Assembly (NCBI RefSeq): GCF_018143015.1
Contig: NC_054755.1
Coordinates: 15,408,778-15,472,777, forward strand
Direction of reading: 5' to 3'
From: Lytechinus variegatus
Taxonomy: Eukaryota; Echinodermata; Echinoidea; Temnopleuroida; Toxopneustidae
DNA: 64,000 bases
Shown here: one piece after another, positions 1 through 64,000 of the stretch
How the letters are laid out: each line of letters opens with the position of its first letter
Numbering within the stretch: the stretch's first letter is position 1
Notes under the pieces: model-generated
Told to the model about the DNA's origin: nothing
Seen by the model: only the letters and a program-made list of their open reading frames with translations
Databases searched by the model: none
Translations under genes and position numbers: made by a program

Positions 1-3000
1 GTCATTTTCAGACATTGAAGATGTATACCAGCGATATGCGTACGTTGAAGAGGAAGAGGTAAGTTTTTTTTTTTTTTTATTCTGATGGGTTCTGATGACT
101 GCATGGCTGTCCGTCTCAATACCGGTACCGTACCGGTACTGGTACGCATGGTACGGGCGGGAGGGTCTGTGGATCGGACGATTGCTACTACTGGCTTAGT
201 CAAGTGTGATGTAACCTCACAAGAGTAACAGCTCCGTGATAATAAACGTGTAAAATTTATGCATTTGTGGCTGGGCCATGAGAATGATATAGGTCGTCAT
301 CGAAATGTCATATTGAAAAAAAACATTCCGTAGCCTAGGTTAGGTCTAAGAAGTAGGATTTAATCAGATCTAGCCTTGGCTAATAGTATAAATAATACCG
401 GTACCCTAGTCCCTATCTATATTGCCATGGCACTGCCACTAGTGTAGTGACTATGGCCACTAGATCAACTCGGCATAATTTGGCACTAGGGATATTCAAC
501 CTACCGTTAGTGAGGATAGATAGCGATTGCTAAATTAGATCTAGATCTACATGTATGTCAGCCTCTGGCTTTGATTAATTCCCTGTTTGGTCTCATCTCT
601 ATGGTCTAGTCCATAGTCAGATGGGACAGGGGCAGATTGAGAGACCAGGTCATCTTTCATCGCTAGGTTGAATACTAGTGCCGACAGATTGAATACTAGT
701 GCCAAAAATCATCGCCATATAATTAGATCTCCCAGCGCACACAGTCGACTCGTTGAAGAAAAAAATGACAGAAAAAGAATACCAGCATTAGCTCTTTGAA
801 ATGAGATGGGTCTGAAATTTTTTTGGGGGGCCACTTACATTGACGAGTGGATACCATGCACGACCGGAAAAAAACGTAAAAAGGATGTCTTTTCCAAGAC
901 GGGCACGTTCCGTACATAATGTGAAAAGGGTGTCAAAAACACAAAAATAATGGAAAAAGTGTATCTATTTCGGTAGTTACAAGTTTAGGGTCAAATTTGT
1001 GGGGATGATAAAACAAAATGAAAATGTTTTATAAGGATGTCATTTTTGCCCCAACACTACGTGTTTAGAGTCCGATTTGCGAAAGGTGTGGAAGCTTGGG
1101 CCGTATTAAACCAAATGGTGTGTTAGCTGTAAAGGTAAAACCGACGACCGACGGAGCTGTGACATAACAATAAAATATCAAAAACCTTGGACTTGGACCT
1201 TTGATCCAATTTCATTTGAATCGTTCAATAACCATTTCGTCCAATATCCTTATTTAGTCCAATGTCCATTTGGTCGAACTTGATTCACACTTGCTGCAAC
1301 TACCCCATTAACGTTTTTATACCAAGTGAGAATTGGACCAAATGGATGTTGGAGAAACTGTCAATTGGATCAAGTGGGTACCTGTACTGGCTATTGGACA
1401 AAATATCCATTGAACAAAGTGGCATATAGGCGAAATGGCTCTTGGACGAAGTTGCTCTCTTAGACCAACTGGTTAAAGAGTGTGCCTACTATTCAACAAA
1501 AATGATATTTGACCAAAAGGCATTAGACTACATGATCAATTGACAAAATGGCGTAAGATGTAGAGGCGACTACCACCCCCCCCCCCCCCCTCCACTCAAA
1601 GACAGATAAATACTTCCCCTGCCGAATCAAAGTTTCATTCTCAATAAAAAAAAATACTCATGGGGTTAACAGCAATGATGTCGGTGAGAAACATAATGTG
1701 ATGAAATTAATTCTTTCATTTAATGTCATTACCGTTACAACACAGCGACTGATGCTTCGAAACAGTCATTATTTTACTATTATTCTTTGTTTTGGGGGAA
1801 GGGGAAGGCCTCAAACCTGATACCATAATTATTGATATTATGTCACAAAGCTGGCACATCCTCCACAATTTGGTACTAGTATCATAAAAAGCCTTCAGGC
1901 ATAGGTGCACTATCAGCACTTTTTGCAGTTACCAAATTGTGCCGTGCAATAGTTACATAACGTTTGTGTAAATGGCATATTTTGGTAATTTACCAAAATG
2001 TGTTGTAACATTCTTATCCTCAATTAAAACACCCATCATCACCTGATGGATGTTATGCAGGGAGATGATTGGTTTAATACTAGTATTTGATAAAACAATA
2101 ATTTTTTGAGGGTGGGAGGAATGGTGGGGGGGACTAGCTACTTGGTCACATCAAAATTAGTATCCTACGCATAATGCTGCCCACGATAGGTTATATACAT
2201 TGTATTATATAAACCAATGCAGTATGCTGAAAACATTTCAAGCCCCTAGAAACACCATACAAAATCTTTAGTCTACAACCGTGGGTACTTTAAAGTTGTT
2301 TGTTCGTGAAGAGTGACTTTAAGAATGACTGGTTATCCATGATTATCATTGACCACAAGAAAGGATTTGAAAGGATCCCCAGTGGTTCTTAAATTCACTC
2401 TTTATGACTTCTGAATTCTGCAATTTCTATAGAATTTGTGCAGGAATTGTTAGGTTTTGATTCACGGACAAGTCCGCCCCAACCAAAAGTTGATTAATTG
2501 AATTCAGTAAATGAAGAGAAAAATTCAACTCACATAACACTGAAAATTTCATCAGAATTAGACGTTAAAGAAAAGAAACAACATTATAGAGTTTGACTTA
2601 AATGTGCACAACAGATATGCACATCCTTGTCAAGATCCAAATGAGAGGACTAAAGACATCTATATTTACATGTATTTTGTACTTCATTATTGCCTAGGTG
2701 TCATATGAAGAAAGTTTGTATTGCTCCCTGAACATGTGAAACAACACTTTCTGTTCTAGTCAAATTGGTCATTATTGTCTAATCTTAAAAAATTGAACTT
2801 TTGAATAATTCAAATGATAAAATCCCAAAGAAATAGTGAGGGACATCACCAACTCTCATTTGCATATCACTTAGTTGTGCATATAAGTGTTTTTTTTTAT
2901 ATAAATAAGTGGAACTTCACATTGTCATAACTTATTTCATATCAAATTTCAAAGAAAATTTCAGCATTATGCTTGTTTCATTTGTTCCTGTTGATTCAAA

Positions 3001-6000
3001 TCAATATTTTGCTGGGGTAGAATTGACCAATTTGAAGGGGGGGGGGGATTTTTGGTCAAGCAATACCGCGTAAACCATTGTATTTCAATGCCTGTTTTGG
3101 CAAAGATTATCTATGTATATATATAGCTGATGTGTAATCACATCTTTGGTTTGTCGTTTTACAGCTCAGTGATATATCAGACCCAGCCGAATCACATGAA
3201 AATATAGGAGAGGAAGGAGGTACCCACAGACTGCAAGCAGGTAGGCGAGTAAGGAGGGACAAAGAACAAGGCCATGGAGAAAGCAGCGAAGGTCATGTTG
3301 GAGAAGGTACTGGTAAATCATCCAGAGGTAGTCAAGGAGGCAGAGGAAAAGGAAGACCCAGAGAAGGAGGCAGCAAAGGATGGGTAGGAAAAAGAGTAAG
3401 CATTGTAACAGGCACTGGCAGAGGAAGAGGCACAGGAACCAGTAAAGGACAGGTTGGAAGAGAATCCATAGGCAGAGGAAGAGGTGCAGGAACCAGCAAA
3501 GAAGGACAGGTTGGTAGAGAATCCATGGGCAGAGGAAGAGGTGCAGGAAATAGCAAAGGACAGGTTGGAACAGAATCCATGGCCAGAGGAAGAGGTGCAG
3601 GAACCAGCAAAGAAGGACAGGTTGGAACAGAATCCATGGGCAGAGGAAGAGGTGCAGGAAATAGCAAAGGACAGGTTGGAACAGAATCCATGGCCAGAGG
3701 AAGAGGTGCAGGAACCAGCAAAGAAGGACAGGTTGGAACAGAATCCATGGGCAGAGGAAGAGGTGCAGGAACCAGCAAAGAACATATTGGAGGAGGAAAC
3801 AGAGGGATGAGAGGAAGGAGAGGCAGAGTGTCTCAAGTTGGGCGTAGAGGCAGAGGTTCTAGAACTGGACAAGGACTTGGAGGAATGGGTAGTGCCTATG
3901 CAGAAGATAGTGTAGAAGGAGGCAGCAGCAACCAAGGAGATGGTGGAGAAGGCCCCATTGAACGTGAAGGCAGAGGACAGGGCAGTGGCCGAGGACGAGG
4001 CAGTGGCCGTGGACGAGGCAGAGGTCGACGTGGAGGAGGAGGACATGATGCCGAGGTTGCTCGAATTGAAGGTCTGCGTCAAGATCGTCGTGAGAGATTG
4101 AAGGTTTGTTACACACCGTAATTCGACATGTATAGTAGTTCTATACACCTCAGTTCTCTTTTTTTTTGTAAAATGAAATGGGTCATAATAATTCATAACT
4201 CCAAAAAGGAGTCATCAATCCTTACTTGTTGCTTCTCCAAGATATTGCAGATTGAAGTGGAAAGTTGTGAAAAGAAGCCCCAAAAGGGTAAAAACATGTT
4301 TTTGCAGGGAAAGTAAGGGGGGGGGAACATTTCAGTTTATTTTCATTTGGTCTAATGCCAGTTTTTCCAATCATGTGTTTGTTTTTTATATCCCCCCAAA
4401 TATGTCAGTTAGGGGGAGAAAAAAAATATACATATGTATGTATATACTTATATATTTATAAATATATAGTTATGCGTCAGTGTCATAATGTAGAAACAAA
4501 AGAGGACTTAATAGAAACGCCGTGAGACATAATCTTCTGCATCTGTCTTTATTTATAGATATAGATGCAGACCCTCAATAAGAGCAATTAAAGTATTCCT
4601 GGACAGGAATTTTGATAAAAACAGTTTTTACCTAGTCTGTGTAAGCAATGATGTTGATATTCATTAAAGGACAAGTCCACCCCAACAAAAACTTGATTTG
4701 AGAATATAAGAAAATTTTAGCAAGCATTAACACTGAAAATTTCATCAAAATCGGATGTAAAATAAGAAAGTTATTGCATTTTAAAGTTTCGCTTCATTTC
4801 ACAAAACAGTTATATGCACATCTCGGTCGGAGTGCAAATGAAGAACTAATGACATCACTCACTACTTCTTTCGTATTTTAGTTTATGAAATATTTTAATT
4901 TTCTTGTCATTGTCATGTGAAATGAAGTTTCATTCCTTCCTAAACACAGGCAATTTCATTATTTTAACATTACATGCTTCAGGCAAGGAGGTTCTTATCG
5001 TCAAATTTGTAAAAATTGAAGTAGTGCATAATTCAAACAATAAAAAACAAAAGAAAGAATGAGTGAGTGACATCATCAACTCTCTCATGTGGATGTAACT
5101 GGTTAGTTCATATTTTGATAAAAATAAGCAAAACTTTGAAATGTCATAACTTCCTTATTTTACATCCGATTTTGATGAAATTTCCAGCATTGTGCTTGTC
5201 TGGTTTTTCTCCATTAATTCTAATCAGATTTTTTCTGAGGTGGACTTAACCTTAAAGAATGATTTCATTTTTTTCATATTTTTCTTCAAATTCTAAGGAC
5301 AGAGCATGTGCTTTAGAGACCACTTGAGCTTATAAAATCAATTTTGGCTTAGATACCGTCCCCTTTTGCTATCCATTTTCAACATGTCTTACATGTCCTA
5401 ACCAATTTCTTAGTTCTCCTGCCTAGACTTTCACTCTTTTACAAATATAAAAAAAACATCTAGGCCCATACAAACTTGACATGATACTTGCATAAGTGAA
5501 TTTTCAGTGATGGATGTACTGGTTGAAAATATTTATTTTTTCAAATGAAAAAAAAAATATTCAATTGGGGTCATGCAGACTTATACCACATTAATTTCCC
5601 TTTCATTCTGCTTTTTTTAGGTGAAAGTAAGAGATATGACGAGGGAACAATTGGAGGACCTTGTCATAAGGCAAGTGGAGAGGGAGCCAGGGCTTATCAT
5701 AGATTTAATGAACCAGGGCCAGGCAACACCCCCATCCCCAGGTGAAACACAACGAGACATCCCATCATGGTGTGTTTGCAACAATTGCACAGTGAAGCCT
5801 ACAGATCGGGAGAATGTGTGTTGCGGATACACACCTAATGAGTGCCTCACAAGACATGGTGTAAGTCAAGTTCACTTGATGGAGAATCATATTAGGATGG
5901 GAATGTTTTAAGCAAACAAAACCAAAATAAATTCATGTCCTGCACAAGGGATTTGAAAGACCACAATTCCTCAAAATTGTATATGCAAGTATTCTCAGTT

Positions 6001-7123
6001 GTTAAACCAAATGCACATTTTGAGATGTACATAGTACACAAATAATGAAGATTTATGAGTGCAATGGGCAGAATACTTTAGGTGAAAGATGAAATGATCC
6101 ATTCAACGAGGCGAAGCCGAATTGAGTGGTTCATTCATTTCATCTTCACCATATGAAGTGTTCTGTCTATTGCACGAATGAAAAGAACATTCATTATTTG
6201 GTTTATATGACACCTAAAATAGATTTTTTTTTCATGTTACTTATGACTTTTGATGCAAAATGTGCAAAATAAGGTTATGCTGTGGGAGCTCGGTCTGTTG
6301 ACTATCACATAAACACTTATGCATGGGTGGCTCGGTGGCGTGCAATGGACAAACTTGTATGGATCCAAAATTGCACGGTTGATGACGTCATTGTAAAATG
6401 GGCTGAATGATTGATATTGAACAACCAATCAAGTGACAAGGAATATCTTGGTGTCATATAATTGCTTTTATCCCACTATGAATCAAACATCCTTTTCTTA
6501 GTCCTTGTGTGACTTTGCCCAACATCCAACAAAACCTTGGTGTTTTTTTCTCTTCTTTTACACAATTTAAATTCTTTCTTACATTTGTATCATATCAAGA
6601 TCTAAATTGTCTTTTTTTTGGAAAGATTATTCAAAAATTTGTTAGCATGATGTAATGATTTTCAATAGCATAACTCATGGCTGAAAATTAGATTTACACC
6701 TTCTGTATTACATTCAAGATAAGTGCTTTATATACATATGTATAATGGTTATGTGGTGTGATTGTCCTTGTCTTTTTATAAGAATTTTTGTAACAAATAA
6801 AATACTAATTTTATAAAATATTATATTTCTTGTTATTTCTTTCTTTTCAGACCTTTGCTCTCATAATAGATGAGGCAAACCTGGCACTTCAGAGGGCAAT
6901 GTGGAACGATGCTTACAACCTTCTTGTGGCAGCTGAGGAACCAGGCCAGGCCAATAAATCCATGAGGCACTCGGCCTATAGGTCCGTAATTTTTTGGCAG
7001 CATGGGACATTGGGAAGGGGTAATAGAAGAGTTGTCCCCAGCTGCTGTTCGGACAAGATTCATGAGAGATACCCATCCCCTAATGATCAGTACACTGGAT
7101 TCATCCCAGGAAGATTTGTTTAG
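1..7123 (+). CDS. P2RX7_C-domain protein with RG-rich tandem repeats (5' end outside window)
   Basis: Four exons join in phase 0: 1-58 (partial; donor GTAAGT at 59), 3165-4103, 5621-5860 and 6851-7123 (stop TAG). About 502 residues are visible. The first piece is acidic. The second exon is Gly/Arg/Ser-rich with seven 18-19-residue repeats of the type GRGRGAGTSKEGQVGTESM, then an RG-rich run and a basic helix ending RRERLK. Exons 3-4 encode the cysteine-rich domain found at the P2X7 receptor C-terminus: MTREQLEDLVIRQ, WCVCNNC, ENVCCG, then RHSAYRSVIFWQHG, PSCC and YPSPNDQYTGFIP. In that family the Cys/His residues bind zinc. There is no P2X channel domain, so this is a stand-alone cytosolic or nuclear protein; its function is unknown. 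RG repeats often bind RNA or nucleic acid, which is inference here. It converges with the transposase-like gene. High confidence in the exons and the domain. Confidence 0.88.
476..707. mobile_element. Short inverted-repeat element (MITE-like) in intron 1
   Basis: The left arm TTGGCACTAG...ATTCAACCTA is matched in reverse near 662-707 (TAGGTTGAATACTAGTGCC), with the last motif doubled on the right. There is no coding capacity. Boundaries are approximate. Confidence 0.5.
1190..1560. repeat. Degenerate short-unit array in two opposite orientations
   Basis: Units close to TTGGACNAAATGGNNA, about 20-25 bp long, occur as reverse complements from about 1200 to 1290 and in forward orientation from about 1330 to 1550, around a non-repeated centre. 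The whole stretch could fold back on itself. It looks like the arm-repeat arrangement of a small foldback element. A C14 tract follows at 1577-1590. Confidence 0.5.
2465..3035. mobile_element. Foldback MITE, family A, copy 1
   Basis: The left end resembles GGACAAGTCCRCCCCAAC and the right end resembles its reverse complement (GGGGTRGAATTGACC). Internal halves are inverted copies: the AAAATTTCATCAGAATTAG type on the left and CATATCAAATTTCAAAG on the right. Same family as 4666-5255, 23888-24492, 49036-49610 and 59923-60411. Non-coding; lies in intron 1. Confidence 0.7.
3165..4103 (+). repeat. Coding minisatellite in the RG-rich exon, 111-bp higher-order unit
   Basis: Within the exon, 54-bp and 57-bp units alternate to form a 111-bp higher-order unit. 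Positions 3525-3635 and 3636-3746 look identical base for base, and a third partial copy starts at 3747. More diverged units lie upstream from about 3411. Units are multiples of 3, so copy number can change without frameshift. The purine-rich composition keeps other frames open, including a 292-codon minus-strand frame, which is not a gene. Confidence 0.85.
4666..5255. mobile_element. Foldback MITE, family A, copy 2
   Basis: Begins AAAGGACAAGTCCACCCCAA and ends with the inverse (GGTGGACTTAACCTT). The two halves are inverted copies that meet near 4960. Non-coding, in the intron between the RG-rich exon and the P2RX7_C exons. Confidence 0.75.
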
Positions 7124-9755
7124 CTTGGTCTTCCTCATCTTCCGTTCAACTTCTGTAGTTCAATAGAAACCTTTATTGATTAGTGTCTTAGGTTTTGTTT
7201 GTTTTCACACTAGCTAACTTTCCGAAATTTCATTCTCTTTTAAAGCTCTATTCAAACACAAGAAGTGAAATATTTCTATAATGTTATCAAAAGGCAAAGT
7301 ACACCTTAACACCGGGTCGGATTATAACAAAAATCAAACACAAAAAAAGTCAAGTAGAAATTACATCACTACGATTTATTCTGTTTGACAAGTTACATAC
7401 GCATCAGGGGTGATATAACATGGACCACTGACAACACACATCACTTTTTTTTTTTGCAACTACTTCAACTGTAGGTAACAAACAAAGTAATTTCTCATAG
7501 TGCCCAGTTTCCAGGCTGACCATTTCTTTCCACAAGATAAAAATGAGTTGTTTTATACATTATAAGGTGCATATGTTATATGTCATTTTCCATGGTATAT
7601 GTTTGATTCTTACGACATATTGATCAGATGAACCATATTCGAAGTAGCTTACTTAATTACATTGCCATGTCATTACATTATAGCAACTGACAAGATATAG
7701 ATACATTGTAACTGTAGATCAATGCAATTAAAGTTACATTCATTGATCGAACTTATTTTGACATGCAACCTTAGTTGAAAACGTACTCATACATTGTATA
7801 AGCATGAAAGTTGTAATGATAAAAGGTAACCATTTCTGATTGAGAGAAAACAGACAAACTGTAAAATGTATCAGTGAAAGGACTTATATGAATGTATATA
7901 CAATATGCAACTGAAGACCATTATTTTTTCATGTAGTTTTAATTCTAAACATTTATTTGTACCTTGATTATATGTATAAAGAATGCCATGATCATAAAAT
8001 CATGTCTTTTGAAAGAAAAAAATACAACTTCCTTTTGGCGATGTAGGCAAGTTACACCACAGGTGCCTCATATAAAAGCATGAACAAAATTATGTTCTTC
8101 AAATGGTTGAACGGTTTGGGTTCAGTGTAATACTGGCTTCTGCTTATATTTAAGATTTTGCAATGTCATGTAAAATAATCATAGGACATATACTGTACAG
8201 CTATTCTACAGAGGAACATTATTTTTTGGTCGTAGAATTTTTTCCTTCTCAAAATATTGATGGTGACGACAGGGACAACATAAAACTGACAATAACAGAA
8301 ATAAACAGGATTATATATCCAGCTTGTCACAAAATAAGAAAATATACTGCACTTTGAGCAACTGAAATACCCCCCTCAAATAAGTGCGACAAGATCAAAT
8401 TAATTTTCCAATAGATGTTTTGGAGTATATTTTCACAAGGAGTTGAGTGTGACACGCAATCTAATTGATATGCAGTAGTGCATGTCATCTTACATAACAT
8501 GACTTGACCATGTGATATTCTTAATAATGCATGCATTTGGAAATTTAAGTGCAACTCTAAATCTTACTTTTAAAAGATCTTTGTGAAACACCCCACTGGT
8601 CTACAAATTCCTTGGACTTTTGAAAATAAAAACTGTAATATTTACTTTTGCATGTTTGCTATATTTGATATGTTATTCTTCATTAAACCAAACCAAAGAT
8701 ATTTGTTGATCTTCCCCGATAAAACGTGTGGTTGCTGGTAATTTGCATATCATGGTTACAAGAAAAGGAAAGAGTTTAAAAGAAAATGTAGAGAAGGCAG
8801 AGGGGGATATTTACATCTTCATTGAGTGAAAAAAAGGTAATGTGTCGCAAGTTACAGCAGTTCTAAAGTTGATTTTGAGCAACTTGTGTGGACAATACTA
8901 ATTATTTTCTTCAATGAAATAGAGTACCCAAGTGATGTCACAAAAACCTTGGCTTTCATCGAATTCAATACCATATTTCGGTAGAGCATGGTAAAAAAAT
9001 TCCTATTAGCCGATTTGGTGGGAATCAGTCCATGGGGCTCGAAGATAAGACCTTATATCTAAAGGCTCCATGAACCATTTCCACCAACTTTGGCTTAGAG
9101 GGGTTTTTTAATCATGCTATACCAAAATGTGTCAAAAATGCTGACATGCAAAACAGGAAAATTGGTGACATGAGTCTTTGGTACTCTATGTATGTATGTA
9201 ATAATGGTATTGTTGTTCTTTGAAAAGTAGGATAACCTACAATACTGTGAAATGGGGGGGGGGGAGATAGGAGTATTATCTACATCAAATGAAAAATTTA
9301 AAGTGGGAATTACAAATGGTTGATTTCATTCAACCAAAGTTTGTGATAATAATATTAAAATTTTATTTTTTAATAAAAATAAAACGAAAACTACCACAAA
9401 AAGGGGGGGGGGGGAAAACCGTCTTCAATGCACAAAAGATTTCATTGCACAAAAGCAGAGTTCAAAATCAATCACCAATTTAATTTGTGCTGCTAGAACC
9501 TGGCTTGCAATGTTTCTTGCAACGACCTATTGCTATGGAACTTACAAACGGCCATCTTCTCAAAAACAATTTTGGTGATAATATTCTCCCTATTACTGAT
9601 AAGATAGGAAGATAAAACCAACAATACCTTGAAAAGTGCAAAGAATACTTGAACAATGTTTGCGGTTGATCACTCAGAACATCATTCATTATGAGAATGA
9701 TAGAAGACCCTGTGACCTTTGACCTCATTCGACCTTGCGACAGAAAAGTCTTTCA
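7124..9755. other. Convergent intergenic region, no gene seen
   Basis: AT-rich DNA between the stop of the P2RX7_C gene (7123) and the stop of the transposase-like gene (10740, minus strand). It probably includes both 3' UTRs. G9-10 tracts occur near 9254 and 9403. I found no exon with splice signals or a recognisable domain on either strand. Confidence 0.6.
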
Positions 9756-9920
9756 GGGGAGCGTTTCATCAATATTTTTGTCTGACAAGTTGTCAGATCT
9801 GACAACTTTCCTTGATAATGATTGGCTGAGATCGAGAGACACTGTTACCATAGTAACTGTCGGATAAAACAGTACTTGTCTGATAAAACGTCCGACAAGT
9901 CCTTTCATGAAACGCTCCCC
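9756..9920. mobile_element. 165-bp palindromic MITE
   Basis: Begins GGGGAGCGTTTCATCAA and ends with the near-perfect inverse TTTCATGAAACGCTCCCC. Inner arms share GTCTGACAAG-type sequence. Non-coding. Confidence 0.75.
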
Positions 9921-10739
9921 AGATCTTTGTCCTCCTATGTGCACACATACTAAAAATGTTCTTTAGCTATCGCAAAAAGATATATTCTTTGCTACATTGT
10001 GACCTCTGTGTCATTAAAAAATAATCGCGTCATTATCATTGCAATATGTACACAATGTAAGTTTGAATTGGATCCCAAAAGTCCTTCAATCAATATCATG
10101 ACAGTGACATATTCAGATGTATGCAATGACCTCTGTAAATTACATCACATGATCTGAAACACTACTCAAATTGTCACTCCTCAATGTAAACCTTGACTAA
10201 GACACTGACCCGTCAGATGTTATCATGAAAATGGAACCACAAAGGACAAACGCCCTCAAAGATTAGTGCCTCTGCCAACCACTCCAAGAAGATGGAGTTG
10301 TGAATAACAAACTGATTTCAGTTGTCCATATGGTTTCATGTTAATTATGTTTTGCAACTTACTCCAAAAGAAAAAGAAAATTAATATCAGCTATGCAATA
10401 CAGTCAACTATTCCAACAAGTTTAAAATTCTTTTATAGTGATTTTTTTTTACGAAGACAATTTAATATATTTTTTACATTTGTGCACAACTGCATGTATC
10501 ATTGTGTTCCTTATGGTGACTGGTCTAGTATTTTGGGTTTAAAAAATAAAAATAAGCTCATTTCTGGATATGTACTGGTTTACAATCAGAAAAGGAAATT
10601 GATATCAAGAATTAAACTTTTAATTCAAGCTTCTCAGATTGGATGAAAGAAAATCAACATTTAGCTTTGTTTCCATTTTGCAACCTTTTTTTGGAATGAT
10701 TCCAACAATGGGTCCGAGATGGTCATGTTCCTGAAAAGT

Positions 10740-13700
10740 TTATACGGCAAATCTACTCCTCCTTCTCTCCAAAATTTCTTGAACATTGGGTAGAGGCATT
10801 GCTGTTTCAAGTCGTGGCCTTATACGGCGTGGATCAGTTTCCAGCATCTCGATAGGGGAGGAGAGTGGCAGTGGATCATTTGCGCGCATGATGAAGATTT
10901 CCTCCATCATTTCTCTCAGGTAGGGGTAGGTTTTTGCTTCTTTTACACCAACGGCTACATACTGCCTTGCATGCTTGGACCATCTGATTTGGTGCCTGTT
11001 AATTGGAAATATGAAATAAGGTAAATGTTCGAATACCTTCATACTAATAAAAGGAATATAAGGAGAGTTTACATGATAATAAGATGAGGAAGACAATGAG
11101 GAATAATTAAGTAGGGGAAGGCGGGTAAGTTGTGACACTTTTTGCCTTTTGCATGTTAGAATTGATATGATTAAAGCCAAAAAATTTCATCAAAATCGGA
11201 TAACAAACCCAGTGGGGGATATACCCTTAACACGTTTGGCTAGTCTTTAAAAAAAAAAGTTTTTTTTTTTTTGGGGGGGAAACACACCCTAAATACGTTG
11301 GACCCTGCGATTGACCGTTGACTAGTCTTTCAAAACCTCCCTTTTTTGGAAAAATGAGTGTTTTTGATACCCTTTACGAGTCCACGCGCGGACTGTCCAA
11401 AACTTAAAAAACACCCCTTTAAACACGTTTTTTGGTCACAAGTAAGTACAGCAATATTTAACTGCCCCCCCCCCCCCTCCTGAAAACAAATTATAAAGTT
11501 ATTGAAGTTTAAAGTTTAGCAATATTTTGTGAAAACAGTTGTCATAAATATTCATTAGGTGGGCTGATGATGTCACATCTCTTTCCGTTTTCTTATGTTA
11601 TTACATACAATCATATTTTTTTCATTATTTCATACTTGTGTGAATAATGTCTCCCTTACAAGAAAGTTGCAACAATAAATATCTAACCAGTTGTCAATCC
11701 AATTTTTCTAGTTCTTGGAGGTAAAAAATTAAATAAACCTAATTTCATAAAATAAATACAAACGAACAAGTGGGGATGTGACATCAGCCCACCTAATGAA
11801 TATTCATGATGACTATATTTTCACACAATATTGCTAAACTTTAAATTCAATATCTTTGTTATCCGATTTTGATGAAATTTTTAGCATTATGCTCAGTGAA
11901 ATCTACTCTATTTTTTAAGCAATAATTACTTTCAGCCTGGACCATCCCTTTAACTTTCTACTGCCACACTGAAAGTCAATTGTCACCTTTGAAAAAAGAG
12001 ATTTCAAGTGGCTCAATTTGCCCCATCTGAACGGTAAATTGAGCCACCTTTTGGCATAAGTTTAGCCACAAAAAAAATGTACAAAATGTATGGGGGAAGA
12101 ACCAGCATGTCAACTTTTCTTTAATCCTAAAATGGCCGGGGGATGGGGGAATGGGTTTGAATCAACTCCCTCCCCCCCTCAACATTTTCTGCGATCATTC
12201 TGCTGCGCAAACTTTTTTGACTGGGCCACTCGCAGAGTTTTTTCTTTTAAAGTCTCACAAATCTTTTGAGACCAAATTTACGACACCCGGGTACGCGATT
12301 CCGAAATTACGCAATATTTCGTAAGTGCATGTCAGACCAAAAATTGTTCAAAAATGTGGAAATCGATGCAAATTGAGTTTTCTCATCTTATTCATAAAGA
12401 TGTGATTATTTTTATGTTAAACAGCTGAAGAATGCTACAAAGAATATTTTTACCAAAAATTAGCATTCTAGGATCTTTACTTAATGAGAGCAAGTTTGAT
12501 TTATGTATAAATAAGCATTAATAATTCACATAAAATAAAATCTCATTATTTTGGAAAATTTTACCATACAGCCTTGTAGATTACATCACACACTAACATC
12601 GTCAGAGGGGGGGGGGGTTGAATCAACCCCCCCCCCATAGAACAGCCAAAAAAGCCCGGCCTAGTTAGGGTTAAAGTCTTTTAACTCGCTAATTCTCTAT
12701 AAATACCAACATTCTCTAAAAGGAAAACAACAGTCATGTAAATCTGCTATTTTCTGCCTCCATATTGCTGGCTTTTTAAAGATGTATTTTTCATGTACAT
12801 TACCATAAGTTTTACCATGGCCCACCTTGCCCCATGTTCGTTTGCTCAAATTAACCAAGTATAACTTAAAATTTCGCATCCACACATTTCTTATGCATCT
12901 ATCGTGTAAAAAACTACGACAAAAGTGAAGATCCACCTGGACAACAATGTTGTTCTTATGTCTTTCTTATATAGATGTATCCATGTAAAAACACTTATTT
13001 CACACCCTTTTCTACTTTTTTTTGCTGAAATTTGTATTTTTCCATGAAAAAATGTGTTGGGGTTAGGGGTTATGCAATGGGTCATCAATACATGACACCA
13101 CCACAATGTCTGACTCATTCATTATTGACCTGGTGTTGTGGCTCAACTTGCTCCTATGCTCAACTTACATCCACGTTCCCCTACATTTATATGCTCAAAA
13201 TGTACAATTACTTCCTATGACTATGACAGAGTAACTTTGTACTACCTTTTTTCGCCATTTGCATCCTTCTTGTAAGGTCTATCCTTGTGGGCTTGGTAAT
13301 CAATGACTGCCATAAAGTTTCGTGCCCGAAATGCACGATACCTGAAAGTGAAAATCGATCACATAAATATGTCACACTAACTGGTATACTTATGAGGTTC
13401 AATGCATTGGGCAATTGTAAAAACAAAAGAAACAAGATCATCTAGAGTGTAAAATATTAGGAAGGGGCCAAACTTTCTGATATTTAATTGTAAATGTACA
13501 TACAATGAAACAAGAGATATTTACATGTACTAAACAAATCCAATCTTTCCTAATTTATTTTTTTGCTATTCACCTGTAAGTAAAGAAAAAATCTTATTGT
13601 TAATGTTATGACCCAAACTGAAACTTTTTTATTTGTTCTTCTAAATTGAAAAATGAACAATTTAGATACAATGAAAATTATATACAAAAATGTCTACTTA

Positions 13701-16700
13701 CCCAAATGAATATCGCTTTGAAGCATACATAAGAATGTGATTGTTCAGGCTTTCAATGGTGGAAGTGTGCCTGGGAGGACATAAATACCAAAAAACATGT
13801 AGGAAATATTTATTTAACAAGAGAGTCGATAAGCAAGTATATAATGCGCCTGCCTGTAACAAGCAAAATGGATTTATCGGTCAAGCAAGAAAAGTAGAAG
13901 GTGGCGACTTTACCTTTGACTGTCTTAACTTCAAAATCAATATAATTCCTTGGATCTATGCTAGCATCATACACACCAAATTTTATGAGCCTATAGCTTA
14001 AGTTAAACTAAAGTCATCGTGTTAACAGGGACATCAGAAGGGTAAGATATAAACATGTCAGTGTGAATTTGACCTTCAAATCAAAGATTTCCTGGGATCC
14101 ACACAAGTATCATACACACCAAAGTATATGAGCGTAGATTAAGTTGAACTGAAGTCATCGCGTTTACAAGGAAAAGTTAACGATCAGATAGATGGACGGA
14201 CACCGATCGTGATACCATTATACGTATAATGAAAAGCACATACAATCAAAATCCAAATGTAAGTATGGAGACCATCTTTGGTATATTTTCAGCACATGCA
14301 ATGAATAAGAATAGAATTATAAATCCATGCAGTTACATGTACTTGAATTGTCCGTTTTGTTCTTACAACAGTAACCTTTGATGTTAGGGGAAGTCCATTT
14401 CCATAATGCAAATAAATGAACCAAGAAAACAGTTCGCTATCCAAGAACAAAGTATGTCAATGTATATGATAATGCCTTTGATCTTCGATTTCATGATGAA
14501 AAGCATTTGCCAAAAGGGTGTTCCATCCCATGAGTGGTAAGATAAAATAAAAACAGTGTCCCTCTTATATGCATATAAGATTCAAGTTGGGGTATTCAGT
14601 CATGACCAGAATTAGTCATTTTCTTTTCAACACAAATTCTAATCAGATCATTGCTGTTCCCATTTGCACAAATGGAAAAGTTGAGCCTTGAAATAGAAAG
14701 TTATTGTGAATTGAAGATACTTTCTGGTAATGATTTCTGTAACCTTTGAACCCACAAGATCTAAAAATAAGCAGACCATTACTCCTATATATACATATAT
14801 ACTTCAACCAAGTTTGAAGTTGATCAGTCAAAGATAATTGAATTATTCTTAGAATTTAAATGTGACATAATGCCTCTGGCAATCGCCTTCAGCAACCAGA
14901 ACAGTTCGCAGACTTATCACGAATGAGGAAACGTACACTGTCACCAATTGCTCTTCTGAAGGCCACTTGATAAGCTGTCAGCATAGAAAAGTTGTTCTCA
15001 TTTTGAAAGCTTCTATATAAACAGTCACAAACCAGTCAACCAATCAAAAGTATTTCACTGAAATTGTCAGCATTGACTATTATTCATCATCGCTGACCAC
15101 TTTAATGAGAAAACAACAAATCCTACCATCAAGAGTATGAAAGTTCCAGAAATACTGTAAGCTATGGAAATTGTGGAAATTAAATAACTCACCTGAATGT
15201 CACATATCGCTCAATGTTTGACAAAAACCGCTTCTCATAGCATAACTCTACCAATGCACGATGTGGAGGAGATCCTGCTTGCAGCCATTCCTCCCTCTCA
15301 GGTAACTCCTCATGACTGCAGGTCACTGTGCCTTCACCCAAGCCAGAAACCCACTCATGCTTGTCAGTTACATGATGGGTCAGTCCTCTCCATTTTGCCT
15401 GAAGAAAGAAAACAAAATAAATTTAGACTTGAAAAGAAAAATTTCACTGACCTGCACCTTCTGAACTTCCACCTGAACTTCAACGGTGGGGGGGGGGGGT
15501 GTAATCTCTGATACTCCAATAATACATGGGCTATACACAATAGGCCAAGGGAGTATAAAAATGCTTTAGCCTAAACTGGAAACATAGTGAATGGGCTCAA
15601 GCCTAAATGGTTATTAGACCACAAGTGTAAATGAGAAGTAGACATATTGATTTTAAAGTAACTGGGATTAGATATGCGGGATAGGAGAGCAAATGCAATG
15701 TATAAAAAGCAGGTGTAGACCAATTAGCATTTTTCTAAATGAGGGGGGGAACAATACTTTCTTTTCACAAGTTGGAACATCAAACTTACAAGAAATGCTC
15801 GACTGCTCCTGCCACATGTCTCGGCGCACCACCAAAAGTGAAACACGACATGCCTCACCCAATACAATAGTGCACATGTTGAAACCTTGCCTGCTGCCTG
15901 CAAATGAAGAAAAATGTTGTAGAATTCCCTTAATAACAGGAACAAACACAATTGTTAGTGTTAACTTACACTCAAGTTTTCAATTCATCACAAAAACATC
16001 ATGTATGAAAAAGTCATTATAGAAAAAAAATAAAAAATTTATAAATCAATTGAAATTCCATGTTTGTTCTCTCTGCTTACCTTGGTTAGCTTCTTTCCAA
16101 GATTTTTCCCAGCATGCCATACATCCCCGGAATGACGAATGGTGGGCCTTTTCTCTCCTGTTTTTAGGATTAAAAAAAATTATTAGTTATATAATTTTGA
16201 ATGGAAATCAGTTGCCTAATCTTCATTTATCAAAGAACTAAATTAGTAGCCTAAGTTGTAGTAACAAGGCTGGACATATACGATGGACAAAAATGAAGGG
16301 GTACTGTACAAGGAAATCGTGTCCAACTATGTGCATCTTTATATGAAGGTCACAACATTATTGTAACTGCATATTCAACAAATATTACCATACATTGCAT
16401 CATGTTAGTGCTTTCTCAAAGTTGAAACATAAAGTTTTAATGTCTAGGGCCCCGTAACACAAAGGTTAGCGATTAATCATAAATAAAGTAGCCTATCAGA
16501 TTTTTGCTTAACAGACTGACCAGGAACCAATCAGACTATCCATTGCAAATCTATTTTGGGTCCCTAGATCAATCATATGTCTTTTAGTTAATTGCAAATT
16601 AGTGATTGATTGCCAATTTTCTCCTTGAAACAAGAATTTTAATCTGATTTGCTACAGCTAACATTGATCTATCAGTTGTAAAATTGGAACATAATATTTG

Positions 16701-19700
16701 CAATTGATCGCAAATATTTTCTTGCAACACCACCTTCGGCAATCAAATTAGCGATTAATCGCTAACCAAGTTTAACAATTAATCATGACAAGCTTTAGCT
16801 TTCAAATTCCTATTCCAGATTTTACTAAAATAGAAAAAAATATGAAGATGGTCTAACTTATGTAGTAAAAGTAAACTTACAAGTTCTATATGGACATTGT
16901 TTCAATGGATTTGAAATATGCAATGATGAAAAAAACTTAATTTATAACTCATTCATTATGAGACAGTCAAGAAAGCCAAAATGTGCCACTTAATTTGTAG
17001 GATCAAATTAAAAAAAGAGTGTGGTAAAATGGGTAGTCATTATGACGCTACAACAGAATTCTCTCACGTCTGTCCATACATACTCATATAGCGGGTAATT
17101 GAAGGATGAGCATCAGTCACCAGTTCATCAACCTGCACCCCTTCTTGTTCAAGTTTGTTAAGACCCCGCTTCAATCCCTCCAACTCCATAAGTGGGCTCT
17201 TCCCCCCAGTTTCTCTCTTTTCAACCACCTGCACGTCAACTACGTCTTTCGTGTCATGTGCCATGAGAATGTACGTCAGGTATCGCGCACAAAATCCTGG
17301 TGAATCATTGCGACCATCACCTACCCACAAAACACAATTTTGAAAGCATTACAAATGTGAAGTAAATTTTCATTATTTCTCATTTCATTTCATTTCATAC
17401 AGAGATGTATTCAGATACAGTTTACATGTACATGTTTACAAGAGGATTGAAAGAGACTGACTATTGAAGAATCTTGGGAAAAGTACACCTGTTAGTTGTT
17501 CTTTCTGCTTAGGTTCAAAATCTTTCAAAATTTTCAGTACTGACCTATCAATCGAAAGCTGATAATATGCAAAAGAAGAGCATTCCATTACATTTCAAGA
17601 GGGGGAAAAAATGTGGCCGACTGACTGACCAAAGTAAACTGCAACCTTATGCAAGATGTTTGGTTGGGTTTTATCATATTGACACCTGCTATAGATTAAG
17701 CCCGAGTATGACCTGATGTACATGGAGATGACGATCCTGATTTGGTCAAATTTGTACTGTTCAAACATATTAGACATGACTGTCAGAATATAATGCACAC
17801 CTAAATGGCAATAATTATTTTTAAAATTCTATGCTATTCTATTTCTAAATATTTGTTATTTGTCTGTCCCTACAAGAAAAAAAAACCTTGTTCAGAACTT
17901 CAAACAATAGAAACACAACTACAGATTTTCTGAAAATATGAAACAAAACGAATCAAGTAAAATAAAAAAGTCACCTTTCATAAATGACACAATTGAAATA
18001 ATTATTTATTACTTACCACAAAGAACTATCCTTCCCTCCTTGTGTTTGGACAACACAGTTGCCTGCACTTCCTCCCATTTCTTCTCGATGGTCGGGGCAA
18101 TGTACTTACGCTGGTGTGCATAGAAAGTTGAACTAGATATCATGTTCAGGGACATGAATCTGGCTAACAGGCTCACCTTATTGAAATTATTGCCTGTCAT
18201 GACAATAGCCGAGGCCAGCTTCATGTCTCCCACATGAGACCTTTGTAGGGTTTCCTGCCCACACCAGCTTGTAACATGGCCATTCGAGCAAACCTGTCAT
18301 AAATGAAAGATGAAGTAAATTAAATGTTTAACACAGAAAATCGAGTAGATTTGACAAAAATAATTAATACAGCTTGAATGACACATACTTACCCATTTCA
18401 CATGCACAGATGTGCCAGATGGTGTCAATTCGACATCTAAGTCCTCTCTGCATTTGCACGATGACCTTACTTCTTTACATAGGCTTTTGAGTCTGCTCAA
18501 GGAGACAATACAGAAGTTTGTTTCTGCAGCCTGTGTTGGTGCGACTTTGGCATGGAGGCCACTCCTTGTGAATGCCTCGCATGGTTCGTCGAGCTGTTGG
18601 GGAGGTAGCTCCCCAATGACCTCCTCCTCCGCTCCAATAACATCAATGTCTTTAGGGAGAGGTCTGAAAGAAATACAATATGTTGCAATCTGATTAATTT
18701 CTTTTAACCCTATCTACATGTAGGTGGGTGGGGAGTTTCCTTGGAGCCCCCCCCCCCTCAACAGTTCGCACACTATTCTTGCCGCGCAAAATTTTTGGAC
18801 CGTGCCGCTCACTAGCTTTCTTAATTCAAGTCTTACACAAGTTTTCATACAAACTTTGCAACATCTGGGTATGCAATTCCAATATTACACAACGTTTTGT
18901 AAGTGCAGACCAAAAATTGCTCAAAAACATGATTTTGTGTACAAAGTCAATGCAAATTGTGTTTTCAACCAAGAAGCATGTATGATTATTTTCAGATTTG
19001 CTGATCTAAATAGTTTAGTTTCAGGTCAATTATGGTTTCAAAAGAGTCAACAACAAATTTCAAAAGAATTGAATAATGAAAAACAAAGAAATGCAAAAGA
19101 AATTACACAAATAAATATTATACATAAAAAGTTGATCTGACATCACAATATTTTCGGCATACACTTGCTAAGAACACCATGAAGTGTTTCTTCACCATAA
19201 TTCGATTGGAACATTTGGAGCTTCATTTATTGATTCAGAGGAAAAAGTATGATTATGCAAACTAATTATGCATTATCACTAGCAATTTGCATTAATAAAT
19301 CACTCTACAATTTGGTAGACAATGTCAAGACAATTAGCATCATCACTAGCAATTAGCATTAATAAGTTACTCTACAATTTGATAGATACTGTGCAAGACA
19401 ACCTGCATGCCAATTTTCGGCACGGTCAAAGGCCAAAATTTCAAGGGGAGGGGGCCTAGGAAGCAACCCCCCCCCCCCCCCCGCCCCAGCCATATGAACT
19501 CCACATGCGACATCTGAAGATACCATATCTGACATGAATGTATACATACCAGTACATGTACATCATGTAGAATTACAGTTTATTAAACACACCTTATGTT
19601 TCAACCAACTGAAATATTTTTGAGCAAATTGATACTGGTACTTGATTAGATGCAACCATGTCAGCTAAGGGCAGGTCATTTACATGTATTTTTAATCTTT

Positions 19701-22700
19701 TTAGAACAAGGACACTTCTCTAGAGTGAACATTTTCAAATTATTTTTCACACTATTCATGAAATAGTTTTCCATGTTGATCTGCCATTAGAAAAGCAAAA
19801 TTCTTGTAGCAAACTACCTTGTACAGAAAATAGCAAACTAAACTCGACTTACCCTTCATGAAAGGTTATTTCAGGTTGAAATTCGCTTTCAGGTTCAAAG
19901 TCACTGTCACCTTCATACGCAGTCTCATATTCATCCTCCTCCTCCTCCTCATCGAACCACTCTGATGTGGCCACATGTGAATAACTGATGTTGACACTGT
20001 TGTGAAAATTTAATTTAATTAACAGACCAGGTAGCAGGAAAATATCACTTGTAGTAAATACTGTCAATGGATTTGCTTAGGTTATTAGAGGCAGAATATT
20101 GCATGATTAACAAGGTACATGTATTTCCCCGTTATATATGTTTCAGGAGACATTTCATTCTATAGAGACATAATGACAATCAAATTGCAAAAAAAAAATT
20201 AAAATAAAAAATGTACACTGATTGCACCACGACACAGCCATATATTGCCATCATGAAGAACTGCATGAAAATTTAAAAACAATGCTCTTCTTTCCTTCTT
20301 GGATATAAGTAACCGAACATATGAATCAACGATGGTAAAACTTACTCAAATCCCTGATTGACCAGTGTTTGCTCTTCAAGCTCTACTGTTGCACATTCCT
20401 CCTGCAGCGAATGAATCCCAGACACAGTTGGACTGGATCTGAATAAGTCAAAAAATATTCATGCGCGCATGATGAAAGGTTACAAGGTTTCACGTTTATT
20501 TTCCAAACAACTATTTATGTTTTAAGATACAAAATATATTCATGTCCTTGTACTGACCTACACAACACTTGAGCATGTGTCCCAACATCAGATCAGGTCA
20601 TGACAATCCTATCTATCATAAATACACACACATGACCCAAACCAGTGTGAAGCAAAACATTTATGTAGCGGACAGAAACAGGAAGGACAGACGTTCAGGG
20701 AATATGATGCCTTCTATCCAGTAACACTACAGGTACTGCGGAAAGGGCACAAAAATGAATGCTTACCCATTTTCAGAGGGAGGACTGACAGCTGTGGAAC
20801 TGTGTGAAAAGAAAAATATAAATCTTTAAAAGTATGACAGAGATTTTACAGACTAATCCTCAACTTCATTATACTACATGTATGTTCTTCATACAAAGAA
20901 GAAATATTCCATCTGCTGATACATGTACATGTATGTGGTGTACTATTTCTGTATAGCAGATCACCCCCCCCCCCCCCCCGGAAAAAAATTGAATTAATGA
21001 AAATCAGCTGACTTCTCGACGATACAATCAATGTCAAAATTGATGCTTTCACCAATGCCACACCCAGACTTTGTGCTTCCTAAAAATATTGAAAAGTACT
21101 CTAAACAATGGACGATAATGAACTATTAAAGAATATTAAACAATAAGATAAGCATTCGACTATCTCACACATACAACTTTTATATACCTGTGACCTTTAA
21201 TCCAAGAAATTACTTACCGGTAACCATTTTTCAAGAGACATCAGTAAAGTAACAAGTAACTTTTAAGTCTTAATTCATATATGACCGATTATTCAAGTTT
21301 GGAAATTATGTCACTTGTTAGATATTTAGTTCTGAAGTCGGGTGACAGAATACATGTATTTTATTTAATTAAGTTCATTTTTCGGGGCTCGTCAGACACT
21401 GTAGGGTTATGTCTACATTTAACATTTAGCATGAAGGTTTGCATGTATACTCTTTTACGAAAATTTGCATGTATACTCTTTTACGAAAATTTTTGAAAAA
21501 CCCTACACAGCAACGGGAAACTAATTACAAAAGTTACAGGAATTTTGTGAAAGAGCAAATTCGAAAACGTAAACGTGAATATTTTAACTCCAAATTTAAC
21601 AATGTACGTGGAAAGATAAAAGACACTTGGAATGTTATCAACGAATTCCTTAATAAACCAAAGCCGCGTACACAATGTGAACAGATGGTGAGCAATGGTC
21701 GTGAAGTAGAGAATAAGCAATCCATTGTAGACATGAATATTTCAGCTCTGTTGGATGTAATTTTATCAATAATGCCCCTAGTAGTAACAAAAACTTTTGT
21801 GATTTTTTTAGGTAACAAAAACAGCCATACAATGTTCTTTAAACCAATAACAGGAAAAGAGATTTTAGATATTGTGTCCACTTTTAAAGAAAATAAAAGC
21901 CCAGGTCAAGATGCTATTACTGTTAAAGTTTTTAAACGATCAATTAATTAATCTAGTAATATCTTTAATAGGTCTTTGGAAGAGGGCGTATTCCCAAATT
22001 GTGTATTTGGCCAAAATTCATAAATGTATCATTATTCCTGCTTTTACTATTAAATTAAACTTAATTAATTTTGCCTTATGATCAGAATTAAGTCTGGAAC
22101 GATTTCCATCGAAAAAACAAGGAAATACATAACAAATACAAAAAACACAATAAATACATAAGAAATAGATCTTGGTACCAGAATTTTTTTCATTCAAAAT
22201 TGTTAGGAATGCTATAAAGAATATTTTCACCCAAAAATAGCATTCTACGAGCTTTATTTACAGAATCAGAACAAAAAGCATGATTTCATGAAAAATTAGC
22301 ATAATTCATTTAATAAAAAACCTATGAATTCAGTGAAATCAAAATGCATACATTACGTCATTCTCTACCATCATGCAAATTTTCGTGGTGATAGCAAAAT
22401 CCGAGGCTGATATCTTATGGGGGGGGGGCCATTATGGCCCCCTCCCCGGAATGACAAGAATCAAAATACCCCTGGTCTCATTAATGAAAATCTTGTTCTC
22501 TGTGAAATTATCTAATAACAAACCGCTCCAAGAATCACTGATATTCATTCTGCAGATAGTATATATATGAACTGATTCAAAAAGGTATTTGGGAATAGTG
22601 ATCCTGCTTGTACTTCAATAATGCCTACTTCTAAATAATTCTCAAATACAAAAATGTACCTGTGTAGATGAATGTCTTTCATTCGGTAAAGTGGTGTGGA

Positions 22701-25525
22701 TGCTGTAACCGGCAACCTATTGAAATAACAAGTAAAAAGGTAAAAAGGTTGAATATAGAACATAATGAAGACAAAATCTTTATTATCTACGGTATTATCC
22801 AATATCCATAAATTCAATCATAATTGTTGTATACCTTTATAAGTCATGCCCACTTATACAAAACTTACACAAAAAGTGACAATTTTATTTTCACAAAAAG
22901 ATGAATGCACATCACACATTGTTTCTAATTGCACCCATGCACACTTCATTGTCAGGTGTGATAAATCACTGAGATGAAATTAAAGTAAAACAAAATTATC
23001 AATTTTATGTGTTCCATCAACTTCCATGCCTATTATTGACTCTCGTGTATGTGCACTAGCCTGTTTTTATGAGTGGTGCTTCATTTGATAACGTGATTAC
23101 CTAAACTTGACAAATGTATCACATGCAATTGTTCTCAAATATTTGCAAATGTTGATACTGTAACAAATATTGTGATGAATACTCACATCTCCATATCTCT
23201 AGTTCCATGGGCAGATTCAGCAGATTTAACTGGCGTTTGCGTGAGAAACCTGAAAAAAAATTCTATATTTAATTTTTGAAAACATGAACCATACATGTAA
23301 AGCTTGATAACAAAAGAGGCTATATCCACTTTCAACCCAAACTGATTATTGTTTATAAATGCATCCATAGGTATTGGCACACTGGCAGATTGGGGGGGGG
23401 GGCATTTCCAGCCTCTGCCCCCTCCCACTGAGAGTCATACATGTAGTCAATGTTACATATTGTCGTTTATACCCATATTCAGAACCCCTCTCCCATCCCC
23501 CCCCCTTTAATATTCAGTCACTGCCAATCTAGAGTAAACGAAACCTGTGAATTTTGCAAGAGATTGTTCACTGCTCTTGCACCAATCAAAGGATTTTTAC
23601 CTTGAAACACCAATGTGATATACAACTGAATAGGCAATTAGATAATCATCTACCGGTAATTCTATTCCCATTCCTTCCCAATGGTTTTTGTATGAGAAGC
23701 TCACATGCCTCAGCAATAGTGCTGAATTTTACTATTGCAAGCCCAAGCCCAGGAAAAAAAACATTTTCTTACTCTCACATGTCTCATCTGTTCTTTAATT
23801 TCTACTTATCTGTATGTTATTCAATTTCAAATTGTATTTTTTACTTACATTGTACAATTTGGGTAAGGTTTTTGTGGCCAAATAATAAAAGGACAAGTCC
23901 ACCCCAACAAAAACTTGATTTGAATGAAAATAGAAAAATTCAACAAGCATAACACTGATAATGTTATCAAAATGGAATGTACAATAAGAAAGTTATGGCA
24001 TTTTAAAGTTCCACTTCATTTCACAAAACAATTGTATGCACTTCTTGGTCAGTATGCAAATGAGGAACTGATGACATCACTCACTCACTATTTATTTTGT
24101 ATTTTATTAGTTGAAATAAGAAATATTTTTATTTTCTCCTCATTGTCATGTGAAATGAAGTTTCATTCCACCCTGAACACATGGAATTCATTTTTTAAAC
24201 ATTTTCTTCTTCAAGGCAAGGAGGCCCTAATCGTTAAATTCGTAAAAATTGAAATATTGTATAATTCAAACAATAAAAAACAAAAGTAGTGAGTGACATC
24301 ATCGACTCTCTCATGTGGATGTAACTGGCTCGTTCTTGAAACTAATTTGTTAAAAATAAGTGAAAATTTGAAATGTCATAACTTTCTTATTTTACATCCA
24401 ATTATGAGGAAATTTTCAGCAGTGGCAGTGCTTGTGTGATTTTTCTCTATAGATTCAAATCAACATTTTTCTGAGGTGGACTTGACCTTTACCAACAAGA
24501 ACAAATAATAAAAGGGTAATTCCAAAAATATAATCAACCTTTTTGTATGTCCATCCACTTGTGAATGGAAGTGCCCCCCCCCCCCCCGCCCCGGGCTAAG
24601 GCTACGTCTCTTCTGCTCTTTTCCCCAATAGTATCTATCGATATCAAGGTATTTTACTTTAATTTGGAAGCCTTTCGTGAAACAGGTTTAGTAAGAATGG
24701 AAGTAGAACTAATTCGGCCAAATCGTGGTTTAGGAAACCACTCATAGATTTGTGTACGCGCATTTGTGTACAAAGTGAATGGAGGTGGAAATAGGGAACC
24801 GTGCGTGCGACTGAATAAAGCGCTGCTGTGATGAAGGAACGGTGGTTACCTATATCACGATAATGCCACTAATTCCATGGTTGGTGGATAAAGATATAAC
24901 TAACTTGTCCAGGTGTTAAGAAACGGGCCCCAAAGAGCTCCCTAGCCTGGCATGCTAGGCCTAGCCAGGCCCTAGGTTAGGATTCATCTTGCACAGTAAA
25001 TGTTGATATGAACTGAAGTTAGCAACCAAATCATGCGAATATAGTTTCGCATGCGGCATACTGCCAATTTGTTCGCCAAATGTTCGCATGATTTGGTTGC
25101 TAACTTCAGTTCATATCAACATTACTTTTCTGTGCATGCACGGCCTAACCCAGAGCTCGCGAGCGGGAGCTACCTGGGACTGGTTAGGTGAATTCAAGCT
25201 ATCCGCGAACAAGTATTGGTGATGAGGTGTGCTGGTAATCGGTAGTTGTGAAACTGCATTAGCGCCGAAAATTCGATAAATATGTGAACAAAAGGTCTCA
25301 TTAAATTTTTTTTTTCATGAACGTTACTCACATTGCCAACAATGATTCCGCCAGCTCATCGCTAGTGTCGAAGCCTCCCCTTTCCTTGGCTTCATTCCAC
25401 TGAAGGAATGTTTTCTCCATCAAAACTACATGCTTCCTCTTTGATCTTTGTTCTCTTTCTCTTTCTTCGTACCGAGCTCTCGCCCTTCTCTGCGCTTCCT
25501 TACTCCTTCCCCTCGATTCTTCCAT
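10740..25525 (-). CDS. DDE-transposase-like protein, complete, 15 exons, 726 aa
   Basis: Exons on the minus strand, 5' to 3': 25332-25525, 23187-23249, 22660-22716, 20767-20799, 20346-20438, 19853-19996, 18393-18663, 18017-18293, 17084-17320, 16081-16157, 15790-15897, 15193-15398, 13702-13770, 13246-13341, 10740-10995. All introns are GT-AG and all phases agree, giving 2181 coding bases. A stop codon sits directly upstream of the start ATG. Residues 1-64 are basic with a short helical motif (HVVLMEKTFLQWNEAKERGG); about 65-285 are acidic and probably disordered. Then come a Cys/His zinc-type segment (CKC near 250; VCSNGHVTSWC at 286) and a DDE core: D379 in CGDGRNDSPG, D447 in VTDAH, D468-V-W-H471 matching the [C/D](2)H signature of MuDR, hAT and Kolobok-type transposases, CxxxC/HxxxxH (CAETC, HHVTDKH), and E593 in HTSTIESLNNHI. 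The fold recalls Kolobok or ISL3-like enzymes; the superfamily was not assigned by a search. An intact triad plus 14 introns suggests a domesticated gene. Confidence 0.85.
11160..11950. mobile_element. Foldback repeat in the last intron of the transposase-like gene
   Basis: AAATTTCATCAAAATCGGAT near 11190 is matched by its inverse ATCCGATTTTGATGAAATTT near 11860. The inner TTTAGCAATATTTTGTGAAA near 11515 pairs with its inverse near 11820, and ATTCATTAGGTGGGCTGATG near 11550 with its inverse near 11780. Non-coding; related in style, not sequence, to family A. Confidence 0.65.
12125..12650. repeat. Dispersed repeat, family D, copy 1
   Basis: Shares long stretches with 18745-19490, for example ACCAAAAATTG followed by CAAAAA and TGCAAATTG, and with about 22160-22440. 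Copies start and end beside C- or G-rich homopolymer runs. No TIRs or coding seen; family unknown. Confidence 0.5.
13880..14240. repeat. Diverged direct repeat in an intron of the transposase-like gene
   Basis: Two diverged tandem copies of about 125-150 bp share CATACACACCAAA, TATGAGC and GAAGTCATCG. The stretch ends GGACGGACACCGATCGTGAT followed by the self-complementary TTATACGTATAA. Non-coding; could be the end of an unidentified transposon. Confidence 0.4.
16447..16775. mobile_element. Nested MITEs in an intron of the transposase-like gene
   Basis: The outer element begins GGGCCCCGTAACACAAAGG and resembles 26567-26723. Inside it, about 16540-16735 matches the separate element at 61239-61454 (shared ATCAATCATATGTCTT and TTTCTTGCAACACC). 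This appears to be one MITE inserted in another. Boundaries approximate. Confidence 0.55.
18745..19490. repeat. Dispersed repeat, family D, copy 2
   Basis: Starts beside a C-rich tract (about 18750) and ends beside a C16-type tract near 19470. It shares GCGCAAAATTTTTGGACC-like and TTACACAACGTTTTGTAAGT-like stretches with 12125-12650. Within it, AATTAGCATTAATAA-type sequence is repeated near 19290 and 19350. The open frames crossing it are chance. Confidence 0.5.
21475..22025 (+). mobile_element. LINE ORF2 fragment (endonuclease-RT linker), broken
   Basis: Translation gives the linker and start of the reverse transcriptase of a non-LTR retrotransposon: YFNSKFNNVRGKIKDTWNVI, then FKPITGKEILDIV and KENKSPGQDAI, which match the conserved region before RT motif 1. 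The frame breaks near 21945; the following NRSLEEGVFPN motif is in another frame. No catalytic YADD part is present. An old fragment within an intron of the transposase-like gene. Confidence 0.75.
22165..22450. repeat. Dispersed repeat, family D, partial copy 3
   Basis: GAATGCTATAAAGAATATTTTCACC and the following TAGCATTCTA resemble 12430-12475. Ends at a G9 and CCCCCTCCCC pair near 22420-22447. Non-coding. Confidence 0.4.
23888..24492. mobile_element. Foldback MITE, family A, copy 3
   Basis: Begins AAAGGACAAGTCCACCCCAA and ends with the inverse (GAGGTGGACTTGACCTTT). Inverted halves meet near 24190. Lies in intron 1 of the transposase-like gene. Confidence 0.75.
24999..25133. repeat. 135-bp palindrome with long near-perfect arms in intron 1 of the transposase-like gene
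   Basis: The left arm from 24999 (AATGTTGATATGAACTGAAG...) has its reverse complement on the right ending at 25133, with arms of about 41 bp and no mismatch seen. Outer flanks also pair loosely (GCACAGTAAA against the inverse of TTTTCTGTGC). It is probably a young MITE; transcribed, it would form a strong hairpin. Confidence 0.8.
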
Positions 25526-25544
25526 TTAAATTTATCCTTATTGT

Positions 25545-25800
25545 CGGCCGTTATTAGATCCTTTCGCGTGCGATGATAATGTCCCGTTGTGACTGTGAAC
25601 CGGTAGCTCGTGTTCGAAGCACAAACAAGTCGCTAGCCGGCTGGCTTCGGCGCTTTGAGCTTGCACGCACCGTTCGATGTTTGCTTTCTACTAGTACTAT
25701 ACTCAGCTACACACATACGGGTATTTCTTGATACTGCGCATGCGCGATGACGTATTCATCAATATGCATAACGTCGTAATGAATATGCATTATTCGAACA
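25545..25800 (-). promoter_or_regulatory. GC-richer promoter region upstream of the transposase-like gene
   Basis: DNA just upstream of the start codon at 25525 is CpG-rich compared with its surroundings. It holds a perfect NRF1-type palindrome TGCGCATGCGC at 25735-25745, a TGACGT CRE-like core at 25748-25753, and two ATATGCAT octamer-like motifs downstream. This is typical of a TATA-less promoter; activity is inferred. Confidence 0.5.
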
Positions 25801-26405
25801 GTGTTCTAATATCAATTTATTTTTTAACTCGAGAGGGCGTCAACAAATTGGTCTCGATTAACCGATACGGCCATGATATATGTTTCACCCCTCAATATCA
25901 TGAAAATAGAAAAGTTGTGCAAGTTTCATTTCCGTGATAAAATAGAGCAATGATATAGGTATTTAATTAATGTTATAATTTGAAAATTGATTCATTGCCC
26001 TTTTCTGAGAACAACCAATCATACACTATACCGTTAAGTTTATAGAAAATGTGGTTTCAGTAGATGTAAACACTTTTTTTTTATATGGACATTAAGCTCA
26101 AAAGTAATCAATGTTTTCACAACTGGTAATGTTCTATAAAAGAATGAATTAAGCTTCCAATTAAATTCAAAAGTCTGATTGTTTCAAATGCTTTACTGAA
26201 GTATTGTTTCCATTTGATCATTATTAAGTTTTCCTTTTTCACTGCTCTATTAATAATTTTGAATCAACTATTTTACATTCAATCCCAGTAATTCATCACA
26301 GTTTGGTTTTCCTACCAAGGCATTTTAGATATATCTATGTTGTACCATCCATGTATCTCCATAAACTGTAATCATTTGCTAACTTGCTAAGCTATAATTA
26401 CTTAC

Positions 26406-29400
26406 TACTTCAATCTTTTTGAGTCCACTGCCGATAGGATCTGCTGCCGTCAGGCTGGTGTTTGCAGTAATGATGCTAGGATTAGATGCATAGATCTGCA
26501 AGAAAAATAAAAATGACAAACTTCAATTAATGGCACAACTGGAAAAATTTATGAATCAAAGATCCAGGCCCCGTATCACAAAGGTTAGCAATTAATTGCT
26601 TAACGAAATGGGAAATCAAGATCATTATTGCATGCATACTTTGCTCAGTAGACTGACTAGGAACCTATCAGAATTGTCCTTTCAAATCAGCAATTAATCG
26701 CTAGCCTGTGTGTTATAGGGCCCAGCACTTACTACTTTCTGGCTGCTGGGTTTTTTAAGGCAACTGTTTGACCGAGGGTGGGAAACTTTTGAGATTTCCT
26801 GTTATCACATTTATTCATGATTTGCAGTTGTTGAACTCAAAATGAATGAGTGTTAATCTTCATTCCTTTCATGAATGGGAGTTCGACAGATTGCTTGCTT
26901 CAAACCAGTCCATCCAACCAACCCTGAGTCAAAACCAAAGTGACACTTTAGAGTAGAGCAATTGTTGCCAATTCCACACACAAATCCACCTACGAATTAA
27001 ATGACCAACTTCAACCCTGGGTTTAACACAGGAGCAAATGTCTTTCACTCTTGTGCACAAATTGACTGTGAGTAGTTCAAGTGATGGTGTGACGTAGTGC
27101 TACAAAGCACAAAATGAAAATGACCAAATATTGTATCTTACCATAATGTTACTATTCTGCCACAGACTTGGTATGTATGATGCTCGTAATGTCAGACTGT
27201 CTCCAATATCAATGTAAAATAATTCAGATCCAAAATCAGCAGTAAATAACAGAAACTAGAGTGGAAAGCAAAAAAAATGAAATGTAAATTATCTTTTGCT
27301 CTATTTTTATTAGGTAGGCTGATGTCAAATCCCCACTTTCCTTTTCTTATGTTATTACTTTACATGAAATCATAATTATTTCACATGTTTAGCGCTATTA
27401 TCGATAACCTTTTTATCGCTAGTCTTGTCGAATAATACCCGCTATTATGTAGGGACATGACAGTGATTTTCTGCGATTTCACGGAAACTGCATTTTGAAA
27501 GAATCTATTCAAACAGAAAATCATGGAAAACATATTTTTCCTTAAAATGCACCGAACGCCAACAGAAGTTACTCCAAAATCTTGACAAAATATGAATACT
27601 AACTATCTGGCACAAAACACGATCTCACCCCCACTTTGCTTGCTCTAATCATGACAATGCAATCCTCGTGACTGCACTCGACCCCATTCAATTGTATGGA
27701 ATAGATTCACAATCGTAAGCTCAATTTTAGTGAAGTACCAACTAAAGTACAAGCAGCACACGGCCATGTGGTGCTGCCCTCTACGTTTGAAGATGAACAG
27801 CACTATATCAAAATGGCGGATAGGCAAAAGGCATTCACTGCTCATAACGATGTCCAAAAAGCCCCAAAATTATCGACATGTGTCCCTGCTTAGGCGTTAT
27901 GTACAACAAGTGGAATGCCTCTGGCCGTCTCACCTGCATCACACGATTCAACATAGCAGCAGTGCTGACTTTGAAAACTACTCTAACTCGCACAAGAAGT
28001 TCAGTGATACTTGGTTACTCTTATTTCCACGTTTTATGAATTAGACCAATACACTTACAGAGATAGGATGGCAATTCAACAAATACCCCCAATGTTGCCA
28101 AAATTCATTGACCTCACATGACCTTTGACCTTGATCATGTGACCTGAAACTTACACAGGATATTTAGTGATATTTGATTACTCTTATGTCCAAGTTTCAA
28201 AAGTCAGATCAATAAACTTGCAAAGTTATGATGGTAATTCAACAGATACCCCCATTATGGCCAAAGTTCATTGACCTTTGACCTTGGTCATGTGACCTAA
28301 AATGCGCAAAGGATGTTCAGTGATACTTGATTACTCTTATGTCCAAGTTTTATGAACTAGACCAACATACTTTCAAAGTTATGATGGTATTTCAGAGATG
28401 CCAACTTTTGGAAATCAGAATTAGGGAGGATTTGCAACTGCCACCAAATTATGTGCGCATAGCGCACATCTCGAGCGCAGAGCGCTCGACCCTTGCGGCC
28501 GGGGTCCAGGGCCCGCCTTAGGGCCCTGGAAGCTCTGGGTTTCTAGATGCTCTCTGGTGCAATCTGACCCTTATTTTGGGGCATTTCACATGTTTTCAAA
28601 TAAAAATTGTTCCCACTTTTTTAACATAAAAAATATCAAATATGCATTCTTACATGTAAAAAAAAATGAGGGGACAAAAGAAGTACCTGTTCAACAATAA
28701 TAATTAATGAGGAATTATCACTATCGGCTATAGGCAGGTTATGTTCCACTATAAATCCAGTAAAGAAAAGCTCAGCGCTGGTCCCTTGCTTGGTGAAATA
28801 AAGTCAACAGGGTACTAGTGGAGCTCGAAGATCTTGTCTTCGTAATGTCCGTAGGCCTATGCTGTTTGCTCCGGCTCCCGAACGGTGCTTCCGAATATCA
28901 TCACGACCTCCGTACTCAACTGAAATGTCCACGCTGCAAGTTGCGCAAAATGCATGGTAAATTCCTCTTTCCGACCTCCGAATACACAGGTACTGGAGAC
29001 TGTATTCAGTCTTATACTTCTGAGACCATTTCTTGGTCTTCTTTTGTTGATTTTCCGCCATTTCGTGTCAATATCAACCCATCAATACGCCAAAATCACA
29101 CACCGATATTCCACCGCACGACTTGACAAATCCAGTGGCCGCAAGCGCACACACCTCGCGAAGCTAGTCGAGCCTACCGGCCTGGTGCACAGTGGATTTC
29201 CGTTGGGCATATCACATGCACCAGCTTTTCGCTGCTCCTTATTTGTCTACCTTTAACACACACAATTTAGTAGCAGTGAACGTAATGGAGTTACTACATG
29301 TTAAAGTTAGCAGACGATACATGTCCTTCCAATCCAATTTGATCAATAAAAAATCGTAATTTCGGGAGGATAAGGATGGTAATCGTAAGGGCGGGAGTTG

Positions 29401-32400
29401 GGATGAATTTTCGGGAGCCTCCCGATGAAATCGGGAGGGTTGGCATCTCTGGTATTTCAACAAATACCCCCAATTCGGCAAAAGTTTATTGACCCTAAAT
29501 GACCTTTGACCTTGATCATGTGACCTGAAACTTGCACAAAATGTTCAGTGATGCTTAATTACTATTATGTCCAAGTTTCATGAATCAGATCCAAAAACCT
29601 TTAAAGTTTTGATTGTAATTCAATAGATTCCACCAAATCGGCCAAAGTTCATTGACCCAAGTGACCTTTGACCTTAGTCATGTCACATGAAACTCATGCA
29701 GGATGTTTGGTGATACTTGATTAACCTTATGTCCAGGTTTAATGATCTAGGTCTATATATTTCCTAAGTTATGATGACATTTCAAAAACTTAACCTCAGG
29801 TTAAGATTTTGATGTTGATTCCCCCAACATGGTCTAAGTTCATTGACCCTAAATGACCTTTGACCTTGGTCATGTGACATGAAACTCTAATAGGATGTTC
29901 AATAATACTTAATTAACATTATGGCCAAGTTTCATGAACTAGGTCCATATACTTTCTAAGTTATGATGTCATTTCAAAAACTTAACCTCAGGTTAAGATT
30001 TGATGTTGACGCCGCCGCCGCCATCGCCGTCGGAAAAGCAGCGCCTATAGTCTCACTCTGCTATGCAGGTGAGACAAAAAGGTTTTTTATATTAATAGGT
30101 TATCATGCAAGAGGTTTGAAGGTCTAACTGCACACCCACCTTTCAAGAGGAAACTCTTGATTATTACAGTACAAATGATGAGCAATATCTGTACTTTATT
30201 GTTCGAAATAGCTATCTGAAATTAAAAAAAAATCTTTTTGCCCAACTAATTGTGGGCCTGGCATCCACTGTGCAGCACCAGATTGACACACTCTATCCCT
30301 TAAACTGTTAAACGCCAAACAGGGTAGTAGTATTCCCATCTTTTAACGTTGTTTTGTCTGACGTGGCCGGGTTTTGAACTCCCAACTTCCCGGTTGTGAG
30401 ACGGGTACTCTACCAACTGAGCCAACACACTGGTACAAGTGGGGATATGACATCATCAGTTTGCTCATTAAATATTCATGAAGACATGCATAGAACTGTT
30501 ATTTTCTAAAAAAAAATATTGAATATGAGTTTTATTGTACCTTTAATACATTGACAAATTATTTCACACCCGCTCCTGAAAGAAGAAAATTTTTAATCAT
30601 CACGAACCATCAAAACTTGAACTTTATGCATTTTATATTGCATAACATATTGGGCAGCTGCACATATATTCTAAGAGCTTTCTAAATCTTTCATGTATTT
30701 TCCTCAAACCTTCACAAATTTCTAAAATTGTTTTTTCTGGTATTTCAACACAAAACATTTTTATCAGGGTGAACTTCCTTCCCCTTTAAATGACAATTGA
30801 GTCTTACTGGACAACTGGGTAGGTCATGGTCCTGTTCTTCAAGAACTTCTGATGGATAGATGAGCTCTGAAGTCAAATAAACCAAGCTGTCTGTTGATGC
30901 ACCATGGGAATCCATATCATAATGCTGTGCATTCATGATGAAGATATTGCTCTGTTTGTCAAAGCTGATAGCAGAGTTAGGATTGACCAAGTCATCGGCA
31001 TGGAGCTATTAGGAGATTTAATTGGTTTTAAAAGATTGATTTTCTTAAATGACTATTATTATGATAACTATCATTATTTTATATACTGAACTTTTACCAA
31101 TTGGGTAAAAAGCACTTATTGCATTGAACTAACTGTACAGAAATTTAAATTGTTCATGATTACGATAATAATATTCATCACGCTAGTATATTGAATTATC
31201 TTATAATAATAGCCATGATAATAATAATAATGTATCCTATATTATATATAATATAATATAATATAAACATTTTTTTTAAGTACACCCCTGTACAAGATAC
31301 AGAAACAACAAGTGGAATGCCTCAGGCAGTATAACTTGCATTGTGTGATTTATTATAGCAGCAGTGCTAGCTTTGATAGCACAATGATTAATTATCCACA
31401 AAAAACAACCATTTATATAATGACATACTACGTTCATTGATCCTACATGTATATGACCTAAGATTCATGATAGATGATCAGAGATACTTGATTACCCTTA
31501 GTGCGAGTTTCATTAACTAAATCCCTAAAGTTTCAAAGCTATGAAAGCAAATTTCAACAAATACCCCCAACACGGTTAAAGTTTATTGACCTTAAATGAC
31601 CTTTGACCTTAATAGTGTGACCTGATGCTCATTCAAAACAATAAACAATACTTGAATACTCCTTTGCCCAAGTTTCATGAACTAGCTCCATACAATTTCA
31701 AAGTAAATGATGACATTTTTGATAACTTAAACTAGGTTAAGATTTTGATGTGGATTTCCGCAACATGGTCCAAGTTCATTGACCCTAAATGACCTTTGAC
31801 CTCAACCATGTGACCTCAAACTCGTGCAAAATAATCAGTGATACTTGATTGCTCTTGTGTTCCCCTTCATGAACTAGGTATATATAGTTTTCAAGTTATG
31901 ATGACATTTCAATAACTTAAACTTTGTTAAGATTTCAATGGTGACGATGCTGCCGTTGATGTTGGAAATAAAGCAAGACAAAAATGTTATACAACGCCTA
32001 CTAGGCTTGTTATAAAGGAGCAAATGGGAGGCTGAATGGCAAACTTTTGTAATGGTGCACAGGAACTGTTGTAAATGCTTACAGTGTATTGTTCTATAAA
32101 GGAACCGTTTCATGGCATTTCTTACCTCTACCAAATGTGTCTCTAGATTACTACGCCCATAGAACAGTCTTCCTTCTGATGTCAAAAAAGCAAAATCTCC
32201 ATTGGCACCTAGGGTTATCAGATATCAATGACAACTAGGTGAATTATGGCAAGCCACAAAACTACACAGATGTAATATCCCTCAACAATGCATCAACCAA
32301 TCTCTCTAGTAATTCAAAAGGGTGGTTAGAGTATTTGCTACTTTAAAATCAACAAATCTATAGAAAAAAATCCTCTCAAAATTAGCCAATGACAATGAAT

Positions 32401-35400
32401 AAATTGTTTGGATTAGCACACACATAAGAAGCTTGGAACGGACAGAAGAAGTTGAAGAGAAAAAGTCCCACATAAATTTTATTTATGATATATATATGGT
32501 AAGAATTCACTTGGGACCCATTAAAAAACAAGGTGGTTTATGAACAATTAGACTTGCATGATTTTGTGATCAATGAAATATGCAACATGATCTTAAGATG
32601 ACAACTGGATCACACAACCACACTTTTGTCAGCTTAACTCCTCACCTGGAATAAGTTCTTGGATATATTCACCATGATCATCTTCAAGATGTTCCATTAG
32701 ATATTCACTGGCTCTGAACACAGACTGACCTGGAGTAACCAACATATAACATCATCATCAAGATGTTCTATAACAGAACCCCCACCCCAAAACCAACAAT
32801 AGGTCACCCAACATGAATTTCAAGATCTTTACTTTGCTTGAAAAGTGCATCCTAGGCTTTGAAATGATATATAACTTGTCAAAATTAATCCCACACAATT
32901 ACTTGATTGAATGCAGGAGTTCAGCGTATCTGAGATAAACTTCCAAGCAGTCCGAAAAATGCAGTCAAAGAAATTCTTGTTTTTTCTCTTTATTCAACTC
33001 TACAACTTTAAATTTTGACATTTATGAAGGAGAGAATTATCAAATTCAAATTTTTTGTTCATGACAATAGAAAGTAATGCGAAATAACTACAAAGCATGC
33101 ATTCATTGCAATAGCATGACTAAGAATAAACAGAATGTACATGTACAAAACATAAATCATTAATTTTGATTTATTAACAAGTGGAACACCTCTGGCAGTC
33201 TTGCCTGCATTACACGATTCAATATAGCAGCAGTGCTGATTTTGAAAACAGCTATTGAATAATTATTCATAAAAGAAAACATTTATATGATAATAAAATA
33301 CTATGTCCATTGACCCAAAATGACCTTTCACCATGATCATGTGATCTAAGATGTGTGCAAAACAATCATTTATACTTGAAATATACTTATGTCTAGTATG
33401 TTTCATGAACTTGATCCACAAACTTTCTAAGTTATGATGCCAATTAAAAAACCTACACGGCAAAAATGACCAAAGTTGACCCTAAATGACTTTTGACCTT
33501 GGTCATGTGACCTGAAACCAAGGCAGGATGTTCAGTAATATTTGATTACCCTATGTCCAAGTTTCATGAACTAGGTCCATATTTCGAAGTTTTGATGTCA
33601 TTTCAAAATCTTAATCTTAGGTTAAGATTTGATGATGACGCCGCCGCTGTCGGAAAAGCGCACCTTTAGTCTTGCTCTGCTATGGAGGCAAGACAAAAAT
33701 TGTAATACGCAAAGTGAAATTAAAAAAATATGCAAATGTCAGTGGAACTGTATGTTATGAAGACTGTGACACATAGATAGTAATGCCTTGTATGCTACAA
33801 GTTGAAGATGACCTTACCTCCAGTCTTTGAGATGAATAGTTCTTTTGGGCCCCACATCAAGAACTCCCCAAACTTGTTTTTAAGATGGACAATATTGAGG
33901 TTGTCACCATGGTGAGAGTAAACTATAGCTTTCATTGACAGCTCAGTATGATCTTCCTCTCTCTCTGGATTTCTACCTAAAAGGCATCGAAAGAAGAAAA
34001 AAAAACAAAATTGATAAAAGTACAAGAATAATTAATTTTAGTTTTTATATTATCATACAATGGATATATTTTCAAGGCAGTCTTGCAAAAATTAAATTAT
34101 TATGATTTCATGTTTAAAAAAAATAAAGAGCAAGGTGAGGATCAGCACCACAACTCATTACATAATCATATCCAAACTCATTAAAACATGCAAAAGTTAT
34201 CTTTAAAAAAAAAAGAATTTCAGCTTCTAAGGTCTTTCAAATAATACACAAATTACAAAAACTTGAGAAATAGTAATAGTAAAAAAAGCTTAAGTTGTAC
34301 AATAGTCCCTGCTTTGTCCAAGCCTCCCTCATAGAAATTGCAAAGAGTATTGACCCTGAAAATTGTAAAGAAAATACTGTTTTACCTTCAAAGGGAACAT
34401 GTAAGTAGTAAAATAAAGCTTCTTGTGTATAATCTTCCTGGTTTTGAGTCAGTAACAGAAGAGCCACAGAATGCCAAGGTAAGATAGGAACAGCTGCCAA
34501 CAGTTCATGATCCTAAACAAAGAAGACAAACTTAAATTAAAACCATAGTTTTCCATTTTCTAAAATGCCAATTCCGTGTTCATCGGTGTTCTAAGCACCA
34601 AATTCTGTGTTCTTTGGTGTTCTAAACACATTCTGTTTTTACATGTAGGTGTTCTAAGCACCGCATTCTGTGATCTGGGGTGTTTTAACTCATTGAGTGC
34701 TTCGTGCACGCTACGTATCCTACTATAACATGCCACACTCGTGCTCGCACGCCTACTATTGACTGCTTTGTGCTTGCATTGTTTCCTAGCTTCGTGCATG
34801 ACTGCGCACATTTGGAATTACAATCATTGTTACGCCGTTTTGCATTGTATTGCGCATCGCACACATGCCGTAATTAGCACTATTGTGGGCAGTGCGAACT
34901 CTGCTTTCTGACAGATCAACTTACTTACGCGGTTTACATTCGACTTTTTCGAGCATTTCTACATTTTTTACAAGATATGGCTCTGCCTCTGAGTGGGAAG
35001 AGATCTAGATTTTTTTATCCATACAAAACACTCCACGAAATGGTACTACTTGATACAACTCATATTTTAGCGGTAAAGATAATAACCAATCCACATAATG
35101 AGGACACCATTATAAGGGGTATGAAATTTCCTACAACTTTACTACACAATATTTTGTGGATAAACTAATCGTTAGAGAGTTACAAGCAATTGTAATCATG
35201 ACTATTGAAAGGAGTGAATACGACTCGCGATCCCAAAATCAATGTGGCACAGGGGGGTTTTGTGGCTGGCACAGGGGATTAGCATCGGATTAGTACTGTG
35301 GCGTTGGGTTAGTAGTGTGCGTGGCATGTTAAGAGTTAAACACCACACTGTGTTCTTGAGTGTTCTAAACATCACATTCTGTGATCTTCTGTGACATGAA

Positions 35401-38400
35401 AAAAAAAACATGTTGATAAAGCTTCCGTACATAGGGAAAATCTTTTAAAACAAATGAGTTTCTATCAGATAGTTCAGAGCAGATGAAAGACATGCTAAAC
35501 ACTCATAAAAGGTTTGCTGAGCAGATTTTTCAGTTATGCAGTTTTGCTTTTGTTTTCATGACAGTCACCATATGCAATCTTTGTCATGGCCTGAAAAATT
35601 GTTTTTAAAAATTTCTGTTGCTACGTTCCTCCTGGATTGCAGAACTGCAGAATCAAATCAAAGATTGATGTACACAGGGCCCTTGCATAATTGTCAGTAT
35701 ACTGCTTGAGCTTCAACTTTTAATTATCAATTAACAACAAAAAATGTGTTTCATGTAAAATCATAATTATCAGTACTTATGGTTACCAAATGGGTCAAAA
35801 GTACATTTACTTAATTTAAACTATAAATATCCTCCATTCTGCTACTGAGTGTGATAACACTCTGAGAAAGAGTTTAACACACTAAGGTACACAACTTTCA
35901 CAAGTTAAAAAATTACTTTCCTTCTGTTCTTCAAATTGGCAATCATAATGAATTTTCTACTCATTTTCACACATTAAAAATATACAATATGTACATGTAT
36001 AAAACAGGTCAACAAATCTATACAGAAAAATTGCCAATTTGCAATTTTAAATAGTAACTTTGTTTTCATCACATTTCCAATTTAGAGATGAAGTGATTAG
36101 CTCAAGTTAAAACAGCTTTTACTCAGGAATGACACCATACTGTTCTGTGCATATTAATTTTCTCACACATTTTTCTCTTTTTATTATGAGAATAATATAC
36201 ATGATCATTTCAGGATAGAGAGGCCCTGCAAAATAGCCTCCTAAAGAAGACACTGAACCTCAATTTGTTAATGAATCATGTAGAAAAATGCCAATCTTTT
36301 ATAGGAAGAGTATACCTGCAGATCATGTGGTAGTGGTGTTCCTTCGGGTTCAAATTTTCCTCTTTCTATGACAAATATGTTGATCAAGCCATCATCTGGT
36401 GCAATCCGTTTCCCTATGGCAAACACAGCATCGCTCCAATCCTTGTAAAGAAATATTTTGACATCATGATTACTTTCTATACAAATAAAAAGGTATTTCT
36501 ACTGTACACTTTCTGAGGATTCATCTATAAAGGGGCTACATGTACAATAAACAAATACACAAGCTTTAAAAATTAGAATCATAAACATATACAAATATTT
36601 ATCAAGAAAGTATAATGAATTCTCTAATATGCTTGTGAGAAGAGATATTGTTGGAATGTTTTAAGACTGTTCAGATTCAAGAGAGTGCTTGGAAGAAGGT
36701 TCTTCTACATGCATGACTGGTTAAGAGTACAGTGTTGATAACCAAAGCATGTCCTCGACAAAGTTCATTGACCCTAAATGACCTTTGACCATGATCATGT
36801 GACCTGAAACTGATGCAATATCATCAGTAGTAATTGATTATTTTTCTGTCCATGTTACATGAACTGGGTATATATACATTCTGTTAAAAATTTGAAGACA
36901 TTTTAGTGGGCGTGTCGTGGTCTAGTGGTTTGACTCTCGTCTTTCAAACAGAGGGTCGTGGGTTTGAATTTGAGCCATGGCGTGCTTTCCTTCAGCAAGA
37001 AATTTATCCACACAGTGCTGCACTTGACCCAGGTGAGGTAAATGGGTACCTGCAGGAAGTAATTCGTCACAAAGCTGTGTGCACCAGATTCAGAAGACTA
37101 GCTGAGCCAGGGTTATTATTATTATAGGATATGATATAGGCAACCGAAAAACAAAACTCGTCAATTTCATCCTTAATTATGCCCAATATACTGTATATAA
37201 GAATTATGTCAAAGAATGTAATGATAAAAAGAAACATGTGTTCCATGGAAACTATCTATTGAAAGATTTGAAAGCAGAAATAAGATTTCACCTAAGTTTA
37301 AAGTATAATCAGAAAAGATTTAATGAAACTGAGTTGCGGAAGATACGTTTTTACTTTGAGTGAATACACTACCAGTCGCGGTTTTCATGGTCCGCTGTTG
37401 GTTGGCCTGTTGGAGCCGGAGAACAATGGATTCAGTCCGATGAATCTATTGTTCTCTGGTTCTCGACGGGTGACAGCGGGCCGAGGAATTGTGACTGGTA
37501 GTGTAAGTAACATATTTTATTGTATTTTTTGTATTTCTTGTAAAATATTGTTGTGTGATATGTGAATTTTGTTAATGTAAAAACCTGTATCTTTTGATAT
37601 TTTATGAATAATAAAGTACCTCAATTGAGGATAAATAGAAAAAAAAGCTGAGCCAGGGTAATATAGGAGTGCCTAGCAAGTTGGATACATGTACGTGCGC
37701 TATACAAATCCTATATTATTTCATTATTTCAAAACATTAACATTGGTTAATTTCAGTGTTGACAATGCTGCCGCCGTCGGTGCCTGAAGCATCTCTCTGC
37801 TTTGCAGGCAAGACAATATTGGACCTCCTGCGTTCTTGCAAGGCGCTCAGCATTTGATTGGAGAAGGGTAATAATAACATATGTTATGCAGAGCTGGTAG
37901 AGCAGTTTTATAACTGAAGAGGCTGCCCTGGGTAAAATGTTATCATTGTTATCAGTGTGATTACTATTATTCAAATTTGTCCACATCTGGAAATCAGACC
38001 AAGTGTTATAGACCAACCCCAAATATAACCTACATACCTCACACCAAGTGTGTTGGCAGCAGTACTGTGAGAATTCCAGTGATGTCACTCTGTAATCAGC
38101 TGGTATAATTACTTCTTGATATTCTCCAGTTTGAAGAGTGTATATGAAGACTGTCCCATTGATGAGAAGGGCTATACTCTCTGATCGTATTACAGCACTT
38201 TGGACAATAGGATCATCAACCTGTGAATCAAAAAATAGCACAAACTCCAATATGCATGCATGAATAAAGTTTAAAGTTGAACCCTCAATTAGTTTAGTTA
38301 CTGCAAGAACTTTATAATGACATTTAGGCTCATGACCGTAAAATCTATCCAGATCACTTTCACCCCCAAAGGCCAGTATTATGAGCGTTGAGCAAAGGAC

Positions 38401-41400
38401 GAAAAGATAAACAACAGCTGCGCTATTACGTAAAATTTCTCTGCCTGTAGTAGGACCTTCGGAATGAAATTATTGTATTCCATATTTAATCACGTTTTCT
38501 AAGGCATATTGTATTCAATAACCCAATGTTAGTGCATTTTCAATTTCGAACGAAGAAAATCGACCTCGGAATAAGGAAAGTAAGCAAATAAAAATGACGG
38601 CATGCTTACAGGGACCGCACTCAGCGCTGCGCATGCATCCCATCGTGTATGGCCCCCTGCTGTGACTGTATATGCCGGGCTGTTGTTTCATCTTCGGACG
38701 AATGTCAAGAAACAGGTGTTTTGATACTTAAATTGCTTTCTTGAGGCAGTTACGGCTGGAGAAGAGAATTGATGAGAAGGGGAACTGGGGAATAGTGTTC
38801 TCAAATGGAAGTTTTTCGTCATGTATTTTTCATAGTTGATGCTAGAGGGATATGCTATTGTACAAAGAGCAGCTCAGGTATAATAATACTTACATGAAGC
38901 AGATTAGCAGGGATTCTCATTGGAGCCATTGGTGTCACAAATGCATTTTGGGATAAATAAGCATACTCGCTGCAAAAAAAGAAAAATATTAATGACTATA
39001 CTTGTGAGTATACATGTAATTAATTTATAATATTCTTCAAAAACTTGGGCATGTTCTTCTCAATATCATCTTCCTACTTACTTTGCCATTTGCACTTTTT
39101 CTTCTTGATTAAGTTTTATCAACCAATTACTTTACAATAGATTATTTGCAAAGATCATTCATCACAGGCTACTTTTTTAATCTTTGGGTGTGCTAAATAG
39201 AACCCATTTTAATGGAACAATTACTTGAGAATCAAGAGTTACTAGTAAACTATTTGGCACCTAGCTGCCACCCAAAAACCAATAAACAGTCATCTAAAAG
39301 GAAGTTCAGGATTTGATTAAGCTTAAATGGACATCTTAAGCTTTCAAAAGATATGTTACATGTCAAAATTGATTTTAATAATAACCCACCCAAGAATTTT
39401 ATTGAATGTTTTAGAAATTCAGTGAGTTTTTGAATGGTGGGTCACATTTGATAGCAGATCTCAACTAGGTTTAGCCATGATGGTGTTAATGGATCTGAGA
39501 AATTAGACCATCTGAAAGTAGATAACCGGAAAACTTCCATGTAGAAACACGGCCGTGATCTGGCAAAACTACGTATCTCCTTTTTTGCCATTCCGAGATA
39601 TTCGACCTTGAATATTTTACATTGCTTCTTTTGCTTTTCTTGGAAAAGTGGAAAATGGTATATTGATTTTTTTTGTTTTCCTTTGATCTGCGGAACTTAT
39701 ATAAGCTATTGGCACCAAAAACTAGTTGATTTACACATTTAATCTTCTAATTTTCCACTTTTTTTAAAACATACGCACTTTTGCCTGATAAAATCGATGA
39801 CACACTCCGAGCTTTTTATCAGGCAAAACTACGTATGTTCTAACTTATCAGGCAAAACTACGTATGTCACAAGGTACGCGGCCGCGTGGCAAATGTTTAT
39901 CAGGCAAAACTACGTATGTCACAAGGTACGCGGCCGCGTGGCAAATGTTTATCAGGCAAAACTACGTACGTCACAAGGTACGCGGCCGCATGGCAAATGT
40001 TTATCAGGCAAAACTACGTATGTCACAAGGTATACGCTGCCGCGTGGCAAATATTTATCAGGCAAAACTACGTATGTCACAAGGTACGCCGCCACGTGGC
40101 AAATGTTTATCAGGCAAAACTACGTATGTCACAAGGTACGCGGCCGCATGGCAAATGTTTATCAGGCAAAACTACGTATGTCCTCCGCATGGCAAAGTTT
40201 TATCAGGCAAAACTACGTATCTCTTAAACATTGCGAAATTATCAGGCAAAACTATCCGGTGTCTCTGCCGCGCATTTTTACACATACGTAAAGCACATAC
40301 GTTACACACATTGAAGCATGCACACACAATCGGCAAACGCACGTGCAGCCGCGGCGGCAGACCATCATGCAGACAGTTAGCTGCACGTTCGCTCTGCGGT
40401 ATAATTTACGAGGGCGACCGGTAAAATGCAGAATTTGGGAGATACGTAGTTTTGCCTGATAAATCACCTTCTTCTTTTGCGGCTATTGTTCTGGCAAAAC
40501 TACGTAAGTAGACTTACATAGTTTTGCCTTTTAATTCTCGTCAAAGCTTGAAAAACTACTTTTGTAAGTCGACTTACTTAGTTCTGCCTTTTAAATTTAG
40601 TGATTTTTTAGAGAATTTTACAAAAACTGGGTTTCGAATCTCCCAAAATAATTGGAGTTAGAATTTGAAATTTTGACAGATGAAAGAGCGTATTTAATAT
40701 TATAAGAAACACTAAAAAACTGAAAAACGCCAAAAAATTACTTACGTAGTTTTGCTAGATCACGGCCGAACAGACGCGATGCAGTCCAATGATAAACTAG
40801 ATTGCGCAAATTCAGTTTCTCATGGCCACCTCTGGGAGATGGTTAATGCTGTGTAAACCATTTAACTTTCTGTACATAGAAACTCATGGCCAAAAAACAT
40901 ATCGTGTCTAGCAGAAGTACGTGAACCCAGAAGTGCAATTTCACGGTATATTTGCACATTATTATTATTATTATTACTTATTATTTGTACTGCGCTTTTC
41001 CCATTAGGCCCAAAGCGCTTACAATGAATTGATAAGATGTAATGTATAAAAAAATTACAAAGTATGAAAGAGATGAGTTTTTAATGACTTTTTGAAGATT
41101 GCTAATGATGGAGACTGTCTAATTATTAGTGGTAGGTCATTCCAGGATTTTGAAGCCGACACCGTAAAAGTTCTGTCACCAGCTAATGTACGAGTTAATG
41201 AATATGTGAGGCGAAGGTGATCACTGGCCGATCTAAGAGCTCTAGTTGGTGTATAAAGATTCAAGCAGTTACGTAAATACTGTGGAGCCTGTTTATTCAA
41301 TGTTTTGTAGACAATCAAGAGTAATTTGAACATAATTCTCTGTTTAAAAGGAAGCCAGTGAAGAGAATTAAAGAGTGGTTGGGAAGGATGATCACGGGGA

Positions 41401-42398
41401 ACCTGTAAAATTAATCGTGCTGCCCAATTTTGTAGTCATTGAACTAGGACTAATTGATTAGAATTGTAGAAAGGAGCCCATTGCAATAATCGATACGAGA
41501 CAGAACCAATGAACGAACAGCATTGTGACAGGCAGACTGGTCAATAAACCTTCTGATTCTAGAAATGTTCCTTAAATAAAAAGTGACTGTGCTACAGATA
41601 TGAGAGATATGGTACGACATTGACATGCGGGAATCAAATGACACCAAGGTTTCGTATTTTTTCTGATGGTCTAATGAGTGTACCATCAACATCAAGTTGA
41701 ACATTTGGAAGATTGCGCAAATTATAAGTAGAGGCCGCAACAAAAAATTCAGTTTTATTGTCATTTAGTTTTAGTTTATTCACTATCATCCACTGTCTTA
41801 TATCTGATATACAATTCTGGAGTTTAACCAGTGCATTATTGAGAGCTCCAGGAGTCTTCGGATCAAAGAAACATATAATTGTATGTCATCAGCGTAAAAA
41901 TGATAATTGATACAGTGATTTCGGATGATATCACCAACTGGAAGAGTATATATTGAGTAGCCTATGGGTCCGACTATTGACCCCTGAGGGAGTCCAAATT
42001 CTAGAGTTCATTATGATTCTGGCCTCTTCAATCTCGCCAGATGACAAACCACAATGCATGGCAAGGTCATAGGTTGAATTCCCAATTGAAGCGGTGTTTG
42101 TGAAGCGGAATGTGAGTTAATCGGATTATTCGCTCTGTAAAAGCAGGCTGTTTTCAGGGCGATATGTTTTTTTTATTCCAGAAAAGATAAACCGTTTTTA
42201 ACAATTCTCTGTAGAAACACGTCGAAAGTCGATACTTACAAGAGAAACATCTGAGCAGTCTCTTCACAATTAGACAAGAGCCGCGGCGTAGGGCCAAGGT
42301 ACCTGAGAGGAAGTGTTTCATCACTTATTCCATCTAGCAGAGAGCTAGACCATAGTGGTAGTATTTCAGCTCTGATCACCGCATTTACCAGAAGAATT
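26406..42398 (-). CDS. CATSPERD: CatSper channel auxiliary subunit delta, N-terminal half (partial)
   Basis: Minus-strand exons 5' to 3': 42240-42398, 38894-38969, 38038-38220, 36316-36441, 34386-34512, 33818-33976, 32646-32729, 32126-32208, 30808-31005, 27142-27255, 26406-26495. All have GT-AG borders and agreeing phases; about 466 residues. From memory of human CATSPERD, several blocks line up in order: [14 protein letters not shown] with [17 protein letters not shown] (human VYIYDYENN and CCYTGSLFC), [28 protein letters not shown] (human TREDNLYYG), [18 protein letters not shown], and [24 protein letters not shown]. The delta subunit is a sperm-flagellum membrane protein whose extracellular beta-propeller forms part of the CatSper canopy. 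The signal-peptide exon is not assigned. The last visible exon ends with a donor at 26405, and nothing like the C-terminal ectodomain, transmembrane helix or tail follows before 25525. Identity is fairly sure; delta is favoured over beta, gamma or epsilon. Confidence 0.75.
26567..26723. mobile_element. 157-bp MITE (GGCCCCGTATCACAAAGG ends)
   Basis: The left end GGCCCCGTATCACAAAGGTT and right end TAGCCTGTGTGTTATAGGGCCC are imperfect inverse copies. AGCAATTAAT sits at both inner arms. Same outer family as 16447. Lies in a CATSPERD intron. Confidence 0.65.
27905..30077. mobile_element. Family B repeat, copy 1, with internal tandem units; host of a hAT insertion
   Basis: Starts ACAAGTGGAATGCCTCTGGC, then GTCTCACCTGCAT; ends with the inverse motif ATGCAGGTGAGAC. 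Between them are tandem, diverged units of roughly 130-190 bp, each with a core like TGACCTTTGACCTTGGTCAT. It is interrupted by a separate element at 28395-29451. No coding. Superfamily unknown; the short inverted ends suggest a DNA transposon. Confidence 0.65.
28395..29451 (-). mobile_element. hAT-like non-autonomous DNA transposon with zinc-finger remnant
   Basis: Ends (C)AGAGATGCCAAC and GTTGGCATCTCTG form about a 13-bp TIR. The 8-bp GTATTTCA is repeated at 28387-28394 and 29452-29459 as a target-site duplication. TIR start and TSD length fit hAT. A minus-strand frame at 28804-29061 reads [20 protein letters not shown], then [15 protein letters not shown] and RDDIRKH, which resembles the N-terminal BED-type zinc finger of hAT transposases. 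The catalytic domain is missing. Inserted inside the family B repeat. Confidence 0.75.
30230..30430 (-). mobile_element. tRNA-derived SINE
   Basis: On the minus strand the head (about 30354-30430) reads TTGGCTCAGTTGGTAGAG (box A) and GGAGTTCAAAACC (degenerate box B), with a tRNA-like anticodon loop CTCACAA. A tRNA-unrelated body follows towards 30230, ending in an A/T-rich run. In a CATSPERD intron. Confidence 0.6.
31307..31980. mobile_element. Family B repeat, copy 2
   Basis: Starts ACAAGTGGAATGCCTCAGGC and ends AAGCAAGAC-like. Contains two perfect TGACCTTTGACCT cores at 31597-31609 and 31790-31802. Non-coding, CATSPERD intron. Confidence 0.65.
33177..33697. mobile_element. Family B repeat, copy 3
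   Basis: Starts ACAAGTGGAACACCTCTGGC with TCTTGCCTGCAT and ends GGAGGCAAGAC, its imperfect inverse. DR1-like cores are degraded here. CATSPERD intron. Confidence 0.65.
34568..35395. repeat. Minisatellite of about 30-bp units split by an inserted element
   Basis: Units like GTGTTCTAAACACC-ACATTCTGTGTTC occur at 34568-34684 and again at 35338-35395. The array is interrupted by a TTAA-flanked element. CATSPERD intron. Confidence 0.6.
34689..35335. mobile_element. TTAA-flanked non-autonomous DNA element (piggyBac-like style)
   Basis: TTAA at 34685-34688 and 35336-35339 flanks the element. Its ends CTCATTGAGTGC and the inverse of GCATGTTAAGAG are imperfect inverted repeats. TTAA target duplication fits piggyBac- or Kolobok-type MITEs. 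No transposase frame was recognised. Confidence 0.6.
36905..37745 (+). mobile_element. tRNA-derived SINE split by a LINE insertion
   Basis: The head GTGGTCTAGTGGTTTGACTC (box A) and GGGTTTGAATTTGAG (box B) starts at 36905. The body runs to 37113, then resumes at 37660 (AATATAGGAGTGCCTAGC...GCGCTATACAAATCC) after the insertion. Same head family as 56338-56645. Confidence 0.7.
37114..37645 (+). mobile_element. 5'-truncated LINE with 3'-UTR hairpin, A-tail and 14-bp target duplication
   Basis: The 14-bp AGCTGAGCCAGGGT flanks it at 37100-37113 and 37646-37659. Reading frame about 37131-37356 encodes the C-terminus of a non-LTR ORF2 ([20 protein letters not shown]...LRKIRFYFE, stop). The 3' UTR at 37367-37505 is a long imperfect hairpin whose arms start and end CTACCAGTC/GACTGGTAG. 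AATAAA lies near 37607 and an A-tail precedes the second TSD copy. A textbook target-primed insertion. Confidence 0.8.
39550..40768. mobile_element. 1.22-kb TIR element containing a 52-bp tandem array of its own terminal motif
   Basis: The left end CGGCCGTGATCTGGCAAAAC and the inverse of the right end CGGCCGTGATCTAGCAAAAC match with one mismatch, continuing TACGTA. AACA flanks both ends (39546-39549 and 40769-40772), a possible 4-bp TSD. Between lies the 39818-40260 array. Inverse copies of the motif occur near 39782, 40443, 40520, 40580 and 40744. No transposase was found. Long open frames across the array arise from the repeat. Superfamily not assigned. In the first visible CATSPERD intron. 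Confidence 0.8.
39818..40260. repeat. Tandem array, 52-bp unit, ten motif copies
   Basis: ATCAGGCAAAACTACGTA-type copies start at 39818, 39847, 39899, 39951, 40003, 40057, 40109, 40161, 40202 and 40241 (the last is diverged). Spacing in the regular part is 52 bp (once 54), and shorter at the edges. The unit also contains the palindrome CGCGGCCGCG and TGGCAAAT. The motif equals the inner part of the host element's TIR. Confidence 0.95.
40958..42010 (-). mobile_element. 5'-truncated L2/CR1-type LINE
   Basis: Minus-strand translation gives RT motifs [14 protein letters not shown] and FYADDIQLY (near 41880-41905). The C-terminal part is at about 41055-41333 ([43 protein letters not shown]). The reading frame shifts between blocks, so the copy is dead. 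The 3' end has TGTAAGCGCTTTGGGCC-like sequence followed by (TAA)n, as in L2 elements. In a CATSPERD intron. Confidence 0.8.
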
Positions 42399-42515
42399 CT
42401 GAAGTATAAAAAAAAATCACATTCTTATATATATATTTCTTATATTTTTTAAAGGACAATGATGTTCCAGATTCCTTTTGTATGAGCCTGGTGGAAGGCT
42501 GGGCCAAAACTAGGC

Positions 42516-42676
42516 CAGGGTTCCATTGCATAAAAGTTACTATTAAGCCAGGTATTACATTAACTTTGCCATCCAATGGTAACGATGATTAACAGCCAAT
42601 CAGAATCAAGAATTCCATGCAAGTTACCACTGTATGGCACAGATACCCTGATGGTAACTTTTATGCATAAGGGCCC
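42516..42676. mobile_element. About 160-bp MITE just upstream of a CATSPERD exon
   Basis: The left CCAGGGTTCCATTGCATAAA and right TTTTATGCATAAGGGCCC ends are inverse copies; inner GTTACYAT motifs also pair. Non-coding. Confidence 0.6.
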
Positions 42677-44006
42677 AGATCTAGGTCCACAATGCAGACA
42701 GAAAAGGAATACCATTCGCATTTTTCTAGGAATGTCCTCATTTCTAAGAATCTTTCCGGTCACCTCTTGGAAGTTTCATCAAGCAGTCAAATGCTATCTC
42801 TCACTGAGTGTGGATGTCAGTCCCCCCTCCCCCCCCCCCCCCCCCCTATAACTTAGACCCTATTGCTATACACTCAAACGACCAAAAAACATGCCTGTAA
42901 AAGTGTAAAAGGATACTTTTTGAGATCATGTGCATAACACATTTAGGGTGTCATAAAAGCAAGTATCGGGCAAAAGCAGTATACAAGTAGTCGAGGGGGA
43001 AAATATATTTTACAGGTTTTATGGTACTGCTTAGGGGGCAAAATTGTCCAAAACGCGCATGAAAATACTCAAATACTAGGGTATGGATTTGACCAAATGA
43101 TAAAACTTGTTTATGGTGGGTTTGTAAAGCTGTGCCTGCATGTGGTCACGCATTTACACCATCCCCATTTTTACACAAGTTCATAGACACCGAGTCTGGA
43201 ATAATAGCTGTTCACCAGGCCCAGGGGCATTTTATGACAAAGAATCAATTTTTATGAGAAAAAAAAAAGGGTGAGGTGTATAAACAAATGATCTTCATAC
43301 TGTACTATCTAGATCTAGGTCAATCTCTAGGTATGTTGCAAAAGCACCTTCTAGGTGCATTCTGAATGAGGCATTGAGTGTGCTGGCTAGAATTGCAGGG
43401 CGACTGTGGGGGCATTGCTTTTTATTGTTTTATTATGTGCAAGGAAAGGTTATTCCCCATGGCATCATTGTTTATACGTAGTTGAATGTTTATGGCTGCT
43501 GTATAGACATGAAAAAAATTCTCACTTGGTGATCTTGCGACTCTGTGTGCTACTGGAACTTTGGCCCTGCTTTCAACCTCTTGCTTTTCACATTTACAGG
43601 TATCATCCCACTCTAAAATGTATTCATCCCAATAGACTATAGAGCAACATTTAAACTATATTGTGGTGAAATTTGAATGAAATCTACTGACGCTTAAGAT
43701 GTTTTATTATGTCCGTTTCGGCAGCGTCTGTTATTTTTGGGAGTGTTTTGGGGCACTTCCATATGCAAATGCATGCGCATTGCTGTTTTCAATTAGTGCA
43801 CCTTGGTCCCAGTTAAGATCACAACTTTTGGCTTAAAAAACAAAGGAATACATAAGAATTGAATATAGGCGATTTATATGACCTTAAAACTGCAATAACT
43901 TACTTATTTCTGGGGCTATTGAGATAAGTGAGGTGTTAAAGGTCTTGATGAGCTCTAAATGATGCTATGAAGAAAACACCTTATTTTTTAGTTTTATTTT
44001 TTTTGA
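42677..44006. other. No gene seen; upstream region of CATSPERD
   Basis: Contains a long C-rich tract near 42822-42847. No exon with a signal peptide, splice sites and correct phase was found, although the CATSPERD 5' exon should lie in this direction. Small open frames on both strands lack support. Confidence 0.5.
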
Positions 44007-45350
44007 TTGATTGATTGATTGCATTTATTCTTTTTCATTCCAAATTTAACAAAAGTTACAATGTAAAGCATAACACAAAAATATCATATACAGAAATGAA
44101 AAAAGGGAACCCACTGGAAAGCAAAGCTTGTTAGTATGGGTTCCCTGCAATAAATAGTTAAAGTATATCTTTGATCGATGAAATTCAATTCGTAAATTAA
44201 AAAGGTTTGTACAATGAAAAAGAATACCAGTGGGGTCAAGCTTTTTATGTTTACTAAATAAGTTACAATTAACAGAAAAAATGTTATATCGTGCCCCTGC
44301 TGTATAAATAAAAAAAAAACCTAAGTTCAGGAGTGTTGGAACAGACAATCACTTGGACAAGAGAGGACGAATACTAAAAACAAAACAAAGACAAAAACAA
44401 AAACGGCACACACACAAACAAAAAAACAAAACAGAACAGGACAAGACAGCAAAAAAAAGAAAAGGAAAAGAAACAAAATGGCACACACACACACAAACAA
44501 AAACAAAACAGAACAGGACAAGACAGCAGAAAAAAAGGAAAAGAAACATAACAAAACACACTACAAAACATAGACGGACAGAAAGATTATAAAAGCAATA
44601 GAACTAGACATAAAGATGACAGGAAGAGAGAGAGAGAAAAAAGAAATGTGAGAGGAGAGGGAGAAAGAGAAGAAGGAAGAAAATAAGAAGGGAAGAAGAA
44701 AAGAAGGGAAGAAGAACAAAAGAGGTGGTAGCTGCTTACACAGAAATGTTTGAGTTCTGGGGTTTATACTGAAGGATAAAAATTTTCTTCAACCCTCGAC
44801 TGAAACTTAAATGTGTTGGTTTGTTACGTAATGATTCTATAAGGGAGTTCCATAGTTTGATACCTGTAAAAATAAATGTTTTATTCAAGAGGATTGTTCT
44901 AGCTCTTGGTGGATGAAAGAGCCCGGCAGACCTAGTAGGATAATGATGAATATCGACATTTTTAGTAAACATGGAATAAAAAATATTTGGAAGTTCATTT
45001 TTATCTAAACTATACATGAGTTTTCCGAGATTGTATTGATACAAGTCACCAATCTTTAAAATATTATATTTATAGAAAAGTTCGTCAGTGTGTGAACGAA
45101 AATCAGCATGACAAATAATACGAATAGCCTTTTTCTGCAAAAGTAAAATTCTGTTCAGGAGGCAGTCAGCACAATTCCCCCATGCTGTTATACCATAGTT
45201 TAAATGAGGCAGGATCAAAGTTGAATACAAATTAAATAGTATATGAGTGGGAAAGAGAAATTTTACTTTGTTTATGATACCAATATTTCTCGAAATAATT
45301 TTACAAGTGTGATCTACGTGTTCTTTCCAGGAAAGATTATCTACTGACTG
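44007..45350 (-). mobile_element. 5'-truncated CR1-like LINE with 3'-UTR hairpin
   Basis: The minus-strand frame from about 45350 to 44736 is open and encodes the RT C-terminal region: SWKEHVDHTCKIISRN, TLILPHLNYGITAWGN, LLQKKAIRIICHA, HYPTRSAG, GIKLWNSL. The 3' UTR includes an A/C- and purine-rich stretch, then GGGAACCC...GGGTTCCC at about 44106-44145 (a hairpin), and ends with (CAAT)n at 44008-44030, typical of CR1-group tails. It is fairly well preserved, so likely a recent insertion. Confidence 0.8.
44400..44560. repeat. 75-bp tandem duplication in the LINE 3' UTR
   Basis: GGCACACACACAAACAAAAA followed by ACAGAACAGGACAAGACAGC occurs twice, starting near 44405 and 44479. Low-complexity composition makes several frames open; none is a gene. 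Confidence 0.75.
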
Positions 45351-45525
45351 ATCTTAAACAAAATAGGAGTAATGCCGAAAATTTGTTAAACAAATTATAA
45401 TTTCCTCCTATAAAAGCCTCTTAATTTACTATCTATTGTCCACGGCGGACGGCATTTGAATAGTAATGAGTCAGAAAGAAGAGGATCGAGGGTATTTGAA
45501 TTCCAGTTCATCGTGGCTTAACCGT

Positions 45526-45597
45526 GAACCAGAATAGCCTGGTGGTTGAGTCGCTGCCCGGAAAGCAGTAGATGGCAGGTTCGAATCCCACTGGTTC
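45526..45597 (+). tRNA. tRNA-like sequence, copy 1 (possible Ser-GGA anticodon; likely pseudo or SINE head)
   Basis: 72 nt with a perfect 7-bp acceptor stem (GAACCAG/CTGGTTC), box A TAGCCTGGTGGTTGAG, box B GGTTCGAATCC and a 5-bp anticodon stem (GCTGC/GCAGT) with loop CCGGAAA. It is followed by CA and TTTTTT, a pol III terminator. Against function: C instead of T before the anticodon, a weak T stem, and no long variable arm as serine tRNAs have. Confidence 0.4.
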
Positions 45598-45857
45598 CAA
45601 TTTTTTCTGACTTATGATTTATGATTTTCATACAGATCGAGCATACTGATCTTATGATTTTCATTACAGATCGAGCATACTGATCTTAAACAAAATAGGA
45701 GTAATGCCGAAAATTTGTTAAACAAATTATAATCTCCTCCTATAAAAGCCTCTTAATTTACTATCTATTGTCCACGGCGGACGGCATTTGAATAGTAATG
45801 AGTCAGAAAGAAGAGGATCGAGGGTATTTGAATTCCAGTTCATCGTGGCTTAACCGT

Positions 45858-45929
45858 GAACCAGAATAGCCTGGTGGTTGAGTCGCTGCCCGGAAAGCAG
45901 TAGATGGCAGGTTCGAATCCCACTGGTTC
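45858..45929 (+). tRNA. tRNA-like sequence, copy 2
   Basis: Same 72 nt as copy 1 inside the duplicated unit, again followed by a T6 run. Same reservations: more likely a tRNA-derived repeat than a working tRNA gene. Confidence 0.4.
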
Positions 45930-46886
45930 CAATTTTTTCTGACTTACGATTTATGATTTTCATACAGATCGAGCATACTGATCTTATGATTTTCATTACA
46001 GATCGAGCATACTGACTGATCTTAAACAAAATAGGAGTAATGCCGAAAATTTGTTAAACAAATTATTTTTGTTGTTGACTTTGTTCTTGCTTTATTTCAA
46101 CCTATAAAGAAGTTACTAATAGTGATAAGAGGTCAGAGTGACAGCAGAGTGTGAGTTAGACAGCTGGCAGCCGTCTGTTTCGAGGAGTTTTTTAACATTT
46201 TATTTTTTAATTTCTCCTCGTACACAGACGGCTCGCTATCGTGCAGCCACCATTAGGGGACTTGCAATGCAAAATCCCCCCATCGGGGCTTTTCAATTTT
46301 TGTCTTCAATTAATAAAAATTTTGAAAATTAACGTGACCAAAATGCAAATTTATATTCCCTCTTGGCATTAATTGCCAAAAAACGGAGAAAAATGAAGTT
46401 AAAAGGAACAAAAACAGTGACTTACCTCGGCTGTTGCCCAAATTCACTTTCCCGTTTTATCCGATCTTAAGTACGTAAACATATGGCCATTGAGTCCCCT
46501 GTACAGATCGCGCTAGAACTTCGGTCTCTGACTCTGTATTTGGTGAGTGAAGCCAACGAAGTTCAGCTGAACAACCAACAAAACAGAAACCGAAGCTTTT
46601 GGTCTAAGTGTGAGTGTGCACCCGCTATACTGGTATCCAAAATGTTCGGGCAGCAAATTCACGGGTCGGTAAATTGCAGCCAAGCCAATTCGGCGGCAAC
46701 GGTATCGGTACCACTGGCCCTGGCACTGCCCGATCCGCGCCCCGGCGATAGCGATGCCTGGGCCCTGGCCGATGCCTATGCGCTGGTGCAGCATTCGCGT
46801 GGGGTTATTACAATTACATGAATCAAACTTTAAAAATCAATCATTTGGTACCGTATCTCAAATTATCACAACTTTGCTCTACTTAC

Positions 46887-46955
46887 ATAGATAACATCAA
46901 AATCATCTTGTGGAATTTTGAGTTGGGCCTCACACGCAGGCGCAGGCAACACCAT
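46887..46955 (-). CDS. Possible first coding exon of a minus-strand gene (CATSPERD?)
   Basis: The minus strand reads MVLPAPACEAQLKIPQ, then DDFDVIY, directly before a good donor GTAAGT (46881-46886). Position and an AQL motif recall the end of the CATSPERD signal peptide. The exon ends in phase 0, while the next known exon (42398) needs two leading bases, so a linking exon would be missing. Weak call. Confidence 0.25.
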
Positions 46956-47401
46956 CAGCAACAATTCAACAAAAAGTTTCCGATCACAATCATGTGATCT
47001 TCAATTGCTTATCACGTGTTTTAGTACGTCACGAAACCATGACGATAACACGGCATGTGATTGGTTGAAAGTTTTTGCTAGAAGTACTTTAATCCCCATA
47101 TATCCGGAGTTTAATACTCATTTTATCGTTAGTCATCTACAAATTCTTGTTTTGTCTAGGGCCTGCCTATGGATTGAAGTTGTTATATTATACTTAGCGT
47201 TGTCGATGCGTATGACGTGATAATTAAGACCAAAAAAAATTGCAAAGGCATGCGCACGTTACTTGAGCAACAAAACAAACGTATAGTCCAAGTTTTCTCG
47301 AGTGTTTAACAAAATTACATCAGACATAAACTTTAAAAAAGCAGCTGGGAAATCCTGAATAATCATGATTACAAAGGGGGTTACAAGACTTCGGTAACAT
47401 A
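46956..47401. promoter_or_regulatory. Divergent upstream region between CATSPERD side and TSSK-like gene
   Basis: Lies between the tentative minus-strand exon and the kinase start codon. Contains a CRE-like TGACGTGA at 47213-47220. CREB/CREM-type factors are known to drive many testis genes in vertebrates; a role here is inferred. Confidence 0.3.
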
Positions 47402-50400
47402 ATGGAAAATTCTGGGCCCCACTTGGAGTTGTCTACTAAGTCTGATTTGATTACGGTAGTAAAACAGAAACGTCACCAAAGTGGAACCGTCACAAAGATT
47501 CGCTCTTTCAGCAAAAGTGCAAACGACAAGAATAAAACCATCAATATAAAAGTCTTACAAAATTCGAAGGATTTAAGGGAACTATCGACACAGAGTGCAA
47601 CCAAAGCTTTTGACTTCAGTTTACATCGATCTAACCATAAAGACGTCCACGTCGCCAATGTTGTCTTTCCCACGTCGGGAACGAATTGCCTGAAGCACAA
47701 ATCCGTACCTGGGAAGGGACATCGTTCTCGTGATCAAGAGGAGGTACATTCTCCCACCCGACATCGTCCAAGTCCTTCACCGCAGTCGACGAAACCAAAA
47801 GCGACACGCCCTTCTAAAACCCCTCAAGTCAACAAACCAAAAGGAGACAGTATCGCTGCCGATAGAAAAACGGGTCAGTCGTGTCAAACGAAAGACGTTC
47901 GCAATAAATCCCGCCAAATTGATAAGTCGGATAAAGATTCGACTGTTAAGAAGGATGTCAAAGCCAAACCGCACGAGAGCAATCGAAAGAAGCATTCCAA
48001 ACCGCCTCAATTCCCAACAGAAGATGACGTTAACTCGACAGCTAAGACTCTCAAGGCTCGTGGTTATATCTTAGAAGGTAGACCTGATATCACAAAATAT
48101 TTTTAGGTTTCAGTTTTTGATTTAGCCTAATAGTATACTGGGCAATAGCGTGATGAGCCAAACATTTACAAGGGGCAGATATGGCGGATAAAATGGGGGC
48201 CTGGGAACCAATTTTGAAAAAAAAAATGACAAGCAAACCAAAAAAAGGCTTTCTACGACAAAATGAAGATGAATTTTGGTCAGAAAAATTGACTACCCCC
48301 CCCCAAAAAAAAAAAAATAAATAAAAATAAAAAAGGTAATAATGATAATTGAATGAATAAATGAATATAAATAATAAAAATAAAAAATGTTTTCGCTGCA
48401 GAATATCGATTTTGGGGGGGGGGGTTGGGGTTGTTGTTGTTTTTTTGGGGGGGCATGACCCCAACGCAACAACTCCATCTGTACACTAATGATATTTGTT
48501 GTTTCAGAAAAAGGCTGAAAAATAGTTTGTTAAAAATTAAGAATATAAAAATTGAAAAAAAAAATTTTTTTGTTCAATTCGCCAGCTTCTCGCAACTTTT
48601 TTTTAAAAAATCGGCGGCCATGCCTGCATGCTGGGCCCCTCCAAAGGTTTGACCACATTACGCCACTGGTGGACTAATGTATTTTGGGACTTTTTTGTTC
48701 TCCCGTTATCTTCGCGAGTCTTTGGGGGGGTTAGGGGGTCAAGGTATTAGCTTCAAAGAAAATGGTCGCTTTAGACATAATCAAGTAAGGAGTTCGCCAG
48801 TCATAAGTAAGGTCATAACAAAAAAGAGGGTTGATATCAATAACCGGGTTGCCAGCCATACCTCTGTCATTTTACACCATAGTCAATTCTTTAATACTGA
48901 CCCTAATTTGATTTTAAAATGATTTAATTTGCAGGTCGTATTCATTTCCCCTCACCCCGGGGCAACTCCATATAGAGTATCAGAATATATTCTCCTATAT
49001 AACTATTTTCTTTTACAATGTCATGAAGATTATTATAGGATAAGTCCACCCCAACAAAAAGTTGATTTGAATAAAAGGGGGAAAAATCCAACAAACATAA
49101 CATTGAAAATTTCTTCAAAATCGGATGCAAAATAAGAAAGTGATGACATTTTGAAGTTTCACTTAATTTCACAAAACAGTTATATGCAAATCTCGGTTGA
49201 TATGCAAATGAGGGAACTGATTACATCACTCACTATTTCTTTTGTATTTTATTATATGAAATGAATAATATCTAATTTTCTCCTCATTGTCCTGTGAAAC
49301 AAAGTTTTATTTTGCCCTAAACATGTGGAATTATTATTAATTAATGGTTCAGTCAAGTTGGTCTTTATTAAAATTGAAATATAATTCAAACAATAAAAAC
49401 AAAAGACATAGTGAGTGAGGGATATCATCGCTTCTCTCATTGGCATGTGACTAAATTGTGCATATAACTATTTTGTGAAAAATAAGCAAAACTTTAAAAT
49501 GTCATAACTTTCTTATTTTACATCCAATTTTAATGACAGCTATATGCTTGTCTGATATTTTTGTATTTATTTTAAAAAAAAAAATTTTCTGAGCTGAATT
49601 TGACCTTTAATATTTTTAGCCTGTTCGATTCGATCATGTGTGATATTTCATCAAGCACTGGAGTTTAATTTCAATTGTAGCATATAAATTCTCTGATTCC
49701 CTCTCAAAATACCCAAACAGTGGCAAAACATAACGAGTCTTCCACACAAAAAGTTTCCGAAGTTTAGATTTACGCTACATAGGAAAAAAAAGAATTTGAT
49801 TTTATTTTTGAGGGATTTTACTCAAAAGAGGGGCTTCAATAATAAAGATCGTATCGTTCCCAAATTGTGAAAATAATACAGCAATGCCATCGATGATTTA
49901 ACTTGTGAAGTCATTTGTTTAATTTCCTGATAGGTAAACTTGGAGAGGGGACCTACGCCAAGGTCAGAAGAGCATACAGTTACAACGAAAGATGCCGGGT
50001 TGCAATCAAGATCGTGTCCCGTTCCCGCCTCAACGCCCGCTTCCAGCAGAAATTCCTTCCTCGAGAGCTGAAGATCGTGCGGACCATGCGACACCCGCAT
50101 ATCATTGAACTCCTAGAGATGTTCGAAAGCAACGGTGTCATCTTTCTCATCATGGAGTTGGCTAGGCATGGGGATCTTTTGGAGTATGTCCAGAAAAAGA
50201 ACGCCTTAAGAGATTCTGAAGCAAGAACCGTCTTCAGCCAGATCTTATCAGCCATAGAGCATCTTCATCTACATGGTGTCTTTCACAGAGATCTGAAATG
50301 TGAGAATATCCTTCTTGATTGGGGGCCGACGGGGATCATGGCCAAATTGACTGATTTCGGGTTCGCGAGGGAGTGGTGCGAGGCTTTTAAACCCTGTTCG

Positions 50401-53400
50401 ACGTTCTGTGGCAGTGCTGCGTATGCTTCACCAGAGGTTCTTCAAGCGATTCCTTACGATCCGCACTGGGCAGACATCTGGAGCTTGGGGGTTGTGCTTT
50501 ATATCATGGTGAGGTTTTTTTTTGTCATTGTCCCATTCCCTTTTATAAAGAATAATAAATACCAACCGAATAAACTTAACAATCTTGGGCAAGTTTTTTC
50601 CCCATCGAAATGAAATATCATTACCAATTAATGTATGTATATATGAAATCATTGATCTAAAATGTAATTGACCCTGTGTAGTTTTTACTAGTCATAATTT
50701 CAGCTAGGAATCCGCTTCTGACTTTCCATCTAAGCAGAGATCCGGAAGGATATGCTCTTTTTTTCTTTTTTTTAGAACTAAGTAATTTATCCCAACTAAT
50801 AGTGGAAGATGCGCAGGATAGTAATAACAAGGGGAGCGCCTCTGGAAGTCTCGCCTGCTTAACGCCATTCAATATATAGCAGCAATGCTGACTTTGAAAT
50901 ACAAGTAATGAATAGATATTTTCAAAATCATTCATAACATATTACGATAATAAAAAACTATGTTCATTGACCCTAAATGACCTTTGACCTTGGTCATGTG
51001 ACCTGAAACTTGCATAGGTTATTTGTTTGCTGATATTGATTGCTCTATCTTATGTCCAGGTTTCATAAACTAGATTCATGAACTTTAAGTTATGATGGCA
51101 ATTCAGGTAATACCTTAACTTGGCCAAAGTTTGCTGACCCACGCGATGACGTTTGACCTTGGTCATGTGACTTGACGCTCAGACAGGATATTTAGTGTTA
51201 TTCCATTACCCTTAACCAGGTTTCATGAACTTTATCCAAAATTATGACGACATTTCACAAACTTAACCTTGGTTAAGATTTTGATTCCCCCAACATGGTC
51301 TAAGTTCATTGACCATAAATTACATTTGACCTTGGTCATGTGACCTGAAACTCCAGCAAGGTGTTCAGTAATACTTGATTTACCTTATGTCCTAGTTTCA
51401 TTACCTGGTTTCATTTACTTCCTATGTTATTATGTCATTTTAAAAACTTAATTTTGGTTAAGATTTCAATGTTGACGATGCACCGCGGTCGCCGCCGTCA
51501 GAAAAGCGGCGCCTGTACAGTGCGTATCAAAAAAGGGACAGTTTTGAAGTCTATTAAAAAAATTCTTTGAAATTATGATATCTATATGTTATGATGTTAA
51601 TAGATGCTCTGAAATCTTATCTTTGAAATGCCATTTTAGAAAATAATTTTTGTTCATGCTTGAGCAAACACCGGACGTTTTTGTCGGGGGTTCAAAAAGA
51701 GGCTTGCGCCAAAATGGTAGGAATTAGAAATTTGATGATCAGACTTCTTGCTAATCAGCAGACTTCCTTTGTATTACCTTTGCCATTATTTTCGAATTAT
51801 GCTGTCAAATTTCATTTACAAATTTATCTATTTACTTGAATAATTTTGTTTTTCGTTTAAACTTCTTTTACCTTTGAATTTTCCTCCATAAGTAAGAAAA
51901 GAAGGCTTTTTGTCAACCCCAGCAAGAAGATTTGCATTATTAATTGAGAGAACTGGCAATTATACAAATTCTTTTATTGTGTGAAACCAATTATGTTATG
52001 GTACCTTTAAAAGACATGAATCCTATTTTCAAGGGGTTATTGATTCCTTGACCAAGTTTGTGCTTTAGAGGACAAACAGGTAAGGATTCATGTCTTTCAA
52101 GGGCAATGGTGTATTGAGTCAATTTTGATGGAGCTTGATATGCCAGATCGGGTAAAATGTATCAAAAAGTTGTGAGTGAGCAAAGCGAGCAAGCAAAAAT
52201 TTCTAATTTTTAATGAAAATATCAAAAATTGTGATAGATTTTGATATAATATTCAGAAATTAAACCATATTTCACTTTCTATCTTTTCTTTTGATTCCTT
52301 TCCACTTTTTTTCTTGGTCATGATTTTTTTATGGGGGGGGGGGGGGACCCCGAGCCACAGCCCATCTGTATGCCACTGTTCAAAGGCACTATAACCTTTG
52401 TAGCACACAATAAAAGGATTTGAAAAAAAAATACACGATCTCCCATAATTCAGTTTATTTTTATTTTTTGCTTAAAGAAGGAATATTCATAGATAACTGA
52501 AAGAGAATATATTAAAAAGAAACAACAGAACAATTCAAGCAAATAAACAGATTTTAAAATTAATTTTGACCGCATAATTCAGATCGAAAGGAAGACTGCT
52601 GATTAGCAAGAAATTCGATCATCATATTTATCATTTTATGCCATTTTGGCGCAAGCCTCCTATTTAACTCCAGACAAAAACATTCCGTGTTCGCTCAAGC
52701 ATTAACAAAACTATTTTTTAATGGCATTTGAAAGATACGACATCAGAGCACCTATTAACACCAAAATATAGACATTATAATCTGAGACAAAAATTTTATA
52801 GACTTTTCAAATCTGTCCCGTTTTTTATACGCACTGTATAGTCTTGCTCTGCTATGCTGGCGAGACAATAAACTAAGCTAAAGAGGAAGAAGGTCGACTT
52901 GCGATGGCTCTATATTTTTAAAAGAATATTCCTTTACGTCCAATCATCCTGTTGTAAAACAGATTCTAGCGATTTCTTTCAACTTAATATCCTACAAAAT
53001 GTCAAGGGCACTTATCATCAAATTTGTTTATGAGTTGAAATTTGGAGCAAGTTCATTCCATTTGAAAAGAGCAAGAAGTCACACGTTGCAAGAAAAGTAA
53101 TACTAATTAAGAAAATAAATCATTTACTTCTTTTTCTTTGTTATTGTTGACGTATCTTGCAGATTATATTGTGTTGATTATGTACATGTAGGATTTGATG
53201 GATCTTGGGGTCCATGAATGACATGAATACTGTATAAGTGTGTTTGTTTTGATGAAGCAATAAAAGATTTAAAAAAAGATCTTGCATGTCTTGTGTCAAA
53301 GATCACAGGTAGAATGCCATTCGATGACAGCAACATCAGAGAGGCTCTCGAAGACATGCATAACAACCGTCTCAACTTCACTCGACGTCGTCTCATCTCC

Positions 53401-53553
53401 ATCGAGGTCCAGCGCCTCCTCCGTGCCATCCTGACGTACGACCCTCGTCAACGGCCAGGGGTCCAAGAGATTCGGGACAGTCCATGGATGCGAGGCCGAT
53501 GCACAATGGCCAAACCTTCGCCGAGAATCTCGTCGAGTGTGGGAGGGGTTTAG
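47402..53553 (+). CDS. TSSK-like testis-specific serine/threonine kinase, 500 aa, three exons
   Basis: Exons 47402-48077, 49934-50508 and 53302-53553 (stop TAG); GT-AG introns in phases 1 and 0. An in-frame TGA precedes the ATG. Residues 1-225 are a Lys/Ser/Pro-rich extension without known domain, ending ARGYILEG, which is the usual TSSK lead-in to the kinase. The kinase domain follows: GKLGEGTYAKV (P-loop, 226-236), VAIK K251, E270, HRDLKCEN with D345, DFG D366, T382 in CSTFCGS, SPE 391-393 (normally APE), D406 in DIWSLG, and a C-lobe ending DPRQRPGVQEIRDSPWM. All catalytic residues are present, so it should be active. TSSKs phosphorylate flagellar and post-meiotic sperm proteins; typical TSSKs are 270-370 residues, so the extension is unusual. 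It is divergent from CATSPERD, consistent with sperm expression. AATAAA at 53933-53938 is a likely poly(A) signal. Confidence 0.85.
48285..48470. repeat. Low-complexity A- and G-rich tract
   Basis: Poly-C/poly-A runs, A/T-rich AATAAATAAA repeats, then G11 and GTTGTTG runs. Open minus-strand frames here are due to composition. In the first kinase intron. Confidence 0.5.
49036..49610. mobile_element. Foldback MITE, family A, copy 4
   Basis: Begins TAGGATAAGTCCACCCCAAC and ends with the degraded inverse TGAATTTGACCTTTAA. Inverted halves as in the other copies. First kinase intron. Confidence 0.7.
50826..52869. mobile_element. Family B repeat, copy 5, interrupted by a Tc1/mariner-type foldback element
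   Basis: Starts ACAAGGGGAGCGCCTCTGGA with GTCTCGCCTGC and resumes after the insertion to end ATGCTGGCGAGAC. A perfect TGACCTTTGACCT lies at 50978-50990. Second kinase intron. Confidence 0.65.
51518..52836. mobile_element. Tc1/mariner-like non-autonomous element with about 400-bp inverted arms
   Basis: Flanked by TA at 51516-51517 and 52837-52838. Ends CAGTGCGTATCAAAAAAGGG and the inverse of CCCGTTTTTTATACGCACTG. Arms continue as inverse copies for about 400 bp (shared GGCTTGCGCCAAAATGG and CTTGCTAATCAGCAG). The centre carries no transposase frame. The TA target duplication and CAGTG start fit Tc1/mariner. Confidence 0.8.
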
Positions 53554-53932
53554 GTGTTGGTTCAACTCAATGTTGGCATTCATTTTGTTTACCACTGAAA
53601 ATCAGCACATGAAGGGCGCCATCTCTGAAATCACTTCCTCCAAAGATGCTCTAGTCAAGGAAAGATGCCTAATGCTCTGTGCATGCTCACAAGTACTGTA
53701 CATACATATATAAACATGGGCTAAACTTTGAAAGTGAAGATTGGAGAAGACAATTTTTCATAAAATACAAGATCTCTGATGGCTGCAAAGTAATGTCAAT
53801 TCTTGCAAGTACTTGGCCCCAAAAGCCCCAGGACTATAGAGCATCTGTTATCAAGGAGAGCAAAATCAATTTTGTTCTTTATCTGTGAAGCCGAAAAACA
53901 ATTAAATTAGAAGAAATAATGAATATAATTTC

Positions 53933-53938
53933 AATAAA
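53933..53938 (+). terminator. Poly(A) signal AATAAA of the TSSK-like gene
   Basis: First AATAAA downstream of the stop at 53553. Another lies at 54061. The 3' UTR would be about 400 bases. Confidence 0.6.
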
Positions 53939-54066
53939 TGATAAGTGCTCTGTCCAAATATATTTCAGTCCATACATCTACATCCTTATTTAAATATGAG
54001 TCTTCCTTGTATCTTTGAAAGATGAGGAAAAATTAGGAAGAAAGTATACTTTAGGTTTGAAATAAA

Positions 54067-54958
54067 CTTTGATTTGATTAAAAGAAACAAGGTCAAAACA
54101 ATCAGTTCACATACATGTATCATCTTATTATTTTTCTACAACTTTTGTATAACCACCGCCCCCCCCCCCAACAAAAAATAAATAAAAAAGCAGTAATGTA
54201 ATGAATATATAATTTCTATGTCAAATTTCCTTCCACTTAGACTTAATTTCAAACTTCATATCACATTGATTTGTATTTCATGAATAGTCTGCTATAACTA
54301 TGTATAATTGGGGGGGGGGGGGTTACCATCAATTTTTTTTTAATTTTCTCAATGTAAATTTGCATAAGCACTATCATTTCACATACATACTACAAAGCAA
54401 CAGTCAAACACAATACTTTGAGAAATATAATCATATTTAATTGCTAACAACTTTCTTGAAATACAATTGTACAATTCACATGATTGCATTCAATAAAATA
54501 AGAGAATATTTACATCTCTGCCTGCACAATATAATTTTTTTCGCGCATATCAACTACGCGAAATATCACTTGTATTATTTGATAAAAGATTAATATCAAC
54601 AAGCCATTTCATCAACATAAATGCAATGTGATCAGGGTTTGATTTCTCTGATATTCATCTGATTTTAAGGTAGTTATTCAGGATATTGGATGTGGTGGCG
54701 GCCTCCATGTAAAAGCACAATTTGACATGACTGATGCTCCAAGGACACAAATTTATAGAATTAACACCCCTCAAGAGAATGCTTTCAAAATAGCATTATG
54801 CTTTGTTTACCAGTGAAGATATAATGAAAGGTAATTATTTCAGAAAATTGTCACTGGGTAAATTCTGTGAAGCAATTCAAGTTCCTCATGACTTTACCAA
54901 TAACAATTCGCTGTTGCAAAAATTATACTTTGCATCATGTTTTACAACTGTTCACTTA
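54067..54958. other. Intergenic, nothing recognised
   Basis: AT-rich DNA with C9 and G12 tracts near 54161 and 54310. No coding or repeat structure was recognised apart from these. Confidence 0.5.
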
Positions 54959-56337
54959 ATAGTGTGGTACGGTATGTCACTGACACAGCTCCCGTAGGAC
55001 TAGCGTGCCAAAATTGATTTTTATGTTGTTTTGGCTTCAATAGGGTCCCCTTAGACCAAAAACGATGGGGGTCAAATTTTCAGACCCCTCCTTCCCTTTG
55101 TGGGGGGTCCTTTTTGGCGCCATAATGGCCTGTACAAAGCCCAATAGGATAATCCATTGTTTTCAACCTTATTTCTCACTTTTCTTTGCCAATTATATTT
55201 TAAAGTTGTCTGAGGTGTATGAGAATGAATATTTGATGATGTTGTGATGTCAATGTTTTTTAACTTTTACCATACGGGGGCGGACTTTATGAAAAATGCC
55301 CAAAAATTTTAAAATATTGCCCCAAAATATTATTTTTCCCTTTTTTGGCACTAAAATTAGGACAAAAGGATTACAAAATGAAATGAATATGTCTTGTTAT
55401 ACAATCCAACAACAGAGGAATATATCACATGTAATGTATATCATTATTTTTGGTCAATTGATATAAAAATCATCCCCATTTCAGGATTTTATGCAGTGAA
55501 AAACCCTACTACAACACTAGAGGGCGCCATAACTTATGATAAGCACTTCCCTAAAAAAATCAAATTCTAGGCACTGTAATTTTATCAATAAATTTGAAAG
55601 CTGACACATTTCAAGAGCAATTATTTCCAATGCCGATTCATAGTATGGGCATCTAATTTGTTTTGATTCTCGCCCCCCCCCCCACGTGGGGGGGGGCAAA
55701 ATGGCTGCATTGGGCTAAAATAAAAAATCATGGATTTTTTTTTTACTTATAAAGTGACCTTAATTTGGTTTCTATTCAAAGACTTTTAAGGGTGAAGAAG
55801 TATATCGGGAAAAGTTACGAGGACCCAGAAATCCAAGATGGCTTCCAAAAATGGAGTTTAAAATGGCTGTTGATACTTTAAATGGACATAGCACATTTTA
55901 TATACCTGAGATAGATGGAATCGGTGTCTAGATCACGGTTTCAACGATCATAATTGGGACAAGAATACCGTTTCCTTTCTTTATTTATTTAACTTTTGGA
56001 GGCCATCTTGGACTCAACATACCGGGACAGTCGGTGGTCCGGTATGTTGAAAAAATCCAAGATGGCTTCCAAAAATGGAGTTTGAAATTGCTGTTGCTGC
56101 TTGAAAAACCGATAAAGTTTGTTCAATATCCGGGAATATGAATGTGTGTGACTACCATGGAAAAGTGAGTCTAATAATACATTAGAATAAGTTACAAGGA
56201 GAGTCGTTGGTCGAGTATGTTAAACAATAGAGTATAAAATAGCCACCGTTATTTACAAGTGGACATGTAATATCCATCAAGAATATGGTTTCATGTTTAA
56301 ACCATGATTTTTAAAGTCAGAAAATTAGTTAAAACCG

Positions 56338-56645
56338 TTCGAGTGTTGTGGCCCCAGTGGATTGGTCTTTTGACTTTGAAAGGGTCGTGGGTTCGAATCC
56401 CAGCCATGGCATAGTTTCATTCTGCAAGAAATTTATCAACATTGTGATGCACTCAACCCAGGTGTGGTAAATGGGTACCCGGTAGAAATTCCCTGAATGC
56501 GCGAAGGAATTCAATGAATGCTAAAGCGCCTAGGCAGCCCATCTAAGGCAGGGGTAATAATAATGGCAAGGCCTGCTGGGAGAACAGTTTTTAGAACTGA
56601 AGTGGCTTCCCTAGGTAAATATACCTATATTATTAATATTACCAT
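56338..56645 (+). mobile_element. tRNA-derived SINE inside the foldback element
   Basis: Box A-like GTGGCCCCAGTGGATTGG and a perfect box B GGGTTCGAATCCC are followed by TGCAAGAAATTTATC, CAACCCAGGTG, AATGGGTACC and AAAGCGCCTAGGCAGCCC, then TAATAATAA. Same family as 36905-37745, here uninterrupted. Confidence 0.75.
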
Positions 56646-57655
56646 ATCATAACAAGGACAGTCATTGGTCTATGTCGGAAAATCCAAGATATCGTGAAGA
56701 AATCTGAGTCTAAAGTGAATGCTGTTACTTAAAAATGGACATCGTTCATTTAAAATTCACCAAGGACATATGATTTTGGTGTCCACTCAATGGTTTCATG
56801 ATTATAATAATAATTTCGATTAGTTACAAAGATATGCACTTGTCCATTTTGCCTAAAAATCCAAGAAAGTTTTCAAAATGGCATCTAAAATGATTCTCAA
56901 AACTTATCAATAATGTTCAGAGTTTATACAATATTAATATGTGAGGAATAATTTGGATGTCTACATGGTGGTATAAAGGGTTAGATATTACATTCAACAA
57001 ATAACAAGGATATTTAGTTTTCCATTTTGTCTAAAATCCATGGTATATTAAAAAAATCATCAAGTGGGTGCTATTAAAATCTCATGAATCAATATGATAA
57101 CTTATCCCATACATATAAGTGTAGGCACCAACATATTTCTCACAGGTTGGTATTGTCTGAATAATGTCTCCACTTTTAAGTAACAGTAGTCATTTTGGAA
57201 CACATTTTTTTAAAGCCCACTTGGATTTTAAGGCAAAATGGATAACTGCATAGTCATTGTAGCTAGTCCTTAATATGTATTTTTAATTTCAACTCTTGAA
57301 ATACTAGTGTAGACACCAAAATAATATCCCCAGGTGTATGTTTAATGTTCTATATCCACTTTTAAAGTAATAGCAGTCATTAAGCAATCTTGGATTTTTG
57401 ATAAACTTGACATCCGACTGTTCTTTCAACTTGAAACAATACTTGATCCTTTAAACTCTAGTGTAGACACCAAAATCAAATCCACGATGTGCATTTCTAA
57501 TGAACTATGTCTACTTTTAAGAACCACAGTCAATTTAGACCCTGCATTTTGGAGGCCATATCGCATTTTTTGACATAGCAGACCACTGACAGCCCTTATT
57601 TACTTATCCAAATGTTTTATTTGACCCTTGAAACCATTGGTTTAGACACCAAACT

Positions 57656-57833
57656 GGGGGCCGTTTCATAAAGCTGTTCGTAAGTTAAGAGTGACTTTAA
57701 GAACGATGGTGATCCTTTCTTACGCGCTAAACCATCCCCTATGGTGTATACCATTTACCAAAAGAAAGGATCACCAGTCGTTCTTAAAGTCGTCTTATCT
57801 TATAACAGCTTTATGAAACACCCACCTGTATCT
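57656..57833. mobile_element. Palindromic MITE (GGGGGCCGTTTCATAAAG ends)
   Basis: Left CCGTTTCATAAAGCTGTT and right AACAGCTTTATGAAAC are inverse copies, as are GAGTGACTTTAAGAACGA and TCGTTCTTAAAGTCG. Inserted in the inner arm of the foldback element. Confidence 0.75.
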
Positions 57834-57964
57834 CCTAGGCCGATATGAAATGAACTTTGTCCGCTTTAAGTATCAGCAGCCATTTTAAGATCATTTTTTG
57901 GAATTCATCTTTGATTTTTGGACATACCAGACCACTGACTGTCCTTGTAACTTATCCTATATTA

Positions 57965-58105
57965 CACTCTAAAAATGAAGTGCTAATTTGGCTCTTAAAG
58001 AGCGTGTATAGTGACTGCACTTCCGACTAGACAAATCGGCACTCCGAAGTGCAGTCACTATACACGCTCTTTAAGAGCTAACTTAGCACTTCATTTTTTA
58101 GAGTG
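57965..58105. mobile_element. 141-bp TA-flanked MITE, nearly perfect palindrome
   Basis: Ends CACTCTAAAAATGAAGTGCT and its inverse, flanked by TA at 57963-57964 and 58106-58107. Arms of about 60 bp differ at a few positions only, so it is probably young. TA duplication fits Tc1/mariner-type MITEs. Confidence 0.85.
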
Positions 58106-59922
58106 TACTTAACCCAAACTAGTGGTTTAAAATTGAACATCGAAATCACATTTCCATGGACGATATGAAATCAGCTATATCTGCTTTAATTTTAGCAGCC
58201 ATTTCAGAATAATTTTTTTGAAACCATCATGGATTTTTGGACCAACCAGACCACTCACTGTCCTTGTAACTTTTTTCCAATTTACTACTTCACCCTTAAA
58301 ATCATTGAATCAAAACCAAATTGCGGATTTTTAGCACACGGCAGGCTTTTTTGATGTCATCTTATATTTCCCAGGTATGCTGGGGTCCTCATATTCACTC
58401 TACCCTGTGTCAACAGATTATTTTAACTCCTCGACCATGGAGTATGAAACTAACTAGGATTCTAGGGTGGATAATGAGTCGTATTCATTAATTTTAAGGG
58501 AATGGTGGCCATCTTGGATACTATCTTGAAAATAACCACTTTGCCTGATGCAGATTTTGGTAGATTTTTAGTATATTATTCCTGAGGTCAATTAGTACTA
58601 ACAACTGCTGAAAAACAATGTAAGTTCGGAAGTTCTCTAAACATCACATGTTATTTCAATAATGAATATGTGCATATGTGCGCGTGTGTGTGTGTGGGGG
58701 GGGGGGCTAAAATTATATTTTATGTGTTTTTTCTGTCTATCAGTAATTGGAAATTAGCCGAGAAGTACATAATTGACAATTCGAATAGAAGTCCTTTAAT
58801 CGTAAATTCTACTCTAGAACGAGTGGCCGAATGGTGAAAGTTGTATGCCAGTCAGTTGGGGGGGGGGGGGGGGGAGTAGGGAATATGGTTGGTAGGATGC
58901 TTGTCCAACTTGAAGCCTTCAGATATAGGCATTTTAGCTGTCTAGGGATGATAAAATACCATAAAATAATTAATTGTTTAACCGGGCGCAAAATTACTAA
59001 TACTCCTGATTTTAGTGGGTCTCGATATAGGTGACCCCACCCTCAGGCAGTGGGTGAGGGTGGGGAAAATTGGAACCCTATCATTTCGTGATAGATTGGA
59101 CCCAAGTGAATAAAAAAAAACTGTGTCATGATATACCGTACCACACTAATATCATCATGATAAGTTATGGCGCCCTCTAGTGTTGTAGTTAGGTTTTCAC
59201 TGCATAAAATCCTGAAATGGGGGTGACTTTTACATTAATTTACCAATAATAATCATATAAATTACATGTGATGTATTCCTCTGTTATTGGACTGTACAAC
59301 AAGACATATGCACTTCATTTTGTAGTCTTTTTGTCCTAATTCTAGTGCCAAAAAGGGGGAAAATTACATTTTTGGGGTAATATTTTACAATTTTGGGGCA
59401 TTTTTCGCAAAATCCGCCCCCGTATGGCAAAAGTGAAAAAATATTGACTTCACAACATCATCAAATATTCATTCTTGTACACCTCAGACAACTTAAAAAT
59501 AAAATTGGCGAAGAAAAGTGAGAAATAAGGTTGAAAACAATGGATTATCCTATTGGGCTTTGTACAGGCCAATATGGCGCCAAAAAGGACCCCCCACAAA
59601 GGGAAGGAGGGGTCTGAAAATTTGACCCCCATCGTTTTTGGTCTAAGGGGACCCTATTGAAGCCAAAACAACCAAAAAATCAATTTTGGCACGCTAGTCC
59701 TACGGGATGACACACCATACCACACTATAAATTCAACTGAATAGTTTTCATCTAGGGCCAACAATATATTTAACCTGCCATATTTCAAAGCAGAATCTGT
59801 ATTTTTCTTTTAATCTTTTAATTGGAAGGGAACAGTTCATAAAATGTTAACACATTAAAATCTTTTAGTTTCTGTTACATATCACTACTTTCCTTCTGGT
59901 TTTGGCAGGAGGATGGTTTATT

Positions 59923-60411
59923 AAAGGCCAAGTCCACCCCAGAAAAACGTTGATTATTTTTCACAAAACAGTGATATGCACAACTCAGTGACATGAAAAT
60001 GAGACAATCGATGATGTCCCTCACTCACTATTTCTTTTGTTTTTTATTGTTTGAATGATACATTATTTTGTTTTCTACAGATATGACAATAAGGAAAAAC
60101 TTAAATGAACCATAAAGTATTAAACAATGCCAATTCCAAATGTTCAGGGAGAAATTAATCTTTATTTCCCTTGTTAATTAGAAAATTTCATATAATAGAA
60201 TACAAAAGAAATGGTGAGTGGATGATGTCATCGGTTCCCTCATTTGCATCAGGAGGTGCATATAACTGTTTTGTGAAATTAAGCGAAAATTTAAAATGTC
60301 ATAACTTTCTTTCTTCAAATCCGATTTTGATGAAAATTTCAGTGTGATGCTTGTTGGATTTTTCTCCCTTTGTTCAAATCAACTTTTTGTTGGGGTGGAC
60401 TTGACCTTTAA
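59923..60411. mobile_element. Foldback MITE, family A, copy 5
   Basis: Begins AAAGGCCAAGTCCACCCCAG and ends GGGGTGGACTTGACCTTT. Inverse halves share CAAAACAGTKATATGCA. Somewhat shorter than the other copies. Intergenic. Confidence 0.75.
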
Positions 60412-61238
60412 ATGTATGTAGAAGACCCACATCACTATCTTACAAGCGTCTAATTTTGCTCATGAATTAGAATCTTTACCACAACTTTTTTTTTACATTT
60501 GGAACAGTCCAAACTTAACAGAAACAACATCTTTGAAACAGTCCAAACTTAGCAGAGACGACATCTTTGTAACAGTCCAAACAACTGTGTAATTTTGTTT
60601 ACTCATGCCAGAGCAAACTGGTGTGCATTATTTGTTTTAGAAATAGTGATGTGGATCCTTGTGAAACAGTCCATATCTCAAAACATTGCCAGGTCACTAG
60701 TACTAGTCATTAGTACCTGCCACTAGTAAATTTCCCCGTTACTAAATTAGTTAACTGGTCACATGATATATTTCAACCAATCATTTGTTCGGGATCCTTA
60801 TCACCATTTTACATCATCTGCTTTAACATTGCCTCATATCACAAACAAGCAATGAATCATTTAGGCCTGCTAAGTCTGTTTTTTTTTAGTCAAATCTCTT
60901 GGGGCTCCAGAAATCTATTCAACCTAGTGCAATTATTAAACTTGCACAATATCAACTAATGCAGACCCAGCTGGACTTAAACCAGGTCCCACTTCCCTGC
61001 TTAACAGTAATACAAATATATATTCATAATTCTACTGGAACGTATGGAAGGCACTGATTATACTGTTGTGTAACCTGGAACAAAATTTCTGAGGAGTGTT
61101 ATATCTTTGAATAAATAAACATATACAGAAACTATCTTACAAGTAAATATACACTGGAATTCACGTTGAAATATTCATATCCCAATCTACCTTTTATTAA
61201 AATGACCATCAAAAAATAAATGTGAATAGTCACTATTG
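60412..61238. other. Intergenic, nothing beyond short repeats
   Basis: Three diverged direct repeats of ACAGTCCAAACTTARCAGA lie near 60505-60590. Otherwise nothing recognised. Confidence 0.45.
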
Positions 61239-61454
61239 GGGTGTTGCAAGAAACTAGCGATCAAATGCAAGTCTATTTTTGGTCCCTTAATCAATCATAT
61301 GTCTTGCAGTTAATTGCAAATTAATGATTGACTGCTAATTAGATCCTTGAAACAAGAAGTTTAATCTCATTTGCTACAGCTTACATTGATCTATCAGTTG
61401 TAAAATTGCAACAGAATATTTGCAATTGATGGCAAATATTTTCTTGCAACACCC
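61239..61454. mobile_element. About 215-bp MITE (GGGTGTTGCAAGAAA ends)
   Basis: Left GGGTGTTGCAAGAAA and right TTTCTTGCAACACCC are perfect inverse copies. Inner ATTTGCAATTG and CAATTGCAAAT-like motifs also pair. A relative lies inside 16447-16775. Confidence 0.75.
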
Positions 61455-62624
61455 TCTTAGTGTAACAAGTCCCTAATGTATCAATGTGAATAGGCCTTCT
61501 TTGATAAAGGTCAATATCACATGCAAGCTATCACTAACTAGTAACTACATGTACAGAGCAGTCCTCTTTTTTATTTTTCCTTCAAACTTTGATAATGAAC
61601 CATAGCTACTGATGTCATGGAATAGCAAGTCGTTAGTGACAAAGAATTTCATATAGCAATATTTCTGATATGAAATAGTGGCAACACTGATTCAAGATTT
61701 TCTTTTTTTTTTCTAAGTTGACACATTCATTTCTTATTACACATGGACAATTTTGACAGCTCCCAAAGACCTTCAATTATACCAAGCATGAACTGGATCA
61801 TTACATTTCACATGTAACTACACTCACCAACACAATATAAATCTATTTCCCTCTATATACACCGTTGAATAATTCCCAAGGAGAAAAGAAATAGAAAGGG
61901 GGTATTTCTTAGAATAACTACAATCGCTCACTAGCTTAGTCATATGGGTGCCAGTTTTAATGGGGAGTGGAATATATTCTGACACTAAACGTGCAAAGCA
62001 TATAATTGGACATACCTGTAATAGAGATTTATTTTATGGGGAAAGAAAACTCAATGTATCAGTGAGAATCTATGATCAAGACTGGTTTATAGCCTTAGGC
62101 AACTGCCAGGCCAGGGAACTAGTGAGACAAAGACTTTTTACCATACAGGCAATTTCCAGTGGCATTACATAATGTATGCTGGTTATAAATCTCATTCTAG
62201 TCGGGTGATTTACATACAAATGGTGTCAAATTCTGCATGAACACTGAAAATAATATGCCATCAAGCTATCCACATTTCAAACTCAACTGAAAGTAAATCT
62301 TCCACATTACTGGCCCCTCATCATTTTCATGTTCCAAATAGAGAGATAAATATTTCTTTAAAGATTTTAGTATTCTTATCAACACCTTTGATAAAGAAAC
62401 TATATAGATATTAGGGCTTAACTATATTCTGGATTTGATTTGAGTAGACTTAATGTTTATCTTTGTGATAAAGAGTGCTGATTCAGAACATATTTCTAGG
62501 AGATTGGGTGGTAAGTGATTAATTCTTCTTATTCACAAAATGAATAAATACATGTAGCACCTGATCAGTAAGAATACTACCTGAAGATTCATAAATACAT
62601 ATACTGACTGGCATGATTTGAGCA
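61455..62624. other. Intergenic, nothing recognised
   Basis: AT-rich DNA. A 74-codon plus-strand frame at 61948-62172 has no recognisable domain, splice sites or conserved context. Confidence 0.45.
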
Positions 62625-62823
62625 GGGCAATATTTTTTACTATTGCCCTGTCAAAAAATGATTAGTATATAAAACTAATATTCAGGGAATGATAAAAACC
62701 ATTATCTATAAATGATCTTGAGTCTATTAAGCCTACTATTTCCCGTCGAACTTCAGGCTCAGGAAAATAGTAGGCCTATAGTCTCAAGATCAGTTCGGGG
62801 CAATAATTTTTTTACTATTGCCC
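62625..62823. mobile_element. MITE-like element with hairpins at both ends and a central palindrome
   Basis: Each end is itself a hairpin: GGGCAATA...TATTGCCC at 62625-62648 and GGGCAATA...TATTGCCCT at 62798-62823. Between them 62714-62791 is a palindrome starting GATCTTGAGTCTATTAAGCC. Non-coding. Confidence 0.6.
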
Positions 62824-63308
62824 TCATAAGCAGTCAATATTGTATTATAACATTTCTATGGTTTGAGGTAAAATTCCTAAAGACAGTAAGATGAGATATT
62901 CTTTTTTTCCTCACCCACTTTTGATAATCATTTTCATATGTATGAGTACCCCTGGTAGGCTATTGGTTGTAAAGAGTCAAATCCTGCAAGTGCAATTTCA
63001 AATTCACTATCTTTCAAATATCCCTTCATACCTTATGCTACTGCTACTGCTACTAACTTAGTGACACTGATGAAACTGACTTGAAACCAACGAATGGTAT
63101 GTCATCTGAAATACCATAATACATGTATAAGAGCAACTGGGGCATTACATTGGAGCCTGTGGTCCATGTTTGCTCAATCTGTTTTTTTGTGAGCTGAGTT
63201 GTTTATATTATGACCATCATTTGTTTTTATCCAACTCAAAATGAGTTACAATGTAACAACTTTTACTCCATGAACGTCTGGTAAAACTCATCAAGCTTTA
63301 CCAGCCAA

Positions 63309-63703
63309 TGGTCCGAATTCACAAAGGTGGCTTTGAAAACCCACGGCTGAATCCATGGTTTATGCAGATTTCCTCTATAAATTACGCTTACTTTAGCGCA
63401 TATCTGGCGCGTGTATAAAAATTATCCAATACTGATGCGCGCTTTTGTCACAGTGCGCCAAATTGACACCTGTTACCATGGTTAGATATGCTATTTTATT
63501 CATGAGTCCACTCTTTGAAGAGTAAAATAGCGTGGATAACCACGGCAACAGGCGTTAATTTGGAGCACTGTGACAAAAGCGCGCATCAGCATTGGACATT
63601 TTTTAATATACGTGGTAAAATAAGCATAATTTATACAGGAAATATGCATAAACCATGGACTCAACCGTGGGTTTTCAAAACTACCTTTGTGAATTCGGGC
63701 CAA
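63309..63703. mobile_element. 395-bp palindromic MITE
   Basis: Left TGGTCCGAATTCACAAAGG and right CCTTTGTGAATTCGGGCCA are inverse copies. Pairing continues inward through TTTGAAAACCCACGG, CCATGGTTTATGCA, GCGCGCTTTTGTCACAGTG and CACGGCAACAGGCG-type arms to the centre near 63505. Confidence 0.8.
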
Positions 63704-63802
63704 TCTGGTTCAGCAAAATAAGCCATTCTTCGGAGTTTATCCAAACCAATGCACACACTACCATGAAGTGCAAATATCATTTTACTTTATTTTTTAATAG
63801 TA

Positions 63803-64000
63803 CAGTGAAACCTGTCTATAAAGACCTCTAAAGGGAAACAGTAGTCTTTATGAACAGGCTCCTATTATGAAGTAAAACCTGTACCTAAAGACCACCCAAG
63901 GAAGAGTAGGAAGTGATTCTTTATAGGTGATCTTTATGGACAGGTTCCTTTAGTACACATTTCTATGAGAAGTACAATACCAAGGAAATCAATCTCCTGG
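63803..64000. mobile_element. MITE with Tc1/pogo-like end, partial at window edge
   Basis: ACAGTGAAACCTGTCTATAA at the left; CTTTATGGACAGGTTCC near 63932 is an inverse-type copy. CCTGTACCTAAAGACCACC in between is a direct relative. The right boundary is unclear or outside the window. Confidence 0.5.

Follow-up and report, generated by a model that had tools for sequence, protein, structure and literature searches.

The sea urchin window analysed here, a stretch of 64,000 nucleotides (C16:15408778-15472777), holds the larger part of a DNA transposon that is very probably a Kolobok element of the Kol0 type, carrying genes for a transposase and for the partner protein KolX and thus autonomous by gene content. 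We found its boundaries, the TTAA sequences that flank them, terminal inverted repeats (TIRs), intact transposase exons, similar copies elsewhere and a recurrent pairing of the two genes across the searched genome (870 Mb, 33 contigs). That such a gene pair belongs to a mobile element, and that the P2X7 tail domain came from one, had already been reported, and the element in the window is a well-preserved and unusually large example.

A convergent KolX and transposase gene pair

An earlier note, made from the letters of the window alone, had described a P2RX7_C gene with RG repeats and a multi-exon DDE-transposase gene converging on it. The first of these is real (PF20478; 3165-7123, +): its three exons (Table 1) join into a single open frame that ends in a stop codon, stops are present in the two alternative frames, and the domain profile matches. 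When the last two exons were spliced and used as a query, solved P2X7 chains were matched at 7.8e-16 over the ballast domain. Matches to P2X receptors were confined, genome-wide, to C2, a contig with no KolX match; therefore, the ballast domain here was not seen within a P2X gene. No 5' exon or start was found when the upstream lists of open reading frames (ORFs) were inspected by eye, and, with the start exon not located, the completeness of KolX in the window copy is unproven.

The transposase gene, on the opposite strand, is intact, with 11 exons bounded by GT..AG borders leading from an ATG at 25525 to a stop at 10740 and encoding 644 amino acids in our model. Its stop lies 3,616 bases from that of KolX at 7123, in line with the 3.6 kb given earlier. 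The predicted protein had been one of 726 amino acids with D379, D447 and E593; the three residues stand, as D297, D365 and E511, the length was not reproduced, and since the offset is a constant 82 residues, the difference in length sits in the N-terminal exons. The full window model passes the Pfam cut-off for Mutator-like transposases (4.3e-7; 29.7 vs 26.5 bits), as does the transposase of a second family, on C3 (1.5e-6). Four further cores from this genome share 33-37% identity with that of the window, and in all five of the aligned cores the catalytic D, D, DxxH and E and the H-H-C-H residues are unchanged. By our own residue assignment, the H2CH motif corresponds to core positions H150/H155/C168/H170, invariant in 5/5.

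Table 1. Features of the Kolobok element in the window (positions are those of the window)
Feature	Position	Strand	Basis or remark
Kolobok (Kol0-type) element, right 26 kb	1-26033		homology break, TTAA + TIR
KolX RG-rich exon	3165-4103	+	splices in-frame to ballast exons; open in one frame only
RG-coding tandem repeat, 57/111-bp units	3417-3791	+	inside RG-rich exon
KolX exon, part of P2RX7_C (ballast) domain	5621-5860	+	PF20478 positions 60-110, 2.1e-7
KolX last exon, ballast end + stop	6851-7123	+	PF20478 positions 135-191, 1.8e-14
Transposase exon 11 (stop)	10740-10995	-	exon model
Transposase exon 10	13246-13341	-	exon model
Transposase exon 9: E511, last catalytic residue	13702-13770	-	core alignment
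Transposase exon 8: H2CH zinc-finger-like motif	15193-15398	-	core alignment
Transposase exon 7	15790-15897	-	exon model
Transposase exon 6: DxxH (DVWH, 386-389)	16081-16157	-	core alignment
Transposase exon 5: D297 (GDGRNDSPG) + D365 (TDAH), first/second catalytic D	17084-17320	-	core alignment
Transposase exon 4	18017-18293	-	exon model
Transposase exon 3	18393-18663	-	exon model
Transposase exon 2 (acidic)	19853-19996	-	exon model
Transposase exon 1 (ATG)	25332-25525	-	exon model
Transposase-side terminus, imperfect TIR, inwards CGGTATAGTGTATGATTGG	26015-26033	-	1 mismatch to family end
TTAA target-site duplication	26034-26037		partner TTAA at C16:15401616-15401619, outside window

Boundaries of the window element and its relatives

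The window copy measures 33,191 bp (33.2 kb; C16:15401620-15434810), of which the left 7.2 kb lie outside the window, and the interval treated in the earlier note (1-25525) is entirely internal to it. The shared terminal inverted repeats that the note had proposed to look for outside both genes were found in this one genome; they are imperfect, with TTAA on both sides. At the KolX-side end (C16:15401616, TTAA followed by the repeat), 14 of 19 bases match the transposase-side end of the family and 13 of 19 match the window's own. Scanning the genome with the transposase-side family end gave 32 exact matches and 58 at up to three mismatches, some of the three-mismatch matches being the opposite (KolX-side) end, and a reversed-pattern control gave four. 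The window's own transposase-side end has C as its first base, where most listed copies have A, which is a point against the Kolobok reading.

Only one of the 32 exact ends, that of a sister copy on C4, has a DDE or KolX match within 35 kb. The other 31 look like non-autonomous derivatives (e.g., C1:5132808-5140344 and C7:25041412-25048917), and almost every copy of this family would thus be non-autonomous or carry cargo that escapes detection. Inward-facing pairs of both end types of this family also occur 17-31 kb apart (C1:962381-992897, C4:1022772-1041997 and C1:48067314-48084244), with no listed transposase or KolX match between the ends of these three pairs.

The C4 sister (56.36-56.39 Mb) lies at an unrelated site and aligns with the window element in three long blocks, from at least 2.5 kb upstream of the window to position 26037, and the homology stops at TTAA, which is present at the sister's surviving end. 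The two copies differ by 218 substitutions in 27,775 aligned bases (0.79%). Over the 1,935 coding bases of the transposase, eight differences separate them, with the frame unbroken in both; dN is 0.0040 and dS 0.0048, values that are uninformative with so few changes. The RG exon varies in length among copies, with 939 bases in the window and 1003 in the sister, where its frame is broken, with nine in-frame stops as read; the sister's KolX is probably dead, or its RG exon may be spliced otherwise. The KolX-side end of the sister is interrupted by a 2.84-kb high-copy repeat (C4:56391683-56394522), which has more than 30 copies at 93-98% identity among the matches listed. A third, partial copy of the window element is present on C2.

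Some smaller differences and neighbours of these copies were also recorded. Positions 24716-24953 of the window are unaligned between shared blocks, and in their place the sister carries about 0.9 kb of different sequence. A stretch of transposase intron 1 (21309-21612) is absent from the sister; it is overlapped by an ORF (21430-21951, +) that by eye resembles a fragment of a non-LTR reverse transcriptase. Beside the sister, C4:54.1-57.0 Mb is a many-copy amplified region, with listed matches nearly all on C4.

The convergent gene pair is also carried by a second family, of 17.7 kb, on C3, C4 and C8, the alignments of whose three copies end together. All three copies have TTAA at both ends, their flanks are unrelated, and their substitution divergence is 0.14-0.21%. 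Each contains a 561-codon frame with the transposase core and, on the opposite strand, a 165-codon ballast frame. The TIR of this family is perfect over 17 bp (measured on the C3 copy), and a genome scan for TTAA plus this TIR (up to two mismatches) returned the six ends of these three copies as exact matches and one further site with two mismatches, with none in the control. This TIR was sought in the window and is absent there because the window element is of a different family, which has ends of its own. In the C3 copy, an ORF dense in cysteines (C3:1788124-1788537, -), CxC-like by eye, lies near the KolX-side end and is possibly a KolX 5' exon; a Pfam scan of this ORF gave no match.

Recurrence of the gene pair across the genome

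To ask how often the two genes lie together was the check suggested in the earlier note, and adjacency within 30 kb is well beyond chance in the one genome searched. The PF20478 profile gave 27 exon matches, forming 20 KolX loci. Clustering within 12 kb of 94 core matches, together with 4 of 101 matches obtained with a divergent relative, gave 44 DDE loci. A DDE locus was found within 30 kb of 14 of the 20 KolX loci, against about 0.06 expected if placement is presumed to be uniform, and the gene order is convergent at every one of the 14. These pairs are not independent: by our reading of the identities, they fall into about eight sequence groups, and the KolX loci at 360 kb and 381 kb of C1 have one DDE locus in common. 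Because the pair recurs at many loci and its exons are conserved in other copies in the genome, the observation exceeds chance. Seen from the other gene, a KolX locus lies within 30 kb of 13 of the 44 DDE loci; the 31 that have none are a point against the Kolobok reading. Tandem transposase fragments, matching the query from about residue 186 on, occur five times at 0.9-1.3-kb spacing at C1:54567579-54572870.

Assignment to Kolobok, Kol0 type

By their published description, Kolobok elements are flanked by duplicated TTAA, have RR/YY ends and encode a DDE transposase with C/DxxH in which, in nearly all lineages, a zinc finger precedes the final E; the Kol0 lineage is described as encoding a second protein, KolX (Kojima & Bao 2022, PMC9587614). 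We assigned the window element by these described features and by the KolX partner, not by a tree. A 4-bp TTAA target-site duplication is present at both ends of the window copy and of the C3, C4 and C8 copies and at one end of the copy at C4:56.4 Mb. The family ends read AGG..., as 5'-RR/YY-3' termini; the window's transposase-side end begins with CG and its other end with AG. The transposase has DDE with DxxH between the second D and the E (D297, D365, D386xxH389, E511), an H2CH zinc finger lies between DxxH and E in 5/5 cores, and the partner carries the P2X7 ballast domain, as judged by both PF20478 and the P2X7 chains.

Xenopus Kolobok transposases usually carry a THAP domain as well (PMC6004289). 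None was found in the full window transposase model, nor in the 10 kb to either side of the element; because THAP is described as usual, its absence was not taken to exclude Kolobok. Of the 13 KolX+DDE pairs in the same genome, 5 do have a THAP exon nearby, at distances of 2.9-7.2 kb, a count for which 150 of 187 candidates were scored and neighbours were picked by eye from 122 matches.

The closest described system is Kol0 of the Kolobok-1_XT type (PMC9587614), with which the window element shares a transposase and a KolX ballast protein, TTAA and 5'-RR...YY-3' ends, and from which it differs in being very long (33.2 kb) and heavily introned, in its RG-repeat KolX exon and in having no THAP found; the hosts given for Kol0 in that paper include vertebrates, annelids, cnidarians and sponges. 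The XKol elements of Xenopus (PMC6004289) resemble it in TTAA, ends starting with AG, a DDE + H2CH transposase and recent copies. Unlike the window element, they are tabulated at 6.8-13.9 kb, and their transposase, which has THAP, was described on the basis of long ORFs; the term KolX is absent from the main text of that paper. piggyBac elements have the TTAA target in common with the window element and are set apart, by description, by the 5'-RR ends of Kolobok and by the DxxH and H2CH of the window transposase, features described for Kolobok.

Alternative explanations

The earlier note had left a choice between a single large mobile element that carries both genes and a co-inherited domesticated pair. 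The former is borne out by the termini with TTAA, the copies elsewhere, the pairing at 14 of 20 loci and the convergence of all 14. Domestication, in which both genes would now serve the host and be kept together by selection or linkage, would fit the open frames of the window transposase and of the three known KolX exons, and the six KolX loci that lie more than 30 kb from any detected DDE locus could be domesticated. At the window locus, however, the domesticated pair is not supported, given a sister copy at an unrelated site on another chromosome, with 0.79% divergence, TTAA at its surviving end and a frame-broken RG exon. The ends of an element are present, and further copies, including the partial one on C2, mean that the pair is not single copy; we regard the domestication of this pair as very unlikely.

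Marginally less probable again is a separate superfamily, i.e., a two-gene TTAA transposon whose transposase is Kolobok-like and falls outside Kolobok. The window transposase without THAP and the 33-37% identity to the four other cores in the genome speak for such a group, but TTAA, the RR/YY ends, DxxH, H2CH and KolX all fit the published description of Kol0, and a THAP exon lies near 5 of 13 KolX+DDE pairs in this very genome. The least probable account, to which we give almost no weight, is that an ordinary P2RX7_C gene happens to stand beside an unrelated transposon and that the two were duplicated jointly. A duplication common to the window copy and the C4 copy is conceivable, but their homology breaks at TTAA, with an end found exactly at 32 places, and the convergent order is kept in about eight sequence groups, in which the identity of the cores to that of the window falls to 33-37% (five aligned). 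A Kolobok element of the Kol0 type is the reading that we retain.

As a member of this superfamily, the window element would move by cut and paste and may be currently active: judged from its family, the transposase would bind the AGG... terminal inverted repeats, excise the element and insert it at TTAA. KolX, here with an RG-rich tail, could, at a likelihood somewhat below even, act as a cofactor of the transposase. In that role, its RG-rich tail and zinc ballast may touch nucleic acid or nucleotides.

The ballast domain of P2X7 and its relatives

The P2X7 ballast holds a guanine-nucleotide site (Rump et al. 2020, PMC7016195). KolX has been described as having the P2X7 ballast fold, P2X7 as the product of a fusion between a P2X4-like gene and KolX, and Nanor as probably a domesticated KolX (Kojima & Bao 2022, PMC9587614). 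The earlier note's suggestion that the pair bears on the origin of the P2X7 tail domain is upheld by the 7.8e-16 match to P2X7 chains and had already been published (PMC9587614). The P2X7 ballast, Nanor and the invertebrate ZCD proteins (PMC7016195) have PF20478 with conserved cysteines in common with KolX; they are a host receptor or stand-alone proteins, whereas the domain in the window sits in a transposon gene. P2X7 is a receptor of inflammation and immunity, and our data are an independent whole-genome confirmation of the published claim that its tail derives from a transposon protein. With KolX seen here in young elements with known ends, what it does in transposition can be tested, and so can the original function of the ballast domain in P2X7.

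Ballast (ZCD) genes have been reported as linked to two markers from sponge to sea urchin, which was read as ancestral synteny (Rump et al. 2020, Fig. 6, PMC7016195). Words beginning with "transpos" or "mobile" are absent from the main text of that paper, and section 16 of PMC9587614 does not take up ZCD synteny. It may be, at a likelihood just short of even, that this synteny is the gene content of Kol0 transposons (KolX and a transposase, sometimes with a THAP exon) and not host synteny. If this were true, the conserved ZCD linkage would mark transposons, and the majority of stand-alone ballast proteins in invertebrates would be encoded by such elements; the exceptions would be a small number of solitary, domesticated loci (at most 6 of 20 here).

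The KolX loci with no DDE locus detected within 30 kb, each a candidate relic or domesticated KolX gene, lie at C1:26195294, C10:25277117, C11:27538428, C14:22183422-22184036, C17:25726368-25729130 and C8:33471438. The KolX exon at C1:26195294 has a THAP exon about 430 bp away on the same strand, and at C14:22183422-22184036, three KolX exon matches 234 bases apart form a tandem repetition of the ballast end.
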